64,000 bases of DNA. Origin: Azonexus sp. (GTDB taxonomy: Bacteria > Pseudomonadota > Gammaproteobacteria > Burkholderiales > Rhodocyclaceae). The stretch's first letter is position 1; each line of letters starts with the position of its first letter. The stretch spans positions 1 to 64,000 of the forward strand of contig NZ_JAKLLH010000004.1 in the NCBI RefSeq assembly GCF_023150235.1, read 5' to 3'. The notes beneath the pieces were generated by a model. It did not search any database, had not been told where the DNA came from, and worked only from the letters and a program-made list of their open reading frames with translations. Below, piece after piece: positions 1 to 64,000 of this stretch. Position numbers and translations under genes: made by a program.

Positions 1-320
1 GTCGGATAGCATTCATGGGGCGGGCGTTATGATGTTGGCTTCGAGAACCGCATCATGCCAGAAATGGCCGCCCGCACCTTCCGTTTTTCCACTCCAGAGC
101 GGAAAATCCCGCTCGCAAGCAGCCTTTTGCAAGAGGCTCAGCTGTTTATGATTTATTGAGCAATAAGCCGTCCTTCATCGGTTGGTGGGCGAGCCATTCG
201 CAGCACTAAGGATGGTCTGCATAAATGCTGAAAATCGGACTTGGCGTTCTACAACCTATTGATTTTCATTCGTCCAGTTTTTCGAAGAGCCGCTTGTTCA
301 GACAATCCCTAAAGCTCAGT
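1..320. other. No recognisable gene
   Basis: I see no reading frame of convincing length or composition on either strand here. The stretch is less GC-rich than most of the window and lies beyond the stop codon of the ATPase gene that ends at 321, so it may be the edge of the same accessory block or debris. No direct repeat, tRNA end or integrase was seen that would mark an island boundary. Confidence 0.4.
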
Positions 321-2936
321 TCATTCCTGTGCTTTCTTTCTCACATATTTCATTCCGAGGCCCGCTTTGTAGAGTTGTCTAGCCCGTAGTTCGCCGGGGT
401 AACCAGAGCGAGCCTCAAACATTCCAATTTTTTGCATGCCGCTCAGGGATCGGCGTATCACATCAGCAGGAATCTGCGCCCGTTCTGCCAGTGTTTCGAT
501 GATTTCCTCGACAGAAAATGGTGTCTGAAGTCCGTTGAATGCAGCGATTAGTCGATCTACAGCTGATTTATTTGACTCAACATTGGATTCGATGTTGAGG
601 AATGAATACAACTCTGTCCTTACGTCGCTGATGAAGGACTGTGAAGCTTGGTCGTAGGCAAGAAGGACGCTCTTGCTGGAGAGTCGACCGTTGACCAGTT
701 CGGTCCCTTCTTCGGCGTTATCCGCCAATTTTCGTAAAAATCCGTCAAATAGCCTTGGATAGAACGCCGAGTCTGTGCCTGTATCGCCTCCCGCGTCTGA
801 AAAATAGGAGGCAAAGAACGTCGTCGTTTTCAGGCGATTGCGTTCTAGACCTGCAGGAAAGATTTCCAGCAGCAAAGACTCTGAATCATCGTCTGACAAG
901 GATCCTCGCGAGATAAGGTCAGTCTTGCTCTCTATACGACTGCAGACACTGGCGAAGTGCCTCTTGAACCAAGGCAAGCTAATAATCCGCGCAAGTGCAA
1001 AGTTAAGAATGGTGGTCTTGTTCCAGTGAAGATAGAGCACAGAACCTTCAATTTGCTGTTCAACGTTCTCTGCGGCTCCAGTGGCAAGGTCGGAACGCAG
1101 TAGCAGCCGTATCGTGAGCAGCTTCGAATAAGTTCTATCGAACTGAACTGCAGCAAGAAAGCGGAACAAGGCTTCGACGAAGGAGCGAAGGTCGCTCGCC
1201 GGAACCGCTGTTTCTACGCCATCAATCACAAAAACACGCTTTTCTGTGCGGCTCGTGAAAGCCTGTGGATCAAGACGATCGAGTGCATCTGGACTCACGG
1301 CAAGAAGATCTATCTGTTCCTGAACAGCGGCTTCCAGAATCCCTCCTTCACCCTTAGTGTTCGGCGTCGAGAGGGCGGCGCTCAGCAAGAGCCACCAAAA
1401 TTTTTCAAAGTTCCGGTTACACGCGGACAGCGCAGACTGGAAAATACGGCTTGCGCTTGGCAGCCCGCCTGCACGGGAGTCGTTTGCGACGAGCAGCGGT
1501 TCAGCTAGGTTGCGATGCACTAGCTCGGTTAGCAGTCTGGTCTTGCCCGTCCCCTTCCGGCCAAATACATATGTGTACGGACTGTCTGGGCTGAACAACT
1601 TGGCTAGCCCTGGCGTCAGGATAAAGTGCCCATCGTCCGTTGAGCCGCTGCTCGTCAGCGTGCCCTGCTGCATTGGGGTAACAGGATTTCCGCTTAGGCC
1701 CAGTACGGAGCGCAGCTGGCCGACAGCTTCTCGGTTGGCGCTCGACATGTCGCGCGGATTCGGCTGTTGCCCGTCGACGAAACTCTGGTCGTGCCTCCAG
1801 AACACCCAGTAAGAATCTAGATCCTGAGGGTCGATCGCATCCTCCTCGATCTGCATTGCATCAGCAACTTTGCCAAGCAGGCTCTCAATAAATCGTGAGT
1901 TCTGATTACGGGTGTCCTTTGCGCTTTTCTTGGGGTCAAGTGAAAAGCTGACGAAAGCCCCGGGGGATTCAGGGTCATGAGCCAGTAAGGTATCGAGCAG
2001 CCGCGAATTCAGGATATGCTGTGCCATACCGTCTGGACGGACAAAAATCACGGCTGGCCCAGGCCAAGCTTCCATGATGGGAAGAACAGAGGGGGCGAGT
2101 CCAGTTCGATGATCGAAAAGTACTATGTCGTATCTCGGTAAGCCGTCTTCGGCTGCTGTATCTATCTGCCGCCGGAGAGCCGCAACTGCCAGTTGTAAAA
2201 CTGAGGCATCTAGCGACGCGTTCAGCAGGAATGCCGCGAAATCCATATCGAAGCGGGCTGCAACAGGGCGCGCCGACACAAGGTCAACATATCCGGTATA
2301 TCCGGTGACTGATTCGCCAACGTACGTGCGCGAAAGTGGTGTCAGCGTGGTGCCTGGCGTTGCTAGGCCCATCAATGTTGCTTCAATGTCTGCAGCGGCG
2401 ACGTCAAACATCGCATCCAGCGAGGGGGCTTCAATATCGGCATCGACTGTAAGTACGCGATAGCCCGCATCGGCCAGCACCTTTGCCAACGCCACCAACA
2501 CAGTCGATCGTCCTTGACCCCCCTTGTATCCGTAAAAATGAACTGCCTTCGCTAAGCGCTGGCTGGGTGAGGCGTTGCCGGCATGATCGTACTGATCTGC
2601 CCTGATGGTTGGTGACATCATCGCCATCTTGTTGTGCGGGTTGAATGCGCTCAGCCAACTAGTTCCAGCGTCGCCAGAATCCAGAAAGCCGAACTGTTCC
2701 TGACGTTCCCTTTCTGTTAGCAGTGCTAATTCGATCATTGGGCTCGCGGTAACCGATGCCACGTCATCCTCGGACATGCCAACAGTCTTGCAAAACGCCA
2801 TGAGTCTGGCTTCGGTAGCCATTCCCTCAAATGAACCGTGGACACATAGGATAAAGAGCGTCGGATGTGCGTATTTAATCTCGACCTTGATGCTGTCGAT
2901 GTGCGAAATGAATTCAATGAACTCGGATATTGTCAT
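321..2936 (-). CDS. Double P-loop ATPase: KGGxGR-variant ParA-like domain plus second ATPase domain
   Basis: Large 871-residue protein with two nucleotide-binding modules. Residues 138-145 read KGGQGRST, the deviant Walker A of the ParA/MinD class with arginine in place of the second lysine; a switch-like VDADIEAPSLD (about 164-174) and IVLFDHRTG (271-279) follow, typical of SIMIBI ATPases. A second Walker A, GRKGTGKT (459-466), and Walker B, VFVIDGVE (568-575), mark a separate AAA/STAND-like or Sll1717-like module. The N-terminal 130 residues and the last 200, ending in a basic tail that may include a winged helix, are unassigned. It starts 7 bp after the small HEPN-like gene, so the two form an operon. 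GC is clearly lower than in the housekeeping genes, suggesting horizontal acquisition. KGGVGR-variant ATPases are a recognised annotation class; a role in defence is my inference from architecture and context. Confidence 0.7.
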   Translation of the reverse strand: MTISEFIEFISHIDSIKVEIKYAHPTLFILCVHGSFEGMATEARLMAFCKTVGMSEDDVASVTASPMIELALLTERERQEQFGFLDSGDAGTSWLSAFNPHNKMAMMSPTIRADQYDHAGNASPSQRLAKAVHFYGYKGGQGRSTVLVALAKVLADAGYRVLTVDADIEAPSLDAMFDVAAADIEATLMGLATPGTTLTPLSRTYVGESVTGYTGYVDLVSARPVAARFDMDFAAFLLNASLDASVLQLAVAALRRQIDTAAEDGLPRYDIVLFDHRTGLAPSVLPIMEAWPGPAVIFVRPDGMAQHILNSRLLDTLLAHDPESPGAFVSFSLDPKKSAKDTRNQNSRFIESLLGKVADAMQIEEDAIDPQDLDSYWVFWRHDQSFVDGQQPNPRDMSSANREAVGQLRSVLGLSGNPVTPMQQGTLTSSGSTDDGHFILTPGLAKLFSPDSPYTYVFGRKGTGKTRLLTELVHRNLAEPLLVANDSRAGGLPSASRIFQSALSACNRNFEKFWWLLLSAALSTPNTKGEGGILEAAVQEQIDLLAVSPDALDRLDPQAFTSRTEKRVFVIDGVETAVPASDLRSFVEALFRFLAAVQFDRTYSKLLTIRLLLRSDLATGAAENVEQQIEGSVLYLHWNKTTILNFALARIISLPWFKRHFASVCSRIESKTDLISRGSLSDDDSESLLLEIFPAGLERNRLKTTTFFASYFSDAGGDTGTDSAFYPRLFDGFLRKLADNAEEGTELVNGRLSSKSVLLAYDQASQSFISDVRTELYSFLNIESNVESNKSAVDRLIAAFNGLQTPFSVEEIIETLAERAQIPADVIRRSLSGMQKIGMFEARSGYPGELRARQLYKAGLGMKYVRKKAQE

Positions 2937-2943
2937 GGCCGGA

Positions 2944-3384
2944 TCACAGTGGTTTCTGGAATTTAGTTGTGAGGTAAGAGCGGGTGCTGCAAACGAGCTC
3001 AGCGAGCGTTTTCACCTGTTCATGGGTCGTCGACGGGGATGACCAGCCGTCGGCTGCGTGTCGCGTATAGCGGATATAGGGATAGGACTCCGAAGGAGCA
3101 AACCGCGCCAGCCCGTCCTTGCCTTGAACACTGATCGATTTCAGGGCATTGCTCAACTGGGTTGACAACGCATTGAGCCGGACCTTGCAGCCTTGCTTGT
3201 TGCCCACGGCAAAACGGTGTGCAAACAAATTGAGCGCGCTTGGGATATTATGATCGGTCAGTCCGGTTACCTGTTTAAGGACCAGCTCGATTGCAACCAT
3301 ACCGCAATACGCCCTAACCATCTCATCGGCACTTGATGTTGCGGCGACGACAAAGGCACGGATGTTCGTTGTGTGTTGGCTCAT
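2944..3384 (-). CDS. Small HEPN-like protein, partner of the double ATPase
   Basis: A 146-residue protein directly upstream of the ATPase gene. I chose the ATG giving MSQHTTNIRAF; a TTG 57 bases further upstream would add 19 residues, and neither has a good Shine-Dalgarno sequence. The pattern of an early helix AYCGMVAIELVLKQ, a middle DHNIPSALNLF and a late YPYIRYTRHAADGW followed by a helix with THEQVKTLAELV resembles HEPN-domain proteins. However, the conserved R-x(4-6)-H ribonuclease signature is not cleanly present (RYTRH is R-x3-H), so it could be a non-catalytic adaptor or an unrelated helical protein. Base composition matches the ATPase gene, not the core genome. The function is unknown; a toxin or effector controlled by the ATPase is inference. 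Confidence 0.55.
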   Translation of the reverse strand: MSQHTTNIRAFVVAATSSADEMVRAYCGMVAIELVLKQVTGLTDHNIPSALNLFAHRFAVGNKQGCKVRLNALSTQLSNALKSISVQGKDGLARFAPSESYPYIRYTRHAADGWSSPSTTHEQVKTLAELVCSTRSYLTTKFQKPL

Positions 3385-3588
3385 TGGTTTTAGGATATTT
3401 GCTTGTCGGAAAGGTCGTGCCAGAAATTGATATGTTATCAAATCAACGATGTGCGGGACTTTACTCCTATGGCGATTCTATGTGTCTATCCAGCACTGAG
3501 CATCGCGTCTTCTCAAGAAGGGGCTAGCATAAAGGACGATTGTGGCCGCTATGCTTGATCCTCCTTCCGTAACCTGTCGAGACCGACC

Positions 3589-4167
3589 ATGAGCCTGCCC
3601 CAAGCAAAACCGCCGTTTGGCCCCGCCGATTATCTGGCCTGGGAGTCGGTGCAGGCTGAGCGCCACGAATATCTGGATGGTGAGGTCTTTGCGATGGGAG
3701 GGGCGTCGGATGCCCACGGGACGGTGGCCGGGAATCTGTTTGCCGCGCTGCACGCGGCCTTGCGCGGCAAGCCCTGCCGCCCCTTCATCGCCGACATGAA
3801 GGTACAGGTGGCGACGGCCAACTGTTTTTTCTACCCGGACCTGCTGGTCACCTGCGACCCGCGCGACCGCTTGCCCGAGGCCAGCCATGCCAAGCAGCAT
3901 CCACTGCTGGTGGTTGAGGTTTTGTCGCCGAGTACCGAGGCCTATGATCGCGGCCGCAAATTTGCGCTGTATCGCCAGCTTGAATCCTTGCAGGAATATG
4001 TGCTGGTCAGCCTCGATGCGCAGTGCATCGAGGTGTTTCGCCGCGATGCCTCGGGTTTCTGGGTTTTTCACCCTGTGGCCTTGGCTGATGAGCTTGAGCT
4101 GACCAGCATCGATTTTCGCTGCCCGGTTGCCGAGCTTTTTGTTGGGGTGGCGGCGGGTGAAGTCTAA
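3589..4167 (+). CDS. Uma2 family PD-(D/E)XK endonuclease-like protein
   Basis: This 192-residue protein has the Uma2 layout: an N-terminal YLAWESVQAERHEYLDGEVFAMGG segment, then a nuclease-like core with FYPDLLVTCDP and LLVVEVLSPSTEAYDRGRKF (the D...E-x-x of a PD-(D/E)XK fold followed by the D-R-G-x-K-x-x-x-Y helix), and YVLVSLDAQCIEVFRR. Uma2 proteins are common, often in many copies, and their physiological role is poorly known. It stands alone, just right of the low-GC block but with host-like GC. A paired palindromic hairpin follows it by about 90 bp. The ATG is preceded by a weak ribosome site; the length is normal for the family. Confidence 0.85.
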   Translation: MSLPQAKPPFGPADYLAWESVQAERHEYLDGEVFAMGGASDAHGTVAGNLFAALHAALRGKPCRPFIADMKVQVATANCFFYPDLLVTCDPRDRLPEASHAKQHPLLVVEVLSPSTEAYDRGRKFALYRQLESLQEYVLVSLDAQCIEVFRRDASGFWVFHPVALADELELTSIDFRCPVAELFVGVAAGEV

Positions 4168-4255
4168 GCCGGGCGCTGCCGGTCTGGCCGCCTGCCGGGT
4201 GGTTTGGCAGGGGAGCGGTTGCTACCGGTTTGCTTGCCCCATGCTTGGCGCCTTC

Positions 4256-4299
4256 CACGGTCGACCGGCAAAAAAGCCGTTTTTCGCCGGTCGACCGTG
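4256..4299. repeat. Paired CACGGTCGACC palindrome (hairpin)
   Basis: Two inverted copies of the dispersed palindrome. The arms CACGGTCGACCGGC and GCCGGTCGACCGTG are exact reverse complements of 14 bp around a 16-base A/T-rich loop that itself holds A- and T-runs. Each arm also contains the self-complementary GGTCGACC. This is the cleanest example of the paired form. It lies between the Uma2 gene and the next gene and may act as a terminator or a protein-binding site. Confidence 0.8.
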
Positions 4300-4426
4300 A
4301 AAGTGGTCGGGGTTTCCTGCTGATCCGGTGACGGTGCCTGGCGAAGTACTGACGCCTTGGCTTGCTTAAATGATTGGCATGCATCTTGCGTCGGCTGGGC
4401 ATGAGGTCAATGCGCTGAGGTCAGTC

Positions 4427-5077
4427 ATGCAGGTTTTACGCTCAACCACGTTGTATGCCGCCAATAGTCCGCTGTCGGGTGCCCGGAATGCCAGCGCAAT
4501 CACGCCGGCAAATCCTGCCCAGGCGGCGGCAAACTCGTCGTCCATCGTTTCGATCTCGCCGGCGGCCCGCGCTTTGGCCGAGCAAGGCGCGGCGGCAGGC
4601 CAGGCCGGGCCAGCGGCGACGGACGATCCGGTGGAAAACTACCGCCTGCCGAATTGGTATGCCGGTTTGTTCGGCGAAAATCTGCAACCCATCGATGGCG
4701 CGGCCATTGACCGGGAAATGCAGAGCTATTGGGGGCTGGCCGAGCAGTTGTCGGCCGATGGGCAGCTTGATCAAGCCGATCAGGCCCGACTCGCCGCCCT
4801 CGACCGGCCGGCCAGCCGGGCCTGGGATGCCGGCAACGAGTTCCGCGCGCAATTCCGGCAGGAACTCGATGAATTCCAGAAGATTTTTGATTCGGCCTGG
4901 TCCGGGGCTTTGCGCGAGCAAGGCGTCAATACGCATCAGGACTATGTCGAAAAAGTCCTGCGGGCGCCCGGCGATAATTCGGCGCTACGCAACAGCGTGG
5001 TCGAAAAGACACTGGCCAATCCGCGGGCGCTTGCGCTGATCGATCAACTGGGCTGGAAAAGGCCGGCATTGGCATGA
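4427..5077 (+). CDS. Hypothetical protein, 216 residues
   Basis: I do not recognise this protein. The chosen start gives MQVLRSTTLYAANSPLSG; an upstream in-frame ATG 57 bases earlier is possible. The first 60 residues are rich in Ala, Ser, Asn and Pro and look disordered (with SISPAARALAEQ), as in proteins with a flexible N-terminus; there is no signal peptide. The rest is acidic and predicted mostly helical, with DQADQARLAALDRPASRAW and an ELDEFQKIFDSAW segment. No transmembrane segment and no catalytic motif are visible. It is bracketed by two paired palindromic hairpins, which makes it a self-contained unit. Codon use is like the host's, so it is probably a real, narrowly distributed gene. 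Confidence 0.6.
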   Translation: MQVLRSTTLYAANSPLSGARNASAITPANPAQAAANSSSIVSISPAARALAEQGAAAGQAGPAATDDPVENYRLPNWYAGLFGENLQPIDGAAIDREMQSYWGLAEQLSADGQLDQADQARLAALDRPASRAWDAGNEFRAQFRQELDEFQKIFDSAWSGALREQGVNTHQDYVEKVLRAPGDNSALRNSVVEKTLANPRALALIDQLGWKRPALA

Positions 5078-5099
5078 GTGCGCGGCAACCGGCTGCGTC

Positions 5100-5143
5100 C
5101 ACGGTCTACCCGTAAAAACCGGCTTTTTCCCCGGTCGACCGTG
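5100..5143. repeat. Paired palindrome, left arm decayed
   Basis: The left arm reads CACGGTCTACC (one base off the consensus) and the right arm GGTCGACCGTG, separated by about 22 bases that include AAAAACCGGCTTTTT, itself a small inverted repeat. The spacing and loop layout match the pair at 4256. It lies 20 bp after the unknown 216-residue gene and could terminate it. Confidence 0.75.
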
Positions 5144-5323
5144 ATGGCGCGGTAGCGTGGCGGCTCTCGTTGCTCGCTGCCGTGCCCGAGGCGGACGGCC
5201 GGATCGGCAGGCGGTTCGGCCGTCGGGGATTTCATCTCCCGGACAGCGCAATTTGTCGACATTTCCGTTGGCAAAGACGGTTAGAATCCCGCCTTTGTTT
5301 TTTGTCGACCGCAGCAGGGAAAA

Positions 5324-5890
5324 ATGGCTATCAAATCAGACAAGTGGATACGGCGCATGGCGGAGGAGCACGGCATGATCGAACCCTTCGAGCCGGAGCT
5401 GATTCGCGAGGCGAATGGCCAGAAGATCGTCTCCTACGGTACTTCCAGCTACGGCTACGATATTCGCTGCGCCCGCGAATTCAAGGTGTTCACCAATATC
5501 AATTCGACGGTGGTCGATCCCAAGGCCTTCGATCCCAAGTCCTTTGTCGAAATCGAGTCCGACGTCTGCATCATTCCGCCGAACTCGTTCGCGCTGGCGC
5601 GCACCGTCGAATATTTCCGCATTCCGCGCTCGGTGCTGACCGTCTGTCTCGGCAAGTCGACCTATGCCCGCTGCGGCATCATCGTCAACGTCACCCCCTT
5701 CGAGCCGGAGTGGGAAGGCTACGTGACGCTGGAGTTCTCCAACACCACCCCGCTGCCGGCCAAGATCTACGCCGGCGAGGGCTGCGCCCAGGTGTTGTTC
5801 TTCGAATCCGACGAAGTTTGCGAAACCTCGTACAAGGATCGCGGCGGCAAGTACCAGGGTCAGGTCGGCGTGACCTTGCCCAAGATCTGA
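5324..5890 (+). CDS. dcd: dCTP deaminase
   Basis: Cytosolic enzyme that converts dCTP to dUTP and ammonia, feeding dUMP for thymidylate synthase, which is also in this window. The 188 residues match the usual length of the homotrimeric family. Hallmarks include [14 protein letters not shown] near residue 40, [30 protein letters not shown] (residues about 106-135, containing the nucleotide-binding and catalytic S-x-x-x-R and E residues) and [17 protein letters not shown] lies 5 bases before the ATG. A strong hairpin with a T-run follows the stop, so it is likely monocistronic. Confidence 0.96.
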
Positions 5891-5921
5891 CCTCAGTTTG
5901 TAACGAACCTGTCTTACTGTT

Positions 5922-5950
5922 CGACCCGCTGCGGCGGGTCGCCGCTTTTT
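5922..5950 (+). terminator. Rho-independent terminator after dcd
   Basis: Arms CGACCCGC and GCGGGTCG pair around a 4-base loop; GCCGC and a run of five T follow. It lies about 30 bp after the dcd stop and just before the decarboxylase ribosome site, so the decarboxylase probably receives only readthrough. Confidence 0.7.
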
Positions 5951-5963
5951 GAGAGAACCAGCC

Positions 5964-8192
5964 ATGCGCTTCCACTTCCCCGTCATCATCATCGACGAAG
6001 ACTTTCGTTCCGAGAACGCTTCCGGTCTCGGTATCCGCGCACTGGCCGAAGCCCTCGAAAAGGAAGGCCTGGAAGTGCTCGGCGTCACCAGCTACGGTGA
6101 CCTGACTTCGTTCGCGCAGCAGCAGAGCCGCGCCTCGGCCTTCATCCTGTCGATTGACGACGAAGAGCTGGCGATGGAGCCGGAAGAAACGCTGACCGAG
6201 CTGCGTTCCTTCGTCGAGGAAATCCGCCATAAAAACGCCGAAATCCCGATCTTCCTGCACGGTGAAACGCGCACCAGCCGCCATATCCCCAACGACATCC
6301 TGCGCGAGCTGCATGGCTTCATCCACATGCACGAAGACACGCCGGAGTTCATCGCCCGCAACATCAAACGCGAGGCCAATGCCTACCTCGACAGCCTGCC
6401 GCCGCCTTTCTTCCGCGCGCTGACGCATTACGCGGCCGATGGCTCCTACTCCTGGCACTGCCCCGGCCACTCCGGTGGCGTCGCCTTCCTCAAGAGCCCG
6501 GTTGGTCAGATGTTCCACCAGTTCTTCGGCGAGAACATGTTGCGTGCCGACGTCTGCAACGCGGTTGAAGAACTCGGCCAGCTGCTCGACCACACCGGCC
6601 CGGTCGCCGCCTCCGAGCGCAACGCGGCGCGCATCTTCAACGCCGATCACCTGTTCTTCGTCACCAACGGCACCTCGACCTCGAACAAGATCGTCTGGCA
6701 CTCGACCGTTGCGCCCGGCGACATCGTCGTTGTCGACCGCAACTGCCACAAGTCCAACCTGCACGCGATCATCATGTGCGGCGCGATCCCGGTCTTCCTG
6801 ATGCCGACCCGCAACAACTTCGGCATCATCGGCCCGATCCCGAAGAGCGAGTTCGCCTGGGAAAACATCCAGAAGAAGATCGACGCCAACCCTTTCATCA
6901 CCGACAAGACCGCCAAGCCGCGCGTGCTGACCATCACCCAGTCGACCTACGACGGCATCCTCTACAACGTCGAGGACATCAAGGAAGAGCTGGACGGCAA
7001 GATCGACACCCTGCATTTCGACGAAGCCTGGCTGCCGCACGCCGCCTTCCACGATTTTTACGGCGACTATCACGCGATTGGCGCCGACCGTCCGCGTTGC
7101 AAGGAGTCGATGGTCTTCTCGACACAATCGACGCACAAGCTGCTCGCCGGCCTCAGCCAGGCCTCGCAGATACTGGTCCAGGATTCCGAGGCGCGCAAGC
7201 TCGACCGCGATGCCTTCAACGAGGCTTACCTGATGCACACCTCGACCTCGCCGCAATACTCGATCATCGCCTCGTGCGACGTGGCAGCTGCCATGATGGA
7301 AGAGCCGGGCGGCACTGCCCTGGTCGAGGAATCGATTGCCGAAGCCCTCGACTTCCGCCGCGCCATGCGCAAGGTCGACGAGGAGTGGGGCGCCGACTGG
7401 TGGTTCAAGGTCTGGGGCCCGGACGATCTGTCGGAAGAAGGGATCGAGGAGCGCGACGCCTGGATGTTGAAGCCCGGCCACCGCTGGCACGGCTTCGGTA
7501 ACCTCGCCGAAGGCTTCAACATGCTCGACCCGATCAAGGCGACCATCGTCACCCCCGGCCTCGACGTCGACGGCGATTTCGCCGACGAATTCGGCATCCC
7601 GGCAGCCATCGTCACCAAGTACCTCGCCGAGCATGGTGTCATCGTCGAGAAGTGCGGCCTCTACAGCTTCTTCATCATGTTCACCATCGGTATCACCAAG
7701 GGCCGCTGGAACTCGCTGGTGACCGCGCTGCAGCAGTTCAAGGACGACTACGACAAGAACCAGCCGCTGTGGAAGGTACTGCCCGAGTTCGTGCAAAAGC
7801 ATCCGCGTTACGAGCGGGTCGGCCTGCGCGAGTTGTGCACCCAGATCCACAAGGTGTACAAGGAAAACGACATCGCCCGCCTGACCACCGAGATGTACCT
7901 CTCGGACATGGTGCCGGCGATGCGTCCGGCCGATGCCTTCGCCAAGATGGCGCACCGCGAGATCGAGCGCGTGCGTCTCGATGAGCTCGAAGGGCGCATT
8001 ACCTCGGTGCTGCTGACACCTTACCCGCCGGGGATTCCGCTGTTGATTCCGGGCGAGCAGTTCAACGCCACCATCGTCCGTTACCTCAAGTTCGCCCGCG
8101 ATTTCAATGCCGGCTTCCCCGGCTTCGAGACCGACATCCACGGTCTCGTCAAGCGTGAGGACGGTGAGTATTATGTCGATTGCGTGCGCTGA
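5964..8192 (+). CDS. Arginine/lysine/ornithine decarboxylase, AdiA-like
   Basis: PLP-dependent fold-III (Orn/Lys/Arg group) decarboxylase of 742 residues, making a polyamine or agmatine/cadaverine from a basic amino acid. The N-terminal 130 residues are the receiver-like wing domain (FPVIIIDEDFRSENASG). The core has WHCPGHSGGVAFLKSPVG, DHTGPVAASERNAARIF, VVDRNCHKSN, THDGxL-type STYDGILYN, HFDEAWLPHAAF and the PLP-lysine segment STQSTHKLLAGLSQAS. The closest remembered relative is biodegradative arginine decarboxylase AdiA, but substrate cannot be fixed from sequence alone. I chose the ATG after GAGAG; an upstream in-frame TTG is less likely. A 62-residue gene follows at 27 bp. Confidence 0.9.
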   Translation: MRFHFPVIIIDEDFRSENASGLGIRALAEALEKEGLEVLGVTSYGDLTSFAQQQSRASAFILSIDDEELAMEPEETLTELRSFVEEIRHKNAEIPIFLHGETRTSRHIPNDILRELHGFIHMHEDTPEFIARNIKREANAYLDSLPPPFFRALTHYAADGSYSWHCPGHSGGVAFLKSPVGQMFHQFFGENMLRADVCNAVEELGQLLDHTGPVAASERNAARIFNADHLFFVTNGTSTSNKIVWHSTVAPGDIVVVDRNCHKSNLHAIIMCGAIPVFLMPTRNNFGIIGPIPKSEFAWENIQKKIDANPFITDKTAKPRVLTITQSTYDGILYNVEDIKEELDGKIDTLHFDEAWLPHAAFHDFYGDYHAIGADRPRCKESMVFSTQSTHKLLAGLSQASQILVQDSEARKLDRDAFNEAYLMHTSTSPQYSIIASCDVAAAMMEEPGGTALVEESIAEALDFRRAMRKVDEEWGADWWFKVWGPDDLSEEGIEERDAWMLKPGHRWHGFGNLAEGFNMLDPIKATIVTPGLDVDGDFADEFGIPAAIVTKYLAEHGVIVEKCGLYSFFIMFTIGITKGRWNSLVTALQQFKDDYDKNQPLWKVLPEFVQKHPRYERVGLRELCTQIHKVYKENDIARLTTEMYLSDMVPAMRPADAFAKMAHREIERVRLDELEGRITSVLLTPYPPGIPLLIPGEQFNATIVRYLKFARDFNAGFPGFETDIHGLVKREDGEYYVDCVR

Positions 8193-8219
8193 TCCCGGCG
8201 CCGGCGCCAGGAGACGACG

Positions 8220-8408
8220 ATGAAAGAATGGTATCTGAAGGAAGCCAAGGCGATGCTCGACGTGATGGTCAAGTCGCAGCCAGCATTGATCCATCCGCAC
8301 CACGCTTCGGAAGATACCGGGCGCTTGCTGACCGATTTCTGTGCCGCTTTCGTGCGCCAGTACGCCAGTCACCTGGAAGCGCTGGACCAGGAGCAGTGTC
8401 CCGGCTGA
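8220..8408 (+). CDS. Small conserved-looking hypothetical protein
   Basis: The 62 residues begin MKEWYLKEAKAMLDVM and contain a His/Cys scatter but no known motif. The ribosome site AGGAG lies 6 bases before the ATG, and the gene sits 27 bp behind the decarboxylase and ahead of a strong terminator, so co-expression is likely. Predicted all-helical and soluble. The function is unknown; the position suggests an accessory to the decarboxylase. Confidence 0.65.
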   Translation: MKEWYLKEAKAMLDVMVKSQPALIHPHHASEDTGRLLTDFCAAFVRQYASHLEALDQEQCPG

Positions 8409-8434
8409 GTCGCCGGCAGGCATGGGCAGGATCG

Positions 8435-8464
8435 CAAAGGGCGCCGCTGGCGCCCTTTGTGTTT
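8435..8464. terminator. Bidirectional terminator between convergent genes
   Basis: A perfect 11-bp stem, CAAAGGGCGCC with GGCGCCCTTTG, encloses a 3-base loop and is followed by TGTTTT. It separates the plus-strand decarboxylase unit from the minus-strand lipoprotein gene ending at 8465. The A and T flanks allow function in both directions. Confidence 0.85.
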
Positions 8465-9031
8465 TCAGTCAGGGATGTTCTCGATCAGCGAGAACAGGCG
8501 CTGGTAGAAGGCCGGATCATCGACCGTTTCTTCGCCGACCTTGACCAGCGTGCCGCTTTCGGACGACGGCCAGGGGAGCGAGATCGAGCCGACGCCGGCA
8601 ACGCTGAGGCCGCTGCTGCTGGTGTTGGCACGCAGTTCGTGCGAGGACTGCAGCGCGTTGGCATAGATCGTCGAGCCGCCGCTGCTCGGCAGGCAGACCA
8701 GGGTGATCCGCAGTTGTAGTTGCTGATTGCTCTTGGGCATGAAGAACTTGACGCCCTTGACGGCATTTTCGCCTTGTTTTTCGCTGAACTTTTCCAGTTC
8801 GTAGCCCTGGCCGAGCAGGGCGCGGCGGCCTTTTTCGCAGGCCGCTTCCGGCCCTTGCGTGCTGTGCCAGAGAAAGGGCGTGGCCTCGTTGTCGAAGCTC
8901 TCGCTCTTGTAGGCGGCTGGCGGCTTGCTGCCGGGGGTGGTGCAGGCGGCGAGCAGCAGCAGCGGGAAGAGCTGCGCCAGCAGCCGCAGCGTAGGGCGCT
9001 GGTGCGGGCGGAGGAGGGCGGTGGTTTTCAT
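8465..9031 (-). CDS. DUF2242-type lipoprotein
   Basis: The chosen start gives MKTTALLRPHQRPTLRLL followed by a hydrophobic stretch and the lipobox LLAAC, so a 188-residue precursor anchored in the envelope is predicted. Mature sequence features ACEKGRRALLGQGYELEKF and LVCLPSSGGSTIYANALQ, with conserved cysteines, match my memory of the DUF2242 family, whose function is unknown. The start lies 10 bp after the folA stop, so it is the last gene of the mog-thyA-pgi-folA run. A longer in-frame extension overlapping folA is rejected because it would bury the signal peptide. Confidence 0.75.
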   Translation of the reverse strand: MKTTALLRPHQRPTLRLLAQLFPLLLLAACTTPGSKPPAAYKSESFDNEATPFLWHSTQGPEAACEKGRRALLGQGYELEKFSEKQGENAVKGVKFFMPKSNQQLQLRITLVCLPSSGGSTIYANALQSSHELRANTSSSGLSVAGVGSISLPWPSSESGTLVKVGEETVDDPAFYQRLFSLIENIPD

Positions 9032-9041
9032 CGCGCAGGGG

Positions 9042-9554
9042 TCAGCGACGGCGGCGGTAGCTGACGAAGTGGCAAGCGGGCGGGGTGCCACGGTCGACCG
9101 TGCGTTTTTGCACAATTTCCCAGTCGACCGTGGAAATCTCGGGAAACCACGCATCGCCCTCGGGGGCCAGTTCGACTTCGGTGACTTCGAGGCGGTCGGC
9201 CAGCGCCAGCGCCTGGCGGTAGATCTGTTCGCCGCCGATCACGAAGATTGGTCCGGGGGCGGCGGCATCCACGGTCGACAGCCGGGCCAGGGCATTTTCC
9301 AGCGAGTCGGCGAGTTCGGCGCCGGGGGCGGCGTAGTCTGGCTGGCGGCTGATCACGATGTTGCGCCGGCCGGGCAGCGGGCGAAAGCGCGGCGGCAGCG
9401 ATTCCCAGGTCTTGCGCCCCATGATCACCGGCCGGCCGCTGGTCATCGCCTTGAAGTGGGCCATGTCCTCGGGGATGTGCCAGAGCAGCTGGTTGTCCTG
9501 GCCGATGACGCGGTTTTGCGCGACGGCGGCGATGATGACGATTTCCGGTTTCAT
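9042..9554 (-). CDS. folA: Dihydrofolate reductase
   Basis: NADPH-dependent reduction of dihydrofolate to tetrahydrofolate, regenerating the cofactor oxidised by the thymidylate synthase encoded upstream in the same operon. The 170 residues show the DHFR order: IIAAVAQNRVIGQDNQLLWHIPEDMAHFK with the catalytic acid in PEDM, GRPVIMGRKTWESLP, RRNIVISRQ, and FVIGGEQIYRQAL. The start overlaps the pgi stop by 4 bp (ATGA). The last 30 residues are encoded by a paired palindromic repeat (STVDWEIVQKRTVDRG), ending in the expected HFVSYRRR, so the repeat lies inside the coding region without breaking the frame. Confidence 0.96.
   Translation of the reverse strand: MKPEIVIIAAVAQNRVIGQDNQLLWHIPEDMAHFKAMTSGRPVIMGRKTWESLPPRFRPLPGRRNIVISRQPDYAAPGAELADSLENALARLSTVDAAAPGPIFVIGGEQIYRQALALADRLEVTEVELAPEGDAWFPEISTVDWEIVQKRTVDRGTPPACHFVSYRRRR
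9088..9133. repeat. Paired palindrome inside folA
   Basis: Left copy CACGGTCGACCGTG is a perfect 14-bp palindrome; the right copy is GTCGACCGTGG. The outer arms CCACGGTCGAC and GTCGACCGTGG are exact reverse complements. It is translated in folA as STVDWEIVQKRTVDRG. Confidence 0.85.
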
Positions 9555-11143
9555 GACATCCTGAATTGGCGCAAGTGGGTGATCAGGCCGGCGGTCGAAC
9601 TATCTAGACTGTGGTCGTCGGCCTCGCCACGCACCACCGGGGTCAGCCGGCTGGCCAGCACCTTGCCGAGTTCGACGCCCCATTGGTCGAAGGAATTGAG
9701 CCCCCACAGCGCGCCAAGGCAGAACACCTTGTGCTCGTAGAGCGCGATCAGCTGGCCGAGGGTGTAGGGCGTCAACTCGCCGAGCACCAGCGTCGTCGAC
9801 GGCTGGTTGCCGGGGAAGGTACGGTAGGGCAGCAGGTGCTCGGGGATGCCGTTGGCGCGTGCTTCTTCGGCGCTCTGGCCGAAGGCCAGCGCGGCCGATT
9901 GGGCCAGGCAGTTGGCGAGCAGCGCGGTGTGGTGGCCGTGCAGCGGGTAGTCGGATTTGCCGAGCGCGATGAAGTCGCTGGGAATCGGCTGGCCGCCCTG
10001 GTGCAGCAGCTGGAAGAAGGAGTGCTGGCCGTTGGTGCCGGCTTCGCCCCAGATGATCGGGCTGGTCGCGACGTCGATGTGGCGGCCGTCGCGGTCGTAG
10101 TACTTGCCGTTGCTTTCCATCTCCAGCTGCTGCAGGTAGCGCGGTAGCAGCGACAGCGACTGGCTGTAGGGGAAGATGCCGTGGCTGGCGGCCTTGAGGA
10201 AGTCGGTGTTCCACAGGGTCAGCAGCGCCAGGGTCAGCGGCAGGTTCTCGGCAAAGGGGGCGCTGACGAAATGTTTGTCGAGGTCGTGCGCACCGGCCAG
10301 CAGTTCCCTGAAATTGCGGTAGCCGATGGCCAGCGCGATCGGCAGACCGATCGCCGACCACAGCGAAAAGCGGCCGCCGACCCAGTCCCAGAACTCGAAA
10401 ACGTTGGCATCGTCGATGCCGAAATTGCGGGTGGCTTCGAGGTTGGTCGAGGCGGCGACAAAGTGCTTGGCGACCGCGCCACCGGTCTGACCGGCGGCGG
10501 CGAGCAGCCAGTCGCGGGCAGTGCGGGCGTTGGTCAGGGTTTCCAGCGTGGTGAAAGTCTTGCTGGCGACGATGAATAGCGTCGTGCGCGGGTTGAGCTG
10601 GGCCAGCGTCGCGGCGAGGTCGGCGCCGTCGAGGTTGGAAACGAAATGAAGCTTGAGATCGGGCAGGTGGTGCGCGCTCAGCGCCTGTACCACCATGCGC
10701 GGGCCAAGGTCGGAGCCGCCGATGCCGAGATTGACCACGTCAGTGATGTATTCGCCGGAAAAGCCGCGCCAGTGGCCGCTATGCACCGCATCGCAGAAAT
10801 CGGCCATGCGCCGCAGCACGGCCTTGACCTCGGGTGGCGCGGACTCGCCGTCGCGCAGGTCCATGTGGCGGACGGCGCGTTGCTCGGTGTGGTTGATCGC
10901 TTCGCCGCTGCGCAGGCACTTGATCCAGCCGGCCAGGTTGGCGCTCTCTGCCAGCCCGTGCAGCAACGTCAGCGTCTCGGCGCTGATCCGCTGCTTGGAA
11001 AAGTCGAGTAGCAACTTGCCGTGGCGCAGGCTGAAGTGGTCGAAGCGGGCACGGTCGCCAGCGAACAGCTCGCGCAAATGGGTCGTGCGGATGGTTTCGG
11101 CGTGGGCGGCAAGAGCTTGCCAGGCGGGGGATTGCGTCAGCAT
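9551..11143 (-). CDS. pgi: Glucose-6-phosphate isomerase
   Basis: Cytosolic interconversion of glucose-6-phosphate and fructose-6-phosphate. The 530 residues cover the full family: VNLGIGGSDLGPRMVVQAL (phosphosugar binding), FIVASKTFTTLETLTNA, WDWVGGRFSLWSAIGLP (signature 1 region), GEAGTNGQHSFFQLLHQG (with the catalytic Glu and His) and GLNSFDQWGVELGKVLA (signature 2). I chose the ATG giving MLTQSPAW over a TTG 6 bases upstream. It lies 27 bp behind thyA and overlaps folA by 4 bp. Confidence 0.96.
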   Translation of the reverse strand: MLTQSPAWQALAAHAETIRTTHLRELFAGDRARFDHFSLRHGKLLLDFSKQRISAETLTLLHGLAESANLAGWIKCLRSGEAINHTEQRAVRHMDLRDGESAPPEVKAVLRRMADFCDAVHSGHWRGFSGEYITDVVNLGIGGSDLGPRMVVQALSAHHLPDLKLHFVSNLDGADLAATLAQLNPRTTLFIVASKTFTTLETLTNARTARDWLLAAAGQTGGAVAKHFVAASTNLEATRNFGIDDANVFEFWDWVGGRFSLWSAIGLPIALAIGYRNFRELLAGAHDLDKHFVSAPFAENLPLTLALLTLWNTDFLKAASHGIFPYSQSLSLLPRYLQQLEMESNGKYYDRDGRHIDVATSPIIWGEAGTNGQHSFFQLLHQGGQPIPSDFIALGKSDYPLHGHHTALLANCLAQSAALAFGQSAEEARANGIPEHLLPYRTFPGNQPSTTLVLGELTPYTLGQLIALYEHKVFCLGALWGLNSFDQWGVELGKVLASRLTPVVRGEADDHSLDSSTAGLITHLRQFRMS

Positions 11144-11170
11144 GGGCAAAGTGTGGACGGCGCCGCGGAC

Positions 11171-11983
11171 TCAGACCGCGACCGGCGCCGCGATGTGCGG
11201 ATGCGGGTCGTAGCCGTCGAGGCGGAAATCCTCGAAGCGGAAGGCGAAGAGATCGGTGATGACGGGGTTGATCCACATGGTCGGCAAGGCGCGCGGCGTG
11301 CGCGTCAGCTGCAGGCGCGCCTGCTCAAAATGGTTAGCGTAGAGATGGGCGTCGCCAAAGGTATGCACGAATTCGCCCGGCTGGTAGCCGCAGACCTGCG
11401 CCAGCATCAGGGTCAGCAGCGCATAGCTGGCGATGTTGAAGGGCACGCCGAGGAAAATGTCGGCACTGCGCTGGTAGAGCTGGCAGGAGAGCCGGCGCTG
11501 GCCGTCGGTATCAGGCGGCGAGACGTAGAACTGGAACAGGCAGTGGCAGGGCGGCAGCGCCATCTCGTCGACGTCGCCGGGGTTCCAGGCCGAGACAATG
11601 TGGCGGCGGGAATCCGGGCTGTGCTTGAGGCTGTGCACCAGCTGGCCGAGCTGGTCGACCAGGCGTCCGTCCGGGGTCTCCCAGCGGCGCCACTGCTTGC
11701 CATAGACCGGGCCGAGGTCGCCGTTCTCGTCGGCCCATTCGTCCCAGATCTTGACCCCGTTTTCCTGCAGGTAGCGGATGTTGGTGTCGCCCTGAATGAA
11801 CCACAGCAGTTCGTGGATGATCGACTTCAGGTGCAGCTTTTTGGTGGTCAGCGCCGGAAAACCGGCGGCGAGGTCGAAACGCATCTGCCAGCCGAACACC
11901 GAGCGGGTGCCGGTGCCGGTGCGGTCGGCCTTGTCCTGGCCGTGGTCCAGCACATGGCGCATCAGGTCGAGATAGGCTTGCAT
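11171..11983 (-). CDS. thyA: Thymidylate synthase
   Basis: Methylates dUMP to dTMP using methylenetetrahydrofolate and releases dihydrofolate for FolA two genes downstream. The 270 residues contain [18 protein letters not shown], the [17 protein letters not shown] region, the catalytic cysteine in [37 protein letters not shown] and the C-terminal PHIAAPVAV close to the usual end. The length is near the 264 of E. coli. A 12-bp gap separates it from the mog stop upstream, so translation is probably coupled. Confidence 0.97.
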
Positions 11984-11995
11984 GCGGGCGCTTCC

Positions 11996-12589
11996 TTAGT
12001 TCGGGCGGGCAGGGCGCTGCGCGCTCTTGGGGCGGAAGGCCTGGATCACCGCGGCGTCGGTTTCGCAGTAGGGGCCGCCGATCAGGTCGAGGCAGTAGGG
12101 CACGGCGGCGAAGATGCCGACGTGACGCACCGTGCCATCGGCGTGGCGCAGGCCTTCCAGGGTTTCCTGGATCGCCTTGGGCTGGCCGGGCAGGTTGATG
12201 ATCAGCGCTTGCTTGCGGATCACCGCGACCTGGCGCGAGAGGATCGCGGTCGGCACGAAGTTGAGGCTGATCCGCCGCATTTCCTCGCCGAAGCCGGGCA
12301 TTTCCTTGTCGGCCACCGCCAGCGTCGCTTCCGGGGTCACGTCGCGCAATGCCGGGCCGGTGCCACCGGTGGTCAGCACCAGATGGCATTGTTCACGGTC
12401 GACCAGCTCGATCAGGGTATTTTCAATCTCCGCCTGCTCGTCGGCGATCAGTCGGGTGACGCCGGTCCAGGGCGAGGCCAGCGCCCGGCTCAGCCAGTCC
12501 TGCAACGCGGGAATGCCCTTGTCTTCATAGACGCCGGTCGAAGCGCGGTCGCTGATCGAGACCAGCCCGATTTTCAGCGTCTCACTCAT
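11996..12589 (-). CDS. mog: Molybdopterin adenylyltransferase
   Basis: Activates molybdopterin with ATP before molybdenum insertion in molybdenum cofactor synthesis. The 197 residues show the MoaB/Mog fold: KIGLVSISDRASTGVYEDKGIPAL at the N-terminus, LVLTTGGTGPALRDVTPEAT (the T-T-G-G-T-G motif) and a conserved NLPGQPKAIQETL. The extended C-terminus (IGGPYCETDAAVIQAFRPK) favours Mog over the shorter MoaB. The start is fixed by MSETLKIG, and the ATG overlaps the darP stop by 8 bp. Confidence 0.92.
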   Translation of the reverse strand: MSETLKIGLVSISDRASTGVYEDKGIPALQDWLSRALASPWTGVTRLIADEQAEIENTLIELVDREQCHLVLTTGGTGPALRDVTPEATLAVADKEMPGFGEEMRRISLNFVPTAILSRQVAVIRKQALIINLPGQPKAIQETLEGLRHADGTVRHVGIFAAVPYCLDLIGGPYCETDAAVIQAFRPKSAQRPARPN

Positions 12590-13160
12590 CGGCGGCCTCG
12601 GTGGGCTCGGCGGGGGTCGCACTGGCGCCGCCCCGGTCGTGCTCCTGGAAAATCTGGAAAATGGCGCGGAAGGCCTTGGGCGGCTTGCCGGCTTCCTGTT
12701 CCTTGAGCGCATTGCGGCGCAACTGGCGCATTTGCTGCTGATCGATGCCGGGCCACTGGGCGACGATGGTGGCGAGCGTGCTTTCGTCTTCCAGCAGCTT
12801 GACGCGCAAGCGTTCGAGCCGGTGCAGGCGGGCGGTTTCGGCTGAGGATTCGCCGCGCAGCATGGCCAGCCCGGCACGGATCGGCTCCTCGTCGACGCCG
12901 CGCAGCAGCTTGCCGAGGTATTGCAGCTGCCGTTTGTGGGCGCCGTGGGCGGTGATCTTCTGGGCTTCACGCGCGGCGGCGAAAATTTCTTCCGGCAACT
13001 GGATGCGCTTCAGTTGCCCGACCGACAGTTCGACCAGTTCGGCGCCGAGGTCGCGCAGTTCCTGCATCGCCTCCTTGCGCTTGGTTTTCGAGGGGCGCGA
13101 GTAATCTTCGGCAAAATCGTCGTCGGACAGCGCCTTGGCGCGGGCTTTGGGTGCGGGCAT
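12582..13160 (-). CDS. darP: Ribosome-associated protein DarP (YjgA family)
   Basis: YjgA/DarP proteins bind the large ribosomal subunit during late assembly. The 192 residues have the family pattern: acidic-basic N-terminus DDFAEDYSRPSKTKRKEAMQELRDLG, then LVELSVGQLKRIQLPEEIFAAAREAQKITAHGAHKRQLQYLGKLLR and a C-terminal half with LRRNALKEQEAGKPPKAFRAIFQIFQE. I chose MPAPKARAK; an ATG 33 bases upstream is also in frame. It is divergent from pmbA, the usual neighbour of this gene in proteobacteria, which supports both calls. Confidence 0.93.
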   Translation of the reverse strand: MPAPKARAKALSDDDFAEDYSRPSKTKRKEAMQELRDLGAELVELSVGQLKRIQLPEEIFAAAREAQKITAHGAHKRQLQYLGKLLRGVDEEPIRAGLAMLRGESSAETARLHRLERLRVKLLEDESTLATIVAQWPGIDQQQMRQLRRNALKEQEAGKPPKAFRAIFQIFQEHDRGGASATPAEPTEAADE

Positions 13161-13248
13161 GGGGGAATCTTGCTGGCTGCGCCAGTGGGTCATACAGGGC
13201 CTGCTATGATAGCGATTTTCCCGCCTCTTTGCGCTCTGCCGCCATTCT

Positions 13249-14601
13249 ATGTCCACCGATTCCACCGCTTTTTCCTATGCTCATGCCACCTTGCAGCAAT
13301 TGGCCGAGGATGTTCTCAAGCACGCCCGCAACCAGGGGGCGAGTGCCTGCGAGGTCGATGTCTCGGAAGGTTTCGGGCAATCGGTGACGGTGCGCTGCGA
13401 CGAGGTCGAAACCATCGAGTTCAACCGCGACAAGGGCATCGGCGTCACCGTCTATGCCGGTCAGCGCAAGGGTTACGCCAGCACCTCCGACTTTTCGCCG
13501 CAGGCCCTGCGCGATACCGTCGATGCCGCGCTCAAGATCGCCCGCTTCACCGCCGAAGATCCGTGCGCCGGCCTGGCCGACGCGGCCTTGCTGGCCCGCG
13601 ATTGCCCGGAGCTGGATTTGCATCATCCCTGGGCGTTGACCGTGGAAGCGGCGATCGACATCGCCCGCCGCTGCGAGCAGGCGGCTTTCGCGGCCAGCCC
13701 GCTGATCGAGAATTCGGAAGGCGCATCGGTGTCGACGCAGCAGGCGCATTTCATTTCCGCCAACAGCCTCGGCTTCATGGGCGGCTATCCGAGCTCGCGG
13801 CACTACGTCTCGTGCTCGGTGATCGCCGGCGAGGAAGACGGCGAAGGCATGCAGCGCGACGACTGGTACACCACCAACCGCAATCCGGCCCTGCTCGACG
13901 CTGCCGATTCGGTCGGCCGGCGCGCCGCCGAGCGGGCGACCGCGCGGCTCGGGGCGAAGAAGGTCAAGACCGGCGAATACCCGGTACTGTTCGATGCCAC
14001 GCTGGCCGGCGGCCTGCTCGGCAGCCTGGTCCATGCCGCCAGCGGCGGCGCCTTGTACCGTAAGGCTTCGTTCCTGGTCGGCCAGCTCGGGCAGAAGATC
14101 ATGCCCGACTTCGTCCGTATCGACGAACGGCCGCACCTGCGCGGCGCGCTCGGTTCGGCCGCATTCGACAGCGACGGCGTTGCCACTCGCGACCGCGCGG
14201 TCGTCGAGGGTGGCGTGCTGCAGGGCTATTTCCTCTCCGCCTATTCGGCGCGCAAGCTTGGCATGCAGACCACCGGCAACGCCGGCGGCGCCTACAACCT
14301 GCTGCTGCAGCCGGGCGAGCTTGATTTCGCCGGCCTGCTCAAGCAGATGGGGCGTGGCCTGCTGGTCACCGAACTGCTCGGCCACGGGATCAATTACGTG
14401 ACCGGCGATTATTCGCGTGGCGCCGCCGGCTTCTGGGTCGAGGACGGCGAAATCGTGTATCCGGTTGAGGAAATCACGATTGCCGGCAATCTGAAAAACA
14501 TGTTCGCCGGCATCGCCGCGGTCGGGAACGATGTGCTGGTCCGCGGCTCGAAGCAGTCGGGTTCGATCCTGCTCGAGCGGATGACGGTCGCCGGCGAGTG
14601 A
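13249..14601 (+). CDS. pmbA: Metalloprotease PmbA (TldE)
   Basis: Partner of TldD in a cytosolic protease that matures peptides such as microcin B17 and degrades unfolded peptides. The 450 residues have the TldD/PmbA N-terminal domain (ACEVDVSEGFGQSVTVR, DKGIGVTVYAGQRKGYAS), the middle AAFAASPLIENSEGASVS, and the C-terminal GSLVHAASGGALYRKASFLVG and GNAGGAYNLLLQPG segments. PmbA lacks the metal-binding HExxxH-type motif of TldD, as expected here. tldD is not in the window. It is divergent from darP, the classic arrangement. Confidence 0.95.
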   Translation: MSTDSTAFSYAHATLQQLAEDVLKHARNQGASACEVDVSEGFGQSVTVRCDEVETIEFNRDKGIGVTVYAGQRKGYASTSDFSPQALRDTVDAALKIARFTAEDPCAGLADAALLARDCPELDLHHPWALTVEAAIDIARRCEQAAFAASPLIENSEGASVSTQQAHFISANSLGFMGGYPSSRHYVSCSVIAGEEDGEGMQRDDWYTTNRNPALLDAADSVGRRAAERATARLGAKKVKTGEYPVLFDATLAGGLLGSLVHAASGGALYRKASFLVGQLGQKIMPDFVRIDERPHLRGALGSAAFDSDGVATRDRAVVEGGVLQGYFLSAYSARKLGMQTTGNAGGAYNLLLQPGELDFAGLLKQMGRGLLVTELLGHGINYVTGDYSRGAAGFWVEDGEIVYPVEEITIAGNLKNMFAGIAAVGNDVLVRGSKQSGSILLERMTVAGE

Positions 14602-14727
14602 ATCCAGGGATCGGTGCTGGCGGCGGGCTATAAGGGTTTTCCTCAGCTGCCAGGATGCCGACTTTGGTTAGAATCGAACTGTCACCCTTGATGTGATCGA
14701 CTACACCCCTACCGGAGGAGACAAAAT

Positions 14728-15816
14728 ATGCAACGTCGTGATTTTCTCAAGAAAGCCTCGCTCGGCGCCGCTGCCGGCGCTGCCGCCACGGTTGCGGCAC
14801 CGGCAATCGCCCAGTCGCTGCCAAATATCAAGTGGCGCCTGACGTCCAGCTTCCCCAAGAGTCTGGACACCATCTACGGCGGCGCCGACGTGCTCGCCAA
14901 TCGCCTGCGTGAAATGACCGGCGGCAAGTTCGACATCCGCGTCTTCCCCGGTGGCGAAATCGTCCCCGGCGGGCAGGCGCTGGATGCCGTGCAGCAAGGT
15001 ACCGTCGAGTGCTGCCATACCTGCTCCTATTACTACGTCGGCAAGGACAAGACCTTCGGTTTCGGCACCGCCGTTCCCTTCGGCATGAACGCTCGCCAGA
15101 TGAATGCCTGGATCTACTACGGCGGCGGTCAGAAGCTGCTCGACGAGTTCTACGCCAACTACAACGTCGTCTCCTTTGCCGGCGGCAATACCGGCACCCA
15201 GATGGGCGGTTGGTGGCGCAAGGAAGTGAAGACCCTCGCCGACCTCAAGGGCGTCAAGATGCGCATCGCCGGCCTGGGCGGTAATGTCTTTGCCGAACTG
15301 GGCATCGTTCCGCAGCAGATCGTCGGTGGCGATATTTATCCGGCGCTGGAAAAAGGCACCATCGACGCCGCCGAATGGGTCGGCCCCTACGACGACGAAA
15401 AACTCGGTTTCTACAAGGTCGCCAAGAATTACTACTACCCCGGTTTCTGGGAATCCGGCCCGACCATCCACTTCTTCGTCAACAAGAAGGAATGGGACAA
15501 GCTGCCCAAGGAATACCAGGCCGCCTTCCAGGCCGCCGCGTACGAAGCCAACGTCACGATGATGGCCGAATACGATCACAAGAACCCGATTGCCCTGTCC
15601 AAGCTTCTGCAAAGCGGCGTCAAGCTGCACTCCTTCTCCGACGAAATCCTGGAAGCCGCCTACAAGGCCGCGCAGCAGCTTTATGCCGATGAAGCCGGCA
15701 AGAATCCGGCCTTCAAGAAGGTTTATACCGAGTGGGACAAGTACCGCAAGACGCAGAACGCCTGGTTCAGCGTCGCCGAAATGCGGATGGACCGCTTCCT
15801 GCAGACGCACAAGTAA
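14728..15816 (+). CDS. TRAP transporter substrate-binding protein, TakP-like
   Basis: Periplasmic binding protein of a tripartite ATP-independent transporter. The 362 residues start with a Tat signal, MQRRDFLKKASLGAAAGAAA, ending near PAIAQS. WRLTSSFPKSLDTIYGGADVL, GTVECCHTCSYYYVGKD, GGNTGTQMGGWWRKE, GGDIYPALEKGTIDAAEWVGPYDDEKLG and the conserved YYYPGFWESGPT closely follow Rhodobacter TakP, which binds 2-oxo acids such as pyruvate, so a keto-acid ligand is likely. GGAGGAG lies 8 bases before the ATG. The matching permease genes are about 5 kb away on the opposite strand. Confidence 0.93.
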   Translation: MQRRDFLKKASLGAAAGAAATVAAPAIAQSLPNIKWRLTSSFPKSLDTIYGGADVLANRLREMTGGKFDIRVFPGGEIVPGGQALDAVQQGTVECCHTCSYYYVGKDKTFGFGTAVPFGMNARQMNAWIYYGGGQKLLDEFYANYNVVSFAGGNTGTQMGGWWRKEVKTLADLKGVKMRIAGLGGNVFAELGIVPQQIVGGDIYPALEKGTIDAAEWVGPYDDEKLGFYKVAKNYYYPGFWESGPTIHFFVNKKEWDKLPKEYQAAFQAAAYEANVTMMAEYDHKNPIALSKLLQSGVKLHSFSDEILEAAYKAAQQLYADEAGKNPAFKKVYTEWDKYRKTQNAWFSVAEMRMDRFLQTHK

Positions 15817-15853
15817 GCAAGCCGTGCCGTCAGGCCCATTGCTCATGGGCTTT

Positions 15854-15864
15854 CACGGTCGACC
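15854..15864. repeat. Single palindrome copy CACGGTCGACC
   Basis: One copy of the dispersed repeat immediately upstream of the terminator hairpin that follows the TRAP binding-protein gene. No second arm is obvious, so this is a solo copy. Confidence 0.7.
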
Positions 15865-15876
15865 GGCGGTAAAGTA

Positions 15877-15907
15877 AAAAAAGCCTGGATGATTTCCGGG
15901 CTTTTTT
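15877..15907 (+). terminator. Terminator after the TRAP binding-protein gene
   Basis: AAAAAAGCC and GGCTTTTTT pair, with inner GG/CC pairs around a short loop and a terminal T-run. The A-run on the other side would allow minus-strand use, but the Dps-like gene ends 84 bp further right. Confidence 0.8.
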
Positions 15908-15990
15908 ACGGGGTGCCGGTCTCAAAGCCGGTGAATGATTCGAGCGCGCCCGAGCGAAGTGTCCGGGCTCGCCAGATATTTTGCGGGCTC

Positions 15991-16455
15991 TCAGTTCTCC
16001 AGCAGGCTGCGCAGCATCCAGGCGTTCTTTTCGTGGATCTGCATGCGCTGGGTCAGTAGGTCGGCGGTCGGTTCGTCGCCGGCCTTGTCGACGATGGCGA
16101 AGATGCTGCGGGCAGTCTTGGTCACGGCTTCCTGACCGGCGACCAGTTGCTTGATCATTTCTTCGGCGCCGACCTTGCCTTCACTCTCCTTGATCACCGT
16201 CAGCTTGGCGAATTCGCGATAGGTGCCGGGGGCGGCGACGCCGAGGGCGCGAATCCGTTCGGCGATCAGGTCGAGCGCGTTCCACAGCTCGGTGTATTGG
16301 TCCATGAACATCACGTGCAGCGTGTTGAACATCGGGCCGGTGACGTTCCAGTGGAAATTGTGCGTCTTCAGGTAGAGCGTGAACGAGTCCGCCAGCAGGT
16401 GTGACAGACCGTCGGCAATTTTTTCACGATCCTTCTTGCTGATGCCGATATCCAT
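15991..16455 (-). CDS. Dps-family DNA-binding ferritin-like protein
   Basis: Dps proteins form 12-mers that oxidise and store iron and protect DNA from peroxide. The 154 residues contain the ferroxidase pattern [44 protein letters not shown], in which the His and Asp/Glu ligands of the inter-subunit iron site are visible, and the C-terminal [12 protein letters not shown]. The start is the ATG of [10 protein letters not shown], because GGAGGAA ends 7 bases before it; a longer frame would begin on the ribosome site itself. It is monocistronic, with 250 bp of non-coding DNA upstream that must hold its promoter. Confidence 0.93.
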
Positions 16456-16707
16456 AGTGTTTTCCTCCATCGTAAGTTCAACTCCAGGTTTTTCTGGTCA
16501 AAAAACCCTTTGCACCCGGGATTTCGGGGTTGCGGCCGCGCTTGCGCCAGGAGCGGAAACGCCCGGCCCGGCAGCCTTTGCCGGGTAATGAGTGCACACC
16601 GTTCACTATGGCCTGATTTCTGATTTTGCCCAATTGCTTGCGCCAAGGTGTTCGATAGTTTTTTTCTATTTTTCCGTGCTTGTTTTCAGCCTGGGGGGCG
16701 GCCATGG

Positions 16708-19305
<2,598 letters not shown>

Positions 19306-19336
19306 GGGGCGACTCCCTGGGGGCTGCGCGTTGATG

Positions 19337-20446
19337 TCAGTGGGACGAGCCGAGCTGGCGCAAGCGGCCGACCACGGTGCGCAACTGCTCCGAGGCCTTG
19401 CGATTCTCATCGATGAACTGGCTGAGTTTTTCACCGATGACCTGGGCCAGTTGGCCAAGCTCGACTTCCTGCTTTTCGCTCAGGCCGAGGTGCACGAAAG
19501 CACGGCTGAGTTCGGTGGTGTAGTCGCAGGCGAGTGCGATGAGGCGCAGGCCGTTTTCTTCCTGGTGTGCGTCGATATGTGCCAATACTCCGGTCAGCTC
19601 ACCGGTGCTGTTCAGTATGGCCCGTGATTGGCGTTGGCGCAGGAGATCGCCGGCGAGGGCGGAAATTCTCGCCTCGGCGGCCTGGACGAGCAGGGCGAGA
19701 TGATCGCGCAGCCGACCGACCAAGGCTTCGTCGGCGGGAAGATTCTTGACGACCAGGGTGGCGTGCGGGTAGGTCACGGAGAGCTGCGAACTGAAGCGGA
19801 AAACCCGGTCCAGCTTGCGGGCATGCGCCAGGATGGAGCGTTCCAGCGGCGTGCTCGGGCCATCGCTGCCAAAGCAGGAGAGCTCGTCGAGGCAGCGGAA
19901 TTCGAGAACGCCACTGAGACCGTATTGCGCACAGGCGTGCAGGAGGGCGCGCGCCAGTGCTTCGGGGGAGGTGCAGGCAAAGGACTCCTGCATGAACTGG
20001 ATGACGATGCCTTGTTCGCCCATGGACGACATGGCGGTGAATGCCACCTGTTGCGCCATTTCCTGGCGGTAAAGCAGCGTGTTCTGTTGCTCGGCGGCCT
20101 TGCGTGCCGCCTCGATCTTCAGGCCCAGCTCTTCCGAGGCGAAGGGTTTGACCACGAAATCACTGCCCCCGGCTGCGTAGGCGGTAAGCCGGGTTTCCAG
20201 ATCGTCGTGGGCGGAGATGAAAATGACCGGAACCCGCTCGTCGCCCCCGGCCCGGAAGCGGCGACAGGCCTCGATGCCGTCGATGCCCGGCATTTCGATA
20301 TCGAGCAGGATCAGATCGGGTGTCTCGCGACTTGCCAGGAAGGCGTCGCCGCTGGCGAATTCCCTGATTTCGTCACGCTCGGCGTCGGTGGCATCGCCGG
20401 CAATCAATCTTTGGACGGGGTCGTCATCAACGATGAAAATTCGCAT
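19337..20446 (-). CDS. Response regulator with an unusual C-terminal output region
   Basis: The 369-residue protein has an N-terminal receiver domain: FIVDDDPVQR (acidic pocket), LILLDIEMPGIDG with the phospho-accepting Asp, VIFISAHDD and DFVVKPF with the conserved Lys. The remaining 240 residues have no DNA-binding helix-turn-helix and no GGDEF, EAL or HD-GYP motif; they contain a region resembling GAF-type or phosphatase-type sensory folds and a helical tail rich in Glu, Gln and Arg. AAGGAG lies 6 bases before the ATG. It precedes the hybrid kinase by 31 bp and is probably its partner. A role in protein-protein signalling is inferred from the missing DNA-binding domain. Confidence 0.85.
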   Translation of the reverse strand: MRIFIVDDDPVQRLIAGDATDAERDEIREFASGDAFLASRETPDLILLDIEMPGIDGIEACRRFRAGGDERVPVIFISAHDDLETRLTAYAAGGSDFVVKPFASEELGLKIEAARKAAEQQNTLLYRQEMAQQVAFTAMSSMGEQGIVIQFMQESFACTSPEALARALLHACAQYGLSGVLEFRCLDELSCFGSDGPSTPLERSILAHARKLDRVFRFSSQLSVTYPHATLVVKNLPADEALVGRLRDHLALLVQAAEARISALAGDLLRQRQSRAILNSTGELTGVLAHIDAHQEENGLRLIALACDYTTELSRAFVHLGLSEKQEVELGQLAQVIGEKLSQFIDENRKASEQLRTVVGRLRQLGSSH

Positions 20447-20498
20447 GTCGTGCTCCTTCGCCGAAATGGAACTTCAGCATAGGTGGGCATGCTCAAAG

Positions 20499-20541
20499 GA
20501 TCAAGGGCCTTGCCGATAGTCTATCGACAAGGCCCTTGATC
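20499..20541. terminator. Large hairpin between dctM and the response regulator
   Basis: GATCAAGGGCCTTG and CAAGGCCCTTGATC are 14-bp inverted arms, continued inward by CGATAG/CTATCG with one mismatch. A T-run follows on the plus strand (GCTTTTT); on the minus strand, the direction of the neighbouring genes, only CCTTT follows. Probably ends the TRAP permease transcript, imperfectly. Confidence 0.65.
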
Positions 20542-20565
20542 GCTTTTTCGGCGGAGGGTTTCGGC

Positions 20566-22032
20566 TTATTTCGCCTCGCCGCCTTGCAGGTTTTTCAGGA
20601 AGTCGGCGCCGGGTTCGTCCTGCTTGCCGCTATCGCTTTCCTGCATCAGCGAGCCGAGATCGACGCCACCGCCCTCGCCGGCTTGCTCGATGCGGGCACG
20701 TTCGGCCGGGTCGCCGTAGCTGACGATGTTGGGGAAGGCGATGACGATGGTGACCATGATGATCTGGATGCAGACGAAAGGTATGGCGCCCCAGTAGATG
20801 TCAGTGGTCTTGATCGAGGCTGGCGCGACCGAGCGCAGGTAGAACAGCGCGAAGCCGAATGGCGGGTGCATGAACGAGGTCTGCATGTTGACCGCGAGCA
20901 GCACGCCGAACCAGATCAGGTCGATGCCCAGCTTGTCCGCCACCGGTGCCAGCAGCGGCACGATGATGAAGGACAGCTCGAAGAAGTCGAGGAAGAAGGC
21001 CAGCAGAAAGACCAGGATATTGACCACGATCAGGAAGCCCATTTGCCCACCCGGCAGCGACAGCAGCAGGTGTTCGACCCAGAGGTCGCCATTGACCGCG
21101 CGGAAGACCAGGCCGAAGACGGTCGAGCCAACCAGGATGAAAACGACGAAGGACGAGAGCTTGCCGGTGGTGGCCATGGCCTGCCTGAGCAAGGCCCAGT
21201 CGAGGCGTTTGCGGGCAATCGCCATGATCAGTGCCCCGGCTGCACCCATCGCACCGCCTTCGGTCGGCGTGGCGATGCCGAGAAAGATGGTGCCAAGGAC
21301 GAGGAAGATCAGCGCCAGCGGCGGGACCATGGTGGTAATGACACGAATGAAGAGCTTGAGGCCGTGCAGGGTGCGGGCTTCGGGCGGCAGGGCCGGCGCC
21401 GAGGTGGGTTTGATGATGGTCAGGAGGGCGACATAGCCGACATAGAGGCTGGTCAGGATCAAGCCCGGAATCAGCGCGCCTTCGTACATGTCGCCGACCG
21501 AGCGGCCGAGCTGGTCGGCCATGATGATCAGCACCAGCGACGGCGGGATGATCTGCGCCAGTGTGCCCGAGGCGGCGATGACGCCGGCGGCAAGACGCTT
21601 GTCGTAGCCGTAGCGGAGCATGATCGGCAGCGAGATCAGGCCCATCGAGATCACCGAGGCGGCGACCACGCCGGTGGTCGCGGCGAGTAGTGCGCCGACG
21701 AAGATCACCGCGTAGGCCAGACCGCCGCGCATCGGGCCGAACAGCTGGCCGATAGTGTCGAGCAGGTCTTCGGCCATGCCCGAGCGTTCAAGAATCAGTC
21801 CCATGAAGGTGAAGAAGGGGATGGCCAGCAGCGTGTCGTTGGCCATGATCCCGAAAATTCGTTCCGGCAGGGCCTGGAACAGTGCCGGCGTGAGCAGGCC
21901 GAGTTCGATTCCGATCAGGCCGAAGACGATGCCGTTGGCGGCCAGCGCGAAGGCGACCGGGTAGCCGAAGAGGAGGAAGAGAACCAGCGCCCCGAACATC
22001 AGCGGCGCCATGTTGGCGATGACCCATTCCAT
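20566..22032 (-). CDS. TRAP transporter large permease (DctM family)
   Basis: The 488-residue inner-membrane protein carries out solute transport coupled to a sodium or proton gradient. It has about twelve hydrophobic segments, GYPVAFALAANGIVFG at the start, LLAIPFFTFMGLILERSGMAEDLL, GGLAYAVIFVGALLAATTGVVAASVISMG, ASGTLAQIIPPSLVLIIMAD and ATPTEGGAMGAAGAL, all conserved in DctM. A charged, Gly-rich cytoplasmic tail of about 50 residues follows the last helix. The start ATG shares one base with the dctQ stop (TAATG). It very likely works with the TakP-like binding protein at 14.7 kb. Confidence 0.94.
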   Translation of the reverse strand: MEWVIANMAPLMFGALVLFLLFGYPVAFALAANGIVFGLIGIELGLLTPALFQALPERIFGIMANDTLLAIPFFTFMGLILERSGMAEDLLDTIGQLFGPMRGGLAYAVIFVGALLAATTGVVAASVISMGLISLPIMLRYGYDKRLAAGVIAASGTLAQIIPPSLVLIIMADQLGRSVGDMYEGALIPGLILTSLYVGYVALLTIIKPTSAPALPPEARTLHGLKLFIRVITTMVPPLALIFLVLGTIFLGIATPTEGGAMGAAGALIMAIARKRLDWALLRQAMATTGKLSSFVVFILVGSTVFGLVFRAVNGDLWVEHLLLSLPGGQMGFLIVVNILVFLLAFFLDFFELSFIIVPLLAPVADKLGIDLIWFGVLLAVNMQTSFMHPPFGFALFYLRSVAPASIKTTDIYWGAIPFVCIQIIMVTIVIAFPNIVSYGDPAERARIEQAGEGGGVDLGSLMQESDSGKQDEPGADFLKNLQGGEAK

Positions 22033-22625
22033 TATTTGGCCTCCTTGGCTTTGGCGGCGGCGATGGCTGCGGCCAGTTCTTCTTCCGCCGAGGGCTTGTT
22101 GTCCTTGGCGTTCGGGTCGGCGATCAGGCCCTGCAGGAAGGCGATGCGCTTGATCAGTTCGGAAATCCCTTGCAGCGCCAGGAGCAGGAAGCCGATCGGC
22201 AGCAAGGCCTTGACCGGCCAGCGGATCAGGCCGCCGGCGTTGGCCGAGATTTCGCCGATGCGGTAGGAATTGGCGACCAGCGGCAGCGAGAGCCAGAGGA
22301 CCAGAACGACCATGGGCAGCAGGAAGAACAGGGTGCCGATGATGTCGATGATGGCCAGGCCGCGCGGCGAGAATTTCCCTGAAATCACGTCGATGCGGAC
22401 GTGTTCGTTTTTTTGCAGGGTGTAGGGAGCGCAGAGCAGGAAAACGGCGGCAAACAGATACCACTGGATTTCCAGCAAACCGTTGGAGCTGTCGTTGAAA
22501 GTGAAGCGGTAGGTTGCGTTGCCGGCGCTGATCAGGGTCATGATCAGTACTAGCCAGAATGCGCCCTTGCCGACACGCTCATTGATCGTGTCGATCAGTC
22601 TGGCGAGCGAAATTAGGGGGGTCAC
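22032..22625 (-). CDS. TRAP transporter small permease (DctQ family)
   Basis: The 197-residue membrane protein has four hydrophobic segments (FWLVLIMTLISAGNATYRF, QWYLFAAVFLLCAPYTL, IIGTLFFLLPMVVLVLWLSLP, LLPIGFLLLALQGISELI) with the DctQ signature L-x-E-I-Q-W and KNEHVRIDVISGKFSPRG. I set the start at a GTG (VTPLISLARL) because GAGGAGG lies 6 bases before it. The Ala/Lys/Glu-rich C-terminus looks disordered. It forms a two-gene unit with dctM, divergent from the histidine-phosphatase gene. Confidence 0.92.
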   Translation of the reverse strand: MTPLISLARLIDTINERVGKGAFWLVLIMTLISAGNATYRFTFNDSSNGLLEIQWYLFAAVFLLCAPYTLQKNEHVRIDVISGKFSPRGLAIIDIIGTLFFLLPMVVLVLWLSLPLVANSYRIGEISANAGGLIRWPVKALLPIGFLLLALQGISELIKRIAFLQGLIADPNAKDNKPSAEEELAAAIAAAKAKEAK

Positions 22626-22721
22626 GTCTTTTCCTCCTCGGTTGGTAAAATGACCGCCTTGGTGGCGGCACGAATAAGTCATCCCATCTTTGCAATGTAC
22701 AGCCTGGAGTCAGCCCGGACC

Positions 22722-23387
22722 ATGCAGGAAATCCCTAGTCAAATCACCCGCCTGTGCCTGATTCGTCACGGCGAAACCGAATGGAACGCCGAGCGGCGGA
22801 TCCAGGGGCAGATCGACATCGGCCTCAATCCGGCCGGCCTGGCCCAGGCTCGTGCGGCGGGACGCTGCTTGCGCGGAGCCGGCATTGTCGCCCTCTACAG
22901 CAGCGACCTCAAGCGTGCCGCGACGACGGCCGATGAAATTGCCGCCGAACTCGGGTTGACCGTGATCCGCTGTCCCGACCTGCGCGAGCGTTGCTACGGC
23001 ATCTTCCAGGGGCTGACTTATGTCGAGGCAGCGGCTTGCCATCCCGACGGTTACGCCGCATTCGAGGGGCGCAACGCGGACTATGCCTTCGAGAACGGCG
23101 AAAGCCTGAAGGCGATGCACCTGCGGGTGACCGCCAGGCTGCGTGCGATTGCCGCCGCGCATGCTGGGGCGACGGTCGCCGTGGTGGTGCATGGCGGCGT
23201 GCTCGATATCGTCAATCGCTTTGTGCGCGGTACGCCGCTGGAACGGCCGCGCGACTTCCTGATTCCGAATGCGGGCCTGAACTGGATTTCCACGGTCGAC
23301 GGCGAAAAGGGAGAGAAATGGGTCATCGATTCCTGGGGAGAAACAGAGCATCTCGAAGCGGGTGCGCTGGACGAACTTCCTTCGTGA
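22722..23387 (+). CDS. Histidine phosphatase (phosphoglycerate mutase-like)
   Basis: The 221 residues contain the signature LIRHGETEWNAERRIQGQIDIGLNPAGLAQA with the catalytic RHG histidine, the second acidic residue in LRERCYGIFQGLTY and the second histidine in VVVHGGVLDIV. This is the cobC/GpmB-like cofactor-independent-of-metal branch, and actual substrates vary (phosphosugars, alpha-ribazole phosphate, others). I chose MQEIPSQITRLC; an upstream ATG adds 9 residues. WISTVDGEKGEKW contains a partial palindrome (CACGGTCGAC). It precedes glyA by 39 bp. Confidence 0.88.
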   Translation: MQEIPSQITRLCLIRHGETEWNAERRIQGQIDIGLNPAGLAQARAAGRCLRGAGIVALYSSDLKRAATTADEIAAELGLTVIRCPDLRERCYGIFQGLTYVEAAACHPDGYAAFEGRNADYAFENGESLKAMHLRVTARLRAIAAAHAGATVAVVVHGGVLDIVNRFVRGTPLERPRDFLIPNAGLNWISTVDGEKGEKWVIDSWGETEHLEAGALDELPS

Positions 23388-23426
23388 TAAAATCCGCACC
23401 CTTTTCAATGGCTTGAGGCATTCCCC

Positions 23427-24677
23427 ATGTTTTCCGCGAAAGATACCCTGGCAAAAGTTGATCCCGAACTCTGGCAGGCCGTCGAGGCCGAGAATCTGCG
23501 TCAGGAAGAGCATATCGAACTGATCGCGTCCGAAAACTACGTCAGCAACGCAGTCATGGAAGCCCAGGGCTCGCAGTTGACCAACAAGTATGCCGAAGGC
23601 TATCCCGGCAAGCGTTACTACGGCGGTTGCGAGCACGTCGATGTCGTCGAGCAGATCGCGATCGACCGCCTCAAGACCCTGTTCGGCGCCGATGCCGCCA
23701 ACGTCCAGGCCAACTCCGGTTCGCAGGCCAACCAGGCCGTGCTGATGGCCTTCGCCAAGCCGGGCGACACGATCATGGGCATGAGCCTGGCCGAAGGCGG
23801 TCACCTGACCCACGGCATGGCCCTGAACATGTCCGGCAAGTGGTTCAACGTCGTCTCCTACGGTCTCAACGAGAAGGAAGAGATCGACTACGACAAGATG
23901 GAAGCCCTGGCCCGCGAGCACAAGCCGAAGATCATCGTCGCCGGTGCCTCCGCCTACGCGCTGCGCATCGACTTCGAGCGTTTCGCCAAGGTGGCCAAGG
24001 AAGTCGGCGCGATTTTCTGGGTCGACATGGCGCACTACGCCGGCCTGATCGCCGCCGGTTTCTACCCCAACCCGGTCCCGTTCGCCGACGTCGTCACCAC
24101 CACCACTCACAAGACCCTGCGCGGTCCGCGCGGCGGCGTGATCCTGATGAAGGCCGAGCACGAGAAGGCGATCAACTCCGCCATCTTCCCGGGTCTGCAG
24201 GGCGGTCCGCTGATGCACGTCATCGCTGCCAAGGCCGTGGCCTTCAAGGAAGCCGCTTCGCCGGAATTCAAGAACTACCAGGAGCAGGTGATCAACAACG
24301 CCCGCGTGATGGCCAAGGTACTGGGTGAAGAGCGCGGTCTGCGCATCGTCTCCGGGCGTACCGAAAGCCACGTCTTCCTGGTCGATCTGCGCCCGAAGAA
24401 CCTCACCGGCAAGGACGCCGAAGCCGCGCTGGGCCGCGCTCACATCACGGTGAACAAGAACGGCATCCCGAACGACCCGCAGAAGCCGATGGTTACCTCG
24501 GGTATCCGCATCGGTTCGCCGGCGATGACCAGCCGCGGTTTCACCGAGATCGAAGCCGAAACCATCGCCCACCTGATCGCCGACGTGCTCGATGCGCCGA
24601 ACGACGAAGCCGTGGCCGCCAAAGTGCGTGCCAAGGTTTCCGAGCTGTGCAAGAAGTTCCCGGTGTACGGCGCCTGA
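23427..24677 (+). CDS. glyA: Serine hydroxymethyltransferase
   Basis: PLP enzyme interconverting serine and glycine while loading tetrahydrofolate with a one-carbon unit, the donor used by ThyA. The 416 residues match the family: [61 protein letters not shown], and the PLP-lysine site [16 protein letters not shown]. The codon bias toward C-ending codons is strong, fitting high expression. nrdR and ribD follow on the same strand, a common arrangement in proteobacteria. Confidence 0.98.
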
Positions 24678-24693
24678 GCAGGATTCAGGGTTG

Positions 24694-24726
24694 AGGATCG
24701 AGTTGCTGACAACAGCACTCGATCCT
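24694..24726. repeat. AGGATCGAGT inverted repeat between glyA and nrdR
   Basis: AGGATCGAGT and ACTCGATCCT form exact 10-bp arms; the inner GCTG/CAGC pairs extend the stem past one bulged T. Further GATCC units (TTGATCC, CGATCCTCGATCC) follow up to the nrdR start. There is no T-run, so a terminator role is uncertain. It resembles the nested repeat near 27.2 kb. Confidence 0.6.
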
Positions 24727-24751
24727 TGATCCCCGATCCTCGATCCTCATC

Positions 24752-25219
24752 ATGAAATGTCCTTTCTGCGGTCACGATGAAACAGCGGTGGTCGATACTC
24801 GTCTGAGCGACGAGGGCGACATCGTGCGGCGGCGCAGGAAATGCAACGTCTGCGACAAGCGGTTCACGACTTACGAAAAAGCCGAAATCCGCTTGCCGCA
24901 GGTGGTCAAGAAGAACGGTTCGCGGACCGAGTTTTCCCGCGACAAATTACGCGGCAGCTTCGAGCTGGCGCTGCGCAAGCGGCCGGTGTCGACCGAACTG
25001 GTCGATGCGGCAATTGCCGAAATCGAAGAAAAATTGCTTTCCGCCGGGCTGCGCGAAGTCAGTTCGCAGCAGGTCGGTGAGTTGGTGATGGCCGAGCTGA
25101 AGAAGCTCGACAAGGTCGCCTATATCCGCTTCGCCTCCGTCTATCGCAATTTCGAAGACATCGATGCCTTCTCCAAGGCGATCCGCGAAGTGTCGCCCGT
25201 TTCCTCGCGCAAAAAATAA
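24752..25219 (+). CDS. nrdR: Transcriptional repressor NrdR
   Basis: Zinc- and ATP/dATP-binding repressor of ribonucleotide reductase operons. The 155 residues show the N-terminal zinc ribbon [17 protein letters not shown]...[12 protein letters not shown] with its four cysteines, then the ATP-cone from [29 protein letters not shown] through [17 protein letters not shown]. The length is typical. The stop overlaps the ribD start by one base (TAATG), so the two are translationally coupled. No ribonucleotide reductase gene is present here. Confidence 0.97.
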
Positions 25220-26310
25220 TGGATTTCTCCGCCGAAGACTTTCGGCTGATGGCGCACGCGCTGCAGCTCGCCGAGCGCGGCCTGTGGACGACGTCGCCCA
25301 ATCCGCGCGTCGGCTGCGTGCTGGCGCGGGGCGGTGAAATCGTCGGTGAGGGCTGGCACGAACGCGCCGGCGAGCCGCATGCCGAGGTTCATGCCCTGCG
25401 TCAGGCCGGTGAGCGGGCGCGCGGGGCGACCGCCTACGTCACTCTCGAACCGTGCAGCCACCACGGGCGCACACCGCCTTGCGCCGAAGCCTTGATCGCG
25501 GCCGGGGTGAGCCGGGTGGTGGCGGCGATGCAGGACCCGAACCCGCTGGTCGCCGGGCGCGGCCTGGCGCTGCTAGGGACCGCCGGAATTCCGACCGCCT
25601 GCGGGCTGCTTGAAAGCGAGGCGCGGGAACTGAATATCGGCTTCGTTTCGCGCATGGAACGCGGTCGACCGTGGTTGCGCTTGAAAACCGCCGCCAGCCT
25701 TGATGGCAAGACTGCGCTCAACAATGGCCTCAGCCAGTGGATCACCGGGCCGGAGGCGCGGCGCGACGGGCATCGCTGGCGGGCGCGCGCCTGCGCCATT
25801 TTGACCGGAATCGGCACGGTGCGCGACGACGATCCACGGCTCGATGTGCGCGAGGTCGAAACCACGCGCCAGCCCTTGCGGGTGATTGTCGATAGCCGCC
25901 TGGAAACGCCACCGCAGGCGCGCATCCTGCAGGGGGGCGGGCCGGTCCTGATCGCGGCTGCGGTCGACTCTCCGGAGCGGCGCAAAATGCTGACCGCCGC
26001 CGGCGCCGAAGTGCTGCTCCTGCCCAATCCGGCGGGCAAGGTTGAACTGTCTGCTTTGCTGGCCGAGCTCGGGCGGCGCGGGATTAACGAAGTGCACGCC
26101 GAGGCCGGCTGGAAGCTCAACGGCTCTTTGCTGCGCGAGGGGCTGGTCGACGAATTGTTGCTCTATCTTGCCCCCTGCCTGCTCGGCCATCTCGCTGCTG
26201 GCTTGTTCAACCTGCCGGAACTGACGGCGCTGGACGGCAAGCGCGAAGTGCGGATCGGCGACCTGCGCCAGGTCGGCAACGATATCCGGATCGTCGCCCG
26301 TTTGCGTTAA
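25219..26310 (+). CDS. ribD: Riboflavin biosynthesis deaminase/reductase RibD
   Basis: Bifunctional enzyme performing the deaminase and reductase steps after GTP cyclohydrolase II in riboflavin synthesis. The N-terminal deaminase domain (about 1-145) has the zinc motif HAEVHALRQAG and the PCSHHGRTPPCAEALI pair of cysteines; the C-terminal reductase domain starts at RPWLRLKTAASLDGKTAL and includes ILTGIGTVRDDDPRL and the NADPH-binding NEVHAEAGWKLNGSLL. The 363 residues are the usual length. A GGTCGACC palindrome falls on the conserved GRPW, which is probably coincidental. A perfect 22-bp palindrome follows 18 bp after the stop. Confidence 0.97.
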   Translation: MDFSAEDFRLMAHALQLAERGLWTTSPNPRVGCVLARGGEIVGEGWHERAGEPHAEVHALRQAGERARGATAYVTLEPCSHHGRTPPCAEALIAAGVSRVVAAMQDPNPLVAGRGLALLGTAGIPTACGLLESEARELNIGFVSRMERGRPWLRLKTAASLDGKTALNNGLSQWITGPEARRDGHRWRARACAILTGIGTVRDDDPRLDVREVETTRQPLRVIVDSRLETPPQARILQGGGPVLIAAAVDSPERRKMLTAAGAEVLLLPNPAGKVELSALLAELGRRGINEVHAEAGWKLNGSLLREGLVDELLLYLAPCLLGHLAAGLFNLPELTALDGKREVRIGDLRQVGNDIRIVARLR

Positions 26311-26328
26311 CTTGGCGGTTTTCGCCGA

Positions 26329-26350
26329 TTTTCACGGTCGACCGTGAAAA
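26329..26350. repeat. Perfect 22-bp solo palindrome
   Basis: TTTTCACGGTC joined to its exact reverse complement GACCGTGAAAA; this is the best match to the consensus of the dispersed repeat. It lies between the convergent ribD and moeB stops, where it could end transcription in both directions or be a binding site. Confidence 0.85.
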
Positions 26351-26389
26351 ACAAGAATTTTCCCGGGAAGGACTGGCTTTGTTGCCGTC

Positions 26390-27205
26390 TCAGAGTTGGC
26401 AGGCGCGTCCCGGGGCGTTTTCGTCCGCTGCCTGCCAGTCGTTGCTGCGGACCGGAGAATTCTCGGCGCAGACGGCGCATTCCGGGTCGCGCCGGAACTT
26501 GACGGTGCGCCATTCCATGCTCAGCGCGTCGAGCAGCAGCAGCCGGCCGTTCAGCGTCTGGCCGATACCGGCCGCCAGCTTCAGCCCCTCGGCCGCCTGC
26601 ATGCTGCCGACGATGCCGGTCAGCGGGGCGAAGACGCCCATCACTGCGCAGCGCACTTCCTCGACGTCCTCGCCTTCGGGAAACAGGCAGTGATAGCACG
26701 GCGCGTCGTCGCGGCGCAGGTCATAGACGCTGACCTGGCCGTCGAAACGGATCGCGGCGCCGGAGACCAGCGGCTTGCGGTGATGCACGCAGGCGCGGTT
26801 GATCGCATGCCGGGTCGCGAAGTTGTCGGTGCAGTCGAGGACCAGGTCGGCACTGGCGACCAGTCGGCTCAATTCAGCCCCCGCCAGGCGGCGGATCAGC
26901 GGCACGACTTCGATTTCGGAATTGAGCGCTGCCAGCGCCAGTCGTCCCGATTCGGCCTTGGCCATGCCGACCCGGGCTTCGTTATGCATGATCTGGCGCT
27001 GCAGGTTGGTGAAATCGACGCTGTCGTCATCGACCAGGGTGATCTTGCCGATCCCGGCCGACGCCAGATACAAGGCCGCCGGCGAGCCGAGCCCGCCGGC
27101 GCCGATGATTAGCGCGTGGCTGTCGAGGATGCGTTGCTGCCCTTCGACCCCGAGAGCGTCGAGCAGGATGTGGCGGCTATAGCGGAGAAGTTGCTGGTCG
27201 TTCAT
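26390..27205 (-). CDS. moeB: Molybdopterin-synthase adenylyltransferase (MoeB/ThiF/HesA family)
   Basis: E1-like enzyme that adenylates the C-terminal glycine of MoaD (or a ThiS-like protein) for sulfur transfer. The 271 residues start MNDQQLLRYSRHILLDALG, with the ATP-binding ALIIGAGGLGSPAALYLASAGIG, LVDDDSVDFTNLQRQIMH (N-L-x-R-Q), DLVLDCTDNFATRHAINRAC, and zinc-ligand pairs CYHCLFPEG and CAVC. MoeB and ThiF cannot be separated by eye. Longer upstream in-frame extension is rejected since it lacks family similarity. A nested GATCC repeat lies directly upstream. Confidence 0.92.
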   Translation of the reverse strand: MNDQQLLRYSRHILLDALGVEGQQRILDSHALIIGAGGLGSPAALYLASAGIGKITLVDDDSVDFTNLQRQIMHNEARVGMAKAESGRLALAALNSEIEVVPLIRRLAGAELSRLVASADLVLDCTDNFATRHAINRACVHHRKPLVSGAAIRFDGQVSVYDLRRDDAPCYHCLFPEGEDVEEVRCAVMGVFAPLTGIVGSMQAAEGLKLAAGIGQTLNGRLLLLDALSMEWRTVKFRRDPECAVCAENSPVRSNDWQAADENAPGRACQL

Positions 27206-27208
27206 TTT

Positions 27209-27260
27209 AGGATCAAGGATCAAGGTTGCGCTTGATCCTGGTGGCTGGGTCCTTGATCCT
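27209..27260. repeat. Nested AGGATCAAG inverted repeats
   Basis: Outer arms AGGATCAAGG and CCTTGATCCT and inner arms AGGATCAAG and CTTGATCCT are exact reverse complements, one hairpin within the other. The element fills the gap between moeB and the small gene ending at 27259 and just touches its stop codon. No T-run follows. Confidence 0.75.
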
Positions 27261-27660
27261 ATTTGTATTCCCGCCATTCTGGCGGGGTGTCGTCGTGGTC
27301 GCCGTGGGGGTGGTGTTCCCAGGCCTTGACGTAGGCGTGCTGCGAGGAGCGCTTGAGGCGGGTTTCCGGTGCGTCGAGGTTGTGCAACTGAGTGTCCTCG
27401 ACATAATGGATCAGTGCGCGGGTCAGCTTGCTCATCAGCGTGTTGTCGAGGTGGTAGCCCTTGTCGACCAGATGATCCTCGAGTTCCCGCAGGGTGTGCT
27501 GCTGCAGGTCGTAGCCGACTTCCAGCGATCGCTGCTCGTAGCACGGTTCCACAGCCACCTCGTCGAGGTGGCTGAGGTCGTCGGCGGCTTCCGGTACCTG
27601 GCCGGGAGGAAACTTGGCGAAGAGGATTTCCCGCTGTTTCTTCAGGTCTGCTCTGTTCAT
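27259..27660 (-). CDS. Hypothetical protein, 133 residues
   Basis: I do not recognise this family with certainty. It begins MNRADLKKQREILFAKFPPG; a middle VGYDLQQHTLRELEDHLVDKGYHLDNTLMSKLTRALIHYVEDTQ has the alternating strand-helix pattern of a ferredoxin-like or heavy-metal-associated fold but lacks a CxxC motif. The C-terminal 30 residues are rich in His and Asp (HHPHGDHDD), which could bind a metal. The gene sits 22 bp behind ctpA, at the end of the envC-ctpA unit and next to moeB. Coding bias is like its neighbours', so I consider it real. Confidence 0.65.
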   Translation of the reverse strand: MNRADLKKQREILFAKFPPGQVPEAADDLSHLDEVAVEPCYEQRSLEVGYDLQQHTLRELEDHLVDKGYHLDNTLMSKLTRALIHYVEDTQLHNLDAPETRLKRSSQHAYVKAWEHHPHGDHDDTPPEWREYK

Positions 27661-27682
27661 CCTGCCCTCCCTTGGGGTGCGT

Positions 27683-29116
27683 TCAGCGTGACTTATTCTC
27701 CACGATCTGTCCGCCCTTGAGAAGGGTCAGTGCTTGCTGGAACTGGTAGTCGCTCTTGCTGGCGTATTCAAGGCGCTGCGGCGGTTCGTCTTCGCCTTCC
27801 GGCTTGTCCTTCTTGTCCCCGTTACCCGTCTTGGCGCCTGTCGTGGCTGGCTTCGCCGCTTCCTTCGCGGCCTCCTTTGCGGCGGCGGCCTTGGCTTCTT
27901 CCTTTTCCTTGTCGTTCATCAGGTGGCGGTCGAGGTCGGCTTCACGCAGGCGCTGACCATTGCTGCCGTTCGGCGTTTCCTCGATCACGATGTCGGGCGT
28001 GATGCCCTTGGCCTGGATCGAGCGACCGTCCGGGGTGTAGTAGCGGGCGGTGGTCAGCTTGATCGCAGTGTTGCCGGGCAGCGGCAGCACCGATTGCACC
28101 GAGCCCTTGCCGAAAGTCTGGGTGCCGACGATGCGGGCACGCTTGTAATCCTGCAGTGCGCCGGCAACGATTTCCGAGGCCGAGGCCGAGCCACCGTTGA
28201 CCAGGACCACCATCTGCACCTTCTTGACGTCGGCTGGCAGTGCCTTGAGCGGGTCTTCCTTGACGCCACGCAGGTAGTCGCGCGGGCGGGCGAGGAACTC
28301 CTGGCGGGCGTCGTCGGTACGGCCGTCGGTGGACACCACCTTGACGTCGCTCGGCAGGAACGCGGCGGAAACACCGATTGCGCTGTTGAGCAGGCCGCCC
28401 GGGTCGTTGCGCAGATCGAGCACGAGGCCGCGCAGATTGCCCTCCTTGTACAGGGTGTTCAGGTGGCGGGCGAGTTCGGCAGTGGTGTTTTCCTGGAACT
28501 GGGTGATGCGGACCCAGCCGTAGCCGGGTTCGATCAGCTTCGACTTGACGCTCTGGACCTTGATGATTTCGCGCACCAGCGTGATGTCGAGCGGTTTGCT
28601 CTCGCCCTTGCGCAGGATCGAGATCTTGAGCGAGGTCTTGGGCTTGCCGCGCATCTTCTTCACTGCCTCCGACAGCGTCAGGCCCTTGATCGGCGTGTCG
28701 TCGAGCTTGAAGATCAGGTCGCCGGACTTGACCCCGGCGCGGTAGGCCGGCGTGTCCTCGATCGGGGAAATGACCTTGACCAGGCCGTCTTCCATTCCGA
28801 CTTCGATGCCGAGACCGCCGAATTCACCCTGGGCGCCGATCTGCAGATCCTTGAAGGCATCGGCGTCGAGGTAGGCCGAGTGCGGATCGAGATTGGAGAG
28901 CATGCCGGCGATGGCATTGGTGATCATTTTCTTGTCTTCGACCGGCTCGACGTAGCCCTGCTTGATTGCGCCATAGACTTCGGCGAAAGTGCGCAATTCG
29001 TCGATCGGCAGACCGACCTTGGTCTCCTTGTCGGCAAAGGCCGGCAGGTGCAGGCTGATCAAGGCGCCGGCGACGAAGCCGCCGAGGACGAGGCTGAAGG
29101 TTTTGGCTTTGCTCAT
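27683..29116 (-). CDS. Carboxy-terminal processing protease, S41 family
   Basis: Periplasmic serine protease of 477 residues; the start ATG overlaps the envC stop (ATGA). An N-terminal hydrophobic anchor (TFSLVLGGFVAGALISLHLPAFA) is followed by a PDZ domain (EFGGLGIEVGMEDGLVKVISPIEDTPAYRAGVKSGD) and the S41 core, with the catalytic serine in VNGGSASASEIVAGAL and lysine in TFGKGSVQSVLPL. The Lys/Ala/Glu-rich tail of about 80 residues is typical of betaproteobacterial CtpA. The envC-ctpA order is conserved in proteobacteria and suggests a role in cell-wall turnover. Confidence 0.94.
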   Translation of the reverse strand: MSKAKTFSLVLGGFVAGALISLHLPAFADKETKVGLPIDELRTFAEVYGAIKQGYVEPVEDKKMITNAIAGMLSNLDPHSAYLDADAFKDLQIGAQGEFGGLGIEVGMEDGLVKVISPIEDTPAYRAGVKSGDLIFKLDDTPIKGLTLSEAVKKMRGKPKTSLKISILRKGESKPLDITLVREIIKVQSVKSKLIEPGYGWVRITQFQENTTAELARHLNTLYKEGNLRGLVLDLRNDPGGLLNSAIGVSAAFLPSDVKVVSTDGRTDDARQEFLARPRDYLRGVKEDPLKALPADVKKVQMVVLVNGGSASASEIVAGALQDYKRARIVGTQTFGKGSVQSVLPLPGNTAIKLTTARYYTPDGRSIQAKGITPDIVIEETPNGSNGQRLREADLDRHLMNDKEKEEAKAAAAKEAAKEAAKPATTGAKTGNGDKKDKPEGEDEPPQRLEYASKSDYQFQQALTLLKGGQIVENKSR

Positions 29117-30492
29117 TTCAAACTGGCCCATTTCATCGGGTCTACGGGTTGCCCCTGGTGGCGAATCTCGAAGTATAAACCGGATTCCGGATTGCCCCCG
29201 CTGTTGCCCACGCTGGCCACGGTTTCGCCGCCGCGAACGCTCTGGCCGACCTGTTTGAGCAGGGATTCGTTATTGCCATAAATCGAAAGATAGCCATCGC
29301 CATGGTCGACGATGAGCAGGTTGCCAAAACCGCGCATCCAGTCGGCAAAGACGACGCGGCCATTGGCCACGGCCTTGACTTCGCTGCCGCTGGCGGTACG
29401 GATGAAAAGGCCGCGCCAGGTGCCGCCGCCTTCGCGCGGGGTGCCGAAACGTCCGGCGACGCTACCGCGCACCGGGAGCCGGAGACTGCCTTTTTGTCGC
29501 GCAAAGCTGCCATCGCTGGGAGCAGGTTCGTAACGGTTCTCGGCTTCGACCGTCTGGCTGCGAGGAGGTTCGTGGGCATTGCGCGTCGGCATTTCCTCGC
29601 CGCGCTTTTTCTGGCGAGCCGCTTCGGCGGCAGCCCGGCGATTGGCTTCCGCCGTCTTTGCGGCTTTCGCCGCTTCGGCTGCCCGTGCGGCCGCCTGGGC
29701 AGCCAGAATTCTGGCCAGGCGGTCGATGAGTTGCGACAGGCGTTTTTCGTTTTGCTGCAGGTTGCCGATTTCCTTGCGCTGTGCGCTGACCTTTTCGGAA
29801 ATTTGGGCGTAGATCGCCTTGCGCTGCTCTCTCTGTTTTTGCAACTCGGCATGGCGTTTCTGTTGCTCGGCCTCGATCTCGGCCATTTCGCCGGCTCGCG
29901 CCCTCGTTTCGCTGGCCAGGGCCTTTTTGCGGGCCAGATTTGCCTTCAGTTCGCCCAGCAATTCGCTGCGTGCCAGCGCTATGGCCGAGAAGTAATACAG
30001 GTCGCGCGCCATCTGGTTGGGGTCTTCGCCGTTGAGCAGCGATTGCAGGGTATCCGGGTGGCCACGCAAGTACTGGCGATGAAGCAGGCGTTCGAGCTGT
30101 CCCTGTTGCGCATTCAGGGTATTCCCGAGTTCAGTGGATTGCTGTTCGAGATTTTTCAGCTTTTTCTGCAGTTGACCGCGTTGCTCGCCCAGTTCATGTA
30201 CTTCGCGCTGCAGGCGCGAAATGTGACGCTCGGATTCGCGCAGTCGGTCACCCGCATCGGCCTTGCTCTCCTCGCTGGCGGATAATTCCTTGCGCAGATT
30301 ATCGATGCGACCGCGCAACTCGCCCAAGTCAGCCTGTTTTTCGGCAATTTCGGGGGCTGCGGTCTTGCCATTGCTGGCTCGCGCTTCTCCGGTCGTCGCC
30401 AGGAACAGGCAGAGCGCGCAGCCCAGCGCGACGGAAAGGCGGGCGCGGCGAGCGGTCTGGGGGCGGTAGCTGCTGGGCGGCGGCGCGCGCAC
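29113..30492 (-). CDS. envC: Murein hydrolase activator EnvC
   Basis: Periplasmic coiled-coil protein that activates amidases at the division septum. The 459 residues have a signal peptide (LSVALGCALCLFLATTGEARA), a long coiled coil (about residues 45-260, rich in Lys, Glu, Gln and Leu), a variable Ala-rich linker and a C-terminal LytM/M23 domain (GRFGTPREGGGTWRGLFIRTASGSEVKAVANGRVVFADWMRGFGNLLIVDHGDGYLSIYGN). The catalytic metal site is degenerate, as expected for EnvC rather than an active M23 peptidase. The GTG start has GAGG 9 bases upstream. Confidence 0.93.
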   Translation of the reverse strand: MRAPPPSSYRPQTARRARLSVALGCALCLFLATTGEARASNGKTAAPEIAEKQADLGELRGRIDNLRKELSASEESKADAGDRLRESERHISRLQREVHELGEQRGQLQKKLKNLEQQSTELGNTLNAQQGQLERLLHRQYLRGHPDTLQSLLNGEDPNQMARDLYYFSAIALARSELLGELKANLARKKALASETRARAGEMAEIEAEQQKRHAELQKQREQRKAIYAQISEKVSAQRKEIGNLQQNEKRLSQLIDRLARILAAQAAARAAEAAKAAKTAEANRRAAAEAARQKKRGEEMPTRNAHEPPRSQTVEAENRYEPAPSDGSFARQKGSLRLPVRGSVAGRFGTPREGGGTWRGLFIRTASGSEVKAVANGRVVFADWMRGFGNLLIVDHGDGYLSIYGNNESLLKQVGQSVRGGETVASVGNSGGNPESGLYFEIRHQGQPVDPMKWASLK

Positions 30493-30581
30493 GCGAATTC
30501 CTCAAGGTGATATGGATTAAGGTCTGCGAAACCGAATCCCTTATTTTATAATGATCCATTCACCAAACAGAGGTTTTGATC

Positions 30582-30899
30582 TTGGAAGCACCTTCGTTCA
30601 ATCTGATCGACAAGCAGGAGCATATCGAACTCGCTGCTCGCGCATTGAAGGCCATTGCGCATCCCTTGCGTCTGAAAATCCTCTGTGTGCTGGGAGATCA
30701 GGAAGCCTGTGTCCAGGAAATCGTCGATGCGGTCGGAACCTCGCAGAGCAATATCTCGCAACACCTGGCCATCCTGCGTGAAAAAGGCGTGCTGCTGACC
30801 CGCAAGGACGCCAACCGGGTTTTTTATCGTGTCGGCGATCAGCGTACGCTGCAACTCGTCGGTATGATGCGCGAAGTTTTTTGCGGCGTGGAGGAATAA
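30582..30899 (+). CDS. ArsR-family winged-helix regulator
   Basis: A 105-residue helix-turn-helix repressor: ALKAIAHPLRLKILCVLGDQEACVQEIVDAVGTSQSNISQHLAILREKGVLLTRKDANRVFYRVGDQR. The ArsR metal-binding ELCVCDL motif is replaced by QEACVQEI, with just one cysteine, so classical metal sensing is unlikely; redox or sulfide sensing is possible. I chose the TTG at 30582 because AGAGG lies 8 bases before it. It is 3 bp ahead of a rhodanese gene, so it probably controls the operon that runs through secB and gpsA. Confidence 0.88.
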   Translation: MEAPSFNLIDKQEHIELAARALKAIAHPLRLKILCVLGDQEACVQEIVDAVGTSQSNISQHLAILREKGVLLTRKDANRVFYRVGDQRTLQLVGMMREVFCGVEE

Positions 30900-30902
30900 G
30901 CG

Positions 30903-31328
30903 GTGCCGATGGATTTTGTGTCTCAGAACATCCTGCTGATCTCGATTGTCGTGATCAGCGCGGCGGGCCTGGTCTGGCCCGCCTTTGTCCGGCGAGCCGG
31001 AAATCCGGTCAATCCGGCAGGCGCTACCCTGCTCATCAATCGCGAGAATGCGCTCGTGCTCGATGTGCGCGAGCCGGATGAATTTGCCCAGGGGCATCTG
31101 CCCGATGCAATCAACCTGCCGGCCGGCAAGCTGGCCGAGCGTGTCGCTGAAATCGAGAAATACAAGGAGCGGCCGTTGATCGTCTGCTGTGCTGCCGGCA
31201 TGCGTTCCGGTCGTGCTTGCCGCGATCTCGGCAAGCAGGGTTTCGGCAAGCTCTACAACCTCGATGGTGGGGTCGATGCCTGGGTTGCTGCCGGCTATCC
31301 GATCAAGAAAGGGCTGCGCAGCAAATGA
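30903..31328 (+). CDS. Membrane-anchored rhodanese (YibN-like)
   Basis: The 141 residues hold one N-terminal transmembrane helix (ILLISIVVISAAGLVWPAFV) and a cytosolic rhodanese domain with DVREPDEFAQGHLPDAINLP and the active-site loop CCAAGMRSGRA. The catalytic cysteine is the second of CC. E. coli yibN stands in the same order, yibN-grxC-secB-gpsA. The GTG start is supported by GAGG 9 bases upstream; an ATG 6 bases downstream is the alternative. The stop overlaps grxC by ATGA. Confidence 0.9.
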   Translation: MPMDFVSQNILLISIVVISAAGLVWPAFVRRAGNPVNPAGATLLINRENALVLDVREPDEFAQGHLPDAINLPAGKLAERVAEIEKYKERPLIVCCAAGMRSGRACRDLGKQGFGKLYNLDGGVDAWVAAGYPIKKGLRSK

Positions 31329-31591
31329 ACGCCAGGGTACTAATGTACACGACGGCGGTCTGCCCCTATTGCATCCGCGCCAAGCAGTTGCTGGTGGCGC
31401 GCGGCGTCGGCGAGATTGAGGAAATTCGCATCGATCTCGATCCCGATCGTCGTGACGAGATGATGCAGCGGACCGGGCGTCGTACCGTGCCGCAAATCTA
31501 TATCGGCGATACGCACGTCGGCGGTTGCGACGACCTGGTGGCGCTCGACCGGGCGGGAGGCCTCCAGCCCCTGCTCGCTTCCGCCACCTGA
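31325..31591 (+). CDS. grxC: Glutaredoxin 3
   Basis: Small dithiol redox protein of 88 residues: MYTTAVCPYCIRAKQLL with the CPYC active site, TVPQIYIGDTHVGGCDDLVALD carrying the cis-Pro TVP and the glutathione-binding GGCDD. Length is typical of bacterial Grx3. Cytosolic; serves disulfide reduction and glutathionylation control. It overlaps the rhodanese gene and precedes secB by 48 bp. Confidence 0.96.
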   Translation: MNARVLMYTTAVCPYCIRAKQLLVARGVGEIEEIRIDLDPDRRDEMMQRTGRRTVPQIYIGDTHVGGCDDLVALDRAGGLQPLLASAT

Positions 31592-31639
31592 GGGCGTTTG
31601 CCAAACGCCCATTTAATTTCACAGTCAAGAAAGAACATC

Positions 31640-32101
31640 ATGGAACAGACTCAACCGATCTTCGGTATCGAAAAACTCTATGTCAAGGATATTTCCGTCG
31701 AGGTGCCGAATGCACCCGAGATCTACCTGGAACAGGAGACGCCGCAGGTCGAAATCCAGTTGAATACCAGTGGGCGCGGCCTGGGCGATGGTGTGTTCGA
31801 GGTCGTCCTGACGGTTACCGTTACCGCTACCGCCGGTGAAAAGACCGTCTTCCTGGTCGAAGTGGGTCAGGCCGGCATCTTCCGCATCATGAATGTGCCC
31901 GAGGAACAACTGGAGCCGCTGATTGCCGTGGCCTGTCCGAACATTCTCTTTCCGTATGCCCGCGAAGTTGTTTCCGACGCCGTTACCCGCGCCGGCTTCT
32001 CGCCCATCGTGCTGCAGCCGGTGAATTTCGAGGCCATGTACATGCAGCGTCAGGAAGAAATGGCCAGTGCTTCGGTGCCGGCGGAAACCACGGTCCAGTA
32101 A
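31640..32101 (+). CDS. secB: Protein-export chaperone SecB
   Basis: Homotetrameric chaperone that holds preproteins unfolded for SecA. The 153 residues have IEKLYVKDISVEVPNAPEIYLEQ, the beta-rich core VFEVVLTVTVTATAGEKTVFLVEVGQAGIFRI, ILFPYAREVVSDAVTRAGFSPIVLQPVNFEAMY, all SecB hallmarks. SecB is confined mainly to proteobacteria. It lies between grxC and gpsA, as in E. coli, with an SH3 gene inserted before gpsA. Confidence 0.97.
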   Translation: MEQTQPIFGIEKLYVKDISVEVPNAPEIYLEQETPQVEIQLNTSGRGLGDGVFEVVLTVTVTATAGEKTVFLVEVGQAGIFRIMNVPEEQLEPLIAVACPNILFPYAREVVSDAVTRAGFSPIVLQPVNFEAMYMQRQEEMASASVPAETTVQ

Positions 32102-32105
32102 GAAC

Positions 32106-32549
32106 ATGCCGCGTCTGCCTTCCTTCTTCGTCGCGCTCCTCTGCATGGCGGCAGGCGCGGCTCAGGCTGTCGATTACCGTTCGGTCGAGCCGGCGGCGGC
32201 GATTCTCTACGACACGCCGTCGCAAAAGGGCAAGAAGCTCTATCTGATCAAGGCGCTGACGCCGGTCGAACTTGTCGTCCGCCTTGAGGGCTGGAGCAAG
32301 ATACGGGATGCCGAGGGAACGCTGGCGTGGATCGAATCGAAGTACCTCGTCGAAAAACGCACCGTGCTCGTCACTTCGACACGTGGAGAAGTGCGGCAGT
32401 CGGATCATCCCGAGGCGGCGCTCGTGCTGGAGGTCGATAAGTGGGTGGTGCTGGACTATCTCGACAAGGCAACTACCGGTTGGGTGAAAGTGCGGCACCG
32501 CGACGGAGTGACCGGCTTCATTCGTAGCCAGCAGGTGTGGGGTTTATGA
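32106..32549 (+). CDS. Secreted SH3-domain (DUF1058-like) protein
   Basis: A 147-residue protein starting [21 protein letters not shown], a signal peptide, followed by two bacterial SH3-like repeats: [55 protein letters not shown] and the second ending [22 protein letters not shown]. Such domains bind peptidoglycan or periplasmic partners. It stands 4 bp behind secB and overlaps gpsA by ATGA, so it belongs to the operon even though E. coli lacks it there. Confidence 0.87.
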
Positions 32550-33535
32550 AAATTTCCGTGCTTGGCGCCGGCGCTTGGGGAACCGCCTTGGCGCTGGCCT
32601 TTTCCGGTCGACACGCGGTGACTTTATGGACCCGTGAGGCCGAGGTGGCCGAAGATTTACGGTCGACCCGCGAAAATCGACGTTTTTTGCCTGGCTATCG
32701 CCTGCCCGAGGCGCTTGCCGTCGCTACCGATTTTGCCGCTGCCGCGGGCGATGCCGAATTGCTCCTGCTGGCAACGCCGGTGGCTGGTTTGCGTCCGACG
32801 CTGCAGCGCCTGCACGACGAATCGCTGGTTCGCCCCCTGCTCTGGGTCTGCAAGGGTTTTGAGAGTGGCAGTGGCCTTCTGCCGCACCAAGTAGTGGCTT
32901 CCGTTCTCGGCAAAGGCGTGCTGTCCGGCGTTCTGTCCGGACCGAGCTTTGCCCAGGAGGTGGCGGCGGCTCGCCCGACAGCAGTTGCATTGGCGGCCAA
33001 TTGTGCCGATTTTGCCCGTCTTGCCGCCCGTGAATTGCATGGCCAGCGCCTGCGCGTTTATGCCAATGACGATTTGGTTGGCGTCGAGGTCGGTGCCGCG
33101 GTGAAGAATGTACTGGCGATTGCCGCCGGTGTCTGCGACGGCCTCGGCTTGGGTTACAACGCGCGTGCCGCCCTGCTTACCCGTGGCCTGGCCGAAATTG
33201 CCCGCCTGGGCGAGGCACTCGGCGCGCGGCGCGAGACCTTCATGGGCCTGGCGGGCATGGGCGACTTGATTCTGACATGTACTGGCGATTTGTCGCGCAA
33301 CCGGCGGGTTGGCCTCGCGCTTGCCGAGGGTAAATCGCTGCCGCAGATTCTCGATGAACTCGGACATGTTGCCGAGGGGGTGCATACCGCCCGCGAGGTG
33401 GTCGCACTGGCGGAAAAGCTGGCGGTCGATATGCCGATTTCGCAGGCCGTGGCCGCGCTGCTCGATGCCCGTTGTAGTGCAGGCGAAGTGCTCGAATCGC
33501 TGATGGCGCGTGATCCGCGCGAGGAAGTCGCCTGA
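32546..33535 (+). CDS. gpsA: Glycerol-3-phosphate dehydrogenase (NAD(P)+)
   Basis: Makes sn-glycerol-3-phosphate from dihydroxyacetone phosphate for phospholipid synthesis. The 329 residues begin [19 protein letters not shown] (Rossmann GxGxWG), then [62 protein letters not shown] with the catalytic lysine region, and [26 protein letters not shown]. The sequence near residue 42 ([12 protein letters not shown]) is encoded across a decayed palindrome pair. Start overlaps the SH3 gene. Confidence 0.97.
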
Positions 33536-33671
33536 TCCCGTAGTCTGCAACCGGCTTGCCACGCTGACGTTTCGTCACTGTCGCCCTCGGTGGCGAGCTT
33601 GCTTGCCATGCGGTATACCCCGGCGCACACTGGGAACCTCGACGGCACAGGGCCGTTAGTGAGGTGAAATC

Positions 33672-33905
33672 ATGATCATGAGTGCAAGCCAGCTCAAGGA
33701 GCGAGTCGATTCGGGTTGGCCGTTTTTTGGCATCGGCCCCCAGGGCGATGTGCTCGCCCGCTATGTTCCCTTTGGTCCGGTATTCATTTGGCGGCGCAAC
33801 CGGATGGTGCCGCTGCCGCTGCAGGGGAGCGATCTGTGCTGGTTGCTGCAGGCGGCGGACGAGGAGGCGCATGCCCTCGGCGAAAATCCGGAGCGTCGGG
33901 TTTAG
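33672..33905 (+). CDS. Small hypothetical protein, 77 residues
   Basis: Unrecognised. GAGGTGA 7 bases before the ATG is a good ribosome site, and the composition is plausible (MSASQLKERVDSGWPFFGIGPQGDVLARYVPFG). It lies alone, 137 bp behind gpsA and convergent with trmL. No signal peptide or membrane helix is visible. Confidence 0.5.
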   Translation: MIMSASQLKERVDSGWPFFGIGPQGDVLARYVPFGPVFIWRRNRMVPLPLQGSDLCWLLQAADEEAHALGENPERRV

Positions 33906-33979
33906 TCACTGACCAAGCGGAGCTGATCGCATTTCCGCCTGGTCGATCGCCTGCTGTCGCATTTTTTGCTTGCCAGTAT

Positions 33980-34456
33980 TCAGTGGTTCGCGAGCAGGCT
34001 GCCGGCAAAGTCATTTTGCCGCCAAGCCTCGAACAGCGTCACCGCCGCCGCGTTCGACAGGTTGAGGCTGCGCTGCCCGGGGCGCATCGGTAGCCGAAGT
34101 TGCCGTTCGGGAGGAAATTGCTCTCGCACTTCCAGCGGCAGGCCCGCGCTTTCCCGTCCGAAAACGAATACATCTCCGGGTTGAAAGGCGGTCTCGTAGG
34201 GTGAAGCGAGGCCCTTGGTCGTCATTGCAAACAGGCGTCGTCCGATCAGCGCGGTCTGGCAGGCGACCCAGTCCGCGTGGCGTTGCAGGCTTGCGTATTC
34301 GTGGTAGTCGAGCCCGGCGCGGCGCATGTGCTTGTCGTCGAGGCTGAAACCCAGGGGCTCGACCAGGTGCAGATCGCTCCCGGTATTAGCACAGAGGCGG
34401 ATGATGTTGCCGGTATTGGGGGGGATTTCCGGCTGGAAAAGAACGATCGCGAACAT
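33980..34456 (-). CDS. trmL: tRNA (cytidine(34)-2'-O)-methyltransferase TrmL
   Basis: SPOUT-family methyltransferase modifying the wobble base of tRNA-Leu. The 158 residues show FQPEIPPNTGNIIRLCANTGSDLHLVEPLGFSLDDKHMRRAGLDYHEYA, FVFGRESAGLPLEVR and LRLPMRPGQRSLNLSNAAAVTLFEAWRQ, the knot motifs 1-3 of TrmL (YibK). In E. coli the gene also lies near gpsA. It is convergent with the 77-residue gene. The 130 bp upstream, before comF, hold no gene. Confidence 0.96.
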   Translation of the reverse strand: MFAIVLFQPEIPPNTGNIIRLCANTGSDLHLVEPLGFSLDDKHMRRAGLDYHEYASLQRHADWVACQTALIGRRLFAMTTKGLASPYETAFQPGDVFVFGRESAGLPLEVREQFPPERQLRLPMRPGQRSLNLSNAAAVTLFEAWRQNDFAGSLLANH

Positions 34457-34589
34457 GGCAGGCGTGATGGGGCTGGATGAAGGGCGGGCCGGATTTCGAT
34501 GTGGATGCTGGCGGGGGCTTCTCTTTTACTGCGCCCGGATGCGCTCAGCCTGTTCCACGGATTCCGTGTTGATACTGGGTTTTCCGGGA

Positions 34590-35366
34590 TTAGAGCACGG
34601 AAGTGCGATCCTGCAGCATTTTACGGTCGTCACGCAGGGCGCGGGCGACGACTGCGAGCCGGACTTCGGTGGCGCCGTGCAGGCGCAGGATGCGGGCTGC
34701 TTCGCGCAGGGTCGCACCGGTCGTCATCACATCGTCGACCAATAGTAGCCGTTGTCCGGACAGTTTGCCGCAGCTCTCGAAGGCATCCCGGACATTGGCT
34801 TGGCGCCGGCGGTAGGGCTGGCCGGCTTGTGGGGGTGTCGGGCGGCTGCGCTGCAGACTGTCACGGTCGACCGGCAGATTGAGGCAATTTCCGAGGGCCT
34901 CGGCAATCAGGACCGATTGGTTGAAGCCGCGTTCCGCCAGTCGTTGCGGGTGCAAAGGCAGGGGAACGATGCTGTCGATGTCTTTTGCATCAATCGTGGT
35001 GGCGAGGATTTCTCCAAACCAGGTGCCGAGCGGCAGGCAATGCCGGTATTTCAGGGCCTGGATCAGGCGGTCGGCGGGAAAGGCGTAGCGCCAGAGCGCC
35101 TGAGTACGGGAAAAGGCCGGTGGCCGGCGCAGGCAGCGACCGCAGGTGCTGCCCAGCGTACTGACCTCGCCGCAACAGGGGCAGGCATGGTGAGCGGAAA
35201 AGAGGGGGAGATCAGCGGCGCAGGCTGGACAGATCGGAGCGCTGCCGCTGTTTTCGCCGCAGAGCAGGCAGCACGAAGCGAGCAGTCCGCTCAGATTGGT
35301 CGGGAGGCAGTGGCTGCGGGAAAGCGGCCGCTGGATGAGGGGAAGGATGGTGTGCAGGAACGTCAA
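34590..35366 (-). CDS. ComF/GntX-family phosphoribosyltransferase-like protein
   Basis: The 258 residues have an N-terminal zinc-finger-like part with CxxC pairs (CLLCGE, CPAC, CPCC, CGRC) followed by a type I PRTase-like domain with the PRPP loop [21 protein letters not shown] and [24 protein letters not shown]. ComF is needed for DNA uptake in Gram-positives; GntX stands near bioH in E. coli. Here it is divergent from bioB-bioC. A palindrome copy at 34862-34872 is read as part of LPVDRDSL. Confidence 0.9.
34862..34872. repeat. Palindrome copy inside the comF-like gene
   Basis: CACGGTCGACC on the plus strand, translated on the coding strand as PVDRDSL within the phosphoribosyltransferase domain. 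No partner arm lies within 60 bp. Confidence 0.55.
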
Positions 35367-35479
35367 GGCAGTCTCTCCCGGCTGGGGTAAAATTGACAGC
35401 TGATCCTTCGTCTTGGATAATTCATAATTACAGGCGCGCTTCGCCGCTGATTTTCAACGTTTTTTTTGCAAGGCCAGTC

Positions 35480-36463
35480 ATGTCCGCTTGTTCTACCGCC
35501 GCCGCCACTCCGCAATCATTATCGGAGTCCCGTCATCTCTGGACGGTCGAGGAAATCCTCGCTCTTTACGACCTGCCCCTGATGGACTTGATCTGGAAGG
35601 CGCAGACGGTGCATCGCAAGCATTTCGATGCCAATGCCATTCAACGCTCAACGCTGCTTTCGGTCAAGACCGGCGGTTGTTCCGAGGATTGCGGCTATTG
35701 CTCGCAGTCGGCCCGCTACCAGACCGAGACCGAGCGCGAGCGCCTGATGCCGGTCGACGAAGTGGTCGCCGCCGCCCAGGCCGCCAAGGCCAAGGGGGCA
35801 TCCCGCTTTTGCATGGGCGCGGCCTGGCGCGGTCCCAAGGATGGCGACCTCGATCACGTCCTGGAGATGGTGCGCGGCGTCAAGGCGCTGGGGATGCAGA
35901 CTTGCGTCACCCTGGGCATGCTCAAGGATGGTCAGGCCAGCAAGCTGAAGGAAGCCGGTCTCGACTATTACAACCATAACCTGGATACCGACAAGGAATT
36001 CTACGGCCAGGTGATCAAGAGCCACACCCACGACGACCGCATCGATACCCTCGGTCAGGTCCGCGACGCCGGGATCAACGTTTGCTCCGGCGGCATCATC
36101 GGCATGGGCGAGTCCCGCAAGAACCGCGCCGCGCTGATCGTGCAGCTGGCCAACCTGCCTAAAGCACCGGAGTCGGTGCCGATCAACAACCTGGTGCCGA
36201 TACCGGGCACGCCGATGGCCGATAATCCGCGTCTCGATCCTTTCGAGTTCGTGCGCACCATCGCCGCCGCGCGGATCGCGATGCCGACTTCCTGGGTCCG
36301 CCTTTCGGCCGGTCGCCAGGAAATGAGCGACGAGTTGCAGGCACTGTGCTTCCTGGCCGGCGCCAATTCGATGTTCTACGGCGAGCGCCTGCTGACGACC
36401 GGCAACCCGGACGTTGACCGCGACGACCAGTTGTTCGCTCGCCTCGGCCTGACAGCGGTTTGA
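35480..36463 (+). CDS. bioB: Biotin synthase
   Basis: Radical-SAM enzyme inserting sulfur into dethiobiotin. The 327 residues show the 4Fe-4S motif C-x3-C-x2-C in [59 protein letters not shown], and [16 protein letters not shown], with the conserved RLSAGRQEM near the C-terminus holding the 2Fe-2S arginine ligand. I start at the ATG of [13 protein letters not shown]. It runs into bioC by TTGA overlap. Confidence 0.98.
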
Positions 36464-37371
36464 GCGGCCAGCCCGCTACCGCCGCGTCCGGCGGCGGCTT
36501 TGTCGATCGCGACCAGGTTGCCCGCCGTTTCGGTCGGGCGGCCGCGTCTTATCGCGAGCACGATTTCCTGGTTCGGGAAATCGACCGGCGCATGTACGAA
36601 CGGCTCGATTACGTACGTATCGAGCCGCGCCGCATGCTCGATCTCGGCTGCAGCGCCGGAGGTAGTTTCCCCGTGCTGACCGCGCGTTATCCGCAGGCGG
36701 AATGGCTGGGGCTGGACCTGGCGCCAGCGATGCTGGCACAAATCGATGACCGGCGTAGCGGCTGGCAACGCCTGCTGGGGTTGGGAAAAAGCTGGCAGCC
36801 GCTGAAGCTGGCCGCCGATGCTGCACAATTGCCGCTGGCGGCACGCTCGGTCGATCTGGTCTGGTCCAATCTGCTGCTGCACTGGCTCGACGATCCGCTA
36901 CCGGCCTTGGCCGAGGCACAGCGCGTGCTCCAAGTCGGCGGTCTGCTGATGTTTTCGACCCTGGGGCCGGATACTTTGCACGAACTGCGGACTGCCTTTG
37001 CCGACGGTTACGCACACACTCAGCGCTTTGTCGATATGCACGACCTCGGCGACATGCTGGTCGCCTGCGGTTTTGCCGACCCGGTGATGGATATGGAAGT
37101 GATCCGGCTAACCTACGACGACTTCGACCGAATGCTGGCCGAACTGCGCGGTGCCGGCTCCGCCTGCGCGCTGAAAATGCGCCGCCACGGCCTGACCGGG
37201 CGTGGGCACTGGCAGTCGGTGCGTGCGGCGTACGAGCGTCTGCGCGAAAACGGCAAACTACCGGCAAGCTTTGAGGTGGTCTACGGCCATGCCTGGAAAG
37301 TTGCGCCGAAGCAGACCGGCGATGGTCGCGCGGTGGTCAACCTCGATGGTCTTAAGCGAAAAATCGGCTGA
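36460..37371 (+). CDS. bioC: Malonyl-ACP O-methyltransferase BioC
   Basis: SAM-dependent methyltransferase that primes biotin synthesis by methylating malonyl-ACP. The 303 residues: [27 protein letters not shown] (the typical BioC N-terminus), the SAM-binding [40 protein letters not shown] and [20 protein letters not shown]. The start is a TTG whose last two bases are the first bases of the bioB stop (TTGA), implying translational coupling. The downstream 100 bp carry a decayed palindrome pair. Confidence 0.93.
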
Positions 37372-37377
37372 AAACAA

Positions 37378-37434
37378 GGTTGACCGTGGTAATGCCGTTT
37401 GCGTGATTTTGTTCGCGGCTTTGCCGCGGTCAAC
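37378..37434. repeat. Diverged paired palindrome after bioC
   Basis: GGTTGACCGTGG and CCGCGGTCAAC are inverted arms with one mismatch, carrying TTGAC where the consensus has TCGAC. The A/T-rich spacer of about 34 bases has the same style as the other pairs. I read it as an old, decayed member. Confidence 0.55.
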
Positions 37435-37472
37435 TGGTCAAACCGGCTTTTTCGGCGTCGAAAGAGAGGGGG

Positions 37473-37904
37473 TCAGCTTGAAATGTAGCGGGCGAGTTCA
37501 TCGATGATGAACTGCTGAGAGCTGATGGTTTCCTTGACCAGGTCGCCGATCGAGATAATGCCGGCGACACTGCCGTCGGTATTGAGGACGGGAAGGTGGC
37601 GGAAGCGCTTCTCGGTCATCAGCGCCATGCATTGATCCAGCGTTTGGTCCAGAGTGACGTAAACCACGCGATCACTCATGATTTCGCGCACGGCGATGTC
37701 TTTCGAGGCCTTGCCTTGCAGGATGACCTTGCGCGCATAGTCGCGTTCCGAAAAAATGCCGACCAGATCTTCTCCGTCAAGCACCAGCAGGGCGCCCACT
37801 TCATGTTGGGCCATGATGCCAAGCGCGTGAAAAACCGTGTCGGCCGGAGAAACGACAGCCAGCGGATGCTGCTTTTCGGCCAGCAGTTGCTTGAGTGTTT
37901 TCAT
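37473..37904 (-). CDS. CBS-domain protein
   Basis: The 143 residues hold two CBS motifs: VVSPADTVFHALGIMAQHEVGALLVLDGEDLVGIFSERDYARKVI and the second ending FRHLPVLNTDGSVAGIISIGDLVKETI. Stand-alone CBS pairs bind adenylates and regulate partners. AGAGGAG lies 8 bases before the ATG. Nothing in the neighbourhood identifies its partner; it sits between bioC and cytochrome c4. Confidence 0.9.
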   Translation of the reverse strand: MKTLKQLLAEKQHPLAVVSPADTVFHALGIMAQHEVGALLVLDGEDLVGIFSERDYARKVILQGKASKDIAVREIMSDRVVYVTLDQTLDQCMALMTEKRFRHLPVLNTDGSVAGIISIGDLVKETISSQQFIIDELARYISS

Positions 37905-38104
37905 TTTTACTCTCCTCTATCGGGTAGGCGGGCGGGTGGTGCGTCTGCAGTCTAGCCCCGTCGGGCCGGGCTCACAAGTCTCCAGCGCTTCGGTAGAGGC
38001 TTACCCTGTGTTCGCCCGGAATTTGCGTTGGAACCAGGCTATCCGGGAGGGCGGGTCTTGTGCAATTCAAGGGCTGGGCATTATCCAGGCGGGCGATTTT
38101 GTCG

Positions 38105-38132
38105 AAAAAAAAGCAGCCCCGCGAAGGGCTGC
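38105..38132 (-). terminator. Terminator of the cytochrome c4 gene
   Basis: On the minus strand the GC-rich arms GCAGCCC and GGGCTGC enclose a short loop and are followed by eight T (A on the plus strand). It lies about 25 bp after the cytochrome stop. Confidence 0.85.
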
Positions 38133-38155
38133 CCTTTGGACCGGGTGAGCGATGC

Positions 38156-38791
38156 TCAGCGAAGGCCGGCGGCGTATTCCGAGACAGCCTTGATCTCGGC
38201 ATCGGAGAGCTTGGCGGCAATCATGCGCATCATCTTTTCCGGGTCGTTGCCACGCTCTTCGAGACGGAAGGCCTTGAGCTGAGCTTCGGTGTACTCGGCG
38301 AACTGGCCGGAGAGGCGCGGGTACTGGGCCGGCATGCCGGCGCCAGCCGGGCCGTGGCAGCCGGCACAGGCCGGGATGCCCTTCTTGAAATCGCCCTGAC
38401 GCCACAACTTCTGGCCGAGTGCAAGGGCGGCTTCGTTCCCGGCGGTGGCCGGATTCAACTTCTGGCTGGAGAACCAGGCCGCAAGGTTCTTCATGTCTTC
38501 TTCGGAGAGACCGGCAACCATACCGCCCATGATTGCGTTTTCGCGTGCGGCGGGTTTGCCGTCAGCTGCCTTGAAATTCTTCAGCTGCTTGAAGAGATAA
38601 TCCTCGATCTGCCCGGCCAGGTGCGGGTTGGCCGCAGCCGCGCTGTTGCCGTCGGCGCCGTGGCAGGCTACGCAAACGGTCTCGGCGATAGCCTTGCCCT
38701 TGGCAGGGTCGGCCTTGGCCTTGGCTTCATTGGAAGCATGGGTAACGAAACTGGTGGCGAGAAGGATTGCCATTGCCGCGGTACGAATCAT
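38156..38791 (-). CDS. Diheme cytochrome c4
   Basis: Periplasmic electron carrier of 211 residues: a signal peptide (MIRTAAMAILLATSFVTHAS), then two class-I cytochrome domains with CVACH and CAGCH heme sites and the axial methionines in NAIMGGMVAGL and the MMRMIAAKL region. The internal duplication is visible. Such proteins deliver electrons to cbb3 or other terminal oxidases. AGGAG lies 9 bases before the ATG. It is divergent from engB. Confidence 0.95.
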   Translation of the reverse strand: MIRTAAMAILLATSFVTHASNEAKAKADPAKGKAIAETVCVACHGADGNSAAAANPHLAGQIEDYLFKQLKNFKAADGKPAARENAIMGGMVAGLSEEDMKNLAAWFSSQKLNPATAGNEAALALGQKLWRQGDFKKGIPACAGCHGPAGAGMPAQYPRLSGQFAEYTEAQLKAFRLEERGNDPEKMMRMIAAKLSDAEIKAVSEYAAGLR

Positions 38792-38900
38792 TTTTCGGAC
38801 TCCTAGTGCGCGTTTTTGGGCGCTTTGACCGGAACGGAAGTTACAAACCTGCTATTCTATATCACTTTGCCGGCGACTTGGCGGATATTGCGAGTTTTTT

Positions 38901-39593
38901 ATGCCTCTGTTCCAGAAAGCAGTTTTTCATACGACGGTCGCGCATCTGCGCGACCTGCCCGGCGATGCGCTGAGCGAGGTCGCCTTTGCCGGGCGCTCGA
39001 ATGCCGGTAAATCCTCGGCGATCAATACTCTGGCCGGGCGGGTGCGCCTGGCTTTCGTCAGCAAGACACCTGGGCGAACGCAGCATCTGAATTATTTCAC
39101 CCTGGCCGAGGGAAAATATTTCGTCGATCTGCCCGGTTACGGTTTTGCCAAGGCTCCGGAAGAAATCCGGGCGCAGTGGGAGGGGCTGATCGGGCCGTAT
39201 CTGACCCGACGTGGTCCCCTGGTTGGCCTGGTGCTGATCATGGATATCCGCCGTCCCTTCACCGATCTCGACCGGCGCATGATCGACTGGTTCAGACCGA
39301 CGGGCCGGCCGTTGCATATCCTGCTTTCAAAGGCCGACAAACTCAGTCGTCAGGATCAGACCAAGGTGCTGCGTGCGGTGCGCGCGGAAATCGCCAGTTG
39401 GGGCAGCGAGAAGGAAGCCGGCCGCTATTCGGCGCAATTGTTCTCGAGCCTGAAACGGACGGGGATCGAGGAGGCTGAGCAGGTGCTGGCCGGCTGGCTC
39501 GGGATTCCTCTGCCGGAATCCCGTTCGGTCGTTACGAAGCCCGAGACGGCTGCGGCGAAACAGCCTGTGGAAAAACAAAAAGCCCCCGGATAA
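38901..39593 (+). CDS. engB: Ribosome biogenesis GTPase EngB (YihA)
   Basis: GTPase needed for large-subunit assembly. The 230 residues contain G1 [16 protein letters not shown]2/G3 [11 protein letters not shown] and [13 protein letters not shown]4 LLSKADKLS. The Lys/Ala-rich tail after residue 205 is longer than in E. coli. The 3' end overlaps a hairpin that spans the stop codon. Confidence 0.96.
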
Positions 39594-39608
39594 GGGGGGT
39601 CCGGGGGC
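39582..39608 (+). terminator. Terminator overlapping the engB stop
   Basis: GCCCCCGG and CCGGGGGC form an 8-bp stem over an 11-base loop that contains the engB stop codon; AAAAATG follows, so the T-run lies on the opposite strand, upstream. It may act mainly in the minus direction or as an RNA-stabilising hairpin. Confidence 0.55.
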
Positions 39609-39614
39609 AAAAAT

Positions 39615-39633
39615 GCCCTGACAGGATCAGGGC
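39615..39633 (+). repeat. Second small hairpin before hemB
   Basis: GCCCTGA and TCAGGGC form a 7-bp stem with a 5-base loop. Together with the preceding hairpin it occupies the 160-bp engB-hemB gap, which otherwise holds only the hemB promoter region. Confidence 0.5.
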
Positions 39634-39752
39634 ACCCGCTCAGGGAGGTAAAGCGGGAGACAGCGCGTGCCATCTGGGAGCTCTGACCCGGGTCAAGGTA
39701 AAAAAGTTCCGGATGGCGCACCATCTTCTTTTGTATTGATTTGTGGAGGTAG

Positions 39753-40754
<1,002 letters not shown>

Positions 40755-40821
40755 AACGCCACGGTCTGGCGTCGGGAGGTGAAGGATATCCCGGCGCCGC
40801 CTGTCGCCGAATTTTCAAGAG

Positions 40822-41463
40822 TTACCGGAGTCGACCGTGGCAGAGGGGCAGTTCCAGCACCGAACGCAGCTTGAGGTCGACGAATGGCGACTGTCGCGTA
40901 CCGCGATCGATCCAGACCGTTTTCATCCCCATCTTCTTGGCGGTGACCAGGTTTTCCAGGCTGTCCTCGACCAGGATGCAGCGGCGTGGGTCCAGTCTTT
41001 CGCAGCGCAGGAGCCGCCGGAAGGCTGCTGGAGCCGGTTTTGGCTGAAAATCTAGCTGTTCAATGGCGTAAATGCACTTGAAATGGCGATCCAGTCCTGT
41101 CAGGTCGAGAATGCTGCAAGCGTATTCCTGCGGCCCGTTGGTGAACAAAATCTTGTCGCCGGGCAGGCGTTTGAGCGCATGCAGCAAAGGCTTTTCAAAG
41201 ACGATCATTCGCTTCAGATCGGGAAAGCAGTGGGTTTCGCGCAGGAAGTGCCGGGGGTCGGTAGCGTGATGTCGAACCAGTCCGAGCAGGGTGGCGCCGT
41301 AGTGTTGCCAGTAGTCGATCCGCAGTCGGTCGGCGGCGGCGCGCTCAAGTCCGAGATGGCGTTCGATGTATTCCCGCATCGAACGGTTGATGTGCGGAAA
41401 AATCCGCGCCGATGCATTGTGCAGGGTGTTGTCGAGATCGAACAGCCAAGTAGGATGCCGCAT
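40822..41463 (-). CDS. HAD-family pyrimidine 5'-nucleotidase
   Basis: The 213 residues have motif I WLFDLDNTLHNA (nucleophile Asp), motif II ILFTNGPQ, motif III with PKPAPAAFRRLL and motif IV CILVEDSLENL. The layout is the Sdt1/YjjG group that hydrolyses pyrimidine 5'-nucleotides. The chosen ATG follows the argB stop by 70 bp. The last codons (CHGRLR) are made by a palindrome half (GTCGACCGTGG). argB next to such a gene is common in betaproteobacteria. Confidence 0.85.
   Translation of the reverse strand: MRHPTWLFDLDNTLHNASARIFPHINRSMREYIERHLGLERAAADRLRIDYWQHYGATLLGLVRHHATDPRHFLRETHCFPDLKRMIVFEKPLLHALKRLPGDKILFTNGPQEYACSILDLTGLDRHFKCIYAIEQLDFQPKPAPAAFRRLLRCERLDPRRCILVEDSLENLVTAKKMGMKTVWIDRGTRQSPFVDLKLRSVLELPLCHGRLR
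40830..40840. repeat. Palindrome half at the end of the HAD gene
   Basis: GTCGACCGTGG, matching the right arm of the consensus, overlaps the last codons of the nucleotidase gene. No left arm is seen within 60 bp. Confidence 0.5.
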
Positions 41464-41533
41464 CGGAAAACGGGAGTGATCCGCGGGGGGGCGAGCCCGC
41501 TGAATGCGGGTTCGCCAAGCCCGTGGCAAAAAC

Positions 41534-43050
<1,517 letters not shown>

Positions 43051-43070
43051 CGTAAGACTAACTCCAGTTT

Positions 43071-43126
43071 GAAACCCCGCCCTTCAGGGCGGTGGGAGCC
43101 GACCCCGGCCTGAAGGCCGGGGTTTC
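43071..43126. repeat. Double hairpin resembling an IS200/IS605-type end
   Basis: CCGCCC-TTCA-GGGCGG and CCCCGGCC-TGAA-GGCCGGGG are two tetraloop hairpins 10 bases apart, and outer arms GAAACCCCG and CGGGGTTTC join them. Hairpins of the form CCCGCCCTTCAGGGCGGG are characteristic of IS200/IS605 and IS1341-type element ends. No transposase or tnpB lies beside it, so this is a remnant or a small palindrome-associated element. Confidence 0.5.
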
Positions 43127-43176
43127 AGGCGACCGTTTCGGGAGGGGATGCAAACCCCTTCCAAAACATGTTTGAC

Positions 43177-43198
43177 CGACAGGTATGAATGCCTGTCG
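43177..43198 (-). repeat. Hairpin directly after the barstar stop
   Basis: CGACAGG and CCTGTCG form a 7-bp stem with an 8-base loop next to the stop codon of the barstar-like gene. A further imperfect GGAGGGG/CCCCTTCC hairpin lies at about 43141-43162. They may end the ribonuclease-barstar transcript; no long T-run follows. Confidence 0.45.
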
Positions 43199-43636
43199 CT
43201 AATTTCTTGCTGCTCTGGAATCGGGTAAAGGATCGAGGTCCAGTTGCGCTACATCGAAGAGCGCCCACAGGCGGCGGTTTTCTTCGCGCCACTCGTCGGC
43301 TGCGGCTTGCAGTACGGCAATCAAGGTATCGAGCCCTTCCTCGCCCAGGGGGTCGAGCCGTCCGAGGCAGAGTACCAGAGTCTCCTGCGGCAGCAGTTCG
43401 CGGTCGCACAAGGCATCGAAGAGCGCGTCGAAATTGGCGCCAAAGCTGGTAGGGAAAGCCAGCTTGCGCCCGAGTTCGGCCAGCCAGTCGGCGCCGGTCT
43501 CGGCATGTTCGGGGGCGATTTCCCGTACCTCGACGAGCGGCGGGCTGCCGAGTGTGTCGAGCAGGGCGGTGCGGCGAGCTGGAGGCAGCCAGTACGGGCC
43601 GGCGAGCTCGGTGCGTTCAAGAATGGGATCGGCCAC
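43199..43636 (-). CDS. Barstar-family ribonuclease inhibitor
   Basis: Intracellular inhibitor expected to protect the cell from the ribonuclease encoded directly upstream. The 145 residues contain VREIAPEHAETGADWLAELGRKLAFPTSFGANFDALFDALCDRELLPQETLVLCLGRLDPLGEEGLDTLIAVLQAAADEWREENRRLWALFD. The segment FGANFDALFDAL is the barstar hallmark, corresponding to the helix that plugs the barnase active site. The 50-residue N-terminal extension is longer than in Bacillus barstar. It starts 24 bp after the ribonuclease stop. Confidence 0.9.
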   Translation of the reverse strand: MADPILERTELAGPYWLPPARRTALLDTLGSPPLVEVREIAPEHAETGADWLAELGRKLAFPTSFGANFDALFDALCDRELLPQETLVLCLGRLDPLGEEGLDTLIAVLQAAADEWREENRRLWALFDVAQLDLDPLPDSRAARN

Positions 43637-43660
43637 GGAGCGGCTCCTGATGTCAGCCGC

Positions 43661-44089
43661 TCAATCCTGGATGCGGCGGAAACTGTTGTAATGATCGTCG
43701 GTGTAATAGAAGACCGAGGGCGGTGCGCCACCGGTCACGAGGCGGCGGGCGCCGCGGCTGCGTTCGCCCGGCGTCTTGACCGTGTATTCGCGGTAAAAGC
43801 CGCGCGCCGCCTTGGGCAGGCGCTTCTCGAAGTTGCGAAACTCGATCCCGTCGCGGTCGTACGGAAAGGGGCCACCGCGCAAGATCAGCGCGTGCGTGTC
43901 GCGGGCTTCGCGCGGCAATTCGGCGAGTGCCACGGTCGACCCGGAAAAAAGCGAATTTCCGCCTTTTTCGCTGTCGACCGTGAGCGAACCGCCGTGGCCC
44001 GCATGGTCGCGGGCGACAGCGGCGCTGGGTAGCCACTGCGCCGCCAGCGCCAGCCAGAAAGCCAGGAGCAGACGAATGACGGCACTCAT
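43661..44089 (-). CDS. Secreted guanyl-specific ribonuclease (barnase/RNase Sa type)
   Basis: The 142 residues start with a signal peptide (MSAVIRLLLAFWLALAAQWLPSAAVA) and end in a microbial ribonuclease domain: GGPFPYDRDGIEFRNFEKRLP, the catalytic glutamate in FYREYTVKTPG, arginine in SRGARRLV and histidine in YTDDHYNSFRRI. The 24 residues between signal peptide and domain (GSLTVDSEKGGNSLFSGSTVAL) are encoded by a paired palindrome, so an element has entered or shaped the linker. With the adjacent inhibitor it forms a barnase-barstar pair. The target could be competing bacteria or scavenged RNA. Confidence 0.9.
   Translation of the reverse strand: MSAVIRLLLAFWLALAAQWLPSAAVARDHAGHGGSLTVDSEKGGNSLFSGSTVALAELPREARDTHALILRGGPFPYDRDGIEFRNFEKRLPKAARGFYREYTVKTPGERSRGARRLVTGGAPPSVFYYTDDHYNSFRRIQD
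43931..43982. repeat. Paired palindrome inside the ribonuclease gene
   Basis: CACGGTCGACC and GTCGACCGTG, inverted, with an A/T-rich spacer of about 31 bases; outer arms CACGGTCGAC and GTCGACCGTG are exact. It encodes the linker between signal peptide and ribonuclease domain. Confidence 0.8.
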
Positions 44090-44095
44090 GGCGGC

Positions 44096-45895
<1,800 letters not shown>

Positions 45896-45917
45896 GGAAA
45901 ATCCGTGGGGTGCTTGA

Positions 45918-46562
45918 TTAAGAATGAGTGTTGGCATGGCGGGTCACGATGTGTGGCCGCTTGGGGGGCGCGACGACCCCCATCGAAATGACGTATTTCA
46001 GGGCTTCGTCGACGGTCATGTCGAGTTCGACGACGTCGCTGGCCGCCATCATCAGGAAAAAACCGGAAGTGGGGTTAGGGGTGGTCGGAACGTAGACGCT
46101 GACGTAATGGCCGGGGAGATGATTGACGATATCGCCGCCGGGGTTGCCGGTGAGAAAGGCGATGGTCCAGCTCCCCTGATGTGGGTACTGGACCAGGAGA
46201 GCTTTACGGAAAGCGTTGCCATTGGGAGCGAACAAGGTGTCGGAAACCTGCTTGACGCTCTTGTAGACCGAATTGACGACCGGGATGCGGGAGAGCAGCT
46301 TGTCCCACCAGCCGACCAGCTTCTGGCCAATGAAATTGGCGGCGAGCAGGCCGGTGAGCAGGATCATTGCCAATGTCAGCAGTGCGCCGGCACCCGGAAT
46401 GCTGAAACCGAACAGGCGTTGCGGATGGATGGTTTCCGGCAACAGGCGCAGTGATTGATCCAGGGTGCTGACGATGATCGACAGTACCCAGGCGGTAATC
46501 ACCAGCGGAACCCAGATCAGGAGCCCGGTAATGAAGTAGCGTTTGATCAGCTGGCCACGCAC
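45918..46562 (-). CDS. DUF502 membrane protein
   Basis: The 214 residues start with [36 protein letters not shown] and a second helix [53 protein letters not shown], the DUF502 signature. A soluble domain with [17 protein letters not shown] and [16 protein letters not shown] follows. Function unknown. The start overlaps the zinc-ribbon gene by 16 bp and the stop lies 22 bp ahead of aspS, the usual order. Confidence 0.92.
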
Positions 46563-46807
46563 GACGAACAGCTTCCTTCACCGGTTTGGCACGGAGGCGG
46601 CGGTACTGCCTTGCTGGCCGTGCTGGCGCCCTTGAAATCGGTGGCGTACCAGCCGCTGCCCTTGAGCTGGAAGCCAGCTGCGGAGAGCAGCTTGTTATAA
46701 CTTTCCTGACCACATTCCGGGCAGGCGGTCAGTTGCGGGTCGCTGAGCTTTTGCAGATGTTCCTTCTGGAAACCGCAGGCGTCGCAGCGATATTCGTAGA
46801 TCGGCAT
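46547..46807 (-). CDS. FmdB-type zinc ribbon protein
   Basis: The 86 residues open MPIYEYRCDACGFQKEHLQKLSDPQLTACPECGQESYNKLLSAAGFQLKGSGWYATDF, the typical FmdB regulatory-type layout with two CxxC pairs for zinc. A Cys-rich tail ([11 protein letters not shown]) follows. Regulation by these small proteins is unproven. It is the first gene of the unit leading into DUF502 and aspS. Confidence 0.94.
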   Translation of the reverse strand: MPIYEYRCDACGFQKEHLQKLSDPQLTACPECGQESYNKLLSAAGFQLKGSGWYATDFKGASTASKAVPPPPCQTGEGSCSSCVAS

Positions 46808-46897
46808 GGGAATCCTCCAAAACCTTGAATTATATAACCGGGTGCCGCTCAATGTCGGGGCAGGCGCAGCAATTTCAATTCCCCACCCTATTGGTTG

Positions 46898-47755
46898 CTA
46901 GAGCAGGCCGAGGTAGTTGCGATTGATCGTTTCGCCCCAGAGCAGCGCGATGACCCCGGCTGCGGCAAGGTAGGGGCCGAAGGGGATCGGTACATTGCGC
47001 CCATGGCGGGCGAAGGCGATCAGGGCAATGCCAACTCCGGCGCCGACCAGCGACGAGAGCAGGATGATGGTGGGCAGCATGCTCCAACCCAGCCAGGCGC
47101 CGAGAGCCGCGAGCAACTTGAAATCGCCGTAACCCATGCCTTCCTTGCCGGTGGCGAGCTTGAACAGCCAATACACGCTCCACAGCGAGAGGTAGCCGGC
47201 GATGGTTCCGATCACCGCTGCTTCGAGAGAGACGAAATGCCCCTGCAGATTGAAAACAAGGCCCAGCCACAGCAGTGGCAGGGTGATGCTGTCGGGCAGA
47301 AGCTGTGTATCGAGATCGATCATGGTCAAGGCGATCAGCGACCAGACCAGCAGCAAGGCGCCGGCAGCCTGCCAAGTGGCACCGAAATGCCAGACAAGCA
47401 CTGCCGAGAGCACGCCGGTAAGCAGTTCGATCAGCGGGTAGCGCACCGATATGGCGGTGCCGCAAGCCGAACAGCGGCCGCGTAGCAGGAGGTAGCTGAG
47501 CACCGGAATGTTCTCATGCGCACGGATGGGGTGCGCACAGACCGGACAGCGCGAGCGGGGACGGGCAAGCGACAGCTTTTCCACGGTCGACGCGGCATCC
47601 GGGCAATTTTGTCCGAGCAATTCAGCGCATTGTTCACGCCACTCGTGATCCATCATCTTCGGCAGGCGATGAATCACGACATTCAGGAAACTGCCGACAC
47701 AGAGGCCGAGCAGCGCGGCAGCGGCGATGAGTCCGCCCAAGGTTTCCGGCATCAT
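46898..47755 (-). CDS. pilD: Prepilin peptidase/N-methyltransferase PilD
   Basis: Inner-membrane aspartic peptidase that cleaves and methylates type IV prepilins. The 285 residues have an N-terminal helix, a cytoplasmic zinc domain with CPVC and CSAC pairs, and multiple membrane helices with the two catalytic aspartates in LTMIDLDTQLLPD and GMGYGDFKLLAALGAWLG. The start overlaps the pilC stop by ATGA. A partial palindrome (CACGGTCGACG) encodes ASTVEKLS. Confidence 0.96.
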   Translation of the reverse strand: MMPETLGGLIAAAALLGLCVGSFLNVVIHRLPKMMDHEWREQCAELLGQNCPDAASTVEKLSLARPRSRCPVCAHPIRAHENIPVLSYLLLRGRCSACGTAISVRYPLIELLTGVLSAVLVWHFGATWQAAGALLLVWSLIALTMIDLDTQLLPDSITLPLLWLGLVFNLQGHFVSLEAAVIGTIAGYLSLWSVYWLFKLATGKEGMGYGDFKLLAALGAWLGWSMLPTIILLSSLVGAGVGIALIAFARHGRNVPIPFGPYLAAAGVIALLWGETINRNYLGLL

Positions 47756-48981
47756 CCGATGATGCTCCCCATCTTGAAAATTGGCAGGTACATGGCAACG
47801 ACCATGCCGCCGATCAATGTACCGAGAATCACCATGATCATCGGCTCCATCAGGCTCGAGAGTGCTTCGACGGCATCATCGACCTCGGCCTCGAAAAAGT
47901 CCGCCACCTTGGAAAGCATGGCGTCGAGCGCGCCCGATTCCTCGCCGATGGACACCATTTGCGTCACCATGTTCGGGAATAGATTGACGTTCTGCATGGC
48001 CTGGGTGAGGTTGGTTCCGGTCGATACCTCGGCCTGGATTTCCCGGGTTGCCGCCTTGTAAACGTGGTTGCCGGCCGCGCCACCAACCGAATCCAGGGCT
48101 TCGACCAGCGGTACCCCGGCGGCAAACATCGTCGCCAGCGTGCGTGTCCAGCGCGCGATGACCGATTTGCGGATGACTTCTCCAAAGATAGGCAGGCGCA
48201 GGAGCAGGCGATCCATGATCATCTGCATGTTCTCGGAGCGCTTCCAGGTCTCGAAGAAACTGTATAAAGCGCCGCCCATGCTGCCAAAAACCAGCCACCA
48301 CCATTCGACGAAAAAGTCGGACATCGCGATCACGATCAGCGTGGGCATCGGCAGATCGGCGCCAAAGCCGGTGAAGACTTCCTTGAAGGCCGGGATGACG
48401 AAAATCATGATCACGGCCGTAATGATGATGGCGACGGCAATCACGGCAATGGGATAAAAAAGTGCCGATTTGATCTTGCCCTTGATCGCCTGCATCTTTT
48501 CCTTGTAGGTTGCCAGCCGGTCGAGCAGGCTGTCGAGGATGCCCGCGGCTTCGCCGGCGGCAATCAGGTTGCAGAACAGGTTGTCGAAGTAGAGTGGATA
48601 CTTGCGGAAGGCCTGCGACAGGGAACTGCCGGTTTCGACCTCGGACTTGATGTCGAGCAGCAGCTTGCCGACTGCCGGATTGGCGTGGCCTCGACCGACG
48701 ATGTCGAAGGATTGGAGCAGGGGTACGCCGGCCTTCATCATCGTGGCCAGCTGGCGGGTGAAGAGCGTGATGTCCTTGTCACCGATCCTGCCGCCGGACT
48801 TGAATTTGAGTTTCTTGACCGTGGCCTTGAGGACTCCCTGGCGACGCAGGGTGGCCTGGACCACGGATTCGCTGGCCGCGCGCATCTCGCCGCGAACGAT
48901 TTTGCCGTCGCGACTCTTTCCCTCCCACTGGAAAATACTTTCCTTGACGGCGGGAGCCTTGCTCTTGCTAGTGATCGCCAT
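47752..48981 (-). CDS. pilC: Type IV pilus inner-membrane platform protein PilC
   Basis: The 409 residues show two GspF-like domains (about 75-200 and 280-400): FTRQLATMMKAGVPLLQSFDIVGRGHANPAVGKLLLDIKSEVETGSSLSQAFRKYPLYFDNLFCNLIAAGEAAG and the parallel second copy RTLATMFAAGVPLVEALDSVGGAAGN...GEESGALDAMLSKVADFFEAEVDDAVEALSSLMEPMIMV. Three membrane segments are visible. It lies between pilB and pilD, the classical order. Confidence 0.96.
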   Translation of the reverse strand: MAITSKSKAPAVKESIFQWEGKSRDGKIVRGEMRAASESVVQATLRRQGVLKATVKKLKFKSGGRIGDKDITLFTRQLATMMKAGVPLLQSFDIVGRGHANPAVGKLLLDIKSEVETGSSLSQAFRKYPLYFDNLFCNLIAAGEAAGILDSLLDRLATYKEKMQAIKGKIKSALFYPIAVIAVAIIITAVIMIFVIPAFKEVFTGFGADLPMPTLIVIAMSDFFVEWWWLVFGSMGGALYSFFETWKRSENMQMIMDRLLLRLPIFGEVIRKSVIARWTRTLATMFAAGVPLVEALDSVGGAAGNHVYKAATREIQAEVSTGTNLTQAMQNVNLFPNMVTQMVSIGEESGALDAMLSKVADFFEAEVDDAVEALSSLMEPMIMVILGTLIGGMVVAMYLPIFKMGSIIG

Positions 48982-48995
48982 GTCTGCCCTCTCTC

Positions 48996-50714
48996 TCAGG
49001 CGTTGGTCGTACTCAGCACTTCATCGAGCGAAGTGACTCCCTGTTTCACTTTCAAAAGTCCCGACTCGCGCAAATCCTTGACCCCTTCCTTCCTGGCCTG
49101 GGCAGCAAGATCGATGGCGTTGGCGCCACTCATGATCAGGCGTTGCATGTCTTCGCTGATCGGCATCACCTGATAGATGCCGACCCGGCCCTTGTAGCCG
49201 GTGCCCTTGCAACGCTCGCAGCCGCCGGGGCCGTAGAGCGTCCAGGAACCATCGAGTTCTTCCGGGCGGAAGCCGGCATCGATCAGGCTTTGCTCGGGAA
49301 CTTCCATCGGCTGTTTGCAGTGGCAGAGACGCCGGGCCAGGCGCTGGGCGGTAATCAGCAGGATGCTGGAGGCGATGTTGAAAGTCGGAATGCCCATGTT
49401 CATCAGGCGCGTCAGCGTCTGCGGGGCATCGTTGGTGTGTAGTGTGGAAAGCACCAGGTGGCCGGTTTGTGCTGCCTTGATCGCGATTTCGGCTGTTTCC
49501 AGGTCGCGGATTTCGCCGACCATGATCACGTCCGGATCCTGGCGCAAGAAGGCCTTCAGTGCCGAGGAAAAAGTCAAGCCGGCCTTCTCGTCCACGTTGA
49601 CCTGGTTGATGCCGGGCAGGTTGATTTCTGCCGGATCTTCGGCTGTTGATATGTTGACGCCGACCTTGTTGAGCATGTTCAGGCAGGTGTACAGCGAGAC
49701 CGTCTTTCCCGAGCCGGTTGGCCCGGTGACCAGAACCATGCCGTATGGACGGCTGACCGCGTCGAGCAGCAGGGCCTTCTGTTCCGCCTCGTAACCCAGT
49801 GCCTCAATCCCCAGGGTGGCTGAACTGGGGTCGAGAATACGCAATACGATCTTCTCGCCCTGCAGCGTCGGCAAGGTGCTGACACGAAAATCGATGGCCC
49901 GGCTTTTGGAGAGTACCAGCCGCATTCGTCCATCTTGCGGCACTCGCTTTTCGGCGATGTTGAGACGCGAGATGACCTTGATGCGGGAGGCCAGTTTTTC
50001 CTTGATCGCCAGCGGCGGAGTCGCAACCTCGCGCAGAATGCCGTCTACGCGAAAGCGGATACGGTAGAACTTCTCGTAGGGCTCGAAATGTACGTCGGAA
50101 GCTCCGTCTTCGATTGCGTCGAGCAGCATCTTCTGGATGAAGCGCACGATGGGGGCATCGTCGACCTCTTGATTGGCGATGTCCTCCTCTTTGTCCTCTT
50201 CTCCCTGGCCGTCGAGCAGATCGAGGTTCAGGTCGTCGTTGCTCAGAGCTTTAAGGGCCTCCTGTTGCGTTTCCGAATGCTTTTCAACCAGCGGTGCGAG
50301 CTTGTTGGCTTCGACGACGACAGGATCAACGGCCAGCCCGGTCTGAAAACGAATTTCGTCCAGCGCCCGCAGGTTGGTCGGGTCGGACATTGCCACCGCC
50401 AGACGGTTGCCGCGCTTGTTGAGTGGAATGACTCGGTGGCTGGCAATCAGTTTGCGATCGATGGCGTTGGGCGGAATCTGCAAATCGTCGAAGGCATCGA
50501 GATCGAGCAGAGGAAAACCGAAGGTCTCGGCAATGAAGCGGGCCAGTTCGGCGGCGGGTAGCGAATGCGTACCGAGAAATTGCTCGGCAAGAGTCTTCTT
50601 GTTTGCAGCCGCCTGCTGCAATAGTTGTTCGGCATCGGCTTCGGTAAGCTGGCCGGCTTGAACAAGGGCGCGGGCCAGGCCGCTCAGCGAGGAGTTGGGT
50701 GGTGTGGCTACCAT
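48996..50714 (-). CDS. pilB: Type IV pilus extension ATPase PilB
   Basis: The 572 residues include an N-terminal MshEN domain (about 1-140), the Walker A GPTGSGKTVSLYT, the Asp and His boxes (RQDPDVIMVGEIRDLETAEIA, GHLVLSTLHTNDA), and a zinc motif CHCKQP...CERCKGTGYKGRVGIYQVM. It powers pilus extension at the cytoplasmic side. It precedes pilC by 14 bp. Retraction ATPase PilT is not present here. Confidence 0.97.
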   Translation of the reverse strand: MVATPPNSSLSGLARALVQAGQLTEADAEQLLQQAAANKKTLAEQFLGTHSLPAAELARFIAETFGFPLLDLDAFDDLQIPPNAIDRKLIASHRVIPLNKRGNRLAVAMSDPTNLRALDEIRFQTGLAVDPVVVEANKLAPLVEKHSETQQEALKALSNDDLNLDLLDGQGEEDKEEDIANQEVDDAPIVRFIQKMLLDAIEDGASDVHFEPYEKFYRIRFRVDGILREVATPPLAIKEKLASRIKVISRLNIAEKRVPQDGRMRLVLSKSRAIDFRVSTLPTLQGEKIVLRILDPSSATLGIEALGYEAEQKALLLDAVSRPYGMVLVTGPTGSGKTVSLYTCLNMLNKVGVNISTAEDPAEINLPGINQVNVDEKAGLTFSSALKAFLRQDPDVIMVGEIRDLETAEIAIKAAQTGHLVLSTLHTNDAPQTLTRLMNMGIPTFNIASSILLITAQRLARRLCHCKQPMEVPEQSLIDAGFRPEELDGSWTLYGPGGCERCKGTGYKGRVGIYQVMPISEDMQRLIMSGANAIDLAAQARKEGVKDLRESGLLKVKQGVTSLDEVLSTTNA

Positions 50715-50811
50715 GAATGCCGGGGCGGTTTTGCGTCGTTGGAATGTCGGCGGATGATGCTACGCAGCGTTGGCTTTGTAAAGCAGCCCGCCTTGCCCGG
50801 AAAAAGGGGCG

Positions 50812-52083
50812 TCAAGCAGGTGGCGGGCGGTAAATGCGTACGGTGACGATACTGCGATCCTGAGTCTGCAGAATTTCGAGCGCAATGCCATTGATCTTGA
50901 GGCTGAGGTCGGCTTCGGGAATGTCCTGCAGATGCTCCAGGATCAAGCCATTGAGTGTCTTCGGGCCGGTAAGCGGAAAGTCCAGGCCCAGCATGCGGTT
51001 CAGCTGGCGCAGCGGGCGGGCGCCTTCGACCACGGCGTCGCCATCCGTGCTCCAGGCTAGCGCCTGTCCCAGGCCGGGGAGGGATGTGGTGAATTCGCCC
51101 ACCATTTCTTCGACGATGTCCTCCAGCGTCAGCAGGCCAAGGATTTCGCCATATTCGTCGACGACGAAACCGATGCGCTGGCGGGTTTCCTGAAATTGTG
51201 CGAGTTGCGAAAAAACAGCGGCACCCGCCGGGAGATAGTAGGGCGACTGTACGTGTTCGAGAAGAGTGGCTTCGTCAAAAACGGGATCGCTGAGCTGGCC
51301 AAGCAGGCGGCGGATAGGCAGCACGCCAAGTAGACGGTCGAGGGAGCCGCGGCAGACTGGCAGGCGGCTGTGATGGCAGGTTTCGATCTGACGGCGGACT
51401 TCGTCCCAGGGTTGGTCGAGGTCGAGGATCTCGATCTGGCCGCGCGGGGTCATGATGTCCTCGACCGAAATACTGTTCAGGTCGAACAGGCTGTTCAGGA
51501 TCGCCCGGTGCTTCTGCGGCATCACGTGTGAGGATTCGAGGACCAGGCTGCGCAACTCCTCCGGTGATAACTGGGCGGTCTCGCCTTCGGGCATGCGTTT
51601 CAGGCGGAGCAGACGCAGCAGCGCGCTGGCAAACAGGTTGATGAACCATACGGCAGGCTGGAACAGGCGCAGCAGCGGCGTCAGCAGGTGGCCGAGCAGG
51701 GGAGTGAGGCGGTCGCTGTAAGTGGCGCCGGCAATCTTGGGGGTGATTTCGGAAAAGACCAGGATCGCAAAGGTCACGGCCAGGGTGGCGGCGCCGAGCG
51801 CCCATTCTTCCTCGCCAAACAGTTCGATGGCGATCAGGCTGACCAATGTGGCGGCGGCTGAGTTGATCAGGTTGTTGCCGAGCAGGATCACGCCCAGCAT
51901 CTTGTCGGTCTGGCCAAGCAGGACCAGCGATTTTTGCGCGCCGCGGTTGCCGGATTGCGCCAGGTGGCGCAAGCGGAAGCGGTTGCTGGCCATCATCGCG
52001 GTCTCGCTGAGCGAGAAGAAGGCCGACATCGCCAGCAGGACGGCGAGCGCCAGCAGCTTGGTGCTAAGGCTGATTTCGTCCAA
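50812..52083 (-). CDS. CNNM/CorC-family protein with CBS domains
   Basis: The 423 residues have an N-terminal DUF21 membrane domain (three to four helices starting LLALAVLLAMSAFFSLSETAMMASNRFRLRHLAQ), a CBS pair (VEDIMTPRGQIEILDLDQPWDEVRRQIETCHHSRLPVCRGSLDRLLGVL, and GFVVDEYGEILGLLTLEDIVEEMVGEF) and a C-terminal CorC_HlyC domain. Such proteins are linked to magnesium or cobalt efflux. The predicted start is a TTG directly after the ccsA stop; an ATG at residue 19 would lose the first part of the membrane helix. Confidence 0.9.
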   Translation of the reverse strand: MDEISLSTKLLALAVLLAMSAFFSLSETAMMASNRFRLRHLAQSGNRGAQKSLVLLGQTDKMLGVILLGNNLINSAAATLVSLIAIELFGEEEWALGAATLAVTFAILVFSEITPKIAGATYSDRLTPLLGHLLTPLLRLFQPAVWFINLFASALLRLLRLKRMPEGETAQLSPEELRSLVLESSHVMPQKHRAILNSLFDLNSISVEDIMTPRGQIEILDLDQPWDEVRRQIETCHHSRLPVCRGSLDRLLGVLPIRRLLGQLSDPVFDEATLLEHVQSPYYLPAGAAVFSQLAQFQETRQRIGFVVDEYGEILGLLTLEDIVEEMVGEFTTSLPGLGQALAWSTDGDAVVEGARPLRQLNRMLGLDFPLTGPKTLNGLILEHLQDIPEADLSLKINGIALEILQTQDRSIVTVRIYRPPPA

Positions 52084-52923
52084 TTAAACGCGTCCGAGGA
52101 TCACTTCGGCGACGAAGCGGCTGCCGACGTAGGCCAGGATCAGCAGGGCGAAGCCGGCCAGGGTCCAGCGCAGCGCACGTTTGCCGCGCCAGCCCCAGGC
52201 ATGCCGTCCGAGCAGCAGGGTTGCGAAAATTCCCCACGAGGCGAGTGCGAACAGGGTTTTGTGTTCGAGAACGAAGGGTTTGCCGAACAGGTTGTCGGAG
52301 AAGAAAACGCCGCTGCCGACGGTCAGCGTCAGAAGGACGAAACCCAGCGTCAGGATGCGGAACAGCAGGCTCTCCATCACCAGCAGTGGTGGCAGGCTGG
52401 CCAGGCTGCGGGTCAGGTTGTGCTTGTGCAGCGCGTTTTCGGTGAAGCCCATGAAGATCGCGTGCAGGGCCGACAGGGTCAGCAGGCTGTAGGCCAGCAT
52501 TGCGGTCAGGAAGTGCAGCTTGAAACCCAGGGCGTGTGCGTTGGCAACCACGTGGACATTGGGGAAGATCACCGGGAGGGCGGTGCAGACCGCGGCCAGC
52601 GGCAAGACCATTGGCTGCATTCCTTCCATCCGGGCCATGAAGCCTTCGAGCCAATAGATCAGGACGGCCAGCCACATCATCACCGAGAGCGCGAAACTGA
52701 AGGAAAAACGCATTCCAGCTTCGGCGAACAGCGCGGCCTGCAGGCCGCCGCCATGGATCAGCAGGGCCGCAGCGATGGCGGCACGTTCCCAGGGACGCAT
52801 CGGGCAGGCAAGGCATTGGGTTTCGCTTTCGCGCCAGCGGGTGTTCCAGAAGTGGAAACCGAGCGCACCATATAACAGTGCGGCAAGAATGTGCGGGGCA
52901 AGGTGAATTACAATATCGGCCAT
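52084..52923 (-). CDS. Cytochrome c assembly protein CcsA-like (YpjD)
   Basis: A 279-residue membrane protein with about eight helices; LSALHAIFMGFTEN and VFFSDNLFGKPFVLEHKTLFALASWGIFATLLLGRHAWGWRGKRALRW match the CcmC/CcsA-type core with the conserved histidines, likely heme ligands. I start at MADIVIHLAPHIL. It is divergent from ffh, the normal arrangement in betaproteobacteria. Whether it truly handles heme is unproven. Confidence 0.9.
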   Translation of the reverse strand: MADIVIHLAPHILAALLYGALGFHFWNTRWRESETQCLACPMRPWERAAIAAALLIHGGGLQAALFAEAGMRFSFSFALSVMMWLAVLIYWLEGFMARMEGMQPMVLPLAAVCTALPVIFPNVHVVANAHALGFKLHFLTAMLAYSLLTLSALHAIFMGFTENALHKHNLTRSLASLPPLLVMESLLFRILTLGFVLLTLTVGSGVFFSDNLFGKPFVLEHKTLFALASWGIFATLLLGRHAWGWRGKRALRWTLAGFALLILAYVGSRFVAEVILGRV

Positions 52924-52952
52924 TCGCAAATTCTACTAGAAGCCCAAGTCAC

Positions 52953-54308
52953 ATGCTCGACAACCTGACCCAACGTCTTGCCCGCGTCATGAAGACGCTT
53001 AAGGGCGAGGCTCGCCTGACCGAATCGAATATCACCGATGCACTGCGCGAGGTGCGCATGGCGCTGCTGGAGGCCGACGTCGCGCTGCCGGTGGTCAAGG
53101 ATTTCATTGCCGCCGTCAAGGAAAAAGCCGTCGGCGAGGAGGTGATCGGTTCGCTCTCGCCGGGCCAGGCGCTGATCGGCGTCGTCCATGCCGAGCTGAC
53201 CAAGGTCATGGGCGAGGCGCACGAGGGCCTGAACTTCAATACCCAGCCGCCGGCGATCGTGTTGATGGCCGGTTTGCAGGGGGCGGGCAAGACCACCACG
53301 GTCGGCAAGCTGGCCAAGTTCGTCAAGGAAAACCAGAAAAAGAAGGTGCTGGTGGTTTCCTGCGACGTTTATCGACCGGCCGCGATCGAGCAGTTGAAAT
53401 CGGTGGCGGCGCAGGCCGGGGTCGATTTCTTCCCGTCCGACGTCGGACAAAAGCCGGAGGAGATCGCGCTGGCCGCGATCGACTGGGCCAAGCGGCATTA
53501 TCACGATCTGCTGCTGGTCGATACCGCCGGTCGTCTGGCAATCGACGAAGCGATGATGGCCGAGATCAAGCAGCTGCACGCAGCGATCAAGCCGATCGAA
53601 ACGCTGTTCGTGGTCGACGCGATGCTGGGGCAGGATGCGGTCAACACTGCCAAGGCCTTCAACGAGGCGCTGCCGTTGACCGGCGTGGTGCTGACCAAGC
53701 TCGACGGCGATGCGCGCGGTGGCGCGGCGCTGTCGGTGCGACACATTACCGGCAAGCCGATCAAGTTTGCCGGGGTCGGCGAAAAGCTGACCGGGATCGA
53801 GGCTTTCCACCCCGAGCGGATGGCGTCGCGCATCCTCGGCATGGGCGACGTGCTGTCGTTGATCGAAGAGGCGCGCAAGGGGATCGACGAGGAAAAGGCC
53901 GTTGCCTTTGCCAAGAAGCTGAAGGCCGGCAAGGGGTTTGATCTCAATGATTTCAAGGAACAGATCGGGCAGATGCGCAACATGGGCGGTCTGTCCTCGC
54001 TGATGGACAAGCTGCCGGCGCAGTTCTCGCAGATGGCCGGACAACTGCCGGCTGGGGCGGAGAACAAGATCGTCGGTCGGGTCGAGGGCATCATCAATTC
54101 GATGACGCCGGCCGAGCGCGCCAAGCCCGAGCTGATCAAGGCCAGCCGCAAGCGCCGGATCGCCGCCGGTGCCGGGGTGCAGGTACAGGAAGTCAATCGT
54201 CTGCTCAACCAGTTCGAGCAGACGCAGAAGATGATGAAGCAGTTCTCGAAGGGCGGAATCGGCAAGCTGATGCGCGGCATGAAGGGTCTGATGCCCGGCA
54301 TGCGCTGA
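52953..54308 (+). CDS. ffh: Signal recognition particle GTPase Ffh
   Basis: The 451 residues: N domain (MLDNLTQRLARVMKTLKGEARLTESNITDALREVRMALLEADVAL), G domain with MAGLQGAGKTTTVGKLA, DVYRPAAIEQL, LLVDTAGRL and TKLDGDARGGAALS, and the Met-rich M domain (ARKLIKASRKRRIAAGAG...MMKQFSKGGIGKLMRGMKGLMPGMR), which binds 4.5S RNA and signal sequences. The start is the ATG 30 bp after the divergent ccsA start. A palindrome and terminator follow. Confidence 0.98.
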   Translation: MLDNLTQRLARVMKTLKGEARLTESNITDALREVRMALLEADVALPVVKDFIAAVKEKAVGEEVIGSLSPGQALIGVVHAELTKVMGEAHEGLNFNTQPPAIVLMAGLQGAGKTTTVGKLAKFVKENQKKKVLVVSCDVYRPAAIEQLKSVAAQAGVDFFPSDVGQKPEEIALAAIDWAKRHYHDLLLVDTAGRLAIDEAMMAEIKQLHAAIKPIETLFVVDAMLGQDAVNTAKAFNEALPLTGVVLTKLDGDARGGAALSVRHITGKPIKFAGVGEKLTGIEAFHPERMASRILGMGDVLSLIEEARKGIDEEKAVAFAKKLKAGKGFDLNDFKEQIGQMRNMGGLSSLMDKLPAQFSQMAGQLPAGAENKIVGRVEGIINSMTPAERAKPELIKASRKRRIAAGAGVQVQEVNRLLNQFEQTQKMMKQFSKGGIGKLMRGMKGLMPGMR

Positions 54309-54340
54309 TTTCACCCGCGCCGGTTTTTGTCGTTTTTACC

Positions 54341-54351
54341 GGTCGACCGTG
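54341..54351. repeat. Single palindrome copy after ffh
   Basis: GGTCGACCGTG preceded by TTTTTACC, in the same A/T-rich style as other copies. It lies between ffh and its terminator. Confidence 0.65.
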
Positions 54352-54390
54352 TCGTTCGCGGTTGTCGGTTTACGCAAGTGGGACTGCAAG

Positions 54391-54428
54391 AAAAAATAGC
54401 CGCCGGATTTTTCCCGCGGCTATTTTTT
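54391..54428. terminator. Bidirectional terminator between ffh and the transglycosylase gene
   Basis: AAAAAATAGCCGC and GCGGCTATTTTTT form a 13-bp perfect stem around a 12-base loop, with T-runs on both strands. It separates two convergent genes. Confidence 0.92.
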
Positions 54429-54445
54429 CTATCATCGAAGCCGAG

Positions 54446-55057
54446 TCAGCGGGTTTGGCCTGCGAGGCGCAACGGTGGCCGGTAGTCCCACTGGTTTTGC
54501 CAGGCGGCGCGCACCAGGTTCGGGTATTCCGGTTTGCCCAGGCTGCCGTTGTAGCGGCCCAGGGCGCGGTAGAGGTCGCCTTTTTCCAGATCCAGGTAGT
54601 GACGGAGGATCGTGCACCCGTAACGCAGGTTGGTGCGCAAGTCGAACAGCGAATCCTCCGCTCGCCCGAGCAGCTTGAGCCAGAAGGGCATGACCTGCAT
54701 GTAACCACGGGCGCCGGCAGAAGACACTGCGTATTTGCGAAAGCCGGATTCGACCTGGATCAAGCCGAGCACTAGTTGCGGATCAAGCCCGGCACGGGTG
54801 GCCTCATAGTGCACGCTGCGTAGCAGGTCGAGCCGGTAGTTGCGGTCGGGGATCCGCTTTTCCAGGCGCGGCGACATCGTTGCCAGCCAGTCGGTCGCTT
54901 CGAGCGGGGTCTTGAACGAACTCACGGCTGGCCGACTGTCGGAAACTGCCTTGTGCAGGGCAGCCTGAACGCTGGCCGAGAGCGGTTCGTATTTCTGTGC
55001 GCCGGCCAGGGCGGCCGACGCACAGAGGTAAAACAGCGCGGCGATCAGGCCGCGCAC
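54446..55057 (-). CDS. Lytic transglycosylase (SLT domain)
   Basis: Periplasmic murein hydrolase of 203 residues: an N-terminal signal peptide ([17 protein letters not shown]) and an SLT domain with the catalytic glutamate in [30 protein letters not shown] and [25 protein letters not shown]. The GTG start has AAGGGA upstream and overlaps the proS stop by 13 bp, so the two are coupled. The family member (MltE-like or Slt-like) is not certain. Confidence 0.9.
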
Positions 55058-56775
55058 AGCTTCCCTTGCAGGAAGGCGAGGATTTCGCCTTGCGCGATCA
55101 TGGTGGCTTCAGCATCGCTGCGGCCCTTGTATTCGAGCTGACCTTCCTTGAGGCCGCGCTCGCCGATCACCACGCGATGCGGGATGCCGATCAGTTCCAT
55201 GTCGGCGAACATGACGCCGGGGCGCTCGTTGCGGTCGTCCAGGACAACATCAATGCCGGCTTGCTTGAGCTCAGCGTAAAGCTGGTCGGCGGCAGCCTTG
55301 ACGGCATCGCTCTTGAAATAGCCCATCGGCACGATGCTGACCGCGAACGGTGCAATCGAGGCCGGCAGGATGATGCCGCGCTCGTCGTTGCCCTGTTCGA
55401 TGGCGGCGCCGACGATGCGCGAGACGCCGATGCCGTAGCAGCCCATTTCCATGATCTGGCTCTTGCCGTTTTCGTCGAGGAAGGCACAGTTCAGCGCCTT
55501 GGCGTATTTGGTGCGCAACTGGAAGATGTGGCCGACTTCGATGCCGCGGCAGATCTCCAGCGTGCCCTTGCCGTCCGGCGACGGATCGCCGGCGACGACG
55601 TTGCGGATGTCGAACACCTCAGGCTCCGGCAGGTCGCGGCCGAAATTGACCCCGGTCAGGTGGAAGCCGGCTTCGTTGGCGCCGCAGACGAAGTCGCTCA
55701 TTGCAGCCACCGTGCGGTCGGCGAAAATTGCCACTTTTTCACGGTCGACCGCGACTGGACCAATAAATCCGGGAATGCAGCCGAGGTATTCCTGGATTTC
55801 GCTGTCGGAGGCAAAGCGGAAATTGCCGAGCGCGGCAATCTTGCCGGCCTTGATTTCGTTCAGTTCATGGTCGCCACGCAGCAGCAGCAGCGCGAACTTC
55901 TTGCCGCCGTCTTCCAGTTCGCTGACCACCGCGATCGATTTGACGATGTTTTGCAGGTCGACCGTGAGAAAAGCGGCGACATCGGCGCAGGCAGCCTTGC
56001 CCGGCGTGGCGACTTTGGTCATGGCTTGACCGGCGGCGGCACGCGGGGTGGTCGGGGCGACGGCTTCGGCCAGTTCGACGTTGGCGGCGTAATCGGAGTC
56101 GGCGCAGAAGGCGATGTCGTCTTCGCCCGAGTCGGCGAGGACGTGGAACTCGTGCGAGCCATCGCCGCCGATCGAGCCGGTGTCGGCCGCGACGGCGCGG
56201 AACTTGAGGCCGAGGCGGCTGAAGATGCGGCTGTAAGTGGCGTACATGTTGCCGTACTCGCGCACCAGGTCATCGAACGAGGTGTGGAAGGAGTAGCCGT
56301 CCTTCATCAGGAATTCGCGGCCGCGCATCACGCCAAAGCGGGGGCGGATTTCGTCGCGGAACTTGGTCTGGATTTGATAGAGGTGGAGCGGCAGCTGGCG
56401 ATAGCTCTTGACGTCGCGACGGACGATGTCGGTGATCACTTCCTCGTGCGTCGGGCCGATCACGAAATCGCGCTGGTGACGATCTTTGAAGCGCAGCAAC
56501 TCCGGGCCATAGGCCGGGCCGCGTCCGGATTCTTCCCACAGCTCGAAAGGTTGCACGGCCGGCATCAGCAGTTCCTGGGCGCCGGCGGCATTCATTTCTT
56601 CGCGGACGATGCCTTCGACCTTGCGCAGCACGCGCAAGCCGAGGGGCATCCAGGAGTAGATGCCGGCTGCCGAACGCTTGATATAGCCGGCACGCAGCAT
56701 CATTTTTTGGCTGATGACTTCAGCGTCGGCGGGAGCTTCCTTGAGGGTGGTGAAGAAAAACTGCGAGGTGCGCAT
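55045..56775 (-). CDS. proS: Prolyl-tRNA synthetase
   Basis: Bacterial-type class II synthetase of 576 residues: motif 1 ([38 protein letters not shown]), motif 2 ([32 protein letters not shown]), an editing insertion (about 225-400), motif 3 ([18 protein letters not shown]) and the anticodon-binding domain. Inside the editing region, [20 protein letters not shown] carries about three extra residues relative to E. coli and is encoded by a palindrome pair. A second copy encodes LTVDL. Confidence 0.97.
55711..55753. repeat. Decayed palindrome pair inside proS
   Basis: The intact copy CACGGTCGACC at 55740-55750 faces a decayed arm GTGCGGTCGGC about 25 bases away across an A/T-rich spacer. It is translated within the editing insertion and seems to add about three residues compared with E. 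coli ProS as I remember it. Confidence 0.55.
55956..55966. repeat. Second palindrome copy inside proS
   Basis: GGTCGACCGTG, translated on the coding strand as the LTVDL of [15 protein letters not shown] in the editing domain. Solo copy. Confidence 0.6.
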
Positions 56776-56911
56776 GAGATGCTCTTGAATTCGTTTAGTA
56801 AATAGGGGACAAGCGGGGAGCCAAGCGGCGATTTTACACCGGGTCCGTTCTTTGCATGCGGCGCCCCTTTGTGAAAGAATTGCGCCAACTAAACATTTTT
56901 GCAGGACTTTT

Positions 56912-57448
56912 ATGCTCGACCGCGAAGGCTATCGCCCGAACGTCGGCATCATCTTGTGTAACGCGAAAAACGAGGTTTTTTGGGGTAAGCGCATACGGGA
57001 GCATTCCTGGCAGTTTCCACAGGGCGGCATCAAGCGGGGTGAGTCCCCGGAAGATGCGATGTACCGCGAACTGTATGAAGAGGTCGGGCTGTTGCCCGAG
57101 CATGTGCGCATCCTCGGAAGGACCAAGGGCTGGCTGCGTTACGATGTGCCGACCCAATGGATCAAGCGCGAATGGCGCGGTTCCTACAAGGGGCAGAAGC
57201 AGATCTGGTTTCTGCTGCGCCTGGTGGGGCGGGATACCGATGTTTGCTTGCGTGCAACCAACAAGCCGGAATTCGATGCCTGGCGCTGGAACGATTACTG
57301 GGTGCCGCTGGATTCGGTGATCGAATTCAAGCGCACGGTCTACCGGCAGGCATTGAATGAATTGATCCGCTTCCTGGGGCAGGATCGTCGCCCGCTGCTT
57401 GCCGAGCCGGCGTCCTGGCCGCTGGATGAGCAGGAGGGGGAGGAATGA
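56912..57448 (+). CDS. rppH: RNA pyrophosphohydrolase RppH
   Basis: Nudix enzyme that removes pyrophosphate from mRNA 5' ends and thereby starts decay. The 178 residues contain [54 protein letters not shown] (Nudix box), [33 protein letters not shown], all RppH-specific. I start at [12 protein letters not shown]. It is divergent from proS and overlaps the next gene by ATGA. Confidence 0.96.
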
Positions 57449-57960
57449 AATTGCGTGGCTTGTTCGGAATGTTGCTCGCTTTGTCGCTGTTGTCGGCATG
57501 GGCAGGAGAAGATGATGCCGAATCGCGTCCCTGGCAGGAGCGCGAGGCGGTGTTGCCGGAGTTTCCGCGCCCGGGAGATTGGCTTCCCTTTGCCGTCAGC
57601 GCCGCAAGTAGCAACCGCTTTTTCGTCGATGCGCGCAGCCTCAGAGTCGATGATGACGGAGTCGTCCGCTACGTGCTGTTGGTCGAAACGGCGGAAGGCG
57701 CGCGTAACCTGACTTTCGAGGGGATGCGTTGCGAAACCCGTGAGCGGCGTCTGTATGCCTCGGGGCGCGGCGATGCCTCTTGGTCGCCGTCGCGCAACAG
57801 GGCGTGGCAGCCGATTCGCGATGCTGTTGCCAATCGTCATTACGCTGCCTTGTTCAGTGAATATTTTTGTCCTGTCGGCGTGATAGTCCGGGATGCCGCC
57901 GAGGCGTTGCTTGCGCTCAGGCAAGGGGTGCATCCGCTGAACGAGCGGATCGGAAATTGA
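57445..57960 (+). CDS. CNP1-like periplasmic protein
   Basis: A 171-residue protein with a signal peptide ([24 protein letters not shown]), then a domain with [68 protein letters not shown], the pattern of the CNP1-like family, whose function is unknown. The ATGA overlap with rppH and the TTGA overlap with coq7 bind three genes in one operon. Confidence 0.82.
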
Positions 57961-58589
57961 CGGAGCGTTTTTTCGACCGCCTGATACCGGAGTTTGATCG
58001 TGCCTTGCGCACTCTGGTATTGCCGGCTCGTACGCGGCGGCCAATACCGGGGGGCGATCAGCCTGAGCCGGTGCTCGATATTGGCGAGCGCCGGCATGTA
58101 ATCGCCTTGATGCGAGTCAATCACAGTGGCGAGGTGTGCGCACAAGCCTTGTATCAGGGGCAGGCGCTGAGTTCGCGCAATCCAGTGTTGCATGCCGCTT
58201 TGCGTGAGGCGGCCGACGAGGAGACCGAGCATCTTGCCTGGACCGAGGCGCGCATTTCCGAACTTGGTGGGCGGAAAAGCTGCTTGAATCCCCTGTGGTA
58301 CCTTGGTGCGCTGTCGTTCGGCATCGTGGCCGGCATTCTTGGCGACCGCTGGAATCTCGGTTTTCTTGCAGAGACCGAACGGCAGGTCGAGGCGCATCTT
58401 GATCGCCATCTGAAAATACTGCCCGTGCAGGATGGGCGTTCGCGGGCCATTGTCGAGCAGATGCGCGTGGACGAAATCAGGCATGCGGAAACGGCCGTTC
58501 ACCTTGGCGCGGCCGATCTTCCGTCACCGTTCAGGTCGGTCATGATGGCCATGGGCCGGGTAATGACGGCAACCGCTTATCGCGTCTGA
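57957..58589 (+). CDS. coq7: Demethoxyubiquinone hydroxylase Coq7
   Basis: Di-iron monooxygenase of ubiquinone synthesis. The 210 residues have two EExxH-type repeats: VNHSGEVCAQALYQGQA with REAADEETEHLAWTEAR, and RAIVEQMRVDEIRHAETAV, which supply the iron ligands. The start is a TTG whose last two bases belong to the preceding stop (TTGA), the same device as bioB/bioC. Membrane association is expected from the hydrophobic segment ALSFGIVAGILGDRW. Confidence 0.93.
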   Translation: MTERFFDRLIPEFDRALRTLVLPARTRRPIPGGDQPEPVLDIGERRHVIALMRVNHSGEVCAQALYQGQALSSRNPVLHAALREAADEETEHLAWTEARISELGGRKSCLNPLWYLGALSFGIVAGILGDRWNLGFLAETERQVEAHLDRHLKILPVQDGRSRAIVEQMRVDEIRHAETAVHLGAADLPSPFRSVMMAMGRVMTATAYRV

Positions 58590-58659
58590 AAATCCTGCGG
58601 CGGTCTGCTGCCGGTAGTCGAAAGGCCTGCTTGCTGCCAAGTCTTTCGATCATTCGGCT

Positions 58660-59091
58660 TCAGATGTTCTCTTCGATGATTTCAAAGTCGTAAGTGATGT
58701 CGGCAGTCTCGCCAAGCATGATCGAGGCGGAGCAGTATTTGTCCTTTGATAGCTCAATGGCGCGGGCAACCGCTTCGGGCTTCAATTGCCGCCCCTTGAC
58801 GCGATAGTGGAAGTGAATCCTGGTAAAAACCTTAGGATCGCTTTCGGCACGTTCCGCTTTCAGGCGGACATCGCAGGCGCTGACCTGGTGGCGCCCTTTT
58901 TTCAGGATCAGTACCACGTCAAACGCGGAGCAGCCGCCGGTGCCCGCAAGCAGCATTTCCATTGGGCGCGGCGCCAGATTGCGGCCTCCGGCTTCTGGGG
59001 CACCATCCATCGCCAGCATGTGGCCGCTGCCGGTCTCGGCAATAAATGACATTCCGGCATCGCTGCCCATCCATCTGACAGTGCATTCCAT
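58660..59091 (-). CDS. OsmC-family protein
   Basis: The 143 residues include VRWMGSDAGMSFIAETGSGHMLAMDGAPEAGGRNLAPRPMEMLLAGTGGCSAFDVVLILKKGRHQVSACDVRLKAERA. Cys in GTGGCSAFDV and the second in DKYCSASIML are the OsmC peroxidatic pair. Reduces organic hydroperoxides, or has an unclassified YhfA-like role. AGGAGA lies 6 bases before the ATG. It is convergent with coq7. Confidence 0.9.
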   Translation of the reverse strand: MECTVRWMGSDAGMSFIAETGSGHMLAMDGAPEAGGRNLAPRPMEMLLAGTGGCSAFDVVLILKKGRHQVSACDVRLKAERAESDPKVFTRIHFHYRVKGRQLKPEAVARAIELSKDKYCSASIMLGETADITYDFEIIEENI

Positions 59092-59417
59092 CGATCTCTC
59101 CTGAAAAAAACGGGAGGCAATTCTAGCAGTCTGCCGGGCTTGGTGGATTGTGGCTTGCCATGAGTAAAAGCGGCCTGCTTTGTCTGCTGAGGCAGGATGA
59201 AGCACTTCCTGTTGCACGAGAGGGACAGGGGTTTGCTTATGTTGCGGCGCAGCATGATTGCGGGGTGGGGTGATCAAAAACGAGGGGTTGTGGACTTAAT
59301 CATGCGGAAAGTGATTTACTGATTGCTTGTATTTCTGTTTATTATCAGTGTAATTTTATTTATTAATGAAATTTATTAATGGATTTCTGTTTTTTGTTGT
59401 GCGATGCACAAAAAATC

Positions 59418-59446
59418 TTGTGCGAACGTGCGGGGTCGGGCATAAT
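59418..59446 (+). promoter_or_regulatory. Sigma-70-like promoter of the candidate small RNA
   Basis: -35 TTGTGC and -10 CATAAT are separated by exactly 17 bases. A small GCACAA/TTGTGC inverted repeat overlaps the -35 box and could be an operator. Transcription would begin near 59453. Confidence 0.6.
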
Positions 59447-59452
59447 GCGAAG

Positions 59453-59541
59453 CGTACGAACCAAGTTCGGTTCAGATTTGTCTCCTCCACCCTCCTCCTT
59501 TGGTGTGGATTTAGCGCGGCTCACCGAGCCGCGTTTTTTTT
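59453..59541 (+). ncRNA. Candidate small RNA with two UCCUCC motifs
   Basis: About 89 nt between a promoter and a strong Rho-independent terminator, without an open reading frame. A 5' stem (GAACC/GGTTC with a 6-base loop) is followed by a C/U-rich single-stranded stretch containing TCCTCC twice (59483-59488 and 59493-59498), then the terminator. UCCUCC is the complement of a Shine-Dalgarno sequence, a common seed in trans-acting sRNAs. It precedes rplM-rpsI but is separated from them by the terminator and by their own promoter. Confidence 0.55.
59515..59541 (+). terminator. Terminator of the candidate small RNA
   Basis: CGCGGCT and AGCCGCG form a 7-bp stem with a 5-base loop, followed by eight T. 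Textbook form. Confidence 0.88.
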
Positions 59542-59571
59542 GCCTCGAGAGGAAAAGCTGCGATCACATGA

Positions 59572-59601
59572 TTGACAGCGGGTGTTTGTTGTGGATAAAA
59601 T
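59572..59601 (+). promoter_or_regulatory. Promoter of rplM-rpsI
   Basis: A perfect TTGACA -35 box and TAAAAT -10 box with an 18-base spacer, 48 bp before the rplM start. GTGGA/TCCAC flank the -10 as a small inverted repeat. A strong constitutive promoter fits ribosomal protein genes. Confidence 0.8.
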
Positions 59602-59648
59602 CCACGACTTTCTTAATTCTGCGCCCTATTTTTCAGGACGGCACTCAC

Positions 59649-60077
59649 ATGAAAACGTTTTCCGCCAAGCCACATGAGGTGAAGCGCGAGTGGTTTGTGG
59701 TAGACGCCACAGACAAGGTGCTCGGCCGCCTCGCATCCGAAATCGCTCATCGTCTGCGTGGCAAGCACAAGGCCATCTTCACCCCGCACGTCGACTGCGG
59801 TGATTTCATCGTTGTGACCAATGTCGACAAGATCACCGTTACCGGTAACAAGGCTGACGACAAGAAGTACTTCCGTCACTCCGGCTATCCTGGCGGTATT
59901 TACGAAACCAACTTCAAGAAGATGCAGCAGCGCTTCCCGGGACGTGCCTTGGAAAAGGCAGTCAAGGGCATGCTGCCCAAGGGTCCTCTCGGTTACGCCA
60001 TGCTCAAGAAGCTGAAGTGCTACGCCGGTGATCAGCATCCGCATACCGCCCAGCAGCCCAAGGCTCTGGAAATCTAA
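59649..60077 (+). CDS. rplM: 50S ribosomal protein L13
   Basis: The 142 residues ([58 protein letters not shown]...) match L13 along their whole length, with [40 protein letters not shown] near the C-terminus. It is the first gene of the conserved rplM-rpsI operon, with rpsI 9 bp downstream. In E. coli L13 is an autoregulator of this operon; the leader here is only about 40 nt long. Confidence 0.98.
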
Positions 60078-60086
60078 GGGGTCATC

Positions 60087-60479
60087 ATGGCAGAAGCTTA
60101 TTTCTACGGTACCGGCCGTCGCAAGAGCGCCGTTGCTCGGGTTTTCATGAAGCGTGGCACGGGTGCCATCGTTGTCAATGGCAAGCCGATCGACGAGTTC
60201 TTTTCTCGCGTGACCGGTCGCATGATCGTCCGTCAGCCGCTCGAGCTAGTTGAGCAACTGACCGGTTTCGATATCAAGGTTAACGTTTGCGGTGGTGGTG
60301 AGTCCGGTCAGGCCGGTGCCGTTCGCCACGGCATCACGCGTGCCTTGATCCAGTTCGATGCCGGCCTGAAGGCTGCCCTGTCGAAAGCTGGTTTTGTTAC
60401 TCGCGATGCTCGCGAAGTCGAACGTAAGAAAGTCGGCTTCCACAAGGCCCGTCGCCGCAAGCAATTCTCCAAGCGTTGA
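60087..60479 (+). CDS. rpsI: 30S ribosomal protein S9
   Basis: The 130 residues ([28 protein letters not shown]...[53 protein letters not shown]) show the full S9 family including the basic [11 protein letters not shown] tail that reaches the P-site tRNA. A terminator follows 23 bp after the stop. Confidence 0.98.
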
Positions 60480-60502
60480 TCTTCCGGAGAAGATTGCATT
60501 CC

Positions 60503-60528
60503 AAAAAACCGCCTTTTGGCGGTTTTTT
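60503..60528 (+). terminator. Terminator of rplM-rpsI
   Basis: AAAAAACCGCC and GGCGGTTTTTT pair perfectly around a TTTT loop; a T-run is included on the plus strand. Confidence 0.92.
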
Positions 60529-61581
60529 CATGGGTATTTTTCAGCTTGGATACAGCAAGGCTCACCCTCCGGCTCAATAAACAACCGGTAGCCACTCTTG
60601 CGTACGATGCAGGCTGCAGCACTCTTCCCGATTGCTTGCTGATGATGGATATGGGAATGTCTGTTTTTGGCGCCATAAAAACAATCTGATCACCTGCATT
60701 GGGGCGTGCCAGTGTGGCCCGGATAGCAGCGTACAGTCCCTAGTAAGCACTATCTTGACTGCTCCGAGCCGGGGTGGGCGATGTAATGCTCCTGGCTGCG
60801 TGTAATCATGGTCTGCTCCCTTTCTTCTTGCGCAATCAACGCCAAGGCCTCCGCACTCCGCATAGGCAGGGAGCATTACCGGCATTGAGTGCCTTGCTCC
60901 GGCCGATGTTGATGCGAATCAATCCGGCGGGCCGGAATTGAAACCCATGCCGGCGCTGGTGGAGATCAGAAAGGCATCGCCTGGACATCAATTTGGCGGC
61001 GGTTTTAAGGTGCTTTATTCGGGCTCGAGCCATAGATCTGGCTGTGGCTCGATCAGGCTTTCACACTTGACGGTGAGTCGGACCAGAACCCCCTTGCGGC
61101 CGATCGCCTCGACAATGAAGCGCCCGCCTGATGCCTCGGCGATGACCCGCATGTGCCGGCGCTGACTGCCCGAACGGCCGAGGTAGGTGGCGAGTTTGCC
61201 AGGAGACGGGTGCCAAGGCGGCATGATGGATCGGGGGTGTTTTAATGTCATGGTGGCCTGTCCCCAAACAGGTTTGGTGAAGTTGGCAAACATCGTGCCA
61301 GAAAACTCGAATCCCTACACCCTGCCGTGGTCGCAAGTCGGCAAATCGTGCGCGGCGTATTTCGGATTTGACTTGTGCTGGCAACGCGGCGCTGTCGCAT
61401 GAATTGCTCCACCCCCGCTTCCGAGGTGGCAAATACTGACGAAGCCACTTTGCCAACTGCTCGAAGCTGCTGCGCTCCTTTTTACTCAAGTCGGGCTTGG
61501 GCTACCCACCCTATCCGTCGAACGTCCTCAATGCACCGCTGGAGTCCCAGCCCTCAAGAGAGGGCCGGGCTGCGTGAAACA
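60529..61581. other. Gene-poor stretch with coding debris
   Basis: More than 1 kb without a convincing gene between rpsI and yicC. Several short open frames on the minus strand (such as one ending in RINIGRSKALNAGNAPCLCG) look like fragments of coding sequence, and ATGATTACACGCAGCCAGGA near 60800, preceded by GGGAG, gives only a 19-residue peptide before a stop. I read this as the remains of inserted DNA, possibly from an integrative element, but cannot name it. Confidence 0.45.
61015..61251 (-). CDS. Possible small protein, 78 residues
   Basis: Starting at MTLKHPRSIMPPWHP, the frame runs for 78 residues with QRRHMRVIAEASGGRFIVEAIGRKGVLVRLTVKCESLIEPQPDLWLEPE. This alternates like a small beta-barrel and resembles short accessory proteins of integrative elements as I remember them. 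It lies in a stretch of debris, has no good ribosome site, and a longer start (MFANFTKPVW) is possible. It may be a fragment. Confidence 0.35.
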   Translation of the reverse strand: MTLKHPRSIMPPWHPSPGKLATYLGRSGSQRRHMRVIAEASGGRFIVEAIGRKGVLVRLTVKCESLIEPQPDLWLEPE

Positions 61582-62451
61582 TCATTCCAGATTCTGAATT
61601 TGTTCACGCATTTGCTCGATCAATAGCTTTAAATCCATCGAAGCTTGCGAGACCTCGACGAGTGCGGATTTTGATCCCAGCGTGTTGGCTTCACGATTAA
61701 GTTCCTGCATCAGAAAATCAAGCCGCTTGCCGCAGGCGCCACCTTGTTTCAATACTCGTTCGACTTCGTCGAGATGTGTCATCAAGCGGCCGATTTCCTC
61801 GGCAATGTCGATACGAGCGGCAAATACGGCGACTTCCTGCAGGATGCGTTCTTCGCCGGCTTCACCTTCCAGTGCCTCGTGCAGGCGTTGGCGCAGGCGT
61901 TCGGCGAATAGGGCTTGGGCTTCTGGAATGCGAGGAGCTACCGAGCGTACGATGTCGCGCATTGCGTTGACACGGTCAACGATGAGTTGGGCCAGTTTTT
62001 CGCCCTCGCGGGCTCGACTGGCGGTGAATTCGTCGAGTACCTCACGTGCCAGTATGCTGACCTGCGGCATCATCGCGGCAAAATCGATGCTCTGGTCGCC
62101 AAGGAGCCCCGGCCAGCGCAGTATTTCGCCGACACTGAGCGGCTGTGCGTTCGGTAGTGTGGCCAGCACTTGCGACTCCAGGGTCCTGAGGGTTGTCAGT
62201 AATCCGGGGTTGGCTTCCATCTGGTCGCTGCGGGCACCGTTTTGATTGAAGGACAGGCGGCATTCGATCTTGCCGCGGGTCAGTCGGCCGGAGAGCAATT
62301 CGCGGAGCGGCATTTCCAGTGCGCGCAATTCTTCCATGACGCGAAAGTGGAAGTCGAGGTAACGAGAATTGACGCTTTTCAGTTCAAACTGCAGCGTGCC
62401 ACGCTCAAGATCGCGGGTTTTTACCGCATATCCGGTCATACTGCTAATCAT
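61582..62451 (-). CDS. YicC-family endoribonuclease
   Basis: The 289 residues show MISSMTGYAVKTRDLERGTLQFELKSVNSRYLDFHFRVMEELRALEMPLRELLSGRLTRGKIECRLSF at the N-terminus and RLDFLMQELNREANTLGSKSALVEVSQASMDLKLLIEQMREQIQNLE at the C-terminus, both YicC hallmarks (YicN and DUF1732 domains). YicC proteins have been linked to RNA turnover. It is divergent from the kinase gene, in the order yicC, kinase, phosphatase that recurs in betaproteobacteria. Confidence 0.95.
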   Translation of the reverse strand: MISSMTGYAVKTRDLERGTLQFELKSVNSRYLDFHFRVMEELRALEMPLRELLSGRLTRGKIECRLSFNQNGARSDQMEANPGLLTTLRTLESQVLATLPNAQPLSVGEILRWPGLLGDQSIDFAAMMPQVSILAREVLDEFTASRAREGEKLAQLIVDRVNAMRDIVRSVAPRIPEAQALFAERLRQRLHEALEGEAGEERILQEVAVFAARIDIAEEIGRLMTHLDEVERVLKQGGACGKRLDFLMQELNREANTLGSKSALVEVSQASMDLKLLIEQMREQIQNLE

Positions 62452-62527
62452 CAGGGGGAGCCTCCAGCTTTACAGGGCGGGCAACACGCCCGAAAATGCC
62501 CGAAACTGCATCATAACCGTGAGATTG

Positions 62528-63484
62528 ATGGCGCAACAAGCCAATCACCCGCTTCCCGACGGCCACCGCCTCGAAGAATATACGATCGAATGTCAGCTCT
62601 CCTTGGGGGGGTTTTCCATCGTCTATCTCGCCAGCGATCCGGCCGGCCACCAGGTGGCAATCAAGGAATATCTGCCCAACAGCCTGGCGCTGCGTGCGGC
62701 CGGAGAGTTGCGTCCCAATATTACCGAGGAGCATCTGGGGGCTTTTCGCTATGGCATGAAGTGCTTTTTCGAGGAGGGGCGGGCGCTGGCCCGCCTATCC
62801 CACCCCAATGTTGTTCGCGTGCTGAATTTCTTTCGTGCCAATGACACGGTCTACATGGTCATGGAGTATGAAAAGGGCCGTACCTTGCAGGAACATATCC
62901 TCAAGTATCGTGACCGGGTTTCCGAGCGCTTCATCAGGGGGTTGTTCACCCGCATGCTCAATGGCTTGCGTGAAGTGCATGCGCACAAGTTGCTTCACCT
63001 CGATCTCAAGCCATCGAACATCTATCTGCGTGGTAACAATTCGCCGGTCCTGATCGATTTTGGCGCTGCTCGCCAGACCCTGGTTCAGGATCAGCCCATG
63101 CTCAAGCCAATGTACACGCCAGGTTATGCTTCCCCGGAGCATTATGGCGAACGTCGCGATCTCGGTCCCTGGAGCGATATCTACAGCGTTGGAGCGTCGA
63201 TGTACGCCTGCCTGGCCGGCAAGGCGCCCCCGGCGGCTGACGAGCGCCAGAAGGAAGAGTGCTATTTTCCCGCCGTCGAACGCTGGCAAGGGCGCTATAG
63301 CGAACACCTGCTGCAGATTATCGACTGGTGCCTGCATCTCGATCATCTGCAGCGCCCGCAGAGTGTTTTTGCCCTGCAGAAGGCGCTGGTCGAGCAGGTG
63401 CCGCCAGCCGTGCATCATCCGGTAGCTGGCGAAAGCGGCTGGCTGGACCGGCTGGTAGGTATTTTCAGGACACAAGACAAATGA
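62528..63484 (+). CDS. Serine/threonine protein kinase
   Basis: The 318 residues hold one Hanks-type kinase domain: QLSLGGFSIVYLASD (Gly-rich loop), VAIKEYLP (Lys), catalytic loop HLDLKPSNIYL, DFGAARQTL and the APE-type segment GYASPEHYG. It lacks an extracellular or PASTA domain and appears cytosolic, with a C-terminal tail. The start MAQQANHPLPDGHRL follows the divergent yicC start by 77 bp. It overlaps the phosphatase gene by ATGA. Confidence 0.93.
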   Translation: MAQQANHPLPDGHRLEEYTIECQLSLGGFSIVYLASDPAGHQVAIKEYLPNSLALRAAGELRPNITEEHLGAFRYGMKCFFEEGRALARLSHPNVVRVLNFFRANDTVYMVMEYEKGRTLQEHILKYRDRVSERFIRGLFTRMLNGLREVHAHKLLHLDLKPSNIYLRGNNSPVLIDFGAARQTLVQDQPMLKPMYTPGYASPEHYGERRDLGPWSDIYSVGASMYACLAGKAPPAADERQKEECYFPAVERWQGRYSEHLLQIIDWCLHLDHLQRPQSVFALQKALVEQVPPAVHHPVAGESGWLDRLVGIFRTQDK

Positions 63485-64000
63485 AATTCACGGTTTATCA
63501 GGAGAGTCGTCAGGGTGGGCGGGGCAATAACGAGGATCGTACCGCGTACAGCTATACCCGCGATTCGCTGTTGCTGGTTATCGCCGATGGGATGGGGGGG
63601 CATCACCATGGCGAAATTGCCGCCCAGATCGCGGCTCAGACCCTGGTGAATGGATTCCAGCGCGAGGCCAAGCCACAGTTGCCTGATCCCTTCCTTTTTT
63701 TGCAGCGCGCAATCAACCATGGGCATCGGGCAATTCTCGATTACACCGCGCAGAAGCAGCTCGTCGAATCGCCCCGTACCACCATTGTTGCCTGTGTCGT
63801 GCAGGATGGAATTGCCTACTGGGCTCATGCCGGGGATTCACGCCTCTTCCTGATGCGGGGGGGGCGGGTAATGGCGCAGACCCGCGACCATTCGCGGATC
63901 CGCCTCCTGTTGGAGGAGGGCATGATTTCAGAGGCCCAGGCGGCTCGCCACCCGGATCGCAACAAGATCTACAGTTGCCTCGGCGGAGCCACCGCGCCGG
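63481..64000 (+). CDS. PP2C-family protein phosphatase (partial, cut by window end)
   Basis: The first 173 codons are visible; the frame is open at the window edge. They include VYQESRQGGRGNNEDRTAYSYTRDSLLLVIADGMGGHHHGEIAAQ, with the metal-binding Asp residues of the NEDR and DGMGGH motifs, and YWAHAGDSRLFLMRGGRVMAQTRDHSRIRLLLEEGMI (the GDSR motif and the DHS segment). It probably reverses phosphorylation by the kinase immediately upstream; the two overlap by 4 bp. Confidence 0.93.
   Translation, partial: MKFTVYQESRQGGRGNNEDRTAYSYTRDSLLLVIADGMGGHHHGEIAAQIAAQTLVNGFQREAKPQLPDPFLFLQRAINHGHRAILDYTAQKQLVESPRTTIVACVVQDGIAYWAHAGDSRLFLMRGGRVMAQTRDHSRIRLLLEEGMISEAQAARHPDRNKIYSCLGGATAP

Follow-up and report, generated by a model that had tools for sequence, protein, structure and literature searches.

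The window, that is, the whole 64,000-nucleotide stretch of Azonexus sp. DNA that was analysed, carries a short element repeated in and beside genes such as those for dihydrofolate reductase, RibD and an ffh-type protein (Table 1). Core and A-tract searched together give 32 matches in the window, against 0.08 expected, and 2 when the tract is shifted 10 bases further as a control. The original prediction of a repeat enriched above chance is borne out: GGTCGACC occurs 17 times, against a mean of 1.47 and a maximum of 5 in 100 dinucleotide shuffles, CACGGTCGACC with at most one mismatch gives 31 matches against 1.72 expected, and the 17 copies and four half copies noted earlier are all present within a few bases (the one placed at 26329 lies at 26333). 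An Rfam search of the window returned two unrelated sRNAs and no match at the repeats, and a tRNA scan gave no match.

Table 1. Elements in the window, with their strand and surroundings
Position	Strand	Element	Remark
4256..4283	+	element	inverted pair with 4272-4299; hairpin
4272..4299	-	element, other half of pair with 4256-4283	
5100..5127	+	element, GGTCTAC core	inverted pair with 5116-5143
5116..5143	-	element, other half of pair with 5100-5127	
9089..9116	+	palindromic core, dihydrofolate reductase gene	
9105..9132	-	element, dihydrofolate reductase gene	
9270..9297	+	one-sided, dihydrofolate reductase gene	conserved in G101
12394..12421	+	one-sided, molybdopterin-binding-domain gene	conserved in G101, G030
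13617..13644	-	one-sided, GGTCAAC core	conserved in G101
15854..15881	+	intergenic	convergent genes either side
19207..19234	-	one-sided, intragenic	
22937..22964	-	one-sided, GGTCAAC core	lost in G101
23291..23318	+	one-sided, intragenic	12 bases core-to-tract absent in eight distant relatives
25646..25673	-	element, ribD gene	overlaps 25660-25687
25660..25687	+	element, ribD, core CGCGGTCGAC	
25959..25986	+	element, ribD, core TGCGGTCGAC	G101 has lost tract
26319..26346	-	palindromic intergenic copy, minus unit	convergent genes
26333..26360	+	palindromic intergenic copy, plus unit	convergent genes
30153..30180	-	one-sided, CGCGGTCAAC	G101 identical
32658..32685	+	element, TACGGTCGAC	conserved in G101
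34862..34889	+	one-sided, intragenic	conserved in G101
37361..37388	-	element, GGTCAAC core	close to gene end
37425..37452	+	intergenic, CGCGGTCAAC	
40812..40839	-	one-sided	at called gene end
43931..43958	+	element in called ribonuclease (PF00545) gene	inverted pair
43955..43982	-	other half of pair with 43931-43958	conserved in G101
47582..47609	+	one-sided, intragenic	conserved in G101
54324..54351	-	intergenic, 3' of ffh-type (SRP54) gene	neighbouring genes converge
55726..55753	-	element overlapping 55740-55767	lost in G101
55740..55767	+	element, intragenic	conserved in G101
55939..55966	-	one-sided, intragenic	conserved in G101
61971..61998	+	one-sided, GGTCAAC core, intragenic	

The proposed genome-wide enrichment is likewise found: the 3.42 Mb genome has 187 copies of CACGGTCGACCGTG and none of the reversed pattern. 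The broader form of the element occurs 1138 times, near-evenly on the two strands (585 forward and 553 reverse), against 7 (0 + 7) for its control, and copies are present on all larger contigs sampled.

The palindrome had been taken for the repeat itself, but the family is built from another unit. This one is directional and larger, and consists of the 10-base core CACGGTCGAC, 15 free bases and a downstream A-tract, with conservation continuing beyond the palindrome; the core tolerates A at G8 and T at C1. The tract sits about two helical turns 3' of the core (+24..28) and is nearly invariant, while a second, nearer tract (+14..18) is frequent and optional. Palindromic copies are two such units sharing GTCGAC as their overlap. 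This structure was read from a 464-kb sample, made up of the window and 20 stretches of the same genome chosen at listed palindromes; densities and spacings from these palindrome-chosen stretches are biased, and the whole-genome counts are unbiased. One stretch, L006, was excluded from the gene-context counts and from the core-free k-mer/tract scan for its odd coding content. The 136 exact copies of CACGGTCGAC in the sample comprise 75 palindromic, 27 intermediate and 34 one-sided ones. All 34 one-sided copies have A or T at +26 and +27, and 91% at +25, against a background A+T content of 37.6%; at their mirror positions the values are 50% (-13) and 29% (-14). TpA is absent from 141 of 146 tracts, whereas about 65% of background A/T tetramers are TpA-free, which favours reading the elements as DNA-uptake signals.

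Copy number between species is sharply bimodal. Counts in relatives, which the original prediction had suggested, showed 380-1673 copies in 40 of the 76 genomes of the genus Dechloromonas/Azonexus and 5-137 in the other 36, with at most 21 in each of 283 genomes from other genera of the family (Rhodocyclaceae). In the own genome the core-free k-mer/tract scan recovered CACGGTC, and in six relatives (G101, G030, G018, G031, G042 and G102) it found related cores with an unchanged tract offset; core-free profiling of 240 kb of G100 gave no match. The sampled relatives thus use different core dialects with a constant tract position and a constant inner part. On a tree of 30 RibD genes, 17 of whose 27 inner branches are unresolved, the motif labels change 4 times, against 9.6 in shuffles.

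The own genome has competence and type IV pilus genes, including ComEC, HHH_3 (ComEA-type), DprA and a minor-pilin cluster of ordinary appearance that holds a ComP_DUS match (40.7 bits, cut-off 27.3). Among the 51 good genomes of the genus surveyed for competence genes, ComEC and a ComP_DUS-family pilin were found in all 51 and DprA in 50, which speaks for uptake; G018, the single one in which DprA gave no match, is yet motif-rich (1321 copies). GspH/FimT was found in 49 of the 51, and both misses (G044 and G110) are motif-poor. ComEC, HHH_3, DprA, the ComP_DUS pilin and FimT-type pilins are about equally common in motif-rich and motif-poor species. Candidate pilins are thus present, and none tracks the motif across the species examined; nor did the net charge of the pilins at 30 ComP_DUS loci and in two own stretches reveal an evident pattern by eye.

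Judged from sequence comparison, the repeats are most likely a third, independently evolved DNA-uptake sequence, a reading we hold to be probable. The features expected of uptake sequences that are found here are the copy number on both strands, the genic and intergenic location, an apparent mutational origin, a strict consensus, dialects and competence genes. To our knowledge, uptake signals are known in two bacterial families, Pasteurellaceae and Neisseriaceae. We found no earlier description of an uptake signal in Dechloromonas/Azonexus or its family: among titles and abstract beginnings, no publication on natural transformation of Dechloromonas/Azonexus was found, and a literature search by the core letters gave subjects that were unrelated, judged by title.

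The main rival, which we consider unlikely, is that an intracellular protein, nucleoid-associated or chromosome-organising, binds at the elements, recognising the core and bending the A-tract or wrapping it; the dialects would follow changes in its DNA-binding domain. A DNA-bending protein would likewise read a core and phased A-tracts, and the numerous sites, on both strands and all larger contigs sampled, as well as gain or loss species by species, would suit it. The strictness of the consensus argues against it. There are 146 perfect cores with a tract (4.9 expected) against 94 with a single mismatch, 73 of the latter being G8>A or C1>T, and the excess over expectation falls from 141 for perfect cores to 89 with one mismatch and 22 with two, so that sites of intermediate affinity are near-absent, a pattern that PMC1626085 describes as unlike ordinary regulatory binding sites. 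Low-GC DNA is also poor in copies (5 sites in 33 two-kb bins below 58% GC; 46 in 52 bins above 66%), the reverse of H-NS-like silencers. The spacing of the elements is only modestly even (CV of 0.79 versus 0.97 ± 0.10; 3.6% of simulations were as low), a point against the uptake reading.

The bias towards gene ends that had been raised is found among the 33 intergenic sites, 31 of which are convergent (17) or tandem (14), and folding of the pair at 4256-4299 gives a hairpin that is strong (-34.7 kcal/mol, z -5.2), as had been noted for paired copies. Both observations would fit selection at gene ends for transcription termination or for mRNA 3'-end signals. This is very improbable, since a single element by design forms no terminator hairpin, only 6 of 15 close pairs face inward, and 49 of 58 one-sided elements are intragenic by our own gene caller; together with 25 of 68 palindromic-type matches inside genes, the last figure agrees with the description of copies both between and within genes. 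Operators of a global transcription regulator, to which the palindromic core at 187 places might point, can be given very little credence: divergent genes flank only 2 of the 33 intergenic sites, even though this class holds as much sequence as the others, and the one-sided form is common.

Of the REP, DUS or HIP-type families to which the repeat had been likened, the DUS-like one is favoured. REP/BIME repeats with RAYT transposases have a palindromic look, hairpins at gene ends and hundreds of copies, all of which recur here, and two Y1_Tnp (RAYT-type) genes are present in the genome. Spread of the elements by a transposase as a REP/MITE-type mobile repeat is nevertheless highly improbable: the flanks are not copied between elements (the tract is AAAA in one and TTTT in the next), the in-gene sites already contradict it, and relatives' orthologous sites without the core mostly align with no missing insert, with no clear insertion found. 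The suggested link to a RAYT transposase was not found, GGTCGACC being absent from the 1.5 kb on either side of both Y1_Tnp genes (3.3 kb loci). One lone GTCGAC adjoins one of these genes.

At comparable sites, the alignments suggest that the copies look substitution-born, though not every site is clean. In the nearest relative, G101, the core is unchanged at 17 of 21 aligned sites, compared with 29.8% of random 9-mers (binomial 2e-6), and 2 of the 21 elements have a gap in the alignment; the 4 sites lost count against the uptake reading. All nine relatives align gap-free at 25664, and at 12394 five do so and four have single-base gaps. The absent bases at 23291 and gappy alignments in distant relatives at 9270 stand against clean substitution.

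HIP1 of cyanobacteria is also an over-represented palindromic octamer, symmetric and without conserved flanks; this reading is not supported, as the unit here is asymmetric with a spaced A-tract. Recognition sites of a methyltransferase or restriction system, or a Thr-Val-Asp codon bias, are hardly credible: the elements contain GTCGAC, and the ACG GTC GAC phase is frequent among in-gene copies, but neither explains the fixed-distance A-tract, the intergenic excess or the absence from the family's other genera.

As a DNA-uptake sequence, the element would be the word by which DNA docks on a surface receptor linked to type IV pili in natural transformation. This receptor, probably a minor pilin, would grip the core, and the A-tract would make bending easier, allowing the DNA to enter the outer-membrane pore as a kink. 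Uptake would favour self DNA, and recombination of the fragments would slowly enrich the genome in the word; where inverted pairs lie at gene ends, they may have a second use as transcription terminators. On balance we favour the fuller view of a third, independently evolved self-DNA uptake code, in Rhodocyclaceae, with at least four dialects in one genus, which many species lost or never gained and which converged on the Haemophilus design, a core followed by A-tracts at one and two helical turns and GCGG in several dialects, because entry into the pore physically demands a bendable site.

If this is true, a genus of 76 genomes with 36 motif-poor ones would offer natural replicates beyond the two old lineages. 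Gain and loss of uptake words, the A-tract as a mechanical need, the pilin reading the word and the extent to which species are genetically isolated by it would become addressable. Genetics of these environmental bacteria should also become easier, because a construct tagged with the word should transform better.

Among known systems, the DUS of Neisseriaceae is likewise betaproteobacterial and genome-wide, and its dialects differ between relatives around a constant inner part, according to PMC12616744. It has another sequence and, in the account of PMC1626085 and PMC12616744, is an uninterrupted word with no A/T motifs at its flanks, whereas the element here needs its tract. The DUS receptor is ComP; here there are only candidate pilins.

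The USS of Pasteurellaceae, such as AAGTGCGGT of Haemophilus influenzae, belongs to another group of hosts, the present one being betaproteobacterial; the core, summarised across the genus as (A/G)CGGTC(G/A)AC, is neither AAGTGCGGT nor ACAAGCGGT, of its two tracts the near one may be absent and the far one hardly varies, and cores can overlap as palindromes. The inner core GCGG of the USS is matched by the commonest bases in G031, G042 and G102. As PMC1626085 and PMC12616744 describe it, the USS has a directional core of about 9-10 bases and two 3' A/T segments spaced about one turn, A's preceding T's; it occurs in high copy number on both strands, in genes and between them, with a mutational origin, a strict consensus and subclade types. 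The present element resembles it in architecture, including A/T segments 3' of the core, and in copy number, strands, location, origin, strictness and subclade types.

The window contains 17 copies of the palindrome GGTCGACC, where 1.47 would be expected, and CACGGTCGACC with at most one mismatch gives 31 matches against 1.72 expected. Throughout the 3.42 Mb genome, CACGGTCGACCGTG is found at 187 places and the reversed pattern at none; the dispersed palindrome family of the original prediction is thus genuine, but the palindrome is not its repeat unit. For an alignment of copies, the window was combined with 20 other stretches chosen at listed palindromes (464 kb in total); their 136 exact copies of CACGGTCGAC comprise 75 palindromic (mate with at most one mismatch), 27 intermediate and 34 one-sided cases. 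Counted from the core start, positions +26 and +27 are A or T in all 34 one-sided copies, +25 in 91% and +28 in 76%, compared with 50% and 29% at −13 and −14, their mirror positions. Immediately 5' of the core A/T content also rises, though less (71% at −3). In palindromic copies both flanks bear a tract, and inner tracts occur as well. The element is therefore CACGGTCGAC-N15-A-tract with a single reading direction, and the palindrome is two elements with GTCGAC in common.

The downstream tract is a true A-tract, and the TpA step is absent from 141 of its 146 tetramers, compared with about 65% of background A/T tetramers. From core centre to tract centre is, by arithmetic, 22 bases, or about two helical turns. 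A relaxed core (Y at position 1, R at 2, any base at 8) gives 32 elements in the window, where 0.08 would be expected; when the tract is moved 10 bases, the matches drop to 2. The consensus is strict: in 730,566 bases of this genome, tracts accompany 146 perfect cores (4.9 expected from other offsets), 94 single-mismatch cores (4.7), 51 double-mismatch cores (28.7) and, with no excess, 160 triple-mismatch cores (195.5). G8>A (52) and C1>T (21) are found among the single mismatches.

The distribution was studied in 444 kb with genes called by a custom codon-based script; 126 directional matches were found, stretch L006 being excluded. Copies lie both between and within genes, as predicted. Intergenic DNA, 10.3% of this sample, accounts for 43 of the 68 palindromic-type matches and for 9 of the 58 one-sided ones. 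Of the biases proposed for checking, that towards gene ends is seen, with 31 of 33 merged intergenic sites convergent (17) or tandem (14) and 2 divergent, despite a comparable amount of divergent sequence; one-sided elements show no strand preference in two contigs (17 vs 15; 7 vs 7). Sites are spaced somewhat more evenly than chance would give (CV 0.79 vs 0.97 ± 0.10; a value this low arises in 3.6% of simulations). Their density climbs with GC, from 0.42 per 10 kb at 50–55% GC to 4.42 above 66%. In thirteen stretches above 16 kb chosen without regard to the motif, site density ranges from 2.0 to 5.5 per 10 kb. The hairpins claimed for paired copies are seen: two stretches fold strongly and a third less so; the hairpin of a fourth comes from neighbouring sequence. 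The 15 close core pairs (at most 70 bases apart) are inward-facing in 6 cases, direct in 7 and outward-facing in 2. The first 4000 bases, low in GC and element-free, are in keeping with acquired DNA, and L006 may be an island whose codon usage is foreign.

Features of the window (unless another sequence is named) and of further contigs
Sequence	Position	Strand	Feature
Window	1-4000		GC lower, 53.7%; element search negative
Window	321-2936	-	Long frame
Window	3589-4167		Uma2-family gene
Window	4250-4310		Strong fold as RNA, −34.7 kcal/mol, z −5.2
Window	5094-5150		Weaker fold as RNA, z −2.5
Window	9270		Element; distant alignments gappy
Window	12394		Element; ungapped in 5/9 relatives, single-base gaps in 4/9
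Window	15850-15905		Fold as RNA, z −3.4; hairpin due to neighbouring sequence
Window	23291		Element; 12 bases missing between core and tract in eight relatives
Window	25664		Element in ribD; ungapped in 9/9 relatives, core altered by substitutions in most of them
Window	39574-39660	-	Anti-hemB sRNA, Rfam RF02837, above gathering score
Window	43925-43990		Similarly strong fold as RNA, z −4.9
Window	43931-43982		Full inverted element pair within called PF00545 ribonuclease frame; almost unaltered in nearest relative, G101
Window	59479-59542	+	Betaproteobacteria toxic small RNA, Rfam RF02278, above gathering score
Own contig C1 (L006)	20001-40000		38% coding by codon-based caller; 82-98% in other stretches
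G043 C1	2218607-2251879		Split ComEC match, pieces ~33 kb apart
G002 C33	109525-144033		Split ComEC match, pieces ~33 kb apart

Alignment of window sites with the orthologous DNA of nine relatives bears on an origin by substitution, which 25664 and 12394 fit. Sites 23291 and 9270 count against a clean substitution picture, and several intergenic sites are not alignable. Against G101, 21 of 43 sites (124 kb) fall in aligned sequence (84.7% identity); the motif is kept at 17 and lost at 4, and a gap lies within the element at 2. The 9-base core is identical at 17 of these 21 sites, which include one overlapping pair, compared with 29.8% of random aligned 9-mers (binomial 2e-6).

The broad pattern RCGGTCRAC-N15-WWWW divides 76 genus genomes into 40 motif-rich (380 to 1673 copies) and 36 motif-poor (5 to 137), with none intermediate and a reversed control of at most 21 in every genome. 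Four motif-poor genomes (G045, G110, G115, G005) clearly exceed the control with 101–137 copies, which may be relics. Among the 296 family genomes, 283 of other genera have at most 21 copies; the sole hint of more is G146 (11 + 10 matches vs 1 + 2 in the control), which may carry a weak relative of the motif outside the genus. Named matches to the RibD of the window come from Dechloromonas sp. SSD3 (83%; G023, 520 copies), Dechloromonas sp. CZR5 (G039, 17 copies), Azonexus sp. and other Rhodocyclaceae.

A core-free scan for k-mers with an A-tract at fixed distance returned CACGGTC in this genome, ACGGTC in G101 and related cores at the same offset in G018, G030, G031, G042 and G102; nothing comparable appeared in G100 (240 kb) or G046 (only 40 kb). 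With CGGTC.AC fixed by the search and several of the commonest bases only 40–60% strong, the dialects read TTTTCACGGTCGAC (this genome and G101), TCACGGTCGAC (G030), TC(G/A)CGGTC(G/A)AC (G018), TGC(C/T)GCGGTC(G/A)AC (G031), TGCTGCGGTCAACCGGAAAA (G042) and AGCGGTCGAC (G102). The G030 core ranks behind an unrelated repeat (k-mers TAGGCAG, GGATAGG, CGTCACT) that dominates the k-mer scan of its stretches (L027-L036, L095-L096); in about 49 copies this repeat has a tract at a constant spacing, and it is perhaps a clustered array.

On this anatomy, the elements probably represent an uptake signal sequence in a lineage new to such signals, a role in uptake being inferred from the sequence; that they are sites of a nucleoid protein, the main rival, is rather unlikely. 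Competence and pilus genes are widespread: ComEC occurs in 71 of 76 genus genomes and, among 51 good ones, in 51, HHH_3 proteins in 51, DprA in 50 (all but motif-rich G018), and FimT-type pilins in 49 (all but motif-poor G044 and G110). A ComP_DUS-family pilin is likewise present in 51 of the 51, and 14 control genomes lack it. None of these distinguishes motif-rich from motif-poor species. The ComP_DUS match of this genome has other pilin-like frames as neighbours, along with one of 1171 residues taken by eye to be PilY1. The split ComEC matches look as if an insertion lay near the start of comEC, or as if the short piece were a chance match.

We searched the literature, with most subscription journals outside its coverage, for uptake words described from Rhodocyclaceae, Dechloromonas, Azonexus or Burkholderiales; among the papers listed, no title names such a case. 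According to PMC12616744, Neisseriaceae and Pasteurellaceae are the only families known with such uptake specificity, AT regions lie about two turns downstream of the core, and dialects retain an inner core (GCGG in the USS). PMC1626085 describes the Pasteurellaceae USS core as 9 bases long and followed on its 3' side by two AT-rich segments, spaced by about single turns with A's first and T's last; these USS are of mutational origin, with an unusually strong consensus and two subclade types. The present element family matches these sequence-level traits in a host outside both families.
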